Source: an uncultured Alphaproteobacteria bacterium (GTDB taxonomy: Bacteria > Pseudomonadota > Alphaproteobacteria > Micropepsales > Micropepsaceae). From it: DNA of 50,320 nt. Shown one piece after another: positions 1-50,320 of this stretch (position 1 is the first letter of the stretch; each line of letters begins with the position of its first letter). The stretch is taken from NCBI GenBank assembly GCA_903857685.1, contig CAIOFO010000126.1, forward strand, positions 1 to 50,320. Reading direction: 5' to 3'. The notes below the pieces were generated by a model, which worked only from the letters and a program-made list of their open reading frames with translations, was not told where the DNA came from and made no database searches. The translations under genes were made by a program, and so were the position numbers.

Positions 1-450
1 CAGATTCTCCTGGGCAAAGATCATCGCGCCCTGCTTGGCGAAAAAACCGTTGCCGCCGGTATGGTCGGAATGGGCATGGCTGTTGACCAGGATCTTGATC
101 GGGCCTTGCGTGAAGGTGCGGATCGCCGCCAGGCTCTTGGCGCCCACCGGCTCGTTTTCCGAATCCACCAGCAGCACGCCGTCCGGCCCGAACAGCACCG
201 CCATGCGCCCGCCCGAGGAATCGGGATGCGCCGTATCCACCCCGGCATTGCCGTGCAGCACATAGAGATTGGGCGACAGTTTTTCCGTCACCATGATCTT
301 CACCTTGCTGAAATCGGTCTTGTAGCCTGGCGGGAAAGTGTAGGGGCCCTTGCCCACCGGCACGACCTGGATGGGATATTTGTCCTGCGCCACAGCCGGA
401 ATCGCCGCCAGCGCGGCCGCACCCAGCAACAACCATGCGATCCTTTTCAT
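1..450 (-). CDS. Secreted metallo-beta-lactamase-fold hydrolase (C-terminus outside window)
   Basis: The gene reads in from the minus strand and is cut by the window edge, so only the first 150 residues are visible. Residues 1-21 form a signal peptide ending near AVAQ, so the protein is exported. At residues 125-130 lies the HxHxDH zinc motif (SHAHSDHTGG), the hallmark of the metallo-beta-lactamase superfamily. The remaining zinc ligands would be beyond the edge. The stretch before the motif (VLFGPDGVLLVDSENE) is the usual beta-strand pair in these hydrolases. The family covers lactamases, glyoxalases, lactonases and many unknown hydrolases, so no substrate can be named. The start ATG at 450 follows a purine-rich leader (GGAGGATGG) and precedes a well-formed signal peptide. 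It runs 17 bases downstream of the HupE-like gene on the same strand and may be its operon partner. Confidence 0.85.
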   Translation of the reverse strand, partial: MKRIAWLLLGAAALAAIPAVAQDKYPIQVVPVGKGPYTFPPGYKTDFSKVKIMVTEKLSPNLYVLHGNAGVDTAHPDSSGGRMAVLFGPDGVLLVDSENEPVGAKSLAAIRTFTQGPIKILVNSHAHSDHTGGNGFFAKQGAMIFAQENL

Positions 451-467
451 CGTTTCCATCCTCCGGT

Positions 468-1817
468 TCAGGGCATCTTGGGCGATTCATCGGGTTCGGG
501 ACTGAACCAGCGCTGCGCCACCAGCGACACCAGCCACAATATCGCGGCCAGGCCCACGGCGACAAGCGTCCAGTCCAAAAGGCTCACCAGCCCGCCGCGC
601 GTGATGGTCGGCCAGGGGAAACGCTGCAGCACCGCCAGCCGGTCGCCCATCCAGTGCCAGGCCTGGTGCGCGACGATGGCCGAAAGGATGATGGTCCCCA
701 CCCACTGCGCCACGACATAACGGAACAGCAGGTTCAATGCGGGCACGGTGATGCACAGCACCAGCAGCTGGCCCAGCTCGACGCCGACATTGAAGGACAG
801 CAGCGAGATCAGCATGTGCGAGCCGGCGAACTGCAGCGAATTGCGCAGGATGAAGGAAAAGCCGAAGCCGTGCACCAGGCCGAAGCAGAAGGTGATGATC
901 CAGCGCCGCGCCGGGTTCAGGATCACGATATTTTCCAGCGCCATGTAGAATATGGAAACCGCGATCAGGAACTCGATCAGCGGCGGAAACCACTGCGCAT
1001 CGGGGGCGTAATTGTAGGCCGACGCCAGCAGCGTGATGGAATGCGCCACGGTGAAGGCGGTGATGATGGGAATGAGCGGCCGCACCCGGCGGAACGGAAT
1101 GATCAGGCACAGCAGGAAGAGCATGTGATCGGTGCCTTCCAGGATGTGCCAGAAGCCCATCACAACAAAGCGTTCCGCCGCGTGGTACCAGCGCGGATCC
1201 AGCCGCACCAGCCCGGCATCGCCTTCCAGCTCGTAGGCGCGGATGACCCCGTCCGGCGGCATGAACTGCACCGCCGTCACTTCGTGGATCGCCAGCCGGT
1301 CGAACACGGCATGGACCGAAAAGTAATCCTGGTCCGACTGGATGGGATATTCCACCAGCACGTCCAGGATGCCCTGCTCCCAGTACAGCGTTTCGCTGGC
1401 GGGCAGCGGCGGCCCCATCACATGCGCCAGCGCCCCCTCATAGGTGGCGAAGGAAGGATCGGAATCCAGCGACATGCGCGTGGAAACGATGCGCGGCGCC
1501 GGCAGCTTCCGGTCGCCCTCGAAGACATCCAGATTGTTCAGCAGCGCCAGCTTGGCGGCGTCATGCAGGAAGGGATCGACCTTGCTGAGGTCGACATAAT
1601 CCTGCTGCTTGCGGGGATATTCCGCGTCCTGGATCGAGGCCAGCGGCATGCGCATCAGCACCTGCAGGGTGTGGCCCTGCGGCTTGACATACATCTTAAC
1701 CAGGATGTCGAGCGGGATGTCGTGCGCGGCGGCCGGCGTCACGAAGGCGGGCGCCAGATACAGAAATAGCGCCGCCAGTAATATTGCAAACCGGCTAAGC
1801 GCTATCCTGTACGGCAT
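468..1817 (-). CDS. HupE/UreJ-type membrane protein
   Basis: This is a 449-residue protein. Residues 1-31 are a signal peptide ending in AAA-H. A soluble extracytoplasmic half follows (about 32-235), then a membrane half with about six or seven helices. The membrane half carries the motifs HILEGTDHMLFLL, FTVAHSITL, FGLVHGFGFS and SFNVGVELGQ, typical of the HupE/UreJ_2 group. Canonical HupE and UreJ proteins are small nickel or metal permeases of hydrogenase and urease loci. This longer version with an N-terminal domain is common in alphaproteobacteria and its substrate is unknown. The conserved His and Asp/Glu residues in the helices fit a metal pathway, but no hydrogenase or urease gene is nearby. 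It lies 17 bases downstream of the NHL-protein gene and just upstream of the hydrolase, all on the minus strand, so a three-gene operon is likely. Confidence 0.85.
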   Translation of the reverse strand: MPYRIALSRFAILLAALFLYLAPAFVTPAAAHDIPLDILVKMYVKPQGHTLQVLMRMPLASIQDAEYPRKQQDYVDLSKVDPFLHDAAKLALLNNLDVFEGDRKLPAPRIVSTRMSLDSDPSFATYEGALAHVMGPPLPASETLYWEQGILDVLVEYPIQSDQDYFSVHAVFDRLAIHEVTAVQFMPPDGVIRAYELEGDAGLVRLDPRWYHAAERFVVMGFWHILEGTDHMLFLLCLIIPFRRVRPLIPIITAFTVAHSITLLASAYNYAPDAQWFPPLIEFLIAVSIFYMALENIVILNPARRWIITFCFGLVHGFGFSFILRNSLQFAGSHMLISLLSFNVGVELGQLLVLCITVPALNLLFRYVVAQWVGTIILSAIVAHQAWHWMGDRLAVLQRFPWPTITRGGLVSLLDWTLVAVGLAAILWLVSLVAQRWFSPEPDESPKMP

Positions 1818-1834
1818 GACTTGAACGCCAGGCC

Positions 1835-3097
1835 TTACTTGTTGGCCTGCGGCGTTCCCTGATCCATCTTGGTGACCGGCGCCATGCCCTTGTAGACGAA
1901 GCGCTGGACGCGTTTACCCTCATAGGTCTCGGTCGTGTACAGATTGCCTTCATGGTCGATGGCGATGCTGTGCACGGCATAGAACTGGCCGGGCTGGCGG
2001 CCGCCGTCGCCGAAATTGGTGATTTCGGCCAGCGACTGGCGGTCGATCACGCGAATCCTGTCGGCCACGCCGTCCGCCATGAAGATGAATTTCTGCTGCG
2101 GGTCCTTCGAGAAGGCGATGTCCCAGACCGAACCGTCGCTGCGCGCGTTGGTGTGGTAATAGGCTTCCTTGACGAATTTGCCGTCGGTGGTGAAGACCTG
2201 CATGCGGTCATTGACGCGGTCGCAGACATAGACGAAGCGGTCCACCGACACGTCGGCGCAATGCACAGGGTTGCGGAACTGCTGCACATGGCCCGAACCG
2301 GGCGTGCCCGGTGCCGCCGCGGGATCATAGATCGGCATCGGCGTGTCATCCGGCTTGTTGCCATAGGCGCCCCACCAGCGTTTCATTTTGCCGGTATCGA
2401 CATCCAGCACGGCGACGCGCTTGTTCAGGTAGCCGTCCGAGATATAGGCCTCGTTTTCCTTCTGGTCGAAGGAGATCTTGGCGACGCGGCCGAAATTGTT
2501 CGGATCGTTGCTGCCGCCCTCGAAGCCGGCGACCTGGCCTTCGCCGCTGCCGGCGGCGGCGGTGGCCTTGCGGCGCGCGCCTTTCTTGCCGTACTGGGCG
2601 ATGAACTTGCCGTCCTGGGTGAATTTCAGGATGTGGGAGTCCGGGCCGCCATTGCCGCCGATCCAGACATTGCCCTTATAGTCCACGGTGATGCCGTGGT
2701 TGGATTCCGGCCAGTCGAAGCCCTCGCCCGGGCCGCCCCAGTGGCGCAGCAGCGTGCCGTCCTGGGCGAATTCCAGCACCGGCGGAGCCGCCGTGCAGCA
2801 ATCGCCGCCATTGGAGTCGATCAGCTTTTCCTTCTTGTCCAGGGTGGAGGCGCCGCGATGGATGATCCAGATATGGTCGTTGGCGTCCACGGTCACGCCG
2901 ATGGCCGAGCCGAGCACCCAGTGATTGGGCAGCGGCTTGGGCCACATCGGGTCGACCATGAATTTCGGCGCCATCACGGACTGGGCCTGGGCGCTGCCGC
3001 CATGAGTCAACACGCCCTGTCCCACGACAAGGCCGGCCATCAGCACGGCAAGGCTGCTGCCGATCATGAAATTTTTCGAACGGATAAAGCTTTTCAA
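1835..3097 (-). CDS. Secreted NHL-repeat beta-propeller protein
   Basis: The 420-residue product starts with a signal peptide (basic MKSFIRSKNF, then a hydrophobic stretch, cleavage near SAQAQS at about residue 40). The rest has repeated units of the NHL type, for example GVTVDANDHIWIIHR, GITVDYKGNVWIGGN and SIAIDHEGNLYTTET. These predict a six-bladed propeller related to the lyase domain of peptidyl-amidating monooxygenase. Such proteins bind ligands or act as lyases outside the cytoplasm, and no catalytic residues can be assigned here. It is the first gene of the minus-strand set running toward position 1. The leader holds GGGAGG about 15 bases before ATG 3097. The long intergenic space upstream (3098-3367) probably holds its promoter. 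Confidence 0.85.
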   Translation of the reverse strand: MKSFIRSKNFMIGSSLAVLMAGLVVGQGVLTHGGSAQAQSVMAPKFMVDPMWPKPLPNHWVLGSAIGVTVDANDHIWIIHRGASTLDKKEKLIDSNGGDCCTAAPPVLEFAQDGTLLRHWGGPGEGFDWPESNHGITVDYKGNVWIGGNGGPDSHILKFTQDGKFIAQYGKKGARRKATAAAGSGEGQVAGFEGGSNDPNNFGRVAKISFDQKENEAYISDGYLNKRVAVLDVDTGKMKRWWGAYGNKPDDTPMPIYDPAAAPGTPGSGHVQQFRNPVHCADVSVDRFVYVCDRVNDRMQVFTTDGKFVKEAYYHTNARSDGSVWDIAFSKDPQQKFIFMADGVADRIRVIDRQSLAEITNFGDGGRQPGQFYAVHSIAIDHEGNLYTTETYEGKRVQRFVYKGMAPVTKMDQGTPQANK

Positions 3098-3343
3098 ATC
3101 AACCTCCCTGGAGCGGGAGGGTAATCAGTATTACCGTTACCCCCCTCGAATGATGACGAGAATTACACGGAGTCTGGCGGGGTACAAGCGGCGCGGCCCG
3201 GCGCTCCCTTGCGGATTTCCCGGCGCGCAAATGTTTGCCGCAGTGCGGCAGAAATCGGTCGGGGACCGGCCGATGCAGCACTGTATATATGTATGTATGC
3301 CGCGACACCGCCCCGATGGTCCTGCCTGCCGCCCTTGCCATGG

Positions 3344-3360
3344 CTCCCCATATTGGGGAG
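3344..3360 (+). promoter_or_regulatory. Inverted repeat overlapping the ribosome binding site of the Cys-cluster gene
   Basis: CTCCCCA-TAT-TGGGGAG is a perfect 7+7 base inverted repeat. Its right arm contains the only good Shine-Dalgarno sequence (GGGGAG) for the ATG at 3368. In RNA it would form a short hairpin hiding the ribosome site; as DNA it could be an operator. The core TCCCCAATATGGG (opposite strand) recurs at 16591-16603. Which role applies, if any, cannot be decided from sequence. Confidence 0.5.
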
Positions 3361-3367
3361 GCCTGCA

Positions 3368-3886
3368 ATGACGGCGCGGCAATGCGCAAGCTGCACATTG
3401 TGCTGCAAGGTGCTGGGAATCGCGGCGCTGGAAAAGCCGATCGGCGCCTGGTGCCCGCATTGCAGGCCCGGCGCGGGCTGCGCCATCTATGACGACCGCC
3501 CCCGGGAATGCCGCGGCTTTATCTGCGGCTGGCTGCGCGACGAAAGGCTGGGCGAGGAATGGTACCCGAAAAAATCCAAGATCGTGCTCACCTACGAACA
3601 GGACCGCTTCGTCGCCCATGTGGATCCCGGCGCGCCGGGCGCCTGGAAAGAGGAACCCTATTTCTCCGCCCTGCACCGCATGATGCTGGCCAACTTGCCG
3701 GCGGGAAAGCCGGTCTATGTCGCCATCGGCCGCCAGCACATCCTGCTGCTGCCGGACCGCCAGCAGGATCTGGGCCTGCTGGACGAAAGCGATGAAGTCG
3801 AGTTGGCGGCGGTGGAGCGGCCGGCGGGGCGGGAATACCGGGTGACCATTCATCGCGGCGTGCGGGCGGCCAGGCCCGCGCCCTGA
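3368..3886 (+). CDS. YkgJ-like cysteine-cluster protein
   Basis: This is a 172-residue cytoplasmic protein whose N-terminus is packed with cysteines: C6, C9, C12, C13, C29, C32, C38, C48 and C53. The order CxxCxxCC...CPHC...C.IYxxRPxxCRxF is that of the YkgJ/zinc- or iron-chelating family, which binds a metal or iron-sulfur cluster. The function of these proteins is unknown. The C-terminal 100 residues are less conserved and contain no recognised domain. I chose ATG 3368 because GGGGAG lies 7 bases upstream and the cysteine motif begins at once; a longer reading upstream gives low-complexity sequence. The gene ends 11 bases before the convergent receiver gene, so it is a single-gene unit. Confidence 0.8.
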   Translation: MTARQCASCTLCCKVLGIAALEKPIGAWCPHCRPGAGCAIYDDRPRECRGFICGWLRDERLGEEWYPKKSKIVLTYEQDRFVAHVDPGAPGAWKEEPYFSALHRMMLANLPAGKPVYVAIGRQHILLLPDRQQDLGLLDESDEVELAAVERPAGREYRVTIHRGVRAARPAP

Positions 3887-3897
3887 TATGCGCCGGC

Positions 3898-4278
3898 CTA
3901 GGGCACGGCGTCCATGGCGGCGCGGATCAGCGCCAGAAGCTCGCCCACATCGACGGGCTTGTTCAGCACGATCAGCGCGCCGGCCTCCAACAGCGCGGCA
4001 TCGCTGGCGGAATTGCGCCGGCCGCTGACCACGATGACCGGCATTGTTACACCGCGCGACCGCAGCTTCTCCAGCACTTCCAGTCCGCTCAGCCAGGGCA
4101 TGTGCAGATCCAGCACCAGGCAGCCGGCCCGCGCCGGATCGAAGCCGCCAAGGAATTCGGGCGGCGAGCCGAAGGCTTCACAGGCAATGCCGTGCGACGT
4201 CAGCAGAAAGCAGAGCGAATCCCGCACCGCCTCGTCGTCATCCAGCACATAGACGAGCCTGCCCTTGCCGCCGGTCAT
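3898..4278 (-). CDS. Receiver-only FixJ-type response regulator
   Basis: The 126 residues make one receiver domain and nothing else. The acidic pocket is D13-D14-D15, the phospho-acceptor is D57 in LVLDLHMP, and the conserved Lys sits in NKPVD near residue 108. The nearest family is FixJ-like (VYVLDDDEAVRDSL), but the LuxR-type DNA-binding half of FixJ is absent. It overlaps the upstream FixL-like kinase by four bases (ATGA), so the two are co-translated and are very probably a cognate pair. Without an output domain it must act by protein contact, as a phosphate sink, or as a phosphate relay to another protein. A complete FixJ encoded 12 kb away (15954-16571) could be an alternative target of the same kinase. 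Confidence 0.9.
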   Translation of the reverse strand: MTGGKGRLVYVLDDDEAVRDSLCFLLTSHGIACEAFGSPPEFLGGFDPARAGCLVLDLHMPWLSGLEVLEKLRSRGVTMPVIVVSGRRNSASDAALLEAGALIVLNKPVDVGELLALIRAAMDAVP

Positions 4279-5792
4279 GACGCCGCATCATTCTCGCCAT
4301 CCTCGGGCGTCGGCGGCACGGGAAGCAGGATCTCGAAGGTGGCGCCGGAACCATTGCCCGGCAGGGCGCGTATCCGTCCGCCATGCGCCTCCACGATGGA
4401 CCTGCAGATATTCAGGCCGATACCCATCCCCTCCAGCTTGCTGGTGACGAATGGTTGAAACAGGTTGCTGAATATTTCTGGCGACAGGCCAGGGCCGCTG
4501 TCGCGAACGATGATCCGCGCCTGGTCCGGGCCCAGGCGTTCCGTTCGCAGGCTCAGCTCCCGCCGCTCCACGCCCGCCATGGCGTCTATGCTGTTGCGCA
4601 CCAGATTGACCATCACCTGCTGGATCTGGACCTTGTTGATCCGCAGCTTCGGCAATTGCGGGTCCATATCCAGCCGCACCCGGATTTTCAACTGGGCGGT
4701 GCCGACAAGCGCCAGGCCGACCGCCTCCTCGATCACGGCGTTGATGTCTTCCGGCGACTGCTGGATTGAGCGCTTCTCCATGAATTCCCGCAGGTGGCGG
4801 ATGATGGTGCCGGCCCGCCCGGTCTGGGTGGCGGCCTTGGCCATGGCGTCGCGCGCGGTCTGGATCTGGCGCGGCATCGGGTCCGAAGCCAGCAGCCGCT
4901 GCGCCGCCCGGACATAGTTCATGATCGCGGACAGCGGCTGGTTCATTTCATGGGCGATGGCGGCGCTCATCTGGCCCATTTCGGTGAGGCGCGCCACATG
5001 CGCCAGCTGATCCTGCAATTCCCGCGTGCGAATTTCCGCGCGCCTCTTCTCGGAGAAGTCCCGCACCGTCTTCGAGGCGCCGACAATATGGCCATCGCCG
5101 TCCTTGATCGGCGCCACCGAAAGCGAAACGAAGATTTCCTCGCCGTTTCTGCGGCGCCGCACGGTCTCGTAATGCCGGATTTCCTCGCCGGCATGGAGCT
5201 TGGCCAGGATCTCCGCCTCCTCCGCCAGCAATCTATCCGGAATCAGGATGGAGATATGCTTGCCCACCGCTTCCTTGGCGCTATAGCCGAAAATGCGTTC
5301 CGCCGCCGCATTCCAGCTGGTGATGGTGCCGTCTATCGTCTTGCTGAGGATGGCGTCGTCCGAGTAACGCACGATCTGCGCCAGCAGGCTGCTGGCCTCG
5401 CCATGCTGAGCGGTTTCGGCGCGCAGCGCCGTCAGGTCATGGATGATGCCGACGAAGATCCGCGCACCGTCCAATTGTCCCTCGCCCACCGACAGGTACA
5501 TGGGGAAAGTGGAAAGGTCTTTGCGCTGCCCGTTCACTTCACGGCTCAGGCCGATGATGTGCTTCTCGCCTGTATTGCGGTACTGGGAGATATGCCCGTC
5601 ATGCTCGCTCCGCTGCGGCGCCGGCACCAGCATGCTGACGTTGCGGCCCAGGACCTCTCCCGGCGCATAGCCGAACAGCTTTTCGCAGGCGGGATTGTAG
5701 GCTTTGATGCCGCCGCGCTCGTCGATCACGATGACGCCGTCGACGGCGGTCGCCATCACGACGTCAAACAGCTGATCGGTTGGCCCAATCAT
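4275..5792 (-). CDS. fixL: FixL-like oxygen-sensing PAS histidine kinase
   Basis: This 505-residue soluble kinase has PAS domain 1 (about 5-125), PAS domain 2 (about 135-255), HisKA with phospho-acceptor H281 (AHEMNQPLSAIMNY) and a C-terminal HATPase (N-box NLVRNSIDA, then RDSGPGLSPE and GMGIGL). PAS 1 matches the FixL heme pocket residue by residue. H64 in RSEHDGH corresponds to the proximal heme His (H200 in Bradyrhizobium FixL), H78 to H214, and R84 in HIIGLSR to the distal R220, with I79, L100 and V102 filling the oxygen side. This is strong evidence for a heme-based oxygen sensor. There is no membrane segment, as in the soluble FixL type. ATG 5792 has GGGGA upstream; the GTG 15 bases earlier is less likely. 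It is translationally coupled to a receiver-only partner instead of a full FixJ. Gene symbol given by homology. Confidence 0.88.
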   Translation of the reverse strand: MIGPTDQLFDVVMATAVDGVIVIDERGGIKAYNPACEKLFGYAPGEVLGRNVSMLVPAPQRSEHDGHISQYRNTGEKHIIGLSREVNGQRKDLSTFPMYLSVGEGQLDGARIFVGIIHDLTALRAETAQHGEASSLLAQIVRYSDDAILSKTIDGTITSWNAAAERIFGYSAKEAVGKHISILIPDRLLAEEAEILAKLHAGEEIRHYETVRRRRNGEEIFVSLSVAPIKDGDGHIVGASKTVRDFSEKRRAEIRTRELQDQLAHVARLTEMGQMSAAIAHEMNQPLSAIMNYVRAAQRLLASDPMPRQIQTARDAMAKAATQTGRAGTIIRHLREFMEKRSIQQSPEDINAVIEEAVGLALVGTAQLKIRVRLDMDPQLPKLRINKVQIQQVMVNLVRNSIDAMAGVERRELSLRTERLGPDQARIIVRDSGPGLSPEIFSNLFQPFVTSKLEGMGIGLNICRSIVEAHGGRIRALPGNGSGATFEILLPVPPTPEDGENDAAS

Positions 5793-5934
5793 GGTTTTCC
5801 CCTGCACCGGGGGCTTGGCGATTCTTGTGGGCCATGGCCGCCGACACTTGGCAAGCTTAGGCCATTACGCGGCGCCCAACATTACAATTATGATGGAGTG
5901 GAGATGTTGAATTCTTCCCGGTCCCGGCGAACCG

Positions 5935-6135
5935 CTAGTCCTGCTGCCCGCCATAGCCGTAATCCGGCGCCTGTTGCGCTGCGGGATCGGCATGGCCGGT
6001 GATGGAAGCAAGCGATTCCAGCGAAGGGCCGGGCGGCACGTCAATTGGCGACAAATGCGGCGCCAGCACCGCAACAAAGGCGGTCCAGAACAGCGCGCGC
6101 AGCACCATGGCGATCTTGTCGCTGGAAAAACGCAT
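5935..6135 (-). CDS. Small membrane-anchored protein, unknown
   Basis: The 66-residue product has one hydrophobic segment (about residues 9-27, VLRALFWTAFVAVLAPHL) and a short polar tail ending in YGYGGQQD. It resembles no family I can name. Its start lies 3 bases after the stop of the 59-residue gene upstream, so the two are an operon. The FixL-like gene follows on the same strand after 142 bases, so co-transcription with the sensor is possible. A membrane partner for a soluble sensor would make sense but is only a guess. Confidence 0.6.
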   Translation of the reverse strand: MRFSSDKIAMVLRALFWTAFVAVLAPHLSPIDVPPGPSLESLASITGHADPAAQQAPDYGYGGQQD

Positions 6136-6138
6136 GCC

Positions 6139-6318
6139 TCAACCCGCGCGGTTGCTGTTGGCAGGGCGCGACGCCGGACGGGCATTCTGCCTGCGGCAGG
6201 CGTCTTCCAGTTCGCAGGCCGTCCGCAGCATCAACTCATTGTAGGAGGTATCGCCGGTTTCGCCGGCCATCTGGCGAAAATAATTGGCCAGGTCTTCCAG
6301 ACGTCTTGCTTCTGCCAT
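6139..6318 (-). CDS. Small helical protein, unknown
   Basis: This 59-residue, charged, probably all-helical protein begins MAEARRLEDLANYFRQ and includes ELMLRTACELEDACRRQ. I do not recognise a named family; short proteins of this style are common beside regulators in alphaproteobacteria. ATG 6318 is preferred over the TTG 15 bases upstream because the helical pattern starts there. It is the first gene of the short minus-strand unit leading into the 66-residue membrane protein. The gene diverges from the receiver gene at 6555, so the 236 bases between them probably hold two promoters. Confidence 0.55.
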   Translation of the reverse strand: MAEARRLEDLANYFRQMAGETGDTSYNELMLRTACELEDACRRQNARPASRPANSNRAG

Positions 6319-6479
6319 GGTCTTAACCCGCAAATTCTGTGCCGCGCCAGCCTGCGCAGATTCGGCGCGCCGCGAAAGTCAGGGATTGTGCCTAGTCAGC
6401 CAATCCTTAACCAGGATACCGGATTTCCCGGCGCGCATTTCCAGGGATTGCGCCGGATAATCGCGGCGGCGCGGCTCCA

Positions 6480-6497
6480 ATAGGGGATAACACCTAT
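6480..6497. promoter_or_regulatory. ATAGG/CCTAT inverted repeat upstream of the receiver gene
   Basis: ATAGG and CCTAT form an inverted repeat with an 8-base spacer, about 58 bases upstream of ATG 6555, where an operator or activator site would be expected. The half-site resembles the arms of the palindrome at 16613-16626. A protein partner is not known. Confidence 0.3.
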
Positions 6498-6554
6498 ATC
6501 GGCTGCGAGCCATACGCCTAGCTTGTCTGTGGTGGCGGTGCTCGGGAGCCTGCA

Positions 6555-6929
6555 ATGAGTCGGAAATCGAAAGCAAAAATCATCATTGTTGATGATGATG
6601 AGGGCGCGCGCGCATCGCTGCGGCTGCTGCTGGAGACCATGGAATTCGCGGTCGAGGATTTCGACAGCGCCGAGGCGCATCTGAGCGCCCTGCCCGGCGA
6701 AGCGCCGGATTGCCTGATTCTGGACCATCACCTGTCGGGCATGTCGGGCCTCGATCTTCTGGTACAGCTGCGTCAGCACGGCATCACCGCGCCCACCATC
6801 ATTATCACCGGCAACGCCAAGGATGTGGAAGCGCGCGCCAGGCGGTCCGGCGTTATCGCCGTCCTGCGCAAGCCGGATGTGGCGGACGCCCTGGCCAGGC
6901 TGCTCGACCAGCTTTTTCCCGGCCATTAG
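6555..6929 (+). CDS. Receiver-only response regulator
   Basis: The 124 residues are a single receiver domain: acidic pocket VDDDEG near residues 13-15, phospho-acceptor Asp in [13 protein letters not shown] near residue 56, Thr in IIITGNA and Lys in LRKPD. There is no output domain. Good Shine-Dalgarno spacing (GGGAG, 8 bases) supports ATG 6555. It is followed after 124 bases by a hybrid kinase that ends in an Hpt domain. Receiver-only proteins often shuttle phosphate to or from an Hpt, so I infer that this is a partner of that kinase. It is distinct from the receiver at 3898, sharing only family-level features. Confidence 0.88.
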
Positions 6930-6938
6930 GCGCAATTG

Positions 6939-6946
6939 GTACGTAC
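6939..6946. promoter_or_regulatory. GTACGTAC palindrome upstream of the hybrid kinase
   Basis: This perfect 8-base palindrome lies in the gap between the receiver and the hybrid kinase, 108 bases before ATG 7054. The same octamer occurs upstream of the FixK-like gene at 13076-13083. FixJ target sites in rhizobial fixK promoters contain GTA(A/C)GTA-like cores, so a FixJ site is possible; this is an inference from a short match. Confidence 0.3.
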
Positions 6947-7053
6947 AACTCCTGATCCCGCCATCGTCCGGCTTTAACCCCCCGGTAGAGCGCCGCGGCC
7001 CATCCTGCCGGCGAGGAAACGTCCCGTGCACGAGGGCGCCAAGGGTGGGCCGC

Positions 7054-9891
7054 ATGAGAATATCTGCGATTGCCGGATTGGACAGGCTGCTGGGCAACGG
7101 CAGCATCCAGACCAAATTCTTTCTTTCCTACGCCATCAAGCTGGCGATCATCTGCGGCGTCGCCTTGTTCGCCCTCGCCGAACTTGGGCAGCTGGCCGCC
7201 ATCAACCACGATTTCGGTTCCGATATCATCCCCGGTATCTCCATTCCGGGCATCCTCAATGATGCGCGCAGCGACTTGCGCACCGCCGAGGCGGAACTGC
7301 TCTATGCCACCACCGCCGACCAGGCCCGGGATACCGAGACCGATATCGCCAATGCCCGCCAGCGCCTGGCGGCGAACCTGCCGCGCCTGGCCCGGTCGGA
7401 CGGCACGCCGACGGAACGCCGGATAGACGCAGAACTGCACCGCCTGCTGCCCCGGCTTCTGGCGGATGACGCGCAATTTGTCGGCCTGATGCGGGCGCAC
7501 CGCACCGCCGAGGCAAACAGTATCTTCATGAGCGGCGTGGGCGGCACGGCGGACCGCATGAGCCAGCTGATAGACGAATATGCCCTGTTCAACGATGCCC
7601 AGGCGGTGGACGCGGCGGCCCGGGCCGACACCACCTACACCCATGTCCGCAACGTCATCTGGATCGCGCTGGTTGTGACCGTCATTCTTTCGCTTTCGGT
7701 TTTCGGCGTGCTGGTCTTCGTGGTGCTGCGGCCCATCCGCGCCATCACGCGCGCGATGACGGCGCTGGCCGAAGGCAAGCTCAATACCGCCGTGCCCGGC
7801 ATCGGCCGCGGCGACGAGATCGGCCAGTTGGCCAAGGCCGCCACAAGCTTCCGGACCATGGCGGTGACGCTGCTCGAAGCCAGGGACCTGGCCGAGGGCG
7901 GCACCAGGGCCAAGTCGCAATTTCTCGCCAATATGAGCCACGAGATCCGCACCCCGATGAACGGCGTGCTGGGCATGACCAATCTTCTGCTGGACACGCC
8001 GCTCAATCCCGAGCAGCGCGAATTCGCCGAGATCGTGCGCGAATCCGGCGAAGCCCTTTTGACGGTGGTGAACGACATCCTCGACATCTCCAAGCTGGAA
8101 GCCGGAAAATTCGAGATCGAGAAGATTGATTTCGACCTGGTCGCCACGGTCGAGCATGCCGCCGCCCTGATGGCGCCCCGGGCGCGGGAAAAGAGCATTG
8201 ACCTTTGCGTCTTCGTCGAACCGGAGGCGCGCGGCGCCTATCGCGGCGATCCCACCCGGGTACGCCAGATTCTGCTCAACCTGATCAACAATGCCGTCAA
8301 GTTCACCGACAAGGGCGGCGTCTCGATCGAGGTCCTGGTCAAGCGCGGCCATGCCCTCCCCGGCGGCACGGACGCCGTGCCGCTGCGTTTCGAGGTCCGC
8401 GACACCGGCATGGGCATGGCCGAGAGCGTGCGCGAACGCCTGTTCCAGAAATTCAGCCAGGCCGACAGCTCGATGACGCGGCGCTTCGGCGGCTCCGGGC
8501 TCGGCCTGGCGATCAGCAAGCAGCTGGTCGAATTGATGGGCGGCACCATCGGCGCCAGCAGCAAGCTGGGCGAAGGCTCGCTTTTCTGGTTCGAGATTCC
8601 CTTCGAGCGTTCGGCGGCGACCATCATCGCGCGCGACCAGCTGCCGGCGCATTTCTCGCGGCTGCGCGCCCTGATCGTGGACGGTCTGGCCGTCAACCGC
8701 GACATTCTCGGCCGCCAGCTGGGCGCCTTCGGCATGAAGACAAGAGCCGTGGAAGACGGCTTCCTGGCCATCGCCGAGCTGGAGCGCGCCTGGCACCGCG
8801 GCCATCCCTATGACCTGGCGTTTCTCACGCTCCAGATGCCGGGAATGGCGGGCGACGAACTGGCCCGCCGTATCCGGGCGATGCCGCATCTGGCCGAAAC
8901 CAGGCTCGTGCTCCTGACCTCCACGGGCCGCGGCGCGGACAGCCCGCTGTCGGAAGCGAATTTCAACGCGGTGCTGGACAAGCCCGTGCGCCACCAGGAG
9001 CTGCTGGACAAGCTGATCAATATCTACGGTACCCACACCGAAAGATTTGCCCCGCCAGTCTCCATGGGCGGTGCAAATGCGAAGCGGCCGGGAGAGGCCA
9101 CAACCGAGCGGCCGCTTCGCATCCTTCTTGCCGAGGACAACAGGATAAACCAGAAATTCGCCTGTGCCCTGCTCGGCGGCGCCGGCCACAGCGTCGAGGT
9201 GGCGGCCAACGGCCACATCGCGGTGGATGCCGTGCGCGATGGCGATTTCGATGTCGTCCTGATGGACATCCAGATGCCCGAACTGGACGGCGTGCAGGCG
9301 ACGCGCCAGATCCGCGACCTGCCCCCGCCCAAATGCGCCATTCCCATCATCGCCATGACGGCCCATGCCATGGCCGGGGCGCGCGAACAATATCTGGCGG
9401 CGGGAATGAACGACTATATCTCCAAGCCCATCCAGATCACGCACCTGATGGCGATCCTGGCGGACGTCGCCGCGCGCCGGCCAAGGCCCGCGCCTGGTCC
9501 CGCCGCGCCGCAAGCCGCCGAAGCGGACGCGCCGGTGCTGGATGCGGCGCAGCTGGCGGACCTGCAAGGCGCCCTGAAGCCCACGGCGCTGCGGGAGTTC
9601 ATCACCCTCTATCTGGGTGATGTTGATCTGCATCTGGAAGAGATTGCCCGTTCGCGGGCGCGCAAGGATTATGGCCGCGTCGCGATCGAGGCGCATGCGC
9701 TGGTCAGCACCGCGGGCAATCTGGGCGCCATGCGCACCAGCGCCGCGGCGCGCCGGCTGGAAACGGCTTGCCGCGATGGCGATCACAAGAGCAGCTATCG
9801 CCTGATCAGCGAACTGGCTGAATCCTGCGCCCAGTCCAGCGCCGCCTTTCGGGCCTGGCTGGAGGATCCCCGCCATCACAGGGCGGCCTGA
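7054..9891 (+). CDS. Membrane hybrid histidine kinase (HAMP-HisKA-HATPase-pseudoREC-REC-Hpt)
   Basis: This is a 945-residue multi-step phosphorelay protein. An N-terminal membrane helix (about 25-50) and a second (about 200-225) flank an extracytoplasmic helical sensor. Then come HAMP, HisKA with H296 ([12 protein letters not shown]), HATPase ([25 protein letters not shown]), two receivers and Hpt. In the first receiver the phospho-acceptor Asp is replaced by T592 (FLTLQMPGM), so it is a pseudo-receiver. The second has D738 in LMDIQMP and looks active. The Hpt histidine is H881 in [14 protein letters not shown] chose ATG 7054 because AAGGGTGGG lies just upstream; the open frame extends further without coding character. 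It follows a receiver-only gene and is 2 bases from the EAL-like gene, so the three form a unit. The sensed signal is unknown. Confidence 0.92.
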
Positions 9892-9893
9892 TC

Positions 9894-11108
9894 ATGCGGC
9901 ATGCCTTCACCGAGGACTTGAAGGTCGGGGCATCCCCCGCGCTGCTGGAGCGCGGCTGCGTCCAGGTCATCGGCCTGGAAGGCATCAAGGCGGAAATCGG
10001 CGACCGCTGGGAAAAGCTCAAGGAATCCATCTGGGCCCATCTGGAGACGCTGTTGCGCCAGAAGCTCGGCGCCACCGATTTCTATGTCCAGCTCAACGAA
10101 ACCGCCTTCCTGGTCACGATGCCCTCGGCCAGCACCGACGAGGCCCAGATCTTCTGCCTGCGGGTGGCGCATGAACTGCACAACAGCCTGCTGGGCTGCT
10201 GCGATACCGCCAGGCTTGAAATCGCGCGCGCCACCCACACGGCGGACAATCAGCTCCACACCGTGCCCGTGTTCGGCGACCAGCTGCGGCTTCTGGCGAT
10301 CCAGGCGAACCTGATCATACCCAAGGGCGATGAAATCTTCGCTTTCACGGGACTCCACGGCACGGGAACCTTGCCGCCGCAGCCGAAATATTCGCACAAA
10401 TACGTGCCTCTCTGGGATGTGCAGAAGGAAGCCGTCACCACCTATCGCTGCATCTCGCCGGTGGACATGGCATTGGCCGACAATGTCGGCGTCAGCGCCC
10501 AGGCCCGCATGCAGACCGCGCTGACCCTTTCGCGCATTAGCCATGCCACCGGCATGACGGCGGTGCATCTGGCAGGCGGCGACCGCTTCATGATGACGAT
10601 TCCGATTCCCTACGACACACTCTGCTCGCCGGCGGCGCGCATGGAAATCACTGCCGCCTGCCGCAGCCTGTCCTCGCATTTGCGGCCCTATCTGTTTTTC
10701 GAGATCAGCGAACTGCCCTATGGCGTGCCCCAGAGCCGCTTGTCGGAACTGGTCGGCGCCCTGCGCCCCTTCTGCCGCGGCGTCACCACCCAGCTTCCCG
10801 CCCGCATCGCCAATTACGGCGCCTATCTGGGCGTCGGCCTGCATTCCATCGGCCTGTCGCTGAGCGTCATCGGCTCCAATGGCGGGGAAATGGCCAGCGA
10901 GTTGTTCAAGCTCACCGTCTCGGCCAAGCGCCAGCGCATCCGCTGCTTCGCCCTGGACGTGCCCAATGAGGAATTGCTGCGCCAGGCCTGCGCCCAGGGC
11001 GTCAATGTCCTGTCCGGCCCGCTGATCGGACCGGCAAGGGACGAACCCGCCCCCATCAGGCGGCTCTCGCTGGACGAAATCGGCAAGTCCGCGATGATCG
11101 CCGCCTGA
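9894..11108 (+). CDS. Degenerate GGDEF/EAL-like protein
   Basis: This 404-residue cytoplasmic protein has an N-terminal part (about 20-125) that follows the pattern of a GGDEF fold (FYVQLNETAFLVTMP, then CLRVAHELH) without the GGDEF signature. The C-terminal part (about 160-390) follows an EAL fold: YVPLWDVQKEAVTTYRC where EAL proteins have YQPI...EAL, LFFEISELP where they have the EITE segment, and GVNVLSGPLIGP where they have QGY.G.P. The metal-binding EAL and DDFG residues are not present, so neither cyclic-di-GMP synthesis nor breakdown is expected. Such degenerate proteins act as nucleotide receptors or protein-binding scaffolds. It starts 2 bases after the hybrid kinase stop and is almost certainly co-expressed with it. 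The domain assignment rests on pattern reading and is moderate in certainty. Confidence 0.6.
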   Translation: MRHAFTEDLKVGASPALLERGCVQVIGLEGIKAEIGDRWEKLKESIWAHLETLLRQKLGATDFYVQLNETAFLVTMPSASTDEAQIFCLRVAHELHNSLLGCCDTARLEIARATHTADNQLHTVPVFGDQLRLLAIQANLIIPKGDEIFAFTGLHGTGTLPPQPKYSHKYVPLWDVQKEAVTTYRCISPVDMALADNVGVSAQARMQTALTLSRISHATGMTAVHLAGGDRFMMTIPIPYDTLCSPAARMEITAACRSLSSHLRPYLFFEISELPYGVPQSRLSELVGALRPFCRGVTTQLPARIANYGAYLGVGLHSIGLSLSVIGSNGGEMASELFKLTVSAKRQRIRCFALDVPNEELLRQACAQGVNVLSGPLIGPARDEPAPIRRLSLDEIGKSAMIAA

Positions 11109-11111
11109 TCC

Positions 11112-11795
11112 TCAGGCGGCGCGGGCCGCGGGCAGCATATAGCCCCGCCGCCCCACCGTCTCGATGCAGCGGTCGCCGCCGCTGGCCGCCGCCAGCTTCT
11201 TGCGCAGGTGGCAGATGAACAGTTCCACCGTCCGGCTTTCCGGCCCCTCGCCGTCCAGATAGAGATGATTGATGAAGACCTCGGCGTTCAGCGCCGCGCC
11301 GCGCCGCAGCGAGAGCAGCTCCAGCACCTGGTATTCCTTGTTCGTGACATGCAGCTGGGTGCCGCAGACCAGCACATGCCTGGCCGTCAAATTGACGGTC
11401 AGCGGGCCGGTGGTGATCTGCGCATCCGCATGGCCGCGCGACCGGCGCACCAGCGCCCGCAGCCGGGCGACAAGTTCGGACCCGTTATAGGGCTTGGCCA
11501 TCACTTCATCGGCGCCGGCATCCAGCAGCCTGACGCGCTGGTCCATCGCCAAGTTTCCCGCCAGCACCAGCACCGGTATGCGCACGCCCGCCTTGCGCAG
11601 GCCGCGCACGGCATCCAGCCCGCTCATGTCCGAGAGCCGGGACGCCACGATCACGATGTCGTAGTCGAGGCGCCGGCACAGATCGAGCCCGTCCTCGCCC
11701 ATGTCCGTGACATTGACGCAGATGCCTTCACTGTTCAGCAGCGCCTCGGTGGCGGTGCAGGCGGCGCTGTTGCTTTCGATCAGCATGGTGAGCAT
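11112..11795 (-). CDS. CtrA paralogue with a non-phosphorylatable receiver
   Basis: The 227 residues align along their full length with CtrA, the alphaproteobacterial cell-cycle regulator: a receiver (1-118) and an OmpR-type winged helix (about 125-225) with TNKEYQVLELLSLRRG, FINHLY, VELFICHLRKKL and IETVGRRGY. The receiver is broken at the key sites. The acidic pair is replaced (IESN) and the phospho-acceptor Asp51 is A51 (IVIVASRLSDMSG). The Lys in MAKPYNG is kept. It may therefore bind CtrA-like DNA sites without phosphorylation control, or dimerise with or compete against a true CtrA. ATG 11795 starts the CtrA-like sequence exactly. It lies 10 bases after the wall hydrolase on the same strand, so they share a transcript. 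It converges with the EAL-like gene (3 bases between stops). Confidence 0.88.
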   Translation of the reverse strand: MLTMLIESNSAACTATEALLNSEGICVNVTDMGEDGLDLCRRLDYDIVIVASRLSDMSGLDAVRGLRKAGVRIPVLVLAGNLAMDQRVRLLDAGADEVMAKPYNGSELVARLRALVRRSRGHADAQITTGPLTVNLTARHVLVCGTQLHVTNKEYQVLELLSLRRGAALNAEVFINHLYLDGEGPESRTVELFICHLRKKLAAASGGDRCIETVGRRGYMLPAARAA

Positions 11796-11805
11796 GGCGC
11801 GTTCC

Positions 11806-12474
11806 TTATTGCAGGCTGCCGCGAAACGCGGCATCCAGGACTGAGGGCCGAAGCGTCGGCAGGCGGAAAAAGACATGGCTGCCGACCTGTCCGACGCGGA
11901 CCATCTTGGAATCCCAGGATGGGCTGACGAATGTGGAATGGTAATAGGTGGCGCCCTGCGCTTCGCGCTCGGCCGGGACTTCGCCCGCCAGCAGCCGCAG
12001 CGCCAGCACCTGCGCCGCCCGCCACGGCTCGGGCAGCTTGGGCCTGTCGAGCGAGCCGTCGCAGGCAAAAGTGAACTGGCAGAAGGTCTGGCCCGCCCCT
12101 TCATAGACGACATTGCAGATGGTGTGGCCGTGATCGCCGTCGGACAGCCGGTTCATGATGACATCGGCGACCGCGATTTCCCCCGCCTCGCCTTCGCCCC
12201 GCGCTTCGTAATACATCACTTCCGCCAGGCAGCGGCTTTCCGAGACCATCTGGGCCATCGCGGTTGCCGCGGCTGCGTCCTGCGCGATGCGGGCGGGGAT
12301 GGACAAATGCGGCCGCTCGATCGGCGGATGCAGCTCGATCACCGCCGGCGCGGTCGGCGTGACGGCGGGATCGGACACGGCCGGGCTGGTGGATACCCAG
12401 CCGGCGATCACGCTTGCGAAAATGATGGCCAGCAGCGTCGCCGTGATGGCCTGTTTGGGCATGGGATGTTCCAT
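11806..12474 (-). CDS. SleB/CwlJ-type cell wall hydrolase
   Basis: The 222-residue protein has an N-terminal membrane anchor or signal (about residues 8-28, TATLLAIIFASVIAGWV) and a C-terminal hydrolase domain (about 80-220). The domain has the SleB/CwlJ signature: CLAEVMYYEARGEGEAGEIAVADVIMNR followed by CQFTFACDG. The first Glu of YYEARGE is the expected catalytic acid. The family cleaves peptidoglycan as a lytic transglycosylase or related muramidase. Alphaproteobacteria do not make spores; their SleB-like proteins act in envelope remodelling or division. It is the promoter-proximal gene of a two-gene unit with the CtrA paralogue, tying a wall enzyme to a DNA-binding regulator. The second Met (residue 5, MPKQ) is an alternative start. 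Confidence 0.87.
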   Translation of the reverse strand: MEHPMPKQAITATLLAIIFASVIAGWVSTSPAVSDPAVTPTAPAVIELHPPIERPHLSIPARIAQDAAAATAMAQMVSESRCLAEVMYYEARGEGEAGEIAVADVIMNRLSDGDHGHTICNVVYEGAGQTFCQFTFACDGSLDRPKLPEPWRAAQVLALRLLAGEVPAEREAQGATYYHSTFVSPSWDSKMVRVGQVGSHVFFRLPTLRPSVLDAAFRGSLQ

Positions 12475-13075
12475 GGGGTCTACTCCTTGGTGGAAGGTCG
12501 AAGAAGAATGGCGCGCACGCGCAGGGCCGCCCTGGCTGGGCGGTTCCAGCGCGTCTCAAACCCGCGATTGGCGCGCGCCGCCTGGCGGCGGGCGCCGCGG
12601 CGCCAGACGCCGAAATTGGAAATATGATTGCTGCCCATCGCGCAGCGGCGCCAGGCGCCCGGCACCAGCATCCAGCAGCCCCGGCGGCGGCGCTGCACCG
12701 CCATGCCGGCCGGACGAAGCGCCGGCGCAATGCGCGCTTTCACGGTCGCGCACCGGCTGCGCCGGAGGGAGATGGGCGGCGCGCCGATGCGCGAAGTGCG
12801 CCTGCCGCCAAAGGCGCGGCGAGGCAGACGGAAAAATTGCATGAGCCAGGACATTCTGTCGGACTCCGATTGCGTTGCCGTGCTTTCTGCGCGGCGCCGG
12901 AATCAAAGCGCACTCACGCGTCCGGCGCATTGCGAATTGTCAAAAGCGAAAGACGAATTCATCTTCGCGGCGCGAAAGCGGCGCGCATACGCGTTTGCGC
13001 TTATGCCGAATCAGCGCGCATTTGCTGGATTGCGGCGTGCAATACGCAAAACATCTGACTGGCGATCGCGTGAAA

Positions 13076-13083
13076 GTACGTAC
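13076..13083. promoter_or_regulatory. GTACGTAC palindrome upstream of the FixK-like gene
   Basis: This is the same octamer as at 6939-6946, 90 bases upstream of ATG 13173, at a distance suitable for an activator. FixJ is known to activate fixK in rhizobia from a GTA(A/C)GTA-containing site, and a FixJ gene lies in this island, so a FixJ site is a reasonable guess. The match is short. Confidence 0.35.
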
Positions 13084-13115
13084 GCGGAATACCGAACTAC
13101 TGATTCGTTTGAAAA

Positions 13116-13129
13116 TTAACCAATATCAA
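13116..13129. promoter_or_regulatory. Imperfect FNR/FixK-type box upstream of the FixK-like gene
   Basis: TTAAC-CAAT-ATCAA has one perfect half-site (ATCAA) and one with a single change from TTGAC. It ends 43 bases before ATG 13173. Autoregulation is common for FixK proteins and this position would suit repression or activation. It is weaker than the perfect box at 47846. Confidence 0.4.
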
Positions 13130-13172
13130 ATCGTCGCTCGCATGAGGCGCGCGCAAATTTTTGGGGGACGAC

Positions 13173-13895
13173 ATGATCGCACTCAGCACCGCACGCGCCG
13201 CAACACCCGCATTCTTCGCGGAGGCCGCCGCCGCATCCTCGCTTGCGGACGGCGCGGCCCCGGTAACCTTAACCCACCATCTGCAGACCATTCAGTCCTA
13301 TGGCGCGCGCCAGCATTACAGCCGCAACGAAACCATCTTCAACCAGGGCGACGAAGCCGGGCATGTCTACCGGATCGTTGACGGCACGGTGCGCCTTTGC
13401 CGCCATCGCCCCGATGGCCGCCGCTATGTCGTGGACTTCCTGCTGCCGGGCGACGTCATCGGCTTCGTGGAAAGCCCCGACCAGCCGGTCTCCGCCGAAG
13501 CCGTCACCGAGGTCAGCCTGGTTGCCTTCCCGCGCGCCTGCTTCGACCGCCTGGCGCGGGACAGCGCCGAGGCCCGCAAGCAGCTGCTCTGCCACATGTC
13601 GGAAAGCCTGCTCTCGGCGCAGCAGCATCTGTTCGTGCTGGGCTGCCAGAAGGCCACCGAGCGGGTGGCGTCATTCCTGCTGCGCCTGGCTGAACGGCTG
13701 GATGTGATGAGCGGCGAACGCATGGATCTTTTCATGAGCCGCCAGGATATCGCAGATCACCTCGGCCTCACCATCGAGACGATCTCCCGCTCGATCACCG
13801 CGCTGCGCAGCGGCGGCCTGATCTTGATCCCCAATGCGCACCAGATCATCATTCGCGATCTTGTGGCGCTGCGCACCCTGGCGGCGGAGGGTTGA
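13173..13895 (+). CDS. fixK: FixK-like Crp/Fnr-family transcription regulator
   Basis: The 240-residue protein has a cyclic-nucleotide-type beta-roll (about 35-125), a dimer helix (about 130-155) and a C-terminal winged helix (about 165-235). The recognition helix reads LTIETISRSITAL, with E202, S205 and R206 giving the E-x-x-S-R pattern that reads TTGAT half-sites in FNR and FixK. There is no N-terminal cysteine cluster like that of FNR (the cysteines are at 76, 123, 140 and 158), so it is not an iron-sulfur oxygen sensor itself and fits the FixK type, which is controlled through FixLJ. ATG 13173 has GGGGGA 4 bases upstream. A short GTACGTAC site and an imperfect FixK box precede it. It is followed directly by the DivL-like gene. 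The symbol is by homology; other FixK-like paralogues may exist elsewhere. Confidence 0.85.
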   Translation: MIALSTARAATPAFFAEAAAASSLADGAAPVTLTHHLQTIQSYGARQHYSRNETIFNQGDEAGHVYRIVDGTVRLCRHRPDGRRYVVDFLLPGDVIGFVESPDQPVSAEAVTEVSLVAFPRACFDRLARDSAEARKQLLCHMSESLLSAQQHLFVLGCQKATERVASFLLRLAERLDVMSGERMDLFMSRQDIADHLGLTIETISRSITALRSGGLILIPNAHQIIIRDLVALRTLAAEG

Positions 13896-13900
13896 TCGCC

Positions 13901-15598
13901 ATGACCATACTCGTTCCCTTCATCCAGTATATTTCCCAGCCGGTCGTCTCCGTCACCCGCGCGCTGGCCGTGGTCCTGGCGGCGGTGGACCATCGTCCCG
14001 TCAGCGACGGGCTTTCCATCGGTGCGGCCTTCTCCATTTCGGCCGGCCTGGTCGGCATGGCCTGCATCTACTGGGCCTGCTGGATCCATGCGCGGCTCAG
14101 CAATTTCCGCCTCGCCGTGCGCCAGGAAAAGGCCGGCGCGGAAATGGCCGCCCAGTTCCGCGAAGCCCTGCTCGCCAAGGGCAGCCAGCCCATCGTCGTG
14201 CTGCGCAACGGCGCCAAGGAGCCGCAATATTTCGCCGAGGGCCAGGATCTGCTGGCGGCCTGCCGCGCCGGCCAGGACGGTCCCGCCCTTGCGGTGGCGC
14301 AGGAAAATCTGGTGGAAATGGGCACCGCCTTCAGCCTCACGGCGCGCACGCTGGATGACCGGACATTGACCGTCCACGGCATGCCCATCGCCGACCGCGC
14401 CGTGCTGTTTTTCCAGGAAGACGCCAGGATCGGACCCCGGTTCCGCGCCATGCTGGATGCCCTGCCCCTGCCGGTCTGGCTGTATGGCGACGACCTGGCT
14501 TTGCGCTGGGCCAACAGCAGCTTCCTGCGCACCTTCGGCGCCTGCGATGCCGGCGCCGAGGGCAAGACGTTGGAGTGGCTGTGCCCGGACCAGGCCGGCG
14601 CGGCGCGCAGCGCCGGCAAGCCGGTGCAAATGCGCCGCAACGCCCGCATCGCCGATGAACGCCGCAGCTTCCATGTCAGCCTGCTGCCCGCGCAGGGCGA
14701 GATTGTCGGAATGGCGATGGATGTCACCGCCGCCGAACGCACCGAGACGCGCCTGAACCTGGAACTGGACTCAACCACCGACATGATGGACCGGCTTGCC
14801 GTCGCGATTGCGGTGTTCGACGCCGAGCGCCGCCTGACCGGCTACAACCGCGCCTATACCGCCTTGTGGGGTTTTTCCGAGGAGTGGCTGGATTCCCGCC
14901 CCTTGCTGGATGACATCCTGGAACGCCTGCGGGACGGCCGCAAGCTGCCCGAGCAGCGCAGCTTCGCCGAATGGAAGCTGGAGCAGGCCCAGATGTTCGC
15001 CGGCCTGGGCGGCCCGACGGAAAGCCTGTGGCACCTGCCGGGCGGCGCCAGCCTTCGCGTCATCGCCCAGCCGCATCTGTCCGGCGGGATCTTCATCACC
15101 TTCGAGGACATCAGCGAGAAACTGCGGCTGGAGGCGTCGGTCACGCTTCTCTCCCAGGTGCAGCGCGCCACGCTGGACACGATCGAGGACGGCCTGGCGA
15201 TCTTCGGCATGGATGGCCGCCTGATCCAGCACAACAGCCATTTCGCGAAAATGTGGCAGCTGAGCGAGGAAGACCTTGCCAGCCAGCCGCATTTCGCCGA
15301 AATCGCCACCCTTTGCGCCACGCGCATCGGCCGCGACGGCATCTGGGGCATCGTCTCCTGCGGCGTGAACTCTGCCCATCCCGAGAATCTGGGCGAATGG
15401 AGCAAGGCCCGCCGCGCCGACGGCATGCTGATGTCGCTGGCCTTGTCGCGCCTGCCCAACGGCGCCACCGTGGTGACCTTCACCGACCTCACCGACCTGG
15501 AGCGTTTCACCGCCGAGCAGGCCCATGCCCTGCAGGCCGGCGTCCATCAGGCCAGCACCCAGCTCATGGCCCAGACGGCCGGATATGCTTATGTCTGA
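13901..15598 (+). CDS. DivL-like membrane PAS protein lacking the kinase core
   Basis: This 565-residue protein has one N-terminal membrane helix (about 40-62), a coiled linker and at least three PAS-like units (about 180-275, 285-410, 415-530). The layout and phrases such as WHLPGGASLRVIAQPHLSGG, LLSQVQRATLDTIEDGLAIFG and LPNGATVVTFTDLTD resemble the sensory half of DivL, the atypical kinase that controls CckA and CtrA in Caulobacter. In DivL the DHp and ATPase domains follow here. This protein stops 35 residues after the last PAS, in the first unit of an 8-base tandem repeat, and no kinase-like sequence follows in any frame to 15953. It could be a truncated DivL paralogue or a free-standing adaptor. 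ATG 13901 has GGAGG 10 bases upstream and lies 5 bases after the FixK-like stop, so the two are co-transcribed. Confidence 0.8.
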   Translation: MTILVPFIQYISQPVVSVTRALAVVLAAVDHRPVSDGLSIGAAFSISAGLVGMACIYWACWIHARLSNFRLAVRQEKAGAEMAAQFREALLAKGSQPIVVLRNGAKEPQYFAEGQDLLAACRAGQDGPALAVAQENLVEMGTAFSLTARTLDDRTLTVHGMPIADRAVLFFQEDARIGPRFRAMLDALPLPVWLYGDDLALRWANSSFLRTFGACDAGAEGKTLEWLCPDQAGAARSAGKPVQMRRNARIADERRSFHVSLLPAQGEIVGMAMDVTAAERTETRLNLELDSTTDMMDRLAVAIAVFDAERRLTGYNRAYTALWGFSEEWLDSRPLLDDILERLRDGRKLPEQRSFAEWKLEQAQMFAGLGGPTESLWHLPGGASLRVIAQPHLSGGIFITFEDISEKLRLEASVTLLSQVQRATLDTIEDGLAIFGMDGRLIQHNSHFAKMWQLSEEDLASQPHFAEIATLCATRIGRDGIWGIVSCGVNSAHPENLGEWSKARRADGMLMSLALSRLPNGATVVTFTDLTDLERFTAEQAHALQAGVHQASTQLMAQTAGYAYV

Positions 15599-15623
15599 AT
15601 GTCTGAATGACTGAATGTCTGAA
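15592..15623. repeat. Four tandem copies of an 8-base unit (TGTCTGAA)
   Basis: Units begin at 15592, 15600, 15608 and 15616; the third differs by one base (TGACTGAA). The first copy holds the stop codon of the DivL-like gene. Because 8 is not a multiple of 3 and each unit contains TGA, the array stops translation in all three forward frames. Confidence 0.9.
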
Positions 15624-15953
15624 TGCCCGTACTCGCATCCGCAGTATAGCTTTCGGGCGGTGATGACACTGTCAGCCGCGGGTCCTATCCGTTCCATTGC
15701 AGACAGGCATCGGAACGGCGGTATGCGGACCCTGCGCCGGCATTGCGGTGTGTGCGGACGATTGTGACAGGCCTTGCCTATATTTGAACCCTTCAAAATC
15801 CCGGAATTCATTTGAATCAATTTGCCATCGGTCTAATGTCGTACCGTACCATGGGGACCCAGCCGCGCGATCACTCGCGGCAGGGAAGTAAGGGTTCAAG
15901 TCTTCCAGCACATCTTTCTGCCTGCGTTGTGTATCGGGTAACCGGGATACCGC
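15599..15953. other. Intergenic region before fixJ
   Basis: These 355 bases contain no supportable gene. They hold most of the 8-base tandem repeat, a perfect TTTGAA-CCC-TTCAAA inverted repeat, and a GTACCGTACC stretch at 15841-15850. No DivL-type kinase remnant is visible. The fixJ promoter must lie here. Confidence 0.6.
15783..15797. promoter_or_regulatory. TTTGAA-CCC-TTCAAA inverted repeat upstream of fixJ
   Basis: This perfect 6+6 base inverted repeat with a 3-base centre lies 157 bases upstream of the fixJ start. It has the size of a dimer-binding operator. It does not fit the FixK consensus (wrong spacing and half-site), and its binder is unknown. Confidence 0.35.
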
Positions 15954-16571
15954 ATGAACGATGAGCACAAGATTTTTGTCGTGGACGATGACGCCGATAT
16001 CCGCGATTCCATGCGCATGCTGCTGGAATCGGCCGGTTACGCGGTCCAGGGCTATGCCTCCGCCTCCCGCTTCCTGGCCGACAATGTCCGCATCGGCGGC
16101 TGCCTGATCGCCGACATCCGCATGCCCGACATGGGCGGCCTGGAATTGCAGGCGGAAATCGTCCGGCGCGGCATCGAATTGCCGGTCATCATCATCACCG
16201 GCCATGGCGATGTGCCCCTGGCGGTGCGGGCGATGAGCGCCGGGGCGATCGACTTCATCGAAAAGCCCTTTGACGACGAACACATCCTGAGCAGCGTCAA
16301 GCGGGCGCTGACGGCCGGGGAGCAGTCGCACAACCGGGCGGCGGAAATCCGCGCCGCCGCCGAATTGCTGGCCCTGCTGACGCCGCGCGAACGCGCCGTG
16401 CTGGACTGCCTGGTCAAGGGCCGCTCCAACAAGATCGCCGCCCATGAACTGGGAATCTCGCCGCGCACCATCGAGATTCACCGCGCCCGCATCATGGACA
16501 AGCTGAAGGCGCGCAATCTGTCCGACATTGTGCGCGTCTCGCTGGTGGCGGGGCCGCACGCCAGTCATTGA
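15954..16571 (+). CDS. fixJ: FixJ-type response regulator with LuxR output domain
   Basis: The 205 residues have the full FixJ plan: a receiver (1-122) with pocket D11-D13, phospho-acceptor D54 in LIADIRMPDMGG, Thr in IIITGHGD and Lys in IEKPFDD, a short linker, then a LuxR/FixJ helix-turn-helix (about 140-200: LTPRERAVLDCLVKGRSNKIAAHELGISPRTIEIHRARIMDKL). In rhizobia FixJ is phosphorylated by FixL and activates fixK and nifA. Here its likely kinase is 10 kb away at 4275-5792, which carries its own receiver-only partner, so pairing is inferred. No strong Shine-Dalgarno is visible before ATG 15954. Inverted repeats on both sides of the gene could be its own targets. Assignment to the FixJ family is firm; orthology with rhizobial FixJ is probable. 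Confidence 0.88.
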   Translation: MNDEHKIFVVDDDADIRDSMRMLLESAGYAVQGYASASRFLADNVRIGGCLIADIRMPDMGGLELQAEIVRRGIELPVIIITGHGDVPLAVRAMSAGAIDFIEKPFDDEHILSSVKRALTAGEQSHNRAAEIRAAAELLALLTPRERAVLDCLVKGRSNKIAAHELGISPRTIEIHRARIMDKLKARNLSDIVRVSLVAGPHASH

Positions 16572-16582
16572 CCGGTTTTTTT
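16561..16582 (+). terminator. Weak terminator at the end of fixJ
   Basis: CC-A-GTC-ATT-GAC-C-GG forms a six-pair stem with one mismatch, followed directly by seven T. It overlaps the last codons and stop of fixJ. The stem is short, so termination may be partial. Confidence 0.45.
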
Positions 16583-17159
16583 GACGCACATCCCCAATAT
16601 GGGTAGGCAGTGCTACCTATAGGTAGTTCTCCCTATGCCGCCCGCCGCACTGCGGCGCGCGGCATTTGATCCTGCAATTACGGGCTTTTGCGCGGCGGCG
16701 CGCGGCGCAATGCGCGTGGTGCCGATCAACTAGGGGCGCGGGAAAGACCGCGTTAACTCCGCTGCTTTATGCTCAAGGGCTGCGCGGACCTGCAAAGCAA
16801 GCGCGTGTGCCCTCTTGTCGCTTGGAGTGCTTTGTGAACAAAAAGCATCACCCAGCCCTGATTATGGAGCCAGTCATTGGCCTTAAAAGAAAGCCTTTCA
16901 GTCTGGGGGAAATCAGCCGCGAGGCCGCGCTGGCCCGCGGTCTGAGGCCCGCTGCGTCCGATATTCCATGGCACTAGATCGCAGCATCCGCCTTCTGTGC
17001 GCCCTTGGCGGCGCTTCATCGAGTCGCGTGCTCAATCTGTGCGCCATCGGTCTGGCGCAGGCCGCAAATTCCGCCTTCCACGAAGCGCCCTTTTTCATTT
17101 CGCCAGTGCTTAACACCTCTATCATCCTCAAGCACAGCCTGCGCGGCAATGAACAGGAC
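16572..17159. other. Intergenic region with palindromes after fixJ
   Basis: These 588 bases hold no gene I can defend. An open stretch at 16666-16977 gives an unlikely mixed-composition product, and an ATG at 16968 would extend the next gene. The notable contents are the T-run after fixJ and the palindromes at 16591-16626. The base composition drops in GC toward the next gene pair. Confidence 0.5.
16591..16626. promoter_or_regulatory. Two adjacent palindromic sites (TCCCCAATATGGG and CTACCTATAGGTAG)
   Basis: TCCCCAATATGGG (16591-16603) repeats, on the other strand, the core of the inverted repeat at 3344-3360. CTACCTATAGGTAG (16613-16626) is a perfect 14-base palindrome nine bases further on. 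Their size and spacing suggest operators. They are far from the next start codon (17160), so a promoter for an unseen transcript or for the following genes may be here. Confidence 0.4.
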
Positions 17160-18104
17160 ATGTTTGTCGAAAAGCGCACTATTTCCACCAAGGTGATCGT
17201 GCCCTTCAACACGAAGGACTTGACCATGGGCGGCCGCTCGCTGTTTGTCGGCCAGAAACATTTCCGGCAGGTGATCGAGGACGTCGGCAATTACAAGGAC
17301 GCAGCCAATCTGCAACGCGACATTGACGTTCTCTGTCTGCTGGACGCGTTGCCCTCGCTCGATCCTTTTCTGGTGCGCGAACAACTCGACCGCACCGGAA
17401 TTAAGCCCGATGCCTGCTATTTCTCGCTCTCCAGCGCCGACCAGCAGCGCATGGCGGAATATTCCTCGACCGAGGTGCAAAAACTGACAATGATGGCGAC
17501 CGGCGGGGGGGGCAATAACGTCTCGACGCAGCGCATGACCAAGGCGCTGCTGTCGAATGAAGTCAATGAACTACTTGACCCGTTTCGCGTCACCCTTCAA
17601 CTGGACCCGGCCCAGTTTGGCGAGGGCATCTATTCTTGGCGCGGCTTTCTCTATTACAAATGGGGCCTGCAGGAAATGTGGCCGCGCCTGGTATCGGTGC
17701 TGCACGCCATGAAGGCGCTGCGGCCGATGGGCAAGCTGAGCGCCGAGGAAAAGGCCTATCTCAAACACATCACCGATGCGATCATCATAGCGGTCAAGTC
17801 CGCCCATGTGGCGGTGCGCAATACCATCGCGATCTATGACGATGCCTATTCCGGGCTAATCGACCGCAAAGATCCCAAGCAGTTCCGCGAATTTCTGCTC
17901 AACGCCCCGGCACTTTTTGTCGATTTGGGCGAGAAAATGGGCGCCATGTCGCACATTGTCAGCTTCTGGCAATACCGCTTTCCTGATGCTGCGCCACGCA
18001 GCATTGATGCCGAGGACCTAGTCCTGATCTTCCAGGACTTTGCCCAGAGTATGGGGCTCGATACCGGCGGCAACTTCCAGCAACAGGAAAAGATGACCGC
18101 ATGA
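17160..18104 (+). CDS. Conserved hypothetical protein upstream of DUF2336 gene
   Basis: This 314-residue, soluble, mostly helical protein begins MFVEKRTISTKVIVPFN. Conserved-looking blocks include FVGQKHFRQVIED, LCLLDALPSLDPFLVREQL, YSWRGFLYYKWGLQEMWPRL and HIVSFWQYRFPDA. I have no function to offer. The reading frame stays open to 16968 (ATG), which would add 64 residues. I prefer 17160 because CAGGA lies just upstream and the added residues look less coding; 17106 (GTG) is a third choice. The stop overlaps the DUF2336 start by four bases (ATGA), so the two proteins are made together. The codons are a little richer in A/T third positions (CTA, AGT) than in the neighbouring signalling genes. 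Confidence 0.7.
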   Translation: MFVEKRTISTKVIVPFNTKDLTMGGRSLFVGQKHFRQVIEDVGNYKDAANLQRDIDVLCLLDALPSLDPFLVREQLDRTGIKPDACYFSLSSADQQRMAEYSSTEVQKLTMMATGGGGNNVSTQRMTKALLSNEVNELLDPFRVTLQLDPAQFGEGIYSWRGFLYYKWGLQEMWPRLVSVLHAMKALRPMGKLSAEEKAYLKHITDAIIIAVKSAHVAVRNTIAIYDDAYSGLIDRKDPKQFREFLLNAPALFVDLGEKMGAMSHIVSFWQYRFPDAAPRSIDAEDLVLIFQDFAQSMGLDTGGNFQQQEKMTA

Positions 18105-19186
18105 CCGCAGCGATGCCTAAATTCTCGCTGTTGCTGGACTTGGCGAAGGAACCCTCTAGCGACAAACGCCGCGACCTGCTGCACCAGATCACCGATATTT
18201 TCATCTCCAGCCCGGGCCAGATCAGCAGCGCTAGCTATGCCGCGCTGGACGAGCTTGCAGTGGCCGTCCTGTCGGATGTCACCAGTGAAGTCCGCTCCGA
18301 CTTGGCGCACACCTTCATGGAATCCGCGCTGCCGCTGCGCCGGACGGCGCGGCAACTGGCGATGACCGATATTGAGGTCGCCCGCCCGGTGATCGAGCAT
18401 TGGGCGGCACTGAGCGATGCCGACCTGCTGGAAATTGTCGCTACCAAATCGCAAGAACATTTGATGGCGGTCACTAGGCGGGCGGATATTGCCGAACCGA
18501 TCTCTGATGCCCTTGTGGCGCATGGCGAGGACCAGGTGGTGGCGTCGCTACTGGCGAACAACAGTGCACGCATCGGCCAACCGACCTTTGACAAGGTGCT
18601 GGCGCGGGCGCTCACTAGCCCTGTGTTGCACGTGCCGGTCGCCCGCCGGCAGGACGTGCCACTGTCGGTGATGAGCGCCCTCTATAACTGTTTTTCGGTG
18701 GAGCTGCGCAAGGAAGTCCTGAAGCGCTATGAAAGCATCGCCCCGGAGGCGCTGGACGTTGCGTTGGAACGCAGCTGGACCCGGGTGGAGAAAATGTACA
18801 ACGCCCTGCCGGACGATTTCGAGGCGGCCCAGCGCAAACTCAAGCAGCTTGAGAATGCCGGGGAACTGAAGCCCGCGCTGCTGGCGCGACTGGCGGGCGA
18901 GGGGGCGGGCGCCCGCACCCTGTTCGTGCTGGCTTTTGGTCGGCTGACCGATGAATCCTATCACGTAATATTCCGCCTGCTGGAAGCACGCGACCTTGAC
19001 GCAATTGCCCTGCTATGCCGCGCCGCCGGCTTCAGCCGTGCTTTGTTCATGACCCTGATCCCCAGCGTCGTGAAGACAGGCTGCGATGCGGCGATGACGG
19101 AAAGCTGCGGCTTCATTTATGAGAAGGTGGTCGTCGCATCGGCGCAGCGCGCGGTGCGTTTCTGGAAGCTGCGTGCCCTAGTGTGA
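18101..19186 (+). CDS. DUF2336 domain protein
   Basis: The 361-residue soluble protein has the repeat-like helical pattern of DUF2336: an N-terminal SLLLDLAKEPSSDKRRDLLHQITDIF, then successive helix pairs up to about residue 230 (LALTDIEVARPVIEHWAALSD-type units). DUF2336 proteins are nearly confined to alphaproteobacteria, resemble HEAT-like scaffolds and have no settled function. The start ATG at 18101 is coupled by four bases to the upstream gene. Lying just after fixJ and the DivL-like gene, it may be part of the signalling island, but no interaction can be read from sequence. It ends in LRALV at 19186, and the next gene starts about 130 bases later on the same strand. Confidence 0.8.
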   Translation: MTAAMPKFSLLLDLAKEPSSDKRRDLLHQITDIFISSPGQISSASYAALDELAVAVLSDVTSEVRSDLAHTFMESALPLRRTARQLAMTDIEVARPVIEHWAALSDADLLEIVATKSQEHLMAVTRRADIAEPISDALVAHGEDQVVASLLANNSARIGQPTFDKVLARALTSPVLHVPVARRQDVPLSVMSALYNCFSVELRKEVLKRYESIAPEALDVALERSWTRVEKMYNALPDDFEAAQRKLKQLENAGELKPALLARLAGEGAGARTLFVLAFGRLTDESYHVIFRLLEARDLDAIALLCRAAGFSRALFMTLIPSVVKTGCDAAMTESCGFIYEKVVVASAQRAVRFWKLRALV

Positions 19187-19316
19187 CAGCAGTTGCGGCC
19201 GGTGCGGTCAACGAAACGACCGCTGCGACGGTACTTGTGGAATTGTTCAGGGTCGTGGAATATTTCCAGGCCGGGGATGCGGCCAGGCCGCCACAGGACA
19301 GTTCAGCGAGGCTTCA

Positions 19317-20132
19317 CTGACGCAATCGGAAAGAAATGCGCGGCGGGGAATCCTGGCGCTGATTCTTTGCCTGGCAGGCATCGCCGCTCCCGCTTCGGCC
19401 GCCGATCTGCGGCCTTTATGCCCGGACCGTCCCGGCAAGGGCACCTCTCCCTGCACCCTGGACCAAGGCCATTTCCAGATCGAAATAGACGGCTATGACA
19501 CGACGAACCAGCATTCCGCCGGCGCATCCTTGCGCACCCTCATCGCCGGCGCTGCCATCCTGAAATACGGGCTTGGCGACACGGTGGATGTCGAGGCGGG
19601 ATTTACGCCCTATCTGGAACAGCATGTCCATGCGGGCGGCTCCGCCGCCGCCATCAGCGGCCAGGGCGATCTTTATCTCCGCGCCAAGTGGAATTTCCTC
19701 GACAGCGACGGCCCCTTCGCCGCCGTGATCGAACCCTTCGTGAAGGCGGCAACGGCCTCACGCGGGCTGGGCGATGGCGCCGTCGAGGGCGGCATCGTGC
19801 TGCCCTTGTCCTATGACCTGGGCAACAACTGGTCGCTGGCCTCGACGCCCGAGGTTGATCTGCTGCAAAACGCATCGGGCGCCAGCCGCCATGCCACCGC
19901 CATTGATGTCATTGGCCTTGGCCGGGCGCTGGAGAACAGCATCACCCTGGGCGCGGAAGTCTGGACCTCGCAGGATTTCGATCCCGCCGGCACGACGTCG
20001 CAATATTCCTTCGACCTCGACATGGCCTGGCAGCCGACCGCCAATATCCAGCTCGATGCGGGCGTCAATCTTGGTCTGAACGCCAACACCCCGGGCACGC
20101 AGATCTATTTCGGATTCTCGCAGCGCGTCTGA
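19317..20132 (+). CDS. Beta-barrel transporter-like outer membrane protein, unusual start
   Basis: The reading frame encodes a clear signal peptide (RNARRGILALILCLAGIAAPASAA), then a Cys-containing segment (LRPLCPDRPGKGTSPCTL), then alternating beta-strand sequence to a terminal GFSQRV. This fits the transporter group related to MetA-type phenol-degradation outer membrane proteins. The frame is open from 19182, but there is no ATG or GTG ahead of the signal peptide, and the first TTG (19530) lies beyond it. The best candidate is CTG at 19317, with GCGAGG five bases upstream, giving 271 residues. Either CTG is used, or the start codon has been lost and the gene is silent, or there is a sequence error. 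The coding character after the signal peptide is normal. It converges with the M16 protease gene, with only four bases between stops. Confidence 0.65.
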   Translation: MTQSERNARRGILALILCLAGIAAPASAADLRPLCPDRPGKGTSPCTLDQGHFQIEIDGYDTTNQHSAGASLRTLIAGAAILKYGLGDTVDVEAGFTPYLEQHVHAGGSAAAISGQGDLYLRAKWNFLDSDGPFAAVIEPFVKAATASRGLGDGAVEGGIVLPLSYDLGNNWSLASTPEVDLLQNASGASRHATAIDVIGLGRALENSITLGAEVWTSQDFDPAGTTSQYSFDLDMAWQPTANIQLDAGVNLGLNANTPGTQIYFGFSQRV

Positions 20133-20136
20133 CGGG

Positions 20137-22950
20137 CTAGGATCCGGTGGCCAGCTTGATGCCGGGCTTGGTGAGATATTTGCGCGCCGCGGCCCCGATG
20201 TCCGCCAGCGTCACCTGCCTCAGGGCGGCTTCGTATTTCCGCGCCAGATCCAGCTTGTCCGGCCTTTCCTGCGCGCCGTCCAGCACGGCCAGCCAGTAAT
20301 CATTGCTTTCCTGCTCGCTGCGCAAGTCCTGCAGCGCCGGATTTCTCGCCCGCGCCAGGTCATCTTCGGTCAGCTTGCCCGCTTCCAGCTCCGCGGCGAT
20401 ATCCCTGACGGTGTCATAGAATTGCTGCGCCTGGTCGGGCGGCAGCTGGGCCAGCGCCTGGACATAACCATAGTCGAACACTTCGGACGAATTGTCGCCG
20501 ACCTGCGCGACATAAACCGTTCCCTTGCCGCGCAACCGGTCGAACAGGCGGTCCTGCATGATGGAACTCATCAATTGCAGCGTGACGCCGTCCTGGATAT
20601 TCGGAAAGCGTCCATGCGTGGCCCAGGCGACGCTGACGATTTCCTGGCCGGCCTGGCCGCCGCCGGGAATGGTTATGGGGGCGTCCGTGCCCACCGGGAA
20701 ATGCGTGTTGTTTTCCGCCCCGACCATCGGGCGCGCCTCGGCGCGATGCGAAAATGCCCCGAAGGTCGCCGCGACGGACCGCACCGCCTGGTCCACCGGA
20801 ATATCGCCGGTGATCGTGACATCAATGGCGCCGTTGGCGAATGCGGGCGCCAGCAGGGATTTCAGTTCTTCCACATTGGCGGCCTGCACTTCCGGGCCCG
20901 ATGGCGAGACCCAGCGCTTGTCGCCATCATGCAGAATCGCGGGCGCGTTGAGCTGCATCACCGCGGCCGGGCTGGCGTCAACCTGCCGAAGCCGTGCGGC
21001 ATAGCTGTTCCGGATTTGCTCGAATCCTTCGGGGCGATAGCCGGGCGCCTGCAGATAGGCGGCGAAGACCTGGAGCTGCGTGTCGATATCCGCCGGCGTC
21101 GTGTGCCCGGAAAAGACGAAGCCGTCTTCCCGCACGCCGAATCCCACCCGGTAGGTTTTCGTGGCCAGGATGCGCTGCATGTCGGTAAAGGACAGCGCCT
21201 TCAGGCCCCCGGCGGGCAATGCGCCCGCGGCCCAGGCGGCGGACGGGCGATCCTTGGGCAAGTCCAGGCGTCCGCCACCCACCTTGACCGAGACCAGCAC
21301 CTCATTGGCCCGCAACTGGGAGGGGCGGACGGTGAGCCGCACCCCATTGGCGAAGCGGATGAAGCTGGCTCCGAGATCGGAAACCTCCCTGCGCTCCGCC
21401 ACGGTGCCGGGCTTTCCGAAATCGGTATACGGCCAGGACGCCTGCGCCGAGGCCTGGACGGTATCGGCTGGGGCCGCCAGCGCGGCCCTTTCGGTTTCCA
21501 GAAAGGCCGCTTTCACGGCCTGCTGCCCGCCGGCAACCGGCTGGGGACCGGACACGAATATCAGGGGGCCGCTGCCGCCGAAGTCGCCCCGCAGCGCGCG
21601 CGTGACATCCTCGGCCGTCAGGCCCTTCAGTTCCGCGTCGGAAGCGGCCAGGTCCTGCGCCGGACTGGTATAGACATCGTTTTCGGAATCCTCTTCCAAT
21701 ATCGCCCCTGCCAGGGCCCGCGTCGGCCGCGTGCCGGCCGCAAGGTCCTCGCCCTGAAACGATGTGCGCAATTCCGTGACCGTCTGGTCGACTTCGCCCT
21801 GGGTCACGCCGGACTTGAGCACGCCCAGGCGAATCTTGTCGGCGGCATCCAGCGCCGCCTGCCAATGATCCGGCTCATAGCTGACCGTCAGGGAGACGAT
21901 TTCCGCCGCGTGCAGCATCTGGTCGCGCGACGCCCGCGCCCTGGCAAAGGGACGCGCCGCCGAAACCGCGGCCGCCTGCAGGCGGCGGTTCAATATCCGC
22001 ATGCCGACATAGTCAATCAGCGAGGATTTCTCCGCGGCCCTGTCTTCCGGCTTGGATTCGGGCGGCCGCACCCAGGCCAGTGTCAACCTGGACGCGGCGC
22101 TGGGCGCCGCAAAAATTTTTGCTTCGAGACCGCGCGACTGTGGGATGTCCAGGGAAGGATCGGCGCCGGCCGGACCCGTGCCCTTCCAGTCGCCAAATCG
22201 CTGCCGGATCTTGTCTTCCATCCGGGCGGGATCAATGTCGCCCACCACGATCAGGGTCGCCCGTTCGGGCCGGTAATAAGCCTGGTAGAAATCGCGGATA
22301 AGCGCGACGGGCGCCTTGGCAATGATCGCGGGATCGCCGTTCGCCAGGGCCGTGGCGTGCGGATCCTGGAGCAGGAAATCCAGCTGCGACTGTTCCGCCC
22401 GAAAGGACGGCGAATCGCGCATCTTCAATTCCGACAGGACCACGCCCGCCTCCGTGGCGGCGGCGGCAGGATCCAGGTTGAGCTCGCTTGCGATTTCCCG
22501 CGTGAAGTTCAGCGCCGTATCAACGGTCTGGTCGTCCGACTTGGGCAGGTCGAACTGGTAGACCGTCTGATCCTGGTCGGTCGAGGCGTTGGTATCGCTG
22601 CCGAAGTTCAGGCCCAGCCGCTGCAGGGACTTGTTGATCTCGCCATCGGCGACATGGGCCGAGCCGCGAAACGCCATATGCTCCAGAAAATGGGCCAAGC
22701 CGCGCTGCTCCGGCGATTCCTGCATCGACCCGGCGGCGATCCGCAAGCGCACCGACACCGCGCCGGTCGGCGTGGCGCTGTGCATGATGGCATAGCGCAT
22801 GCCGTTCGGCAGAACGCCGAAGGTGACGGCGGGGTCCGGCGCTATGTCGCTGCGGGGCCACCCGGCGGCCAGGGCCGGCGCGGCGAAGGCGACAACAAGT
22901 CCGGCCAGCAAAGCGGCGCGGATTCGCCCGCCATGGATCTTGGAACTCAT
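20137..22950 (-). CDS. M16-family zinc protease, two-repeat form
   Basis: This 937-residue exported protein has a signal peptide at residues 1-29 (ALLAGLVVAFAAPALAA). The zinc site HFLEH is at residues 87-91 and the third ligand is E167 in TEAGVVLSEL, 76 residues later, the standard M16 spacing. A second M16 half (about 500-920) lacks the motif and serves as the inactive partner. This single-chain layout is that of pitrilysin-like and periplasmic M16B proteins that degrade peptides. ATG 22950 directly precedes the signal peptide; starts further upstream add 21 residues of no signal character. It is a single gene, with a promoter in the AT-richer stretch 22990-23080. The substrate is unknown. 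Confidence 0.92.
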   Translation of the reverse strand: MSSKIHGGRIRAALLAGLVVAFAAPALAAGWPRSDIAPDPAVTFGVLPNGMRYAIMHSATPTGAVSVRLRIAAGSMQESPEQRGLAHFLEHMAFRGSAHVADGEINKSLQRLGLNFGSDTNASTDQDQTVYQFDLPKSDDQTVDTALNFTREIASELNLDPAAAATEAGVVLSELKMRDSPSFRAEQSQLDFLLQDPHATALANGDPAIIAKAPVALIRDFYQAYYRPERATLIVVGDIDPARMEDKIRQRFGDWKGTGPAGADPSLDIPQSRGLEAKIFAAPSAASRLTLAWVRPPESKPEDRAAEKSSLIDYVGMRILNRRLQAAAVSAARPFARARASRDQMLHAAEIVSLTVSYEPDHWQAALDAADKIRLGVLKSGVTQGEVDQTVTELRTSFQGEDLAAGTRPTRALAGAILEEDSENDVYTSPAQDLAASDAELKGLTAEDVTRALRGDFGGSGPLIFVSGPQPVAGGQQAVKAAFLETERAALAAPADTVQASAQASWPYTDFGKPGTVAERREVSDLGASFIRFANGVRLTVRPSQLRANEVLVSVKVGGGRLDLPKDRPSAAWAAGALPAGGLKALSFTDMQRILATKTYRVGFGVREDGFVFSGHTTPADIDTQLQVFAAYLQAPGYRPEGFEQIRNSYAARLRQVDASPAAVMQLNAPAILHDGDKRWVSPSGPEVQAANVEELKSLLAPAFANGAIDVTITGDIPVDQAVRSVAATFGAFSHRAEARPMVGAENNTHFPVGTDAPITIPGGGQAGQEIVSVAWATHGRFPNIQDGVTLQLMSSIMQDRLFDRLRGKGTVYVAQVGDNSSEVFDYGYVQALAQLPPDQAQQFYDTVRDIAAELEAGKLTEDDLARARNPALQDLRSEQESNDYWLAVLDGAQERPDKLDLARKYEAALRQVTLADIGAAARKYLTKPGIKLATGS

Positions 22951-23132
22951 CAATTCATTTCCCAGCGTTTGACAGCAGCGCCCCCCACGGCGCACGGTAC
23001 GGAACCCGCACATTATATATGGGCACGTCCCGGATTCGGTTAAATAATGCAGGCGCTACGGTGAATATAATGCAATCAGGAACTTTCCTTGCGCGAAAAA
23101 CCCGCGCTCGCCGCCGTCCATGACGAACAGCT

Positions 23133-23780
23133 TCAGGCCGGATGGGCGCGGTAGACAATGATGGAAAGATAGGTAGCGGGGCGCTCCAGCAATGTATGGG
23201 GTCCGTGTTGCGCCGCTGAATCGAACATCAGCGTGTCGCCGGGTTCCATCAGGTGGGTCTGGTCGCCATGCTGGTACACCATCCTGCCGGACAGCATGTA
23301 GAGCAGTTCCGTCCCGGCATGGCGAAAGCCGGTATAGGGAACCGCATCTTCCTTGAGGGTGATCAGATAAGGCTCGACCGTCATATCGCCGCCCAGGACA
23401 TGGCCGAGCAGTTCATAGACATGGCCCACCTTGGTGCCGCGCCGTTCGATCACCACGCCATGCCCCGCCTTCACGATGGAGCAGTCGCGCTTTTCCTCGA
23501 AGGCGGAGAACAAGTTCGTGATCGGCACGTTCAAGGCCTGGGCCAGGGCCTGCAGGGTCGAAAGCGACGGCGAAATCTGTCCATTTTCGATCTTGGACAT
23601 CATGCCCGGAGAAATGGACGCCGCGGCCGCCAGATGCGCCACGGAAAGATGGAAGCGCTGCCGCAGATCGCGGATGTGGGTGCCGATGGCGCGCTCCAGG
23701 GTGCGTTCCTGCTCCTGCGGCGCGCCGGAGCCGGTGGCCAATCCCTCCAGGGCATTCGCCAACTGGCGCAATTCTGCCAT
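23133..23780 (-). CDS. XRE-family regulator with cupin domain
   Basis: The 215 residues comprise an XRE helix-turn-helix (about 30-90: LSVAHLAAAASISPGMMSKIENGQISPSLSTLQALAQAL) and a C-terminal cupin barrel (about 130-210: HAGTELLYMLSGRMVYQHGDQTHLMEPGDTLMFDSAAQHGP). Proteins of this plan are small-molecule-responsive repressors or activators of catabolic genes. The gene points away from the PEP mutase-like gene, with 180 bases between the starts, the classic layout for a regulator and its target. ATG 23780 begins the conserved sequence; a longer open frame upstream runs into the shared promoter region and is unlikely to be translated. Confidence 0.9.
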   Translation of the reverse strand: MAELRQLANALEGLATGSGAPQEQERTLERAIGTHIRDLRQRFHLSVAHLAAAASISPGMMSKIENGQISPSLSTLQALAQALNVPITNLFSAFEEKRDCSIVKAGHGVVIERRGTKVGHVYELLGHVLGGDMTVEPYLITLKEDAVPYTGFRHAGTELLYMLSGRMVYQHGDQTHLMEPGDTLMFDSAAQHGPHTLLERPATYLSIIVYRAHPA

Positions 23781-23960
23781 TCCAGCGCCTTTCCAGAAAA
23801 TCCGCGCGGACTTTGGCGCATTCCGGCGCTGCGGTCGAGATATTTGCAAGCCACAAGCCGGGCAATCTGGCTTCGCACGGAAAGGCTGCCTAATATTTAT
23901 GCGCAGGACTCCGGTGAGACCGGCACCATCGTAATGCAATTTGTTCAGGAGAATGTCCCC

Positions 23961-24767
23961 GTGTCCCTCGCCGAAAAGCGCGCCGCCTTCCGCGCCCTGC
24001 ACAACCAGGGCTGCTTTGTGATTCCCAATCCCTGGGACCTGGGCAGCGCGCGGCTGCTGCAGCATATGGGTTTTGCCGCCCTGGCCTCGACCAGTTCCGG
24101 TTTTGCCTGGACCACCGGCCGCCCCGATTACGCCGTGACGCGCGACGGCGTGCTGCAGCATCTGGAGTCATTATGCGCGGCGGTGGATCTGCCGGTGAAT
24201 GCAGATTTCGAATCGGGCTTCGCCACCGAACCCGCCGGCGTGGCGGCCAATGTCGCGCTCGCCATCCAGGCGGGGGTAGCGGGCCTGTCGATCGAGGACC
24301 GTGATATCGAGGCTCCGGCCCGGCTTTATGAAGCCGTGCTGGCGGTGGAGCGCATCGCCGCCGCCCGCGCCGCCATAGACCGGTCCGGCACCGGCGTCCT
24401 GCTGGTGGCCCGCACGGAGGGCCTGCTGCGCGATCCGAGTTCCGTCACCCCGGCAATCGACCGGCTGGTGGCCTTCGCGCAGGCGGGCGCCGATTGTCTC
24501 TTTGCGCCCGGCGTGTGGGAAAAGGCCGATATCGCCGCCATGGTCCGCGCCGTGGCGCCCAAGCCGCTGAATGTCCTGATCATGCGTCCGGGCCTGGGCG
24601 TCGCGGAACTGGCCGATCTGGGCGTGCGGCGCATCAGCATCGGCGGCGCCCTGGCGCGGGTCGCCTGGGGCGCCGTGCGGGCGGCGGCGCAGCAGATTCA
24701 GGCCGGCTCTTTCGACGGGCTGGCGCATGCCATGACGGGCCAGGAGCTGAACGGCATCTTCGCCTAG
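23961..24767 (+). CDS. PEP mutase/isocitrate lyase-family enzyme
   Basis: This 268-residue TIM-barrel protein has the superfamily blocks NPWDLGSARLL, LASTSSGFAWTTGRPD, LPVNADFESGF (metal-binding Asp/Glu) and GLSIEDRD. The isocitrate lyase KKCGH motif is absent. Family members cleave or form C-C and C-P bonds (oxaloacetate hydrolase, 2-methylisocitrate lyase, carboxy-PEP mutase), and the exact reaction is open. I prefer GTG 23961, which has AGGAG nine bases upstream and gives VSLAEKR; ATG 23934 adds nine residues but has no ribosome site. It is divergent from the XRE-cupin gene, its likely regulator. Its stop shares CTAG (24764-24767) with the stop of the convergent GNAT gene. Confidence 0.87.
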   Translation: MSLAEKRAAFRALHNQGCFVIPNPWDLGSARLLQHMGFAALASTSSGFAWTTGRPDYAVTRDGVLQHLESLCAAVDLPVNADFESGFATEPAGVAANVALAIQAGVAGLSIEDRDIEAPARLYEAVLAVERIAAARAAIDRSGTGVLLVARTEGLLRDPSSVTPAIDRLVAFAQAGADCLFAPGVWEKADIAAMVRAVAPKPLNVLIMRPGLGVAELADLGVRRISIGGALARVAWGAVRAAAQQIQAGSFDGLAHAMTGQELNGIFA

Positions 24768-25939
24768 AGCGGCTTTTCGTAGATGCGGTAGCGCTTGTAG
24801 GGCACGCCGCCCACCATCTCGATGACATGGCGCACGCGCGTGTTGCGCGCCAGGATCCAGGACAGTTCGCTGTCCACAACGCCGCGGGCGATATTGAAAT
24901 CCCGCACCGACTGGATGACCGACAGCGCCAGCGCCGCGCCGATGGGGGATGATTGCAGGGATTTGCGAACCCCCATCATGGGCATGCGCGCCGTGCGCGG
25001 CCGGCTCACCTTCATCCGCCACAGCAGCTTGGCCCAGTTGAAGGGCAGCAGCCGTCCGTTCATGTCGGCGATCGCCTCATTGAGATTGGGAAAGATCGCG
25101 GCAAAAGCGGCGGGCTTGCCCTGGTATTCGGCGATGGCGACATCGCCCGGCCGCAGCAGCAATTTCAAGATGCCCGACAGGTCGTCAATCTCGGCCCTGG
25201 TCATTTGGACGAAACCCCAATTGTCCGACCAGGCGTCGTTGATGATGTCCAGCAGCATGCTGACTTCGGAATCGAAGTTCTTCTTGTCCATGCGGATATT
25301 GCGCAGCGTGATGTCGCCGCGCCGCATCGACCGCTCCACCAGGCGCCTCAGAGTGTCGGTCGGCGCATCCGGTCCATAGCGATAGGCGATCAGGTCTTCC
25401 GCCGCCTGGTAGCCGTTCTCCACGATATGCCCGGCGAAGTAAGGCTGCGCATGGCCCATCATCACATAGGGCGGCGTGTCGAAGCCCTCGACCAGCAGGC
25501 CCGGCTGGTCCCAGAGCGAAAAGCTCACCGGGCCGATCACCCGCTTCATGCCCTGGCCGCGCAGCCAGCCTTCCGCCGCCTGCAGCAGCGCGGCAAATAT
25601 CTCGGCATCGTCCAGCGCCTCGATGAAGCCGAAATGCCCGGTGGCGTCGTGATAGCGCTCCAGGTGCAGCTGGTCGATCTGCGCCGTGATGCGTCCCACC
25701 GCCACGCCATCGCGGTAGGCCAGAAAAAACGCCGCCCGCGCATGCTGGAAATAGGGATTGTGCTTGGGCATGAAATGGAATTTCCGCTCGATCAGGAGCG
25801 GTGCGACCCATTGCGGATCGCCCGCATAAACCTTGAAGGGAAGGTGATGGAAGTCGTGCCATTGCCGGGCGGTCTCAACCGCGACGACCTCCACCGCTGA
25901 CGTGCTTTTGCCGGCATTCATGGCGGATGGCGAGGACAT
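24764..25939 (-). CDS. GNAT-superfamily N-acyltransferase-like protein
   Basis: The 391-residue cytoplasmic protein belongs to a large GNAT-type family recognised by DPQWVAPLL, KHNPYFQHARAAFFLAYRDG, VGRITAQID, GHFGFIEALDD and IGPVSFSLWDQPGLLVEGFDTPPYVMMGH. Members are unknown or are acyltransferases. Known bacterial ceramide synthases are GNAT-type N-acyltransferases, so an N-acyl transfer onto a long-chain amine is plausible beside the oxoamine synthase further along; this is inference. ATG 25939 has AGGAAAG upstream. The gene diverges from the SDR gene (99 bases apart), and its 3' end overlaps the PEP mutase-like stop within CTAG. Confidence 0.75.
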   Translation of the reverse strand: MSSPSAMNAGKSTSAVEVVAVETARQWHDFHHLPFKVYAGDPQWVAPLLIERKFHFMPKHNPYFQHARAAFFLAYRDGVAVGRITAQIDQLHLERYHDATGHFGFIEALDDAEIFAALLQAAEGWLRGQGMKRVIGPVSFSLWDQPGLLVEGFDTPPYVMMGHAQPYFAGHIVENGYQAAEDLIAYRYGPDAPTDTLRRLVERSMRRGDITLRNIRMDKKNFDSEVSMLLDIINDAWSDNWGFVQMTRAEIDDLSGILKLLLRPGDVAIAEYQGKPAAFAAIFPNLNEAIADMNGRLLPFNWAKLLWRMKVSRPRTARMPMMGVRKSLQSSPIGAALALSVIQSVRDFNIARGVVDSELSWILARNTRVRHVIEMVGGVPYKRYRIYEKPL

Positions 25940-26038
25940 GGGCTTTCCTGAATTTTCGGGACCATAGCGTTGGAAGTGCCGATTTGATAGTAAGGATCGG
26001 CCGCATTTTCGCGGGTCCGCCCTGAAAAAACGCATCCG

Positions 26039-26791
26039 ATGCCCGAGACGAAAATCCTGATTACCGGCGCATCCAGCGGCATCGGCGCGGCGCTGGCCCG
26101 CAGCTATGCCCGTCCCGGCGCGACGCTTGTTCTATGGGGCCGCGATGCGCCCCGGCTGGAGGCGGTCGCCGTGGAATGCCGCCGGCGCGGCGCCGCCGTG
26201 ATGGCCGACCCTTTCGATCTGCGTGACATGGCGGCAATGGCCCAGCGCCTGGCGAAATGCGATGCGGAAGGTGCCATTGACCTGGCGATATTCTGCGCCG
26301 GCCTGGGCGGCATCGTGCCGCCCGACCAGTTCGCCCAGGCGCCGCAGCTTGCCCAGGCCATGGCGGAGGTGAATTTCACCTCGCCGGTTGTCGGCGCCGG
26401 CATCATGTCGGGGGCGATGGCGGGGCGCGGCCGGGGGCAGATCGTGCTGGTGGGCTCCATCGCGGAATCCTTCCCGCTGCCCATGTCGCCCGTCTATGCC
26501 GGCAGCAAGGCCGGCCTGGCCATGTTCGCCGAGGCGCTGGCGGGCCGCATGACGCCGCATGGCGTCGCCGTCACCCTGGTCTCGCCCGGCTACATCGACA
26601 CGCCGATGAGCCAACAGCTGAACAAGCCCAGGCCCTTCCTGCTGTCGGCCGACCGCGCGGCCGAGATCATTAAGCGCAAGCTGGCGCGGCGGCCGCTGCG
26701 CATCGTCCTGCCCTGGCAGTTCATCTGGATTCGCGCTCTTGCGATGTTGCTGCCGCGCCCGCTGCTGCGGCGCATCCTGCGCAGCGCATGA
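26039..26791 (+). CDS. Short-chain dehydrogenase/reductase
   Basis: The 250 residues form a classical SDR: cofactor loop TGASSGIG (9-16), catalytic S140, Y153 and K157 (YAGSK), and PGYIDTPM after the active site. The C-terminal 40 residues are hydrophobic and basic (WQFIWIRALAMLLPRPLLRRIL), suggesting membrane contact as in lipid-acting SDRs such as 3-ketosphinganine reductases. The substrate cannot be read directly. The stop overlaps the next start by four bases (ATGA), so it is translated with a membrane protein and a GT39 enzyme in a three-gene operon. ATG 26039 is the first codon of the conserved strand. Confidence 0.88.
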   Translation: MPETKILITGASSGIGAALARSYARPGATLVLWGRDAPRLEAVAVECRRRGAAVMADPFDLRDMAAMAQRLAKCDAEGAIDLAIFCAGLGGIVPPDQFAQAPQLAQAMAEVNFTSPVVGAGIMSGAMAGRGRGQIVLVGSIAESFPLPMSPVYAGSKAGLAMFAEALAGRMTPHGVAVTLVSPGYIDTPMSQQLNKPRPFLLSADRAAEIIKRKLARRPLRIVLPWQFIWIRALAMLLPRPLLRRILRSA

Positions 26792-27747
26792 CCCATCCGC
26801 ATGACACCCCTCTCAACGCCGGCCCGTTCGCCGCCATGGCGGCAAGCCGCCGCGGCCGGCTGGCGCTGCAGATCCTGCGCTGGGCCGTTCCGCTCTTCCT
26901 GCTGGTGTTTCTCGGGCGCCGCCTGACAGAGCTGGGCTGGCGCGAAATCTGGACCACGCGTCCGGCAAACCCGGTCTTCTATGTCTTCCTGGTCCTGCAA
27001 TTCTTCCTGCAGCCGCTGGGCGATTATCTCATCTATCGCAATTTGTGGGGCAGGACATCCCTGCCGCTGTCCGTGCTGCTGCGCAAGCGCTTCCTCAACA
27101 GCGCCATGTTCGATTATTCGGGCGAACTGTATTTCTACTTCTGGGCGCAGCGCCGGCTGAAGCTGCCGCACAAGAGCCTGGTGCACGCCATCAAGGACAG
27201 CAATCTGCTGTCGGGCGGCGCGGGGCTGGCGATGGTGTGGCTGGTCCTTCTCGCTTTGCTGGCAGGCGGCGGATTTCATCTTCCCCAAATCGCCGCCGAC
27301 CATCGCTGGCTGGATGTGCTGGTCGGCACCGTGCCGCTCATTCTCTGCGCCGCCCTGCTGCTCGGCCACCGCAGGCTGACAATTCTCAGCCGCCGCCAGA
27401 TCGCGCAGACCTTCGCCATCCATATGTCGCGCAGCCTGCTGGTGCTGCTGGTCGAATTCGCCATGTGGGAAGTGTCCGGCGCCCTGCCCTCCGCCATCGC
27501 CTGCCTGCAATTTGTGGGTTTGCGGCTGATCGTGACGCGCCTGCCGCTGCTGCCCAACAAGGATCTGGTGTTCGTCGGCGCCGGCATTGCGGCGGCGGGG
27601 CTGGTCCATGTCGCCGTCACGCCGGTCGCCACCGTGCTGGTGATCCTGGCGGCGGCGGACCTGATCCTGGGCTGCGCGGTGATCGGGCTGCCCTGGGCGC
27701 TGGAGCATTTTGTCCTGCGCCGCAAGAATGAAGAAGCCGCGACGTGA
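26788..27747 (+). CDS. Polytopic membrane protein, flippase-like
   Basis: The 319 residues contain about eight hydrophobic helices, starting at residues 28-45. The pattern (helices separated by short basic loops, FDYSGELYFYFWAQRRL, and an AIHMSRSLLVLLVEFAMWEV segment) recalls the lysylphosphatidylglycerol-synthetase-type membrane fold and polysaccharide flippase-like proteins, but I cannot name a family with confidence. It sits between the SDR and the GT39 enzyme with overlaps on both sides (ATGA at 26788, GTGA at 27744). It therefore likely moves or anchors the lipid-linked intermediate the neighbours act on. This role is inferred from context. Confidence 0.65.
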   Translation: MTHPHDTPLNAGPFAAMAASRRGRLALQILRWAVPLFLLVFLGRRLTELGWREIWTTRPANPVFYVFLVLQFFLQPLGDYLIYRNLWGRTSLPLSVLLRKRFLNSAMFDYSGELYFYFWAQRRLKLPHKSLVHAIKDSNLLSGGAGLAMVWLVLLALLAGGGFHLPQIAADHRWLDVLVGTVPLILCAALLLGHRRLTILSRRQIAQTFAIHMSRSLLVLLVEFAMWEVSGALPSAIACLQFVGLRLIVTRLPLLPNKDLVFVGAGIAAAGLVHVAVTPVATVLVILAAADLILGCAVIGLPWALEHFVLRRKNEEAAT

Positions 27748-29432
27748 ATTTGCGGACGCGCTCGCCCCTGTTCTGGATCCTGGCCGCCGCCGCCGCGCTG
27801 CGGCTGGCCGGGCTGTTCTGGGGCCTGCCCGCCTCCGATGGCTGGGACGATGACGGCTTCGCGCCGCGCAATTTCCTCACCGCCCTGGCGCTCACCTACA
27901 AGCCCGGTTCCTATTTCACCTATCCGCCGCTGCACGCCTTCCTGCTGGCGATCCTCACCTTGCCGGGCTCCATCGCCGCTCTTCTGCATGTTTCTTCCTG
28001 GACGCAGGCCGGCGTGGTGGGCGTATTCATCAGGCCGTCCACCATGACCTTCTTCGCCGTCACGGCGCGGCTGGTGAGCGCGGCGATGTCGCTGGGCATC
28101 ATCGCCTGCGCCGGACAAATGGCGCAATTGATCGCGGGCCGCAGAGCCGGCCTCTTTGCCGCCGCCGCCTGCGCCCTTGGCGTGACGCTGACCTATTACG
28201 GCCAGGTCACCAACCTCGATGTGCCGTATCTGTTCTGGAGCATGCTCTCGCTGATCTGCTGGATGCGCGCCGTCGCCCGGCACGAGCCGGCGCAATTTCG
28301 CCGGGCCATATTGTTCGCAGCCGCCGCCATCGCCACCAAGGACCAGGCCTATGCCATTTTCCTGCTGAGCGTGCCGCTCCTGCTTGCGCTGTGGTTCGCG
28401 ACAGACAATTGGCCGCGCGCGCATGCCCGGCAGGTATTTCTTTCGATCCTGCTCCCGGCGCTGGCCGCCCTGTTTCTTCTCCTGCTGCTGGACGGCGCCA
28501 TCACCAATCCAGCCGGCTTCGCCCGGCGGCTTGCCTTCCTGACAGGGCCGGCCAGCCGGGACTATGCCAATTACGCGCACGACAAGAGCGGCCGCCTGGC
28601 GCTGCTGGGGGACGCGGCCAGCCATTTCACGCTGGGGCTCGCGGCCGCGGCGCTCGCCGCTTTCGGCGCGGCGCTTTGCCTGCCGGGCCTGCGGAAAAAG
28701 GACCCCGCATGGCTGGCGGGATTGTTGCCGCTGCTGGCGATTTTTTCCTTCACGCTCTGCTTCAATTTTGTCGCGCTGCGCAGCGATGCGCGCTTCCTGC
28801 TGCCGCAAGCCGTCCTGGCCACGGTCTATATCGGCATCGCCGCCGATAAACTGGCTTTCGCGCCCTTGCCCTGGCCGGGCCGCACCGCGCTGGCGGCCAT
28901 CGCCCTGTTTGCCCTGTACCAGTGCCTGGGCGTCGATGCGGCCTTGCTGTCCGATCCGCGTTACGACGCCGAGCGCTGGATGGCGGCCAATATCCGTCCC
29001 GGCGACAGCGTGGAAACCTACGGCCAGAATGCCTACCTGCCGCGCCTGCCGCAAAGCGCGATCGTCTCACGCATCGGTCCGGGCGCGCTCGCCATCCGCA
29101 ATCCCCTGCCGGGTGTGCGCGAACTCAAACAGCCCTTCGGCGCCGTCGAAAACCGCCGTCCCCGCTTTATTGTCGTCAGCGCCTGGTGGGTTCAGCGCTA
29201 TCTTGCTCTGGAACCGGTGGCCGGCGGCCGGACTCCGTCCCCGATCCTGCAACGGCAATATGCCGATGCCGATGCGCGCGGCTATTTCGCCGCTCTCTAT
29301 GGCGGCGGGCTGCGCTACCGCCCGGTGCATCAATCCACCCCCGCTGGCGGGCTGCTTCCCGCCATCCATATCCATGAGAGCCTGGACGAAAATATCGATA
29401 TTTTCGAACGCGTGGCGGATGGCCCGCCCTAG
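27744..29432 (+). CDS. GT39/ArnT-like polyprenyl-linked glycosyltransferase
   Basis: This 562-residue membrane protein has an N-terminal helix, then an acidic loop (ASDGWDDDGFAPRN), many helices to about residue 395 and a soluble C-terminal domain (about 400-562). This is the arrangement of GT39/PMT-type and ArnT-type enzymes, which use a polyprenyl-phosphate sugar as donor on the outer face of the inner membrane; the acidic residues in the first loop are the expected catalytic ones. The acceptor could be a lipid, glycan or protein. It starts at GTG 27744, overlapping the previous stop, and ends sharing CTAG with the convergent GT4 gene. It is the last gene of the SDR operon. Confidence 0.8.
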   Translation: MNLRTRSPLFWILAAAAALRLAGLFWGLPASDGWDDDGFAPRNFLTALALTYKPGSYFTYPPLHAFLLAILTLPGSIAALLHVSSWTQAGVVGVFIRPSTMTFFAVTARLVSAAMSLGIIACAGQMAQLIAGRRAGLFAAAACALGVTLTYYGQVTNLDVPYLFWSMLSLICWMRAVARHEPAQFRRAILFAAAAIATKDQAYAIFLLSVPLLLALWFATDNWPRAHARQVFLSILLPALAALFLLLLLDGAITNPAGFARRLAFLTGPASRDYANYAHDKSGRLALLGDAASHFTLGLAAAALAAFGAALCLPGLRKKDPAWLAGLLPLLAIFSFTLCFNFVALRSDARFLLPQAVLATVYIGIAADKLAFAPLPWPGRTALAAIALFALYQCLGVDAALLSDPRYDAERWMAANIRPGDSVETYGQNAYLPRLPQSAIVSRIGPGALAIRNPLPGVRELKQPFGAVENRRPRFIVVSAWWVQRYLALEPVAGGRTPSPILQRQYADADARGYFAALYGGGLRYRPVHQSTPAGGLLPAIHIHESLDENIDIFERVADGPP

Positions 29433-30730
29433 CGGACCTGCGGCCTGCCGGCGGCGCGGAACAATTCGTCCTCGATGATCCGCGCATGCGTCCTGGCATT
29501 GAAATCCCGTTCAATCCGCGCCCGCCCCGCCGCGCCGTCGCGCCGGCGAAGGCCGGCATCGAAGAAATAATTCCGGCAGGCTTCCGCCAGCGCCGCGATG
29601 TCGGGCGGCGATCCCGGCGCCAGCCTGCCGCTGACGCCGTCCTCGATCATCTCGCCCATGCCGCCGACATCGAACGCCACGACGGGCTTCGCCATCGCCA
29701 TGGCTTCCAGCACCGCCAGGGGAAGCGGATCCTGGTAGATGCTGGGCACCACCGCAACATCGAAATCCGCCACATAGGCGATGACGGCGGCGCGACAGCC
29801 GATGAAATGCACCTCTCCGGCCAGGCCAAGCTGGCGCACAAGCGCCCGGCATTCCTCCAGATGATCGGTTTTCATGTCCTGCGGCGTGTCGCCGATCACG
29901 GCGAAGTGGCAGCGCGCCCAGTCCCCGGGCTCCAGCCTGTCCCGCAGCAGGCGGGCGGCGCGGATCATCTCCACATAACCCTTGCGCGGCAGGATGCGGC
30001 CATGGCTGCCGAAAATGACGGCGCTGGCGTCCAGGCCAAGCTCCCGGCGCAGCGCCGCTTGCGTTCTGCCCGCATCGAACTCGTCAATGTCAATCGCATC
30101 ATGGATCAGGCGGATCTTTTCCGGGCACCGGCCAAACTGGCGCGCGGTGGGCCGCGAGACGCAGATGATGGCTTTCACGTTCTTTCCCGCCGCCAGATTT
30201 GCGTGCAATCCGCGCGCCGCGCCGCCGACGGATGTATAAAGAACATGCCAAAGTGTCGGCGTGCCGGTCAGGACCGCCAGGATGCCGCCGGCGATATTGG
30301 CCATGGTGCCGTTGCAGAATATGGCGTCATAGCGTTCCCGCCGCACCCTGCGCGACAGGCGGATGATGGCGGCGGCGGCCAGAAATACATTGCCGCAGGC
30401 CCGCAGGATCTTCAGCGGCCAGGGCGCGGCCAGGTCGCCGCGTTCGACCGGCCGCGACAGCGGCGCGAAAATATGTTCGATCAGCCCCGGCTCGAACAAC
30501 AATTCATCGGCGGCCCTGTTCTCCAGCAAGCGTTCGCTGACAATGCCTGCACGCGGCACCAGCACGGCGCGGTGAACGCGCGCCGGATCGAGAAACTTCA
30601 CAATGTCCAGCAGCGTCTTGCCAGGGCCGCCATTGCGCGACGTGTCGTTGATGAAAAGCACGCGAAGCCGCCCGGACTTGTCATCCGGCTTTTGCAATTT
30701 CGGAACGGGACTGTCGGAAGGCAGGAGCAT
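29429..30730 (-). CDS. GT4-family glycosyltransferase
   Basis: The 433-residue cytoplasmic protein has the GT-B fold of family 4: an N-terminal Rossmann half (LRVLFINDTSRNGGPGKTLLDIVKFL), a hinge, and a C-terminal donor half with GSHGRILPRKGYVEMIRAA and VAVVPSIYQDPLPLAVLEAMAMAKPVVAFDVGG, which contains the expected E-x7-E motif for nucleotide-sugar binding. The sugar is unknown. It runs opposite to the GT39 gene, sharing CTAG at the stops, and diverges from the GT22 gene with a gap of about 66 bases, so these two probably share a promoter region. Confidence 0.9.
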   Translation of the reverse strand: MLLPSDSPVPKLQKPDDKSGRLRVLFINDTSRNGGPGKTLLDIVKFLDPARVHRAVLVPRAGIVSERLLENRAADELLFEPGLIEHIFAPLSRPVERGDLAAPWPLKILRACGNVFLAAAAIIRLSRRVRRERYDAIFCNGTMANIAGGILAVLTGTPTLWHVLYTSVGGAARGLHANLAAGKNVKAIICVSRPTARQFGRCPEKIRLIHDAIDIDEFDAGRTQAALRRELGLDASAVIFGSHGRILPRKGYVEMIRAARLLRDRLEPGDWARCHFAVIGDTPQDMKTDHLEECRALVRQLGLAGEVHFIGCRAAVIAYVADFDVAVVPSIYQDPLPLAVLEAMAMAKPVVAFDVGGMGEMIEDGVSGRLAPGSPPDIAALAEACRNYFFDAGLRRRDGAAGRARIERDFNARTHARIIEDELFRAAGRPQVR

Positions 30731-30796
30731 CGCCGGATCGACTATAAAAGCCGTGCATGATAGCGTCTACATGCCGCGCGGGTGGATTGCCGTTTC

Positions 30797-32341
30797 ATGC
30801 CTGAGGAATTGGACAACGACCCTGCCGTCACCAGGGCGCTTGGGCGCAGCCTTGCGCTGATCACCGCCGTCACAGTCATCACCGCCTGTTTCAGCGATCT
30901 CTATTATTTCCCGGACGAGCACTACCAGGTGCTGGAATTCATGAGCCTGAAGCTGGGCATCACCGCCCCTTCGGACATGCCATGGGAATATTTCGCCCAT
31001 ATCCGCCCCTGGATGCAGCCCTTTGTCTATACCCTGATCGCCAGGCCGCTGCTGCTCCTGGGCATCAGGGACCTTTTCTTCGTCACCTTCCTGCTGCGGC
31101 TGGCCACCGGGCTGTTCTCGCTGGCGGCGCTGGCGCTGTTCGCCCGCAAGGTCCTGCCCTCGATCAAGGGCGAAGCGGAAAAGCTCGCCTTTGCGCGCTA
31201 CCTGCCCTTCTTCGGGTTCCTGCCCTATCTGTTTGTCCGCACCTCGTCCGAAACCATCTCCGCGGCCTTCTTCACGCTTGGCCTGGCGCTGGCCATGCGT
31301 CCCGGCAACCGGCTGTTCTGGGCGGGCCTGTGCTGCGGCCTGGCCTTTGACTGCCGCTACCAGTCCGCCCTGCTCATCATCGGGCTCTTTGCCTGGCTGC
31401 TATTCGTGGCCCGCGCGCCGCTGAGGGCGCTGACGGCATTTTCCGCCGCGATGCTTCTTGCCGTGCTGGCGGGCGCCTGGGTCGATCACTGGGGCTATGG
31501 CGCATGGCAGTTCACGCTCTGGCTCTATTTCAAGGCCAACATCCTGGACGGCGTCGCCGCCCAGCAATATGGCACCCAGCCCTTCTTCGCCTATTTCTAT
31601 CTCTTGCCGGCGCAGTTCTTTTTTCTGATCACCCTGGTGCTGATGGCGTCCATGATGGTGATGTGGCTGCGCAATCCCCGGCATGTCCTGACCTGGGTGA
31701 CGCTGCCTTTCCTGGTGCTGAACATGGCGGTCGGCCACAAGGAGGCGCGCTTCCTGTTTCCGCTCGCCATCCTGGCGACGGCTTTTCCGGTGCTGGCATT
31801 TTCCCCCCGGCTGACGCGCTGGCGCCCCTTTGCGGCGCGCCTCTGGTCGTACCGCAATTCCGGCGCGGCCAAACTCATCACGGCGGTGTCGGTGCTGCTG
31901 ATGGCGTTCCTGGCGGTCTATCCGTTCGGCTTCCGGCCGCACATGCCGATGGCGCGCTATCTCTACCGCAATTTTCCCGCCGGGCTTGTCGCCTACAGCT
32001 TCGACAAGCAGCCCTTTGTCTCCTATCCGATGTACCGCCAGCCCGGAACGCGGTTTGAAAAGCTGCAAACGCATTCGCAATTGCTGCCCCTGCTGGACAA
32101 GGGTCCGGTCTATCTGCTGGCGGGCCGGCCCAGTCTGGCGGCGGGCCTGCTTCCCGCCGGGGCGCGGGCGCGCGCGATCTATTCGGAGTTTCCCCTGGAA
32201 AGCCTGGGCTATGGCGCGGCGGGGACGCGCTATCTCGATGCCTTTGCCCGCTTCTCCGCCTGGGCCCCATTCCTGAAATTGCCGCCGCTGGACTGGGTCA
32301 CGCTCTACCGCGTGGACCGCGCCGCGGCGATCCGCTCATAG
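30797..32341 (+). CDS. GT22-family mannosyltransferase-like membrane protein
   Basis: This 514-residue membrane protein has the GT22 signatures: an acidic D40-E41 in the first lumen-type loop (YYFPDEHYQVLEF) and the family's HKE triad at 314-316 (VGHKEARFLFPL), with about ten membrane helices. GT22 enzymes include eukaryotic Alg9, Alg12 and PIG-B mannosyltransferases; bacterial members are less common and use polyprenyl-phosphate-linked mannose or related donors. ATG 30797 has GGTGGA ten bases upstream; GTG 30782 is an alternative. Its 3' end overlaps the convergent GT4 gene by 37 bases. Together with GT39 it implies glycan assembly on the outer side of the inner membrane. Confidence 0.82.
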   Translation: MPEELDNDPAVTRALGRSLALITAVTVITACFSDLYYFPDEHYQVLEFMSLKLGITAPSDMPWEYFAHIRPWMQPFVYTLIARPLLLLGIRDLFFVTFLLRLATGLFSLAALALFARKVLPSIKGEAEKLAFARYLPFFGFLPYLFVRTSSETISAAFFTLGLALAMRPGNRLFWAGLCCGLAFDCRYQSALLIIGLFAWLLFVARAPLRALTAFSAAMLLAVLAGAWVDHWGYGAWQFTLWLYFKANILDGVAAQQYGTQPFFAYFYLLPAQFFFLITLVLMASMMVMWLRNPRHVLTWVTLPFLVLNMAVGHKEARFLFPLAILATAFPVLAFSPRLTRWRPFAARLWSYRNSGAAKLITAVSVLLMAFLAVYPFGFRPHMPMARYLYRNFPAGLVAYSFDKQPFVSYPMYRQPGTRFEKLQTHSQLLPLLDKGPVYLLAGRPSLAAGLLPAGARARAIYSEFPLESLGYGAAGTRYLDAFARFSAWAPFLKLPPLDWVTLYRVDRAAAIRS

Positions 32342-33477
32342 ATCGCAAACAGTTTTTCGAAATGCTGCTCGATGGTGTTGACACGCGTGACCGCCGCCAA
32401 GGAAGCCGCCCGCGACTGGGCGGCGCGGTCCCGCGCCAGCAGGCGCAGGATCGCCGCCGCGGCATCGGCGGCATCGCCCGCCCGATAGGTCTGGGCATAG
32501 TCGGGCGCGGCGAGCGTCGCCGAGGCGCCGGACTCCGGCACGATCAAGGGCGTGCCCGAACAGAGCGCTTCCGCCAGGACCAGGCCGAAGGTCTCGGCCG
32601 CCGAACCATGGATCAGCGCGTCGGCGCTCGCCATCACCGACGCCAGGCGTTTCTGGTCATTGATCTGGCCCGCGACATGGACATGCGGCACGGCGGCGGC
32701 CCAGCGTTCCACGGCGCGGCGCTGCATTCCGTCGCCCACGATATAAAGTCCGATCGGCCGCTCCCGCTGCGCCTTCCGGACCGCTTCGATGATGGTGTTG
32801 AGGCGCTTTTCCGGATGATGGCGTCCGATGGCGATCAGCAGGGCTGCGTCCGGACCCAACCCGCAGGCCGCCAGCATCCCGGCGCGCATCCCGGCGTCGC
32901 GAAAGGCCGCGGAGAATTTCTCGCGCGCCACGCCGAACGGCGCCACCTCGATATGGCTGAGGCCGAAGCTGGCGAAACGCTGCGCCATCACCGGGTTGGT
33001 AACGATGGTGCCGTCGAAACAGGCATTGAGCCGGCGCAGATAGGCCCACAGCCAGCCGAACATCCTGTCCACGCGCGCCGCGCCGAATGTGCCGCCCAGG
33101 AAGGTCTGCGGATAGACCGCGACCGGGTCCATGTGCATGAAAAGGATTCTCGCCGCCTTCCCCCGCCAGCGCGCCGCAAGCCAGCCGCCGCGCCAGGGCG
33201 ACGAGCCTTCCACCAGGTCGGGCGCAAGCCTGTCCATGATGCGCCAGACCTCGGCCGCGCCCCAGAAGATGCGGTAATTGCGGTCGAAGGGCAGAAAGGG
33301 ACTTTTCACCCATTCGATCGTGCCGCCGTGACGCCGCTCGGTCCTGGTCTCGGCGCCCGGCGCCAGGATGATCATCTCATGGCCGAAACGCGCGGCGAAT
33401 TCCAGCTTCTGCTCGACATAGCGCCGCACGCCGCCGCCCGTCGGCGAATAGAATTCGCAGACATCGACGATTTTCAC
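32305..33477 (-). CDS. GT4-family glycosyltransferase
   Basis: The 390-residue GT-B enzyme opens with MKIVDVCEFYSPTGGGVRRYVEQ, the glycine-rich acceptor loop of GT4. The donor half carries IAIGRHHPEKRLNTIIEA, YIVGDGMQRR and HGSAAETFGLVLAEALCSGTPLIVPESGA, including the E-x7-E nucleotide-sugar motif. Sugar and acceptor are unknown. GTG 33477 is the start, overlapping the stop of the upstream GT4 gene by four bases (GTGA), so the two are translated together. It is the last gene of the minus-strand unit that begins with the oxoamine synthase. Confidence 0.9.
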   Translation of the reverse strand: MKIVDVCEFYSPTGGGVRRYVEQKLEFAARFGHEMIILAPGAETRTERRHGGTIEWVKSPFLPFDRNYRIFWGAAEVWRIMDRLAPDLVEGSSPWRGGWLAARWRGKAARILFMHMDPVAVYPQTFLGGTFGAARVDRMFGWLWAYLRRLNACFDGTIVTNPVMAQRFASFGLSHIEVAPFGVAREKFSAAFRDAGMRAGMLAACGLGPDAALLIAIGRHHPEKRLNTIIEAVRKAQRERPIGLYIVGDGMQRRAVERWAAAVPHVHVAGQINDQKRLASVMASADALIHGSAAETFGLVLAEALCSGTPLIVPESGASATLAAPDYAQTYRAGDAADAAAAILRLLARDRAAQSRAASLAAVTRVNTIEQHFEKLFAIYERIAAARSTR

Positions 33478-34637
33478 AGCGCCGCCGCCAGCAGGGCCCG
33501 GTAGTATCCCAGCAACCGCGCCATGGTGTTGTCCCAGTTGAAGCCCAGGCTGCGCTGCCGCGCCGCCGCACCCATTTGTCTGCGCAAAACTTCGTCGCGC
33601 GCCAGCATCGCAAGCTGGTCCGCGAACTGGGCGACGCGGCCCGGCACGGCCAGAAGACCCGTCACGCCGGGCGCGACCAAGGAGCGGCTGCCCGTGGCAT
33701 CGGCGCAGACGCAGGGCAGGCCGGACGCCATGGCTTCCAGCGTGACATTGCCGAAGCTTTCCGTCTCGCTGGGAAAAAAGAAGACATCCGACGAGGCATA
33801 GGCCGCCGCCAGCTCTTCGCCGTCCAGGGTGCCGCTGAATATGGCATCCGGCAGCAGGGCCTCAAGCGCGGCGCGTTCCGGCCCATCGCCGACGATCAGC
33901 GCCTTGTGCGCGACACCCATGGCGCGGAGCTGGCGCAGCGTCTGCGCCAGGATGTCGGTGCGCTTTTCCCGCACCAGCCGCGAGACATGCGCAATCACCA
34001 GGTCGGACGCGCCGATGCCGTGGCGGGCGCGCCAGGCTTCGCTCCGCTTGCCCGGATCGAACCGCTGCGAGTCGATGCCGCGCGGCCACATGCGGAAATT
34101 GTCCCTCAGGCCGTCGGCGCGCAGGGTCTCGGCCATGGAGGAAGACGGAACATAGATCTCCCGGCAGGCGCCGTAGAAATGGCGCAGGTAGCGCGTCACC
34201 AGACCGGTCAGCGGCGCCCAGTACCAGTAATGTTTCAAATAGCTCTCATAGCGTGTGTGGTACGAAGCGACCACCGGGATGCGCCATTTCCTGGCCAGCA
34301 TCAGCGCGCGATAGCCCAAAAGGTCCGGCGTCGCGATATGGATGATGTCGGGGGCAAATTGCTTCAGGCGCCGCTGCACCTTTCGGGGCATGCCCAGCGC
34401 CAGGCGGTATTCCGGGCGCCCGGGCAAGGCAATCGAAGGCACATGGACGACGGAGCCCGCCGGCGTGAAGGCGGGCCTGGCCGCAGTGGGCGTGAACACC
34501 AGGACCTCGACGCCCTGCGCTTCCAGATAGCGGACAAGGCGGTTCAGGGTCAGCGCCACTCCGTCCTTGATGTAATCATAGGAACTGGTGACCAGCGCGA
34601 TCCGAAGCGGGCGCGAGCCGTCATGGCCGTCTGCCAT
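33474..34637 (-). CDS. GT4-family glycosyltransferase (glycolipid-type)
   Basis: The 387 residues form a GT-B fold: LRIALVTSSYDYIKDGVALTLNRLVRYLEAQG at the start, HIATPDLLGYRALMLARKWRIPVVASYHTRYESYLKHY (the segment seen in SQD2/MgtA-type glycolipid synthases), and a donor half with HVSRLVREKRTDILAQTL and FPSETESFGNVTLEAMASGLPCVCAD. The likeness to lipid glucosyl/mannosyl transferases suggests a membrane lipid acceptor. It begins three bases after the oxoamine synthase stop and overlaps the next GT4 gene, so all three act in one pathway. Confidence 0.9.
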   Translation of the reverse strand: MADGHDGSRPLRIALVTSSYDYIKDGVALTLNRLVRYLEAQGVEVLVFTPTAARPAFTPAGSVVHVPSIALPGRPEYRLALGMPRKVQRRLKQFAPDIIHIATPDLLGYRALMLARKWRIPVVASYHTRYESYLKHYWYWAPLTGLVTRYLRHFYGACREIYVPSSSMAETLRADGLRDNFRMWPRGIDSQRFDPGKRSEAWRARHGIGASDLVIAHVSRLVREKRTDILAQTLRQLRAMGVAHKALIVGDGPERAALEALLPDAIFSGTLDGEELAAAYASSDVFFFPSETESFGNVTLEAMASGLPCVCADATGSRSLVAPGVTGLLAVPGRVAQFADQLAMLARDEVLRRQMGAAARQRSLGFNWDNTMARLLGYYRALLAAAL

Positions 34638-34640
34638 CGC

Positions 34641-35948
34641 TTACACGTCGTGCTGGCGCACGGCCTCAAGTTCCCTGGCGACCAGCGGAATGGTCGCCCT
34701 GATCTGTTCTTCGGTGTGGTTTGCGGTGATGAAGAAGCGCAGGCGCGCCGTGCTGGCGGATACCGCCGGACGCACGATCGGCTGCACATCGACGCCCTGG
34801 TCGAACAGCCGCTTGGATAGCCGCAGAGCATCCTTGTCGTCGCCCACGATCAGCGAGGCGACGGGCGATTCCTCAGCGCCGCCGATTTCCAGGCCATATT
34901 CCCGCGCCACCTTGCGGAAATAGCGGGAACGGTCGCGCAGCCGCTTGGGCCGGTGCGGTTCACGGTCCAGGATATCCAGCGCCGCGATCGCGGCGGCGGT
35001 ATCGGGCGGCGACAGGCCGACGCTGAAGATCAGGCCGGGACAGAGAAAGCGCATATATTCGATCAACCCGCTGTCGCCCGCGATATAGCCGCCGCTGCTG
35101 GCCAGCGTCTTGCTGAGCGTGCCCATATGGACATCGATGCTGCTGGGCGGCAGGCCGAATTCCTCGCAGACGCCGCGGCCGGTCAGGCCGACATTGCCCA
35201 GCGAATGGGCTTCGTCCACCATCAGCAGCAGGTCGTGGCGCTTCTTTGCCTCCACCGCGCGGGGCAGGTTCAGGATCTGCCCGTCCATGCTGTAAACGCC
35301 TTCGCAGACCAGAAGGCCGCGGCGAAACCCGCCCCGTTCCTCCTGCATGATCCTGTCGAGTTCGTCCCAGTCGCCATTGTCATAGGAGAATGTCTTGGCG
35401 CCCGAAAGCTTGGCGCCGGTGATGATGCTGTTGTGCGCGCCGCTGTCATAGATCACGGCATCGGCGCGGGTCATCAGGTGGGCGATGACGCTGACATTGG
35501 TCAGGTAGCCGCTGATGAAGACCAGTGCGTCGTCGGTGCCCAGGAACCCGGCAAGACGCTCTTCCAGCTCGCCATGCAGGTCGATCTGGCCCGCCACGAT
35601 CCGGCTGGCCGAAGCGGAGGTGCCATACTTGTCGATGGCGTTCTTGGCGGCGGCGGAAACCGCCGGATGGCCGGACAGGCCCAGATAATTGTAACCCGAA
35701 TAATTGATGAGGGTTTTTTCCTGGCGGCGCACGATGCTGTGGCTGACGCCGTCGCGCGGCTGAAAGAAAGGCAGGCTCATGCCGCTGAGGACCAGGTCAT
35801 TGATGCGGCGCAGCAAGGCGCGATAGCCGGCGAAGCCGTCAACGATGCTTTTACGGACCGGAAGCTGTGCTTCCGCCGCAATGTTCGAAGGTTCGTCTGG
35901 TGTAAAATGGGGCGCCAGGGCCACATTTTTTGTCTTGGTGTTTTCCAT
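34641..35948 (-). CDS. Alpha-oxoamine synthase (serine palmitoyltransferase-like PLP enzyme)
   Basis: The 435-residue fold-type I PLP enzyme has the oxoamine-synthase landmarks NYSGYNYLGLSGHP, SASASRIVAGQIDLHGELE, DSGAHNSII, CEGVYSMDG, VDEAHSLGNVG (Asp to PLP nitrogen) and the PLP lysine K280 in GTLSKTLASSGGY. The family (serine palmitoyltransferase, AONS, ALAS, KBL) condenses an amino acid with an acyl-thioester. The 60-residue N-terminal extension differs from biotin-type AONS, and no biotin genes are near. The downstream glycolipid-type GT4 genes and divergent LptBFG-like genes suggest a long-chain amino ketone for a lipid, for example a sphingoid base; the substrate is not proven. ATG 35948 lies at the edge of the 270-base divergent promoter region. 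Confidence 0.88.
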   Translation of the reverse strand: MENTKTKNVALAPHFTPDEPSNIAAEAQLPVRKSIVDGFAGYRALLRRINDLVLSGMSLPFFQPRDGVSHSIVRRQEKTLINYSGYNYLGLSGHPAVSAAAKNAIDKYGTSASASRIVAGQIDLHGELEERLAGFLGTDDALVFISGYLTNVSVIAHLMTRADAVIYDSGAHNSIITGAKLSGAKTFSYDNGDWDELDRIMQEERGGFRRGLLVCEGVYSMDGQILNLPRAVEAKKRHDLLLMVDEAHSLGNVGLTGRGVCEEFGLPPSSIDVHMGTLSKTLASSGGYIAGDSGLIEYMRFLCPGLIFSVGLSPPDTAAAIAALDILDREPHRPKRLRDRSRYFRKVAREYGLEIGGAEESPVASLIVGDDKDALRLSKRLFDQGVDVQPIVRPAVSASTARLRFFITANHTEEQIRATIPLVARELEAVRQHDV

Positions 35949-36218
35949 GGCCCCCGGGCCGGATCGTCGTCCCGTCAAGCATAACGTTAATTGCGGCCCC
36001 TACAACCTTGCCGGCACAGGAAAACTCATCCCGGACACGCCTAACCGCTTGGCCTGATTTGGGATATATTGACCCTCCGGCCCCCCTGTTTGCGCCATTT
36101 TGCGCCCGCAGCGCCTATACAGGAGGAATCCTGCGTCATAATATCCCCGCCCCTGGCAACAAAGCGACATGAAGGGTGATTCGGCTTAGGCCGGATATCC
36201 GTGAATTAGAGTGGGGAA
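35949..36218. promoter_or_regulatory. Divergent promoter region between oxoamine synthase and LptB-like genes
   Basis: These 270 bases separate two divergent operons and must contain both promoters. They are richer in A/T than the flanks around 35985-36070 (ACGTTAATTG, GGGATATATTGACC). I see no clear consensus site or long palindrome. Confidence 0.5.
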
Positions 36219-36935
36219 ATGCTAGCGGCGCAGCATCTGGTGAAGTCGTTCGCCGGCCGCCGGGTCATCGAAAACGTGACCTTGACCCTGGGCCGGGGCG
36301 AAATCGTCGCCCTTCTGGGCCCCAATGGCGCCGGCAAGACCACCACCTTTCAGATCCTGACGGGCATGGCGACGCCGGACGGCGGCTCGATCCTGCTCGA
36401 CGGCACCGATATCACCCATATGCCGTTCTATGACCGCGCCCGCTTCGGCATCAGCTACCTGCCCCAGGCCTCCTTTGTGCCGCGCAGCCTTTCGGTCGAG
36501 GACAATATCCTGCTCGTTCTCGAAGCCCGCATCCCCATGCGCGGCGCGCGCCTGGCACGGCTTGCCGAGCTGCTTGCCGAATCGCGCCTTGAAGCCGTGC
36601 GCAAGACGCCCGTCGGCGAACTGTCCGGCGGCCAGCGCCGGCGCTGCGAGATCGCCATCACGCTGGCCTGCGAGCCCAGCTTCGCGATGCTGGACGAGCC
36701 CTTTGCCGGCGTCGATCCCCGCAACACCGAGGAAATCACCACCCTGATCCGCCATCTTGCCGACCGGGAAATCGGCGTCCTGATCACCGACCACAAGGCG
36801 CGCGAATTGCTGGCCATCGCGGACCGCGCCTATGTCATCGAAAGCGGCAACATCCTGGCGCATGGCGTGGTGGACGACATCGTCACGCATCCCGATGTCC
36901 GCCGCGTCTATCTTGGAGAGGCGTTCCGGCTTTGA
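36219..36935 (+). CDS. LptB-like ABC transporter ATPase
   Basis: The 238 residues make a complete ABC ATPase: Walker A GPNGAGKT (34-41), Q-loop with the LptB-style [18 protein letters not shown], signature LSGGQ (135-139), Walker B FAMLDEP with E160, and H-loop ITDHKAREL. The Q-loop region and the C-terminal GEAFRL are typical of LptB, which powers lipopolysaccharide extraction from the inner membrane. The two following genes are LptF/LptG-like permeases, and LptB is normally not encoded beside LptF/G, so this looks like a self-contained second Lpt-type exporter. Start ATG 36219 has GTGGGG upstream. It overlaps the next gene by one base. Confidence 0.88.
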
Positions 36936-38245
36936 TGGAAGCTTCCGCGCAAACGCCATCGGCAAGGTCCGCAACGGCATTCCGCTTCCGGTCGTATCTC
37001 GCCGGCTTTGTCAAAGGCGGCTTTGCCTGGCGTTTCTTCCAGGACATGGCGATCTTCACCGCCGCCATCATCATTCTCATCGAAGCCATATTCCTGGCGG
37101 AACATTTCACCTGGGTGTTCCGCGACGCGGTCCGGCACGATGCCGACCTGCTGGACATCTCGCTGGTGCTGCTTTGCACCGGCACCGGGATCTTCGACCT
37201 GGCGCTGGCGACCGCCGTCCTGATCGCGGCCTATCTGACTTTGCTGCGCCTTCGCGAAAATCGCGAATTTCTCGCTTTGTTCGCCTCGGGCCTCGGCCCC
37301 TGGCAGCTGGGCGCGCTGGTCCTGATCGTGAGCATCATCGCCCAGCTCACGGGCATCGCGGGCGGCGGCATCGTGGACCCCCTCTCCCGCTACGCCCAGC
37401 GTTCCATCCTGTTCGGCACGGAACTGCAGTCCCTGAAAAAAGGCCTCGCCAGGGGCGAATTCTACAACTTCCCCGATTACGTCGTGTATGCCACCGATCA
37501 TCCCGCCACGGCGAAAGTGCCGGGCGTGGATGTCATAGACGCCAGCGGCGCGCCGCCGGTCATCAATCGCACGCTTTTCATCTATCAGCAGATCGCGCCG
37601 CACACATCGCGCGTCATTACCGCAGCGCAGGCCTCGCTGCAGGGCCCGGACCGCAGCGGCCAAATCATACTGGACCTCAATGATTTCTCGTCGCACACAT
37701 TTGCCGATGCCCATCCGCTGGTCGGCCTCAGCCCGGCGGAAACCCGCGGCAACAATGCGGCCGTGCTGGATGCGCTGCGGGAAGTGCCGCAGGTCACGAT
37801 GCATGTGCGCGATATGAGCCGGCTGATGATGGTGAACCAGCTTCTGCCCTTCGGCACGCGCGGCAGCGATCCCGCCGAACAGACCGTGTTTGAACAACTG
37901 GCCAAGAAGGCAAGTCCGGCGCCGGATGCGCGCGCGGCGCAGATGCGCCTGCTGGCCGAGCGTTTCGGACGCAGCCTGCTGTCTTTCCTGGCGCCCCTGC
38001 TTGCCCTGGCGGCGGTTTCTCTGACCACGCCGCGCTCCAACTGGTTCGCGCTGCCGCTGGTCTGCCTGGCGCTGATGTCGGTCAATCTGGGCTGCGAATG
38101 GCTCATCACGCTGGTGTCCCCGCTCGGCGTCGCGGCCGCCTTGCTGCCGCCGCTGCTGCTCTGCCTGCTGGTGGCGGGACTATCGGGCTGGATCGCGGTC
38201 CGCCGCCAGAGCGACCTGGTCCGCCCGCAGCTGGCGCGCGCATGA
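36935..38245 (+). CDS. LptF/LptG-family permease (first)
   Basis: This 436-residue protein has three membrane helices near the N-terminus (about 35-60, 80-105, 125-150), a large extracytoplasmic domain (about 150-340) and three C-terminal helices (about 345-425). That is the YjgP/YjgQ plan of LptF and LptG. The first segment contains FVKGGFAWRFFQDMAIFTAAIIIL, with the basic LptF-type N-terminus, and VLLCTGTGIFDLALATAVLIAAYLTLLRLRENRE matches the coupling-helix region with the conserved R-E pair. It would pair with the next permease and the LptB-like ATPase. ATG 36935 overlaps the ATPase stop (TGATG); TTG 36932 is a less likely start. Confidence 0.83.
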   Translation: MEASAQTPSARSATAFRFRSYLAGFVKGGFAWRFFQDMAIFTAAIIILIEAIFLAEHFTWVFRDAVRHDADLLDISLVLLCTGTGIFDLALATAVLIAAYLTLLRLRENREFLALFASGLGPWQLGALVLIVSIIAQLTGIAGGGIVDPLSRYAQRSILFGTELQSLKKGLARGEFYNFPDYVVYATDHPATAKVPGVDVIDASGAPPVINRTLFIYQQIAPHTSRVITAAQASLQGPDRSGQIILDLNDFSSHTFADAHPLVGLSPAETRGNNAAVLDALREVPQVTMHVRDMSRLMMVNQLLPFGTRGSDPAEQTVFEQLAKKASPAPDARAAQMRLLAERFGRSLLSFLAPLLALAAVSLTTPRSNWFALPLVCLALMSVNLGCEWLITLVSPLGVAAALLPPLLLCLLVAGLSGWIAVRRQSDLVRPQLARA

Positions 38246-39471
38246 CAGGCCTGCCCGAACGCGCCGCCCGCGCCGCCTATCCTGCGCCGCTCGGACGCCA
38301 TACCCGCTACATGCTGGCCAGCTATCTGCGCCACATCTTCATGGTGGCCGCGGCGCTGATGGTGATCGCGCTGACGATCGACCTTTGGCCCCAGATCCCG
38401 CTGCTCACGGCTGACCCGGCGCGCGGCGCGCTGGGCGTGGCCTGGAGCATTGCCCGTCTTGCGGGTTTGCGCGTCTGCGACCTGCTGCCGCCCTTCGTTC
38501 CGTTCGCCACCTTCCTGGGCGTGGTGTGGAGCGAGGTGGTGTTCACCGCGTCGCATGAACGGATGCTGATCTGGAACAGCGGCCGCTCGCCGCTGCAATG
38601 CCTGGCGCCCGCCGTCCTGGTCGGGGTGCTATTGGGCGCCGGACTGTTCGTGATGGACGCCTATCTGCGGCCGGCGGCGATTGCCGTGCAGATCCGGGAG
38701 CGTTTCGGGCGCGAAGGCCTGCGGCTGGACCGGACGCAAAGCGGCGGCAATCACTGGGTCGCCCTGCCCGACGGCTTGCTGCGGGCCGAGATCGAATACG
38801 GCCCGCCGCTGAAATTGCACAATGCCACGATCTACAGATTCAACGCCGACGGCCTTTTGCAGGAGGTCGACACGGCGGCGCTCGCAACGCCGCTGCCGTC
38901 GGGCGGCGAATGGCTGCTGCAGAACGGGCACTTCTGGAAAGCGCCGGCTGCCACCGACGAACCCCTGTCCCTCGGCGCCACGCGGGAAGAACCGGAAACC
39001 CTCTTCTCGCAGCGAAGCATTCCCCTGACGCTCAATGTCCTGTGGCTCGGCAATCTGGGCATGTCGCCGCAATATCTGACAATGGCGGAACTGCGTTCGC
39101 TGGCGCGGGCGCAAATCGTCTCCGCCGACGCGGCCGGGTTCGGCACGCGCCTGCAGGCGCTCTACAGCGAAGCCTTCCTGCCCGGCCTGATGGCGGTTCT
39201 CGCCGCCGCGCTGGCCATGCTGTTCATCCCCTATCGGGTGCGCCCTCTTCCCATGATCGGCGTGCTGATGGCCGGATATCTGGCGCATTTTTCCGTCACG
39301 GCGTTTCTGCTGATGGGGGAATTCGGCTATGTCTGGGCGCTTGCCGCGGGCTGGTTCGTGCCGCTGCTGGTTCTGCTCGGCAATGCCGGCGTTCTGTATG
39401 TGATTCAAAAACGCCGCGGGCTGGGCGCCAGCCTGCACATTACGCCCGCGCTGCCGGCCGCCCCGCTCTAA
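38242..39471 (+). CDS. LptF/LptG-family permease (second)
   Basis: The 409 residues repeat the LptF/G plan: N-terminal helices from about residue 25 (MLASYLRHIFMVAAALMVIALTIDL), the coupling region FLGVVWSEVVFTASHERMLIWNSGRSPLQCLAPAV, an extracytoplasmic domain (about 130-310) and three closing helices with FIPYRVRPLPMIGVLMAGYLAHF. Together with the previous gene (ATGA overlap) it gives the heterodimeric permease expected with an LptB ATPase. No LptC, LptA or LptD homologue is in the window, so the bridge is either shared with the main Lpt system or absent. The stop overlaps that of the convergent DUF4833 gene in CTAA. Confidence 0.83.
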   Translation: MTGLPERAARAAYPAPLGRHTRYMLASYLRHIFMVAAALMVIALTIDLWPQIPLLTADPARGALGVAWSIARLAGLRVCDLLPPFVPFATFLGVVWSEVVFTASHERMLIWNSGRSPLQCLAPAVLVGVLLGAGLFVMDAYLRPAAIAVQIRERFGREGLRLDRTQSGGNHWVALPDGLLRAEIEYGPPLKLHNATIYRFNADGLLQEVDTAALATPLPSGGEWLLQNGHFWKAPAATDEPLSLGATREEPETLFSQRSIPLTLNVLWLGNLGMSPQYLTMAELRSLARAQIVSADAAGFGTRLQALYSEAFLPGLMAVLAAALAMLFIPYRVRPLPMIGVLMAGYLAHFSVTAFLLMGEFGYVWALAAGWFVPLLVLLGNAGVLYVIQKRRGLGASLHITPALPAAPL

Positions 39472-40067
39472 TTCTGGCCGATATGCTCGTGCAGGACTTT
39501 GCCGCTGCTCTTGTCGATGGCGAAAATTTCCAGCGATGGAACAGTGGGCATGACGCCGCCCTCGATGACGTTCAGATAGACGTAAACCAGCCTGGCCGTG
39601 TGATTGCCGATCTGGATCAGCGCCTCGGGCCGCTTCTTGTCGTCCAGGTCCAGCGTCAGAACCCGTTCCGGCAAAGCCGCGACCTGGAAGGTGACCGGCT
39701 GGCCGCGGGCCGGCCGGTTGATCCGCACGCCATAGGCCATCATGCGTTCCACGAAATTCAGAGCCTTTTTCTGGCCATCGACATTGAACCAGCGCCAGAA
39801 GCCCTCCACCGGCGTATCGGAATCCACTTCGCCATGCGCGTCCCGCCGGACGGCATAGACCACCGTGTTCGCGTTGGGCGAGCGCTCGACATAGAACAGC
39901 ATGTCCGGATCGTCCGGCACCTTGAATTCCGGCCGGACGCGGGGAATTTCGTCAATCTCCGTCACCTGGCTAGAGAGCTGGCGCGCCGCCGCGCCGTCCA
40001 GGACCGCCAGCCCCAGCAGACAGCCAAATCCCAGGACGCGAATAATCAATTTCCAGCGCGCTTGCAC
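39468..40067 (-). CDS. Exported DUF4833-like protein
   Basis: This 199-residue protein has a signal peptide or anchor at residues 1-28 (KLIIRVLGFGCLLGLAVLDGAAA). It then has the DUF4833 pattern: MLFYVERSPNANTVVYAVRRD, PVEGFWRWFNVDGQKKALNFVERMMAYGVRI, LDLDDKKRPEALIQIGN and YVYLNVIEGG. The function is unknown; it should sit in the periplasm. GTG 40067 gives a clean signal peptide; the longer frame overlaps the upstream gene by 56 bases and starts with sequence of no signal character. It follows the hydroxylase on the same strand by four bases, so they are an operon. Confidence 0.75.
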   Translation of the reverse strand: MQARWKLIIRVLGFGCLLGLAVLDGAAARQLSSQVTEIDEIPRVRPEFKVPDDPDMLFYVERSPNANTVVYAVRRDAHGEVDSDTPVEGFWRWFNVDGQKKALNFVERMMAYGVRINRPARGQPVTFQVAALPERVLTLDLDDKKRPEALIQIGNHTARLVYVYLNVIEGGVMPTVPSLEIFAIDKSSGKVLHEHIGQN

Positions 40068-40071
40068 GGCG

Positions 40072-40833
40072 TCAGCCCATCCCGCCGGTGATCCTGGCGT
40101 TGGTGCGGATTTTCCGCACCGATTCATTCCGATGGGCCAGCGCCAGGAAAAAACGGTTCAGCAGGCTCAGATGCCAGGGCATTTTTCGCGCCACGTCCAG
40201 AAACAGCACGGCCCGCACCTCATCGGATTCATTGGCGGCCTCATGCAGGAAAGTGTCGTCGAACAGCACGGCGGCGCCGTCGGTCCAGTAATATTTGCTG
40301 CCCTTCTCGATCTCCTCGCGGTGCGCCCGGTCCTGGGCCTCGCAATTGATCCGGATCCAGCATTGCTTGCCGGCGTTGTTGCCGGGAATGACCACGCCCA
40401 GATGGTAGCGCACAAATCCCTTCCAGTAGCCCCAATGCGGCTTGATATGCTGGTGCGGCTCCAGGATGGAAAAGAACGCCGTATAGACGCCCGGAATCCG
40501 GCGCAGCAGCGCGGCGGTGCGCGGCGCCAGGGCGCAATTCTCATCGATGAATTCACCCGATTTGAACATGAAGGTCTTCCACGCGATGGCATGGATGCCG
40601 CTGGACGTCTCGCTGCTCAGCGTGTCGATATTGGGAATGATGCTTCTTTTTTCCAGCATCGCCAGGCACTCTTCGCGCACGGCCGGAAAATTTTCCTGCA
40701 AGATGGCCAGGGCCGGATATTCGCCCAGGAAATCCCGCTCGAATGCGGGCAGCTTGCGGAAGGAACCGCGCGCCTCGGCGCGAACGAATATCTCCGCCGC
40801 CGCATTCTTCATGTAGACGCTGAATTTTCCCAT
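40072..40833 (-). CDS. Aspartyl/asparaginyl beta-hydroxylase-family dioxygenase (LpxO-like)
   Basis: The 253-residue protein has the iron/2-oxoglutarate hydroxylase core of the AspH/LpxO family: KPHWGYWKGFVRYHLGVVIPGNN (first iron His and the Arg of the substrate or cofactor site), LFDDTFLHEAANES (second iron His) and EVRAVLFLDVARKMP (2-oxoglutarate Arg). LpxO hydroxylates the 2-position of lipid A acyl chains, and other members act on Asp residues of proteins. Beside a lipid synthesis/export gene set, hydroxylation of a fatty acyl chain (as found in many sphingolipids) is an attractive but unproven role. ATG 40833 has a GGATAGC leader. It is the first gene of a two-gene minus-strand operon. 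Confidence 0.86.
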   Translation of the reverse strand: MGKFSVYMKNAAAEIFVRAEARGSFRKLPAFERDFLGEYPALAILQENFPAVREECLAMLEKRSIIPNIDTLSSETSSGIHAIAWKTFMFKSGEFIDENCALAPRTAALLRRIPGVYTAFFSILEPHQHIKPHWGYWKGFVRYHLGVVIPGNNAGKQCWIRINCEAQDRAHREEIEKGSKYYWTDGAAVLFDDTFLHEAANESDEVRAVLFLDVARKMPWHLSLLNRFFLALAHRNESVRKIRTNARITGGMG

Positions 40834-40993
40834 GCTATCCAGCAGTCATCCTTGCGGTCCGATTTGAACAGAGTGCGCCCGGGGACCGGCACAATCGTTA
40901 GCAACGCCAGGGCAGCCCCTGGTTTGTTCTTAAATTAGGCACGCTGCCGATTCAAGCAGACGCAAAAAAGCGCGCCTCGGGCGGCCAGGAAAT

Positions 40994-41827
40994 TCAGACG
41001 CCGCCTTCACAGGCCGCCGCCGCAAGGGTGCCGGCCGCCTTGCGGCCGTCCCGCGCCAGAAGATGTATGCCGTCGACGGTCCGCCAATTCGTCCCGGCGA
41101 TCGGCAACCAGCAATAGGTGCTTTTCGGAAAGAGCGTCTCGTAAAGCGCCCGGCGGCCGCTCGCGAACGGCATGTTCCCGAGCGAGGCATCCACCGGCAT
41201 TTCGAAAAATGCGACCGGCACGCCTTCCTGCCGAAACTGGTCCACCAGGGCTTTTACGGGCAACAGCCGGCTGCGCGTCCCGGCGTCGGGCGCCTTGGCA
41301 AAGCCGTTCTGCTGCAGCTTCAGGATTTTCGGAAAGTTTGCGGGTGCAGCCTCGTCCGACGGGTTCAGCCGCCGAAGCGCCCAGACAATGATGTTCATGG
41401 GGCGAAAAGCCCGCCGCGTCAGCCACAGAGCGGCGCGCAACCTGCGCGGCACCGCGCCGGTTGCATTTTCGATATCCGACGGGTTCGCGCCGCTGTCCAG
41501 GAAATTGGCTTCGATCAGCACGCGGGCGGGCAAGGGATGTGTCGCCGCGACGACGGAAAGCCCGGTAAGCGCGCTACCGTCGGCTTGCGAGAGAACCCGC
41601 CAGCCCTGGGGCCAGGCATCGGGCGGGATGCGCGCCGACAGTGAACTGCCCACGATCACCGCAGGCGCCCGCGCCCCGCCATCGACATAGGATTCAAGCC
41701 TGATGGCATTTGCGGTGTACTGATCCGGGCTCGAATTCACGTTGGGCGCGGCAATCCGCAGCACAGCTTCGTATACCCCAAGCACGATCAGGGCGGTTAC
41801 AAAAATCCGGGGCAGCAAATTGGGCAT
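40994..41827 (-). CDS. SGNH-type protein partner of the MBOAT acyltransferase
   Basis: This 277-residue membrane-anchored protein has one N-terminal helix (about 5-25, LLPRIFVTALIVLGVYEAVLRI), then an extracytoplasmic domain beginning AVIVGSSLSARI (SGNH block I, with Ser as the likely nucleophile) and ending with TVDGIHLLARDG (Asp/His of block V). Proteins of the AlgX/AlgJ/DltD type in this position transfer the acyl group delivered by an MBOAT onto a polysaccharide or lipid. It overlaps the MBOAT gene by four bases (ATGA) and is its obligate-looking partner. The start is ATG 41827. No family name beyond SGNH-like is safe. Confidence 0.75.
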   Translation of the reverse strand: MPNLLPRIFVTALIVLGVYEAVLRIAAPNVNSSPDQYTANAIRLESYVDGGARAPAVIVGSSLSARIPPDAWPQGWRVLSQADGSALTGLSVVAATHPLPARVLIEANFLDSGANPSDIENATGAVPRRLRAALWLTRRAFRPMNIIVWALRRLNPSDEAAPANFPKILKLQQNGFAKAPDAGTRSRLLPVKALVDQFRQEGVPVAFFEMPVDASLGNMPFASGRRALYETLFPKSTYCWLPIAGTNWRTVDGIHLLARDGRKAAGTLAAAACEGGV

Positions 41828-43251
41828 CAGAACTGGAAATAGATGAAACTTTGTGGCGGGCCGGGATTGAGCGCGATGGCCGACAGCAGCAAGCCCAGCA
41901 CAACCGGTTTGGCCGCGCCGTCCAGCACCGCAACCGCACCGCGCGCTTGCGCGCGCCGGCGCATCAGATAATGGGCATGGTAGAGCGCCACTGGCAAAAC
42001 ATAAATTGCGACAATGAAGACGGTCGAACGGGCTGTGCGCAAGCCGGTGTTTGAATACAGCGCCACGGCAAATGCTGCCGCATCCGAGACATGCGGCAGC
42101 TTGAAGAGAAGCCAGCCTGCCGTCACCACCGCGAACACCAGGGCCATGCGCACCGCGCGTATCGCCCAGTGCCTGCTCGCATAGAACCGCGTGCCGCGCG
42201 TCGCGCGTTCGCCGACCAGCGCCGCGCCGTGCCAAAAGCCCCAAATGGCATAGCTCCATGCCGCGCCGTGCCACAGCCCGCCCAGCGTCATGACGGTCAT
42301 CAGGTTCAAGGTGGTGCGCGCGGTCCCCTTGCGATTTCCGCCGAGCGGGTAATAGAGATATTCCCGCAGCCAGGACGACAGCGAGATGTGCCAGCGCGTC
42401 CAGAATTCGGAAAACGTCTCGGCGATATAGGGGAAATTGAAATTGATCGGCAGCTGATACCCGAACAGGCGCGCCAGCCCGATGGCGATCAGCGAATAAC
42501 CCGCGAAGTCGGCGAATATCTGCGCCGAATAGCCGATCAGAAACACCACCAGGTTCAGGCTCGAATAGCCCTGGAAATAGGGATAGGCGATCCAGAAGGT
42601 TTGCTGGCTCAAATTGTCCGCGATTACCACTTTCAGGAAATAGCCGACAATGAGCGCGCTCGCCGCCTTGTCCCAGTCAATGTCGCCAAAGCGCTTGGCG
42701 CCGATCTGCGGATAGAATTGATGCGCCTTGACGATCGGGCCGGCGATAAGCTGCGGAAAGAACGATACATATAGCAGCGTGTTCTTCGCATGCTCGCCGA
42801 AGCCGCGCGCGCTCGACACGTCATCGCGCGCCGGGCCTGGCCGGAAGGTGTCGAGCAGCAGGCTGATGCCGTGAAATGTGTAAAACGAAATGCCGATGGG
42901 CAACGGCAGCAGCAGAAGTGTGTGGACGGGACCGCTCTGTGCGGAAAGCAGCGACGGGAAGGTTATGCCCAGAAGCCGGTTGTACTTGAAGAAGGCCAGA
43001 ACGCCGAGATTGATGGCAACGCCTGCCGCCGCCCAGGCGCGCGGATTGCGGCCCCGCACAACCTGCCGGCTGAAAACCACATCAACGGCCGCAACCGCGA
43101 GCAACAGCGCCAGGAGCCGCGGGTTGTCGAAGGCATAGAAAAACAGACTCGCCGTGATCAGCCAGCAACTCTGCCACCGGCCGGGCAGCAGGTAATAGAT
43201 CGCGAAAACTGCCGCGAGGAACGCGAAGAACGCACTGGACGTGAATAGCAT
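41827..43251 (-). CDS. MBOAT-family O-acyltransferase (AlgI-like)
   Basis: The 474-residue membrane protein has 10-12 helices. It carries the MBOAT landmarks SFYTFHGISLLLDTFR, FFPQLIAGPIVKAHQFYPQI, FADFAGYSLIAIGLARLFGYQLPINFNFPY, EFWTRWHISLSSWLREYLYYPLGGNRKG and the catalytic His segment GGLWHGAAWSYAIWGFWHG. AlgI-like MBOATs move an acetyl or other acyl group across the inner membrane for exopolysaccharide O-acylation. Here it is coupled to an SGNH-type transferase. The target may be the glycan made by the glycosyltransferases upstream. ATG 43251 begins a typical MLFTSSAFF N-terminus. The gene heads its operon; the promoter lies in 43252-43400. Confidence 0.92.
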   Translation of the reverse strand: MLFTSSAFFAFLAAVFAIYYLLPGRWQSCWLITASLFFYAFDNPRLLALLLAVAAVDVVFSRQVVRGRNPRAWAAAGVAINLGVLAFFKYNRLLGITFPSLLSAQSGPVHTLLLLPLPIGISFYTFHGISLLLDTFRPGPARDDVSSARGFGEHAKNTLLYVSFFPQLIAGPIVKAHQFYPQIGAKRFGDIDWDKAASALIVGYFLKVVIADNLSQQTFWIAYPYFQGYSSLNLVVFLIGYSAQIFADFAGYSLIAIGLARLFGYQLPINFNFPYIAETFSEFWTRWHISLSSWLREYLYYPLGGNRKGTARTTLNLMTVMTLGGLWHGAAWSYAIWGFWHGAALVGERATRGTRFYASRHWAIRAVRMALVFAVVTAGWLLFKLPHVSDAAAFAVALYSNTGLRTARSTVFIVAIYVLPVALYHAHYLMRRRAQARGAVAVLDGAAKPVVLGLLLSAIALNPGPPQSFIYFQF

Positions 43252-43990
43252 TGATCAGGCCTCTGGTGACCGAATTGCGTCCTGCTCAGAAATTAAGCAG
43301 CAGACTTGAATCGCCGGAAGATACATCGAATTGTTTTGATTGCGAGATTTGATCCCGTCACAACGCGCGCGCACAAGGGCGAATGCGCTGATGGCGCCCG
43401 GAAACAGGCACCCTCAACATATCCAAATCAATAGCTTACCGGAATGCGGGGCACCGGAACTTAGGGGATGTCAGCTTCTGAGCCTATTCCGCCAGACCCG
43501 GACTATATCGCCCCACTGGTCCGGGAAGATGCAGGGCGGCAGCCATAGCGCCGCCGCATCACCTCGGGCATCGGTATTCACCGCAGATCGGGCCTGAGCA
43601 AAGTGCCGCGCGATATTCCTTGGCAGTCCAATGATGTCATCCGGGCAATGAATTGCTGCATTCGCTAATTGAGCTGCCGGATGCGCCCGCAGCGCAGCAT
43701 TTTGGTTATTGCGTGTCCCCGCAGTGCTTGGCCGCCATCGTGCGTCATTCCTCACCGCGCCTGCGAAGGCGCAAGTTGGTTCGTGGACGGAATAATGACC
43801 ACCGATTAAGCATGGGCACATTTGAGGCATGCATGAAAAGTTCATGATATTCGCAACTTAGGTGATACGAATGCGTTCCGCTTGATGTTAGATTGAGTCG
43901 TTTTCCGAGAAGGAATTGATCGTCTCATTCTTCCTTCAACGTGCAATTTACGGCCGCGAATTATCAGACGGTCTTTTCAAGGAGTAGAAC
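43252..43990. other. Long intergenic region before the TPR gene
   Basis: These 739 bases contain no gene I can support. The open stretches there (for example 43471-43845, minus) have translations without family features and look accidental. A hairpin resembling a dispersed intergenic repeat lies at 43757-43772. The last 150 bases are A/T-richer and should hold the promoter of the TPR gene. Confidence 0.55.
43757..43772. repeat. Possible REP-like hairpin
   Basis: GCGCC-TGCGAA-GGCGC is a perfect 5-base stem inside GTCATTCCTCACCGCGCC..., a context like the short dispersed repeats (GTCATTCC...GCGAAGGC...) of many alphaproteobacterial genomes. Only one copy is visible here, so repeat status is unproven. 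Confidence 0.3.
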
Positions 43991-44590
43991 ATGAAACTGC
44001 ATTATTCATCTGCCTTCATCGTCGCCGGCCTGCTGGCTGCATTGCCGGCGCGTGCCGATGACGGCCTTACCCGCATTGGACAAACGCCTGCCGTCGATTG
44101 CTTCAAGGCCGCAGCCACGGTTTCGCGCACGGGCAATGCGCTTTCGGACATGCAGCGCAACCATGCGATGAAGAATTGCGCCCAGGCGCTGAACGGAAAC
44201 TTGCTGGACAAGGATCGCATCGCGACACTTGTAAACCGCGGCACCATCGAAGCGGCTTCCGGCGAACTTGACTCATCGCTGGCCGATTATGACGCCGCGC
44301 TCTCCCTCAATCCGTCGAATGCCGACGTTTACATCAACCGCGGCACCGCCTTCATGCGCGGCGCGCGCTATGAAGAGGCGCGGGCCGATTTCGACAAGGC
44401 ACTGTCGCTGCAGCCGACCAACAGTTACATCGCCTATTTCAACCGGGGCATGGCGCTGGAAAAGTCGGGAAATCTCACCGCGGCCTATGCCGATTACAAG
44501 CAGGCTGTCGCCTTGGCTCCCGATTACCAGCCCGCCAAGGCAGAACTGGCGCGCTTTCAAACCGTGACGCGGCCCTCAAGCCACGGCTGA
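43991..44590 (+). CDS. Exported TPR-repeat protein
   Basis: The 199-residue product has a signal peptide at 1-22 (IVAGLLAALPARAD). Three tetratricopeptide repeats follow from about residue 80: RIATLVNRGTIEAASGELDSSLADYDAALSLNPSN, ADVYINRGTAFMRGARYEEARADFDKALSLQPTN and SYIAYFNRGMALEKSGNLTAAYADYKQAVALAPDY. TPRs bind other proteins, here in the periplasm; partners are unknown. AAGGAGT eight bases before ATG 43991 is a strong ribosome site. The gene stands alone and is followed by a good terminator at 44621. Confidence 0.9.
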   Translation: MKLHYSSAFIVAGLLAALPARADDGLTRIGQTPAVDCFKAAATVSRTGNALSDMQRNHAMKNCAQALNGNLLDKDRIATLVNRGTIEAASGELDSSLADYDAALSLNPSNADVYINRGTAFMRGARYEEARADFDKALSLQPTNSYIAYFNRGMALEKSGNLTAAYADYKQAVALAPDYQPAKAELARFQTVTRPSSHG

Positions 44591-44620
44591 AAGCCGGCTA
44601 TCCAAGTCTCCATCTCTGGG

Positions 44621-44656
44621 AGTGGCGCGCAGTTACATGCGCGCCACTTTCGTTTT
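44621..44656 (+). terminator. Rho-independent terminator after the TPR gene
   Basis: AGTGGCGCGCA and TGCGCGCCACT form a perfect 11-pair stem with a 6-base loop, followed by TTCGTTTT. It lies 31 bases after the TPR gene stop. This is the best terminator in the window. Confidence 0.85.
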
Positions 44657-44661
44657 GAGGC

Positions 44662-44980
44662 TCACGGATTCGGGATAGTGATGTGATCGGGCAACCCGAT
44701 CGCCTGCAGCAGGCTGGCGCCGACGCCGCCGGGAAATGTTTCTCCCGGGCAGGTCAGGACCGGCAGCCCGGCCCAAAGGGTGGGCGCGAAAGCGTCTTTG
44801 CCATACCGAATTGCTGCCTGCGGATTGCGAGCAGCGCGCCTGATTCTTGGGCAATGCATTGCTCCTGCACGTGAATCCGCCCGGATTTTCCCGGCAAACC
44901 CGAACTGCGGCTCTGGTATGCAAATTGCTCAATACAGTGTGAGCCATCGCGACTTGCCGCAAGAGCCAGACCGCCTGGAT
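44662..44980 (-). pseudogene. Decayed C-terminal fragment of a SPINDLY/O-GlcNAc-transferase-like glycosyltransferase
   Basis: No intact gene is present, but the minus strand keeps recognisable pieces in different frames. One frame has AVWLLRQVAMAHTVLSNLHTRAAVR, matching the VxWLL...A..NL..EA segment of bacterial OGT-like enzymes. Another frame has YGKDAFAPTLWAGLPVLTCPGETF followed by GVGASLLQAIGLPDHI, which matches the highly conserved LWAGLPVLTC.G.TF..RV..SLL.A.GLPEL block. At least one frameshift separates them, the upstream TPR part is missing and a stop follows directly. This is a broken, truncated remnant. The intact TPR gene next to it is on the opposite strand, so it is not its other half. 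Confidence 0.6.
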
Positions 44981-45027
44981 CAGGAAATGTCCCGGATTGT
45001 CCGTCAACAGATAATCGGGAGCTGAAG

Positions 45028-45273
45028 ATGTCGATCACGCATGCCAAGGAAATGGCCTCAGGCCTCATGACGTTCGCCGTAGCGTTGACGCTGGTTTCGG
45101 CCCCTGCCGCTTATATGCTGCCCGGCAATGCGAATATTCCGGGCCTTGCGGTTTCCGGCTCCGCGGGTTCCTACGCCGGCATGACGGTGGCAATGCCGGT
45201 CAGTGGCGCCGGCGAACAGGCCGTCAAATTTCACAAATCCGGGCACGTTCACCTGAAGCATGCCGGTTCGTAA
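45028..45273 (+). CDS. Small exported protein, unknown
   Basis: The 81-residue product has an N-terminal hydrophobic segment (residues 10-29, ASGLMTFAVALTLVSAPAAYM) consistent with a signal peptide. A Gly/Ala/Ser-rich tail follows, ending HKSGHVHLKHAGS with three histidines. GGGAG eight bases before ATG 45028 supports translation. I recognise no family. It lies between the decayed glycosyltransferase fragment and the convergent acylase gene and could be a lone small gene. Confidence 0.5.
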   Translation: MSITHAKEMASGLMTFAVALTLVSAPAAYMLPGNANIPGLAVSGSAGSYAGMTVAMPVSGAGEQAVKFHKSGHVHLKHAGS

Positions 45274-45355
45274 TTCCGGGCGGCATTGCCGGGAACCGGC
45301 TGGCTGCATAGGCTTGCTCCGCCAGCAACTCCAGACCTTTCACCTCGACCCGATA

Positions 45356-45375
45356 AGGCCGGAACAAGGCGGCCT
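45356..45375. other. Hairpin between convergent genes
   Basis: AGGCCG and CGGCCT form a perfect 6-pair stem with an 8-base loop between the small exported gene and the acylase gene. It could help terminate both transcripts but lacks a T-run on either strand. Confidence 0.3.
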
Positions 45376-45412
45376 GCCTTAACAAAATCTCGTCCAAATT
45401 TGCCGGCCGGAC

Positions 45413-47767
45413 CTATTGCGGCAAAAGCGTCAGCTTGTGCGCCGTCTGCCTGTCGACCGCCGCGCGTGTGAACGGCAGGTTGAAATAGACGCCGTCCGCA
45501 AGCTTCTGCCGCTGATTTCCGTAATAAGGGCTTCCGGGCTGCGCGGATTCTCCGGGCGCGTTGGTCGCCATCGTCTTGTCCACGTCCGCCAGATCGATGA
45601 TGCGCCTGAAATGCGCGCCGGTGGCGTTGATGTCGTTGAACCCGCCCGGCCGCTCGACCGGCTGCAGACTGAACTTGTCGACGAACATATGCTGCAACTT
45701 GCTCTCGTTGATGCGGCCGTATCGCCACTGCGCCTGGTTGGGACCCCAGTCCTTCGTTATCCGGTCCAGCGCCTCCTGCAAGCCTTGTTCGACGAGCGCA
45801 TGCTGTGCCGGGCCCGGCTTGGCAGCGACCGCTTTTTGGCCCGCCTCCGTCGTTGTCCACCGGACATAGATCGCACCGGGCACGGTATCCTTGGTGAGGA
45901 TCCGGTCCCAGTCCGCGATCATGGCGCGTGCTTTCTCGGCGTCGGGATTGTTGGCCGTCCACCCCTTGAAGAGCGGCGCGTCGCGCTCGGCATGCAGCGA
46001 GTAGCTGTCCTGCTGGATGCGCTCCATGTCCTCGATCGTGAACGGCTTGTGCTCGGCAATCTGCTTGTCGAGCAACTGGCGGATTCGCGAGATGCGGGCG
46101 ATATCGGCATCCTTCGTCGTATTGTAGAAGACCGGCCGCCCCTTGTAGTCCGCCGGGTGGGTGTTGTTGTTTGCGGTCGCGATATAGCCGCGCGCCGGGT
46201 TGTATTCGCGCGGCAGATCACTCCGGAACCCTTTCCACTCATACTTCCCCGTCCCGGGAACGGGCAGCCGCCCGGTCCATCCGTCGCGGTCGGGCGCAAA
46301 GCCGGAGACCTGCAGCGCGATATTCCCCTTCGTGTCGCCGCAGATCAGATTGTGCGACGGAAGCTTCCAGGCCATGGCGCGATCGAAGAAGTCCTCGCAA
46401 CTGGCCGCTTGCGCAAGCTTCAGGCTGCCCCGGAACGGCGCCGTGCCCGGCTCCTGGTCCGGGGATCTGGCGGCGAATGCGATGTGCTGCGCCGGGTCCT
46501 CGTAAAACACCGGACCGTGCTTTGAGAATTTCAGCTCCACCACCCGGGGCTTGTCCTCACCCTTGACCTTGATCTCCTCGCGGATGGTCTTCATCGGCAC
46601 CCAGGCGCCGTTGAACTTCGTCTCGTTCGAATTGTCAGGATTGGTCTGCTCGACATAGGTGTCCACCTCGTCGATGCCGGCGAAGGTCACACCCCACGCC
46701 ATGTTCTGGTTGTTGCCGAGGTCCACGCCGACAAAGGGCGGCTCGCCGCCGCCGATCACATGCCAGCCCGGCGCATCCAGTTGCACAAAGTACCGCAACG
46801 AAGGCAGCGAGACTGTGCGATGCGGATCGTTCGAGACGATGGGCACACCGCTCGCCGTGAGCTTGCCGCTCACCACCCAATTGTTGCTGCCGTCCATGTC
46901 CTGCATCTGGGGCATCAGCCGCGCCGCCATCTTTGCCGGCACGAGCGAACGGTATGCCGCCACGATTTCGGGGGCCGGCAGCTTTCCGGGTTCGAAGGGA
47001 TCGCCTTCGCCTTTTCGTGAGGCGGCCAAAGCGTCTTGCGTGATCCAGTTCAGGTCGAGACCTTCGGGCACCTTCAAATCGTCATAGGGGTCCGGAGCGT
47101 TGCGCCGGTTGGCTTCCTTTGCCCCATACTTCTTCACATCCAGTGCAAGCTGAAGCTCGGCGGTCGGCCCTCCGCTCGTGCTGTCGATGTTGAGTTGCGA
47201 CCAGCGCAAGGCCACTGTTTCCGCCGTCCATGGCTCCGGCTTGACGCCGATCAGCTTGAATTCCACCGGCAAATTGCCGGCGTGACTGGCGATGTACGTA
47301 TTGTGGCCGTTGGCCCAAGCCGTGAACAGCCGTTTCGCGTCCGGGCCATAGCTGTTCCACTCCTTGTCGTCCCACGGGCCACGGAACATCATCAGGCGTG
47401 CGCGGGCGTCGTAATCAAAGGCTTTCGGGCCAAAAATCTCCGCCAGCCGCCCCTCACGCCAGCGGCGCCACATCTCCATCTGCCAGAGGCGATCCTGCGC
47501 CATCACATAGCCCTGCGCGAAGAACAGGTCGTCGTCGTTCTTCGCAAAGATATGTGGAATGCCCTGTTTGTCGCGGATGATCTCCACCGGCTGTTTCAGG
47601 CCGGTGACCTTCAGGCTTCCATCGATCGCGGCCAGCGATCGGCGGGCCAGTTCGTCGAGCGAAGCCGGCGCCGATGGGCCCTTCGGCGCACGCTGCGAAC
47701 ACGCCGCGGTGAATGAGACTATTGCGGCAAAACACAGAAGGCACGCATAAGTACGGGACAGACGCAT
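45413..47767 (-). CDS. Penicillin acylase-family (S45) Ntn hydrolase
   Basis: This 784-residue precursor has an N-terminal signal with a near-lipobox (VSFTAACS), so it is exported and perhaps lipid-anchored. The alpha-chain part includes IIRDKQGIPHIFAKNDDDLFFAQGYVMAQDRLWQMEMWRR. The beta chain would begin at S294 in DGSNNWVVSG, the autocatalytic cleavage site and nucleophile of S45 acylases, followed by SNDPHRTVSLPS. Family members cleave amide bonds in penicillins, N-acyl-homoserine lactones or other acyl amides; the substrate here is unknown. ATG 47767 is chosen because it precedes the signal peptide. A perfect FixK/FNR box lies 79 bases upstream (47846-47859), so oxygen-linked control is likely. 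Confidence 0.92.
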   Translation of the reverse strand: MRLSRTYACLLCFAAIVSFTAACSQRAPKGPSAPASLDELARRSLAAIDGSLKVTGLKQPVEIIRDKQGIPHIFAKNDDDLFFAQGYVMAQDRLWQMEMWRRWREGRLAEIFGPKAFDYDARARLMMFRGPWDDKEWNSYGPDAKRLFTAWANGHNTYIASHAGNLPVEFKLIGVKPEPWTAETVALRWSQLNIDSTSGGPTAELQLALDVKKYGAKEANRRNAPDPYDDLKVPEGLDLNWITQDALAASRKGEGDPFEPGKLPAPEIVAAYRSLVPAKMAARLMPQMQDMDGSNNWVVSGKLTASGVPIVSNDPHRTVSLPSLRYFVQLDAPGWHVIGGGEPPFVGVDLGNNQNMAWGVTFAGIDEVDTYVEQTNPDNSNETKFNGAWVPMKTIREEIKVKGEDKPRVVELKFSKHGPVFYEDPAQHIAFAARSPDQEPGTAPFRGSLKLAQAASCEDFFDRAMAWKLPSHNLICGDTKGNIALQVSGFAPDRDGWTGRLPVPGTGKYEWKGFRSDLPREYNPARGYIATANNNTHPADYKGRPVFYNTTKDADIARISRIRQLLDKQIAEHKPFTIEDMERIQQDSYSLHAERDAPLFKGWTANNPDAEKARAMIADWDRILTKDTVPGAIYVRWTTTEAGQKAVAAKPGPAQHALVEQGLQEALDRITKDWGPNQAQWRYGRINESKLQHMFVDKFSLQPVERPGGFNDINATGAHFRRIIDLADVDKTMATNAPGESAQPGSPYYGNQRQKLADGVYFNLPFTRAAVDRQTAHKLTLLPQ

Positions 47768-47845
47768 CGGACCCCCCAATAGCCGGCCGTTTGTAGGCGG
47801 GTATTCCGCCAATGACAATGGATTTTGCGGCGCGCCCCAAGTCAA

Positions 47846-47859
47846 TTGATTTGTATCAA
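47846..47859. promoter_or_regulatory. Perfect FNR/FixK box (TTGAT-N4-ATCAA)
   Basis: TTGATTTGTATCAA matches the FNR/FixK consensus at all ten specified bases. It lies between the divergent acylase (79 bases from its ATG) and spermidine synthase-like gene (160 bases from its ATG), an activator-type position for the acylase. The FixK-like protein at 13173 has the E-x-x-S-R recognition helix that reads this sequence. Confidence 0.8.
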
Positions 47860-48018
47860 AATAACTATCGGTGCGGCACCATGCCAACAGATATACCATT
47901 GGCAATCAGGACCCGGCGGCGTTGCACAACAACAAGCGCGTCGCGGGCGCCTGCTATAGGCATCACCCAGAGCCCCGCCTGCGCACAGCCGGCGGGCGCT
48001 GCGCAGGAGCAAGTTTTC

Positions 48019-48699
48019 ATGATCCCTTGGGTCCAACTGGATACGGCGACAGTGCCAGGCGGCGGCGGCGAACTCAGGCTGATGCGGCGAGGCAATGAGT
48101 TTTCGATCCTGGTGGGCTCCGCCACACTCATGAACAGCCGGATGAACAGCTCTGAAACATTGCTCGCGGAAGTGGCCTGCGATCGCCTTCGTGGTCGCAA
48201 GAACTGCCAGATACTGATCGGCGGGTATGGGATGGGCTTCACGCTGCGGGCCGCGCTCGCCGGACTTGGCGCCGATGTCCGGGTCCTGGTCGCCGAACTG
48301 GTGCCCGCAGTTATGGAATGGGCACGCGGCCCCATGGTTGAGCTGACCGCCGACTGCCTCAGCGACCCCAGGGTCAGCGTCCGCGAGATCAACGTCGGCA
48401 GCTTGATCGCTTCTGGGCGGTCGGCCTTCGATGCAATACTGCTCGACGTGGACAATGGACCGGACGGCTTTACCCGACGCGCGAACGATAATCTTTATGA
48501 CCTGCGAGGACTTGAAACAGCCCGCAAAGCGCTTCGCCCAAAAGGCGTGCTCGTCATATGGTCGGCGGCGCCGGACAGGGAATTCGCCAGCCGCCTCGGC
48601 CGCGCGGGCTTTGCCGTGGAGGAGATCGAAGCCCGCGCCAGCAAGGGCCGCGGCGGACGGCATGTCATATGGATCGCGACAAACTTGGCTTCGGCTTAG
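48019..48699 (+). CDS. Spermidine synthase-like methyltransferase-fold protein
   Basis: The 226-residue protein has the Rossmann core of spermidine synthase-like and class I SAM proteins: ILIGGYGMGFTLRAAL (motif I), VLVAELVPAVMEWARG (acidic second strand), AFDAILLDVDNGPDGF (the catalytic-Asp segment of the spermidine synthase group) and ARKALRPKGVLVIWS. It is shorter than true SpeE and lacks its N-terminal beta domain, so polyamine synthesis is not certain. ATG 48019 has CAGGAG nine bases upstream. An in-frame extension to 47812 runs through the FixK box region and is not coding. It may share control with the divergent acylase. Confidence 0.8.
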   Translation: MIPWVQLDTATVPGGGGELRLMRRGNEFSILVGSATLMNSRMNSSETLLAEVACDRLRGRKNCQILIGGYGMGFTLRAALAGLGADVRVLVAELVPAVMEWARGPMVELTADCLSDPRVSVREINVGSLIASGRSAFDAILLDVDNGPDGFTRRANDNLYDLRGLETARKALRPKGVLVIWSAAPDREFASRLGRAGFAVEEIEARASKGRGGRHVIWIATNLASA

Positions 48700-48918
48700 A
48701 GCCGCGAAGCGATGCCTCAAGGCAAACAAAGGCAAATTGGCTAATGGTGCCCAGGGACGTAACCGCACTATTCATATAACTCATTGATATAATGCACTTA
48801 TTATAAATATAATTTGGAACATACCAACATAAATACCATCAGAAAACAGGACTGAAACGGGAATCGTTTTGAGGACAAATTCGGCCATTAGGTGACCAAT
48901 ATGTCTGTCGTCCGTTTG
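48700..48918. other. AT-rich spacer at the edge of a lower-GC segment
   Basis: These 219 bases are clearly A/T-rich (for example the run 48779-48835) compared with the rest of the window. I see no gene. The region to the right, 48919 onward, also has lower GC and different codon use, so this may be the border of acquired DNA. Confidence 0.6.
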
Positions 48919-49506
48919 TCAGACCAGAGCCTTGTAGATAATGAATAACCCGATTGCAGCAAACAACGCTGCGCTAATCATGTTGAGCAATCTGGGTTTC
49001 AGAACTTTGCCAAGCCGCGAGCCCGAATAGGCCGCAACAAGGGTAATAGCCCACAGTGCCAATACAGCACCTATGCCGACAGACAACGGCTGTCCGTTCC
49101 GCGCAACAATGGCTGCCGTGGCCAATTGTGTCAGGTCTCCCCACTCAGCGGCAAATATAACAAGAAAGCTGATTAGCCAGACCGGCCTTTGTGATTTGGC
49201 CTTTTCAAGACTCGCCACTTCTTCCTTCTCATCGGCCTTCTCATTTCGCCTTAGTGCAAGAACCGCGAAAACCAGGAAGCCTATGCCTGACGCGATCTGA
49301 ATAGGTTTCGCCGGCAGTAGAGTCAGGATGCCCCCAGCGATAATGGCGATAATCGTTTGGATGAGGAACGCAAGCCACGCACCAGCAATCACATCTCTCG
49401 CTCTGTATTTTGTAGAAAGAATTAGAGTTGCGATCGCAGTCTTATCCGGCAATTCTGCAACGAAGATGATGCAGAACGTCGAAATCATGAGGGAAAGCGA
49501 AATCAT
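48919..49506 (-). CDS. TMEM165/GDT1-family cation transporter
   Basis: The 195-residue membrane protein has about six helices in two halves, each with the family motif: ELPDKTA near residue 18 and EWGDLTQ near residue 120. A charged loop (RRNEKADEKEEVASLEKAKSQ) separates the halves. This is the UPF0016/GDT1 plan, and members move manganese or calcium against protons. ATG 49506 precedes the first helix; upstream sequence in this frame has no membrane or family character. Its codons are less GC-rich than those of the main gene set, consistent with the rest of this end of the window. It diverges from the repressor gene, with the palindromic operator between them. Confidence 0.9.
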   Translation of the reverse strand: MISLSLMISTFCIIFVAELPDKTAIATLILSTKYRARDVIAGAWLAFLIQTIIAIIAGGILTLLPAKPIQIASGIGFLVFAVLALRRNEKADEKEEVASLEKAKSQRPVWLISFLVIFAAEWGDLTQLATAAIVARNGQPLSVGIGAVLALWAITLVAAYSGSRLGKVLKPRLLNMISAALFAAIGLFIIYKALV

Positions 49507-49589
49507 CGGGACGCCAATGCGGTTTAGAGACGGATCAGACGTTTCTAAGTTTAAGGGAACGCAAGGCTGCCACCTACCGCTGGATTTAT

Positions 49590-49605
49590 TACAACATATG
49601 TTGTA
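49590..49605. promoter_or_regulatory. 16-base perfect palindrome, operator of the CI/LexA-like repressor
   Basis: TACAACATATGTTGTA is a perfect palindrome ending 11 bases before ATG 49617. It overlaps a plausible -10 element (TATAGT, 49604-49609), so repressor binding would block RNA polymerase. Autorepression is the simplest reading. Confidence 0.75.
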
Positions 49606-49616
49606 TAGTTGTAGCC

Positions 49617-50222
49617 ATGACCGACATTGCAACGCGTATGGCGGCAGCAATGATAGCCGCCGGTCTAAACCAACCACGCTTGGCCAGCGCCGCTTCGACC
49701 CCCGCAGCCCTAGTATCGCAGCAGGCTGTACAGCAGCTGCTTTCGGGACGTAACAGCACCAGCAAGCACCTTCCGGCCATTGCCCGAGCCTTAGGCGTCA
49801 GCTTGGACTGGCTCGCAGCTGGTCGGGGGAGCAAAGGGGGAAAGCAGCGCTCCGAAGCCCTTATCGTGGGCAAAGTTGGGACGGGCGGTGAAATCAGACG
49901 GTTTACCGGGAACCCGGTACTGGAGCGGATTGAGGCGCCTCAGTGGTCTGATTCGCCCAATGCGGTGGAGATCAGCGGCAACTCCCAGCTTCCGTTGCAA
50001 GACGGGTGGCTGGTTTTCTACGGTGCCGAGCAGCAGGGCGTGTCCGAAATGTGTGTGGGGAAACTGTGTGTGGTCCAGGTCAAGGACGGCCCCTTGCTGC
50101 TTAAGACTCTACACCGAGGTGCCCGAAAAAACCGTTACCGGCTGGAAAGCTGGGACGCCCCGACACAGCAGAACGTGAAAATCGCCTGGGCGGCTCGTGT
50201 TACCGATATCCGGCCTGTGTAA
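49617..50222 (+). CDS. XRE/S24 repressor (CI/LexA-like)
   Basis: The 201 residues comprise an N-terminal helix-turn-helix (about 1-68: QAVQQLLSGRNSTSKHLPAIARALGVSLDWLAAG) and a C-terminal S24-type domain (about 80-200). The latter has G-N-S123 (ISGNSQLPLQDGWLV) where LexA/CI has its catalytic Ser, and K163 (GPLLLKTLHRG) at the catalytic Lys position. Self-cleavage after DNA damage is therefore possible, though I see no obvious Ala-Gly cleavage site. There is no Shine-Dalgarno, and the -10-like TATAGT lies only about ten bases ahead of ATG, so the mRNA may be leaderless. The perfect palindrome just upstream is its likely operator. Such genes usually come with prophages or mobile islands; the low GC here agrees. 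Confidence 0.85.
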   Translation: MTDIATRMAAAMIAAGLNQPRLASAASTPAALVSQQAVQQLLSGRNSTSKHLPAIARALGVSLDWLAAGRGSKGGKQRSEALIVGKVGTGGEIRRFTGNPVLERIEAPQWSDSPNAVEISGNSQLPLQDGWLVFYGAEQQGVSEMCVGKLCVVQVKDGPLLLKTLHRGARKNRYRLESWDAPTQQNVKIAWAARVTDIRPV

Positions 50223-50245
50223 AATTCTGAGATGGGAGAAAATCG

Positions 50246-50320
50246 ATGAAACCCCTGTTTGCCGCAATCATATTGCCACTGTCGCTGATGCTAGGTGTGA
50301 CGGCGGTCGAGGCGGCCGCC
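50246..50320 (+). CDS. Start of a secreted protein (cut by window end)
   Basis: Twenty-five codons are visible: MKPLFAAIILPLSLMLGVTAVEAA, a signal peptide with cleavage expected near VEAA. GGGAGA eight bases before ATG 50246 is a good ribosome site. It is 23 bases after the repressor stop, so it may be co-transcribed with it. Nothing can be said about the mature protein. Confidence 0.65.
   Translation, partial: MKPLFAAIILPLSLMLGVTAVEAAA

Follow-up and report, generated by a model that had tools for sequence, protein, structure and literature searches.

Rhodobacterial sphingolipid synthesis is held to begin with serine palmitoyltransferase (SPT) accompanied by AcpR and AasR (PMC9386255). In Caulobacter crescentus, the region CC_1168–CC_1152 comprises aasR-cerR-acpR-spt, cerS (CC_1154), lptC2/F2/G2 and a potential flippase, CC_1166, and sphingolipid transport is presented there as proposed, not studied (PMC11324152). 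The bacterial ceramide synthase bCerS is cytoplasmic, and the account that places it there states that no bacterial sphingolipid flippase or transporter has been identified yet (PMC11087976). In Pseudomonas fluorescens, the oxoamine synthase SgaB has SPT activity, and homologues of its cluster are found mainly in Burkholderia (PMC12134224).

Here we analyse a window of 50,320 nucleotides, the whole stretch of DNA studied, from a relative of Rhizomicrobium. Families were assigned by Pfam scans of 30 frames of the window and by NCBIfam models. We infer, with a probability of roughly three in four, that the gene block at 24764–40127 synthesizes a glycosylated lipid of ceramide type and exports it; the reactions, their substrates and directions, and the lipid itself are read from the genes. 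Eleven genes form the core of the block: a GNAT acyltransferase, an SDR, a membrane protein, a GT39-like and two GT4 glycosyltransferases, an oxoamine synthase, LptB, LptF and LptG paralogues and a DUF4833 protein. Across 13 other related loci, each of them is found in between 10 and 13. All eleven are co-located in 9 of the 13, including that of the named strain Rhizomicrobium electricum DSM 21034, and the remaining four loci are truncated by contig ends. This recurrence exceeds chance. In one paper of the literature searched that names both Rhizomicrobium and sphingolipids, the single mention of Rhizomicrobium is a protein accession.

The 13 loci fall into group A (eight) and group B (five), which differ in gene order and in the synthase. 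Mean identities to the window in groups A and B are 77% and 40% for the synthase, 73% and 52% for the GNAT, 62% and 58% for the SDR, and 67% and 62% for GT4c. These values and the separate branches suggest that the synthase was displaced between the groups, but the approximately unbiased (AU) test does not reject a single clade (p 0.082), and we therefore do not claim displacement. Related blocks in Stappia and in genome G057 retain the synthase, SDR, DUF4833 and LptF/G genes and carry a myo-inositol-1-phosphate synthase gene; the Stappia block additionally has genes fitting aminoethylphosphonate synthesis.

The GNAT gene (24764–26035, minus strand; probable true start within the frame) matches its Pfam family with 23.4 bits (cut-off 20.7) and has no match in the PDB. 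Among 289 alphaproteobacterial genomes, the GNAT family is present in 40, canonical SPT in 39 and both in 38 (Fisher p 6e-44, kinship ignored). The two genomes with the GNAT and no canonical SPT, G071 and that of the window, each encode a different oxoamine synthase within the GNAT locus. The window protein is 41–44% identical, over nearly its full length, to the GNAT beside canonical SPT in five of six SPT loci; in the sixth (G129) the stretch holds no GNAT, which is located further off and contains one in-frame stop. The values are 43–44% for G202 and G075, and the gene order of G202 (AMP-binding, epimerase, ACP, SPT) matches the aasR-cerR-acpR-spt order reported for Caulobacter (PMC11324152). 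By its sequence, the GNAT is thus a member of the SPT-linked bCerS/CerS family, with putative N-acylation of a sphingoid base as its reaction. Within the genus, it is present in only 33 of 69 genomes, a count that speaks against the proposed pathway.

The oxoamine synthase (34641–35948, minus strand; PF00155, 144 bits) is found in 13/13 relatives. It lies in a clade of 35 of the 54 rows of our tree (support 100/99), separated from its own-genome paralogue L002, and in a 63-row clade of a wider tree (support 99). The rows for E. coli bioF and kbl and the own-genome paralogues L002 and L004 lie across a branch with support 99. Judged from the trees, orthology with AONS, KBL or ALAS is not supported, and the phylogeny that the initial annotation had named as a check places the synthase in a separate, well supported clade, apart from biotin and ALAS enzymes. 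Joining it to canonical SPT is also rejected (AU test, lnL 95.4 lower, p 1.3e-121), indicating at the level of sequence that the window synthase and canonical SPT are not orthologous. Its scores are far under the cut-off of every NCBIfam SPT model (319 vs 640, 258 vs 500, and 220 vs 670 for the rhodobacterial model NF047603, whose cut-off is exceeded by just two of the eight alphaproteobacterial SPTs found). The clade includes Burkholderia rows with a nearby KS motif, which stand in for SgaB in the tree. Since a recount gave the KS motif in 25 of 55 named clade rows (against 1 of 14 named rows outside; many stretches are short), we describe the clade as often, rather than mostly, PKS-linked. 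None of the 30 window frames scanned contains a PKS domain of the KS type. Two observations speak against the proposed pathway: in Methylocapsa and one relative the synthase lies beside a GNAT and no exporter was seen, and two genomes of the window's genus, G030 and G008, have a close synthase (62–67% identity) with no GNAT match.

There is no match in the window's genome to canonical SPT, to the acyl-ACP synthetase AasR or, at E 1e-30, to the ceramide reductase CerR, and no match to AcpR in the window (E 1e-3) or in the loci of seven relatives. The proposed reductase is a classical SDR (26039–26791, plus strand) assigned by Pfam and NCBIfam and found with 57–64% identity in 10/13 relatives. 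The matches listed from NCBIfam and the PDB are to generic SDRs, with none specific to a ketosphinganine reductase. The tail of the protein, initially described as hydrophobic, is Arg-rich (best 19-residue hydropathy 1.53) and has no clear transmembrane helix; we propose that the enzyme is a cytoplasmic 3-ketosphinganine reductase.

Two genes of the block were absent from the initial annotation. One of them encodes a 319-residue membrane protein (26788–27747, plus strand). Pfam assigns no family to it, nor to the corresponding frame of locus L140, at E 0.01. Its AlphaFold model (pLDDT 76) has the flippase fold of MprF: with VIA-align, all six of the MprF entries listed align over 282–287 residues with Z 16.9–18.5, and the next, unrelated, row has 6.0. 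The best match is 6lvf_A (Z 18.5, rmsd 4.5, 286 residues); Foldseek alone returns nothing at E<=0.001. The predicted fold is thus shared with the N-terminal flippase domain of MprF. The solved MprF chains have 793–830 residues, and therefore the second half is missing here. On the modelled fold and the neighbourhood, the protein is a candidate sphingolipid flippase.

The block has five glycosyltransferase genes. A GT39/PMT_2-like membrane enzyme (27744–29432, plus strand; 11/13 relatives) scores 24.5 bits with Pfam, below the cut-off of 26.1, and a GT22 (Alg9-like) membrane enzyme of mannosyltransferase type (30782–32341, plus strand) scores 105 bits and is present in 6/8 group-A and 0/5 group-B loci. 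Enzymes of these GT-C families use polyprenyl-phosphate sugars as donors. The three GT4 enzymes, all assigned by Pfam and encoded on the minus strand, are GT4a (29429–30730), a variable member found in 3/5 group-B and 0/8 group-A loci, GT4b (32305–33477; 11/13 relatives) and GT4c (33474–34637; 12/13).

The LptB, LptF2 and LptG2 genes are consecutive in one operon (36219–39471, plus strand). LptB (36219–36935), an ABC ATPase, scores 289 bits with TIGR04406 (cut-off 240) and is found in 13/13 relatives. LptF2 (36932–38245; PF03739, 79.5 bits; 13/13) and LptG2 (38242–39471; PF03739, 98.7 bits; 12/13) are each predicted to span the membrane six times, a long loop separating segments three and four. 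They therefore share families and membrane layout with the lipopolysaccharide (LPS) exporter LptB2FG, whereas they fall far under the equivalog cut-offs for LPS-specific LptF (TIGR04407, 61.8 vs 230) and LptG (TIGR04408, 75.6 vs 240). They are paralogues of a stronger LptF/LptG pair of the same genome, at C48; the two TIGR models were scored on the locus pair only. LptF/G-like genes also lie near the GNAT in 25 of the 38 canonical SPT genomes, in line with the arrangement described for Caulobacter (PMC11324152). An LptF/G profile that included two wrong-frame seeds found no match in L125 and L135.

The other gene absent from the initial annotation encodes the DUF4833 protein (39468–40127, minus strand; Pfam 99 bits; 12/13 relatives). 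Hydropathy places one hydrophobic segment at its N-terminus, followed by a beta-rich domain; the predicted structure has pLDDT 83. Foldseek finds no match for the model, to LptC or to any other chain, at E<=0.001, and the best VIA-align hit is an unrelated chain (Z 3.7). DUF4833 is over its cut-off in only two of the 289 genomes, both with synthase–LptFG clusters, and has no mention in the literature searched. On fold and neighbourhood, we propose it as a periplasmic partner of the exporter.

Three flanking genes had been counted as part of the locus: an LpxO/OlsC-like Asp/Arg hydroxylase (40072–40833), an 'SGNH' protein (40994–41830) and an MBOAT protein (41827–43251). None recurs in the 13 loci at E 1e-10 (0/13; the sequence of some loci stops close to the edge of the cluster), and we do not include them in the block. 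Pfam also gives no family in support of the SGNH assignment, scanned within the frame 40994–42274. The other family assignments of the initial annotation stand, LptB by NCBIfam and the oxoamine synthase, SDR, GNAT, hydroxylase, GT4, GT22, LptF/LptG and MBOAT by Pfam, with GT39 below its cut-off. Its reading of the locus as making and exporting a glycosylated ceramide-like lipid is supported by inference, from the GNAT that tracks SPT and the LptF/G genes near the GNAT, with two amendments: the synthase is no orthologue of canonical SPT, and the flanking genes are not members.

In the pathway that we propose, the oxoamine synthase would join an amino acid, most likely serine, to an acyl thioester to give 3-ketosphinganine, the SDR would reduce the ketone in the cytoplasm, and the GNAT, as ceramide synthase, would N-acylate the base. 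GT4 enzymes would add the first sugars at the cytoplasmic face, the MprF-fold protein would flip the lipid, and the GT39-like and GT22 enzymes would extend the glycan in the periplasm from polyprenyl-phosphate sugars. LptB, LptF2 and LptG2, with the periplasmic DUF4833 protein, would then extract the lipid from the inner membrane and pass it on towards the outer membrane.

The identity of the amino acid bears on whether this lipid is a ceramide. The catalytic residues His138, Asp210, His213 and Lys244 (Sphingobacterium multivorum SPT numbering) are conserved in the synthase, as are Ser81, Ser185, Thr241 and Ser243. Asn52, which in the S. multivorum enzyme makes a water-mediated contact to the serine hydroxyl, is replaced by Tyr in the synthase and in 15/15 clade rows compared. 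This replacement and the scores under the SPT cut-offs would fit an enzyme that takes alanine, glycine or cysteate in an otherwise unchanged pathway; the product would therefore be no true ceramide, and instead a 1-deoxy-sphingolipid or a sulfonolipid-like amide. Glycine acetyltransferases (204 bits) and a cysteate fatty acyltransferase (158 bits) are indeed among the PDB relatives, but the top matches are SPTs (239 bits). Moreover, the Tyr is common to two Burkholderiaceae PKS-linked rows, and the described homologue SgaB uses serine (PMC12134224). Tyr also occupies this place in the canonical row L061 and two further rows outside the clade. The Pfam results for the block include no cysteate synthase-type gene. 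We therefore regard a substrate other than serine as improbable.

The excess of the KS motif in the synthase clade, together with a second synthase–GNAT pair in G194 that has a KS motif upstream, raises the question of whether the product of synthase, SDR and GNAT is a small metabolite of the N-acyl amino-ketone type, with the glycosyltransferases and LptBFG serving an unrelated polysaccharide or lipid next to them. Against this, no KS motif is present in L140, L125, L135, the Stappia locus L158 or the tested stretches of G030 and G057, and in both groups, A and B, the synthase remains linked to the glycosyltransferases, the exporter and DUF4833 despite the differing gene order and synthase. 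A separate metabolite is thus very unlikely. Least probable of all is that the locus decorates or exports LPS, with a second Lpt system and core-type glycosyltransferases, and that the synthase modifies lipid A acyl chains. LptB does exceed the cut-off for LPS-export LptB and an LpxO-like gene is adjacent, but that gene lies outside the conserved block, the stronger LptF/LptG pair and matches to the LptC family are located elsewhere in the genome, and the GNAT family tracks SPT.

Taking the glycosylated ceramide-type lipid as the product, we tentatively suggest a broader scheme, which is possible though short of probable. The block may represent a rewired ceramide pathway equipped with a full set of proteins for traffic across and out of the inner membrane. 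In it, SPT/AcpR/AasR would have given way to a PKS-linked type of synthase and CerR to a cytoplasmic SDR, and the old ceramide synthase would be retained. With an SDR in place of CerR, reduction may use a cytoplasmic cofactor ahead of flipping. The MprF-fold protein would be the flippase, and LptB/LptF2/LptG2, with DUF4833 at the LptC position, would be a dedicated glycosphingolipid exporter. Since the Stappia and G057 blocks keep the core with other head-group genes, the core would be a general export system tolerant of head groups. If the product is a ceramide, the locus is an exception to the SPT/AcpR/AasR rule (PMC9386255), and surveys keyed on canonical SPT would overlook such producers. 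In a compact and conserved arrangement, the block combines a ceramide synthase with a candidate flippase of the MprF fold and with its own LptB/F/G.

The locus resembles the Caulobacter region in bringing together an oxoamine synthase, a GNAT ceramide synthase, LptF/LptG paralogues and a candidate flippase (PMC11324152). It differs in that its synthase is from another clade, AasR and CerR were not found, a classical SDR is the proposed reductase, and LptB and DUF4833 are inside the block. Its candidate flippase is predicted to fold like MprF, and GT4, GT39-like and GT22 genes take the place of the phosphoglycerate head-group genes of Caulobacter. SgaAB of P. fluorescens MYb115, a PKS with an SPT-active oxoamine synthase (PMC12134224), is linked to the locus through the clade with the Burkholderia KS-motif rows, whereas the 30 window frames scanned contain no PKS domain, and the partners of the window synthase are a ceramide synthase, glycosyltransferases and an exporter. 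Ceramide glycosylation of GT4 type in an alphaproteobacterium has been described for Caulobacter Sgt1 and Sgt2 (CCNA_00793 and CCNA_00792; PMC6445935), which by locus numbers are distant from the synthase CCNA_01220, whereas the present block itself includes three genes of GT4 type and two of GT-C type. In summary, an alphaproteobacterial ceramide locus with LptFG paralogues is known from Caulobacter, and the swapped front end, the block's own LptB, the MprF-fold candidate flippase, DUF4833 and the GT-C enzymes are new.

Most of the gene families named in the initial annotation of this region are borne out by Pfam. The GT39-like glycosyltransferase has a Pfam match, although slightly below the cut-off; no Pfam family is found for the proposed 'SGNH' protein, a DUF4833 gene (39468–40127) can be added to the families named, and Pfam assigns no family to a 319-residue membrane protein (26788–27747). 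The second half of the forward-strand frame at 23253–24767, the 3' end of which abuts the GNAT gene, looks by eye like an isocitrate lyase/PEP mutase family member. The window, contig C126 of its genome, has a GC content of 63.7%, and that genome (G000) comprises 3.0 Mb in 160 contigs and is 100% complete. It very probably belongs to the genus Rhizomicrobium, a name taken from synthase identity, since the oxoamine synthase of Rhizomicrobium electricum DSM 21034 (locus L140) is 89–95% identical to those of three genomes of the same genus (L024, L025, and L027).

The block is conserved. Tblastn with the window proteins recovers it in 13 related loci, eight close to the window (group A: genomes G014, G015, G035, G011, G001, and G036; MAG contigs L084 and L145) and five farther away (group B: G020, G026, G007, G009, and R. 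electricum L140), all of them distinct, with 94% DNA identity between the closest pair (G001 and G036). The synthase, LptB, and LptF2 are present in all 13 loci; LptG2, DUF4833, and GT4c in 12; GT39 and GT4b in 11; and the GNAT, the SDR, and the 319-residue protein in 10. Nine loci carry the full eleven-gene set, and contig ends truncate those of G011, G001, G036, and L084. GT22 occurs only in group A (six of eight loci) and GT4a only in group B (three of five). Scored alone, the GNAT has matches at E ≤ 1e-80 in 33 of the 69 genomes from the window's genus.

In a survey of 289 genomes drawn from Alphaproteobacteria, the GNAT (E ≤ 1e-40) occurs in 40, canonical serine palmitoyltransferase (SPT; E ≤ 1e-95) in 39, and both in 38 (Fisher's p = 6e-44, kinship ignored). 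The two genomes with the GNAT and without canonical SPT, the window's own and G071, each encode a different oxoamine synthase at the locus of the GNAT, and the only genome with the reverse pattern, G107, is 82% complete. Within the DNA stretch around the GNAT, the synthase is visible in 19 of the 38 genomes, lying elsewhere or past the stretch in the remainder, and LptF/G-like genes are visible in 25 of the 38, indicating that a link between LptFG and ceramide loci is common in Alphaproteobacteria. In G202, the genes of the locus run in the order AMP-binding enzyme, NAD-epimerase, ACP, SPT, DAG-kinase type, LptF/G, Polysacc_synt, fatty-acid hydroxylase, and GNAT, interspersed with frames without a named family; this order fits that reported for Caulobacter, aasR-cerR-acpR-spt with cerS further on (PMC11324152). 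Judged by sequence and co-occurrence, the window GNAT is of the ceramide-synthase type. The proposal that the locus makes and exports a glycosylated ceramide-like lipid is supported in its core; it does not extend to LpxO, MBOAT, and 'SGNH', which tblastn detects in none of the 13 related loci.

The window synthase (34641–35948) scores under every NCBIfam SPT cut-off. In a 104-row quick tree and a 54-row careful tree it falls, with support of 99 and 100/99, respectively, in a clade that also contains synthases from Burkholderia, Methylobacterium, Streptomyces, Planctomycetes, and other taxa. Outside this clade lie canonical SPT, the S. multivorum SPT, BioF and Kbl of E. coli, and the paralogues from the window's genome. 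An AU test rejects a single clade of the window group and canonical SPT. By a simple motif count in the available DNA, a KS motif lies near 25 of 55 named clade rows versus 1 of 14 named rows outside. Compared with S. multivorum SPT, the window synthase keeps His138, Asp210, His213, Lys244, Ser81, Ser185, Thr241, Ser243, and Arg367. Asn52 is replaced by Tyr in the window synthase and in 15 of 15 clade rows compared. The roles of the S. multivorum residues, Arg367 excepted, follow PMC10196870. The PKS-linked oxoamine synthase SgaB of P. fluorescens is reported to have demonstrated SPT activity, and its homologues occur chiefly in Burkholderia (PMC12134224); SgaB is absent from both trees, where Burkholderia rows represent it.

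Pairs of a synthase and a more distant GNAT are also seen. At 8135–10668 of L230 (G194), a clade synthase directly overlaps a second GNAT (35% identical), with a KS motif upstream; canonical SPT is also encoded in G194, at a locus that has a GNAT of its own. In L125 (9896–12551; Methylocapsa acidiphila B2) and L135 (9905–12415), a Rhizomicrobium-type synthase is followed immediately by a GNAT (35–36%), and no LptFG or GT block is seen in the flanks examined.

An ACP together with an acyl-activating enzyme is reported to accompany rhodobacterial spt (PMC9386255). In a 50-genome set, AasR (E ≤ 1e-50) is found in 39 genomes, namely all 38 with the GNAT and canonical SPT (partial matches in G062 and G193) and G107; CerR (E ≤ 1e-30) is found in 34 of the 38 and in G107. 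At these thresholds neither is found in G000, G007, G009, G014, G015, G020, G026, G030, G035, G057, or G071. AcpR (E 1e-3) is present in five of six canonical loci, the query's own counted, and is not found in the window or in the loci of seven relatives. With AasR and CerR not found in the genome and AcpR not found in the window, the front end appears to have been swapped: the genome retains the ceramide synthase, alongside another type of oxoamine synthase and an SDR of the classical kind.

An AlphaFold model of the 319-residue protein, built on 10 sequences (pLDDT 76), matches six MprF entries with Z of 16.9–18.5 over 282–287 residues (next row, Z 6.0); Foldseek alone finds no match at E ≤ 0.001. 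The modelled fold makes the protein a candidate lipid flippase. The window LptB scores above the LPS-export cut-off, LptF2 and LptG2 score below theirs, and a stronger LptF/LptG pair is present on another contig of the genome (C48); therefore, the window set is a paralogue. DUF4833, which combines a hydrophobic segment at its N terminus with a beta-rich domain, is rare in the class, exceeding the cut-off in 2 of the 289 genomes (G000 and G057), and a third match (G052) is below the cut-off and contains stops. No structural match is found for the protein, nor a mention of its name in the literature searched; its neighbourhood suggests an exporter partner.

Related blocks in Stappia sediminis (L158, 5623–18074) and G057 (L047, 9997–18112) combine the synthase, DUF4833, SDR, LptF, LptG, and GT4 with a myo-inositol-1-phosphate synthase, called by Pfam in the former and by eye from the translation in the latter. 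Stappia additionally has a PEP mutase, a TPP enzyme, and class-V aminotransferases, and no GNAT is seen in either stretch. Their lipids are possibly inositol- or phosphonate-headed, with the same export core. G030, of the window's genus (L045, 7570–16581; L046, 6252–10143), has a synthase 62% identical to that of the window, an SDR, a myo-inositol-1-phosphate synthase, CTP_transf_1, and two CDP-alcohol phosphotransferases, with a PEP mutase nearby, and matches neither DUF4833 nor GNAT. These blocks fit a shared lipid core with exchangeable head groups. Another enzyme would be required for N-acylation in them.

Taken together, the gene content fits an already known type of locus, in which alphaproteobacteria pair ceramide synthesis with paralogues of LptFG, here with a new gene make-up. 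For Caulobacter, PMC11087976 proposes that acylation comes before reduction, on the ground that CerR is a periplasmic enzyme, and leaves the reductant of CerR open. The window SDR has no hydrophobic segment above the threshold applied, so ketone reduction here would, in contrast, be cytoplasmic and could come before N-acylation.
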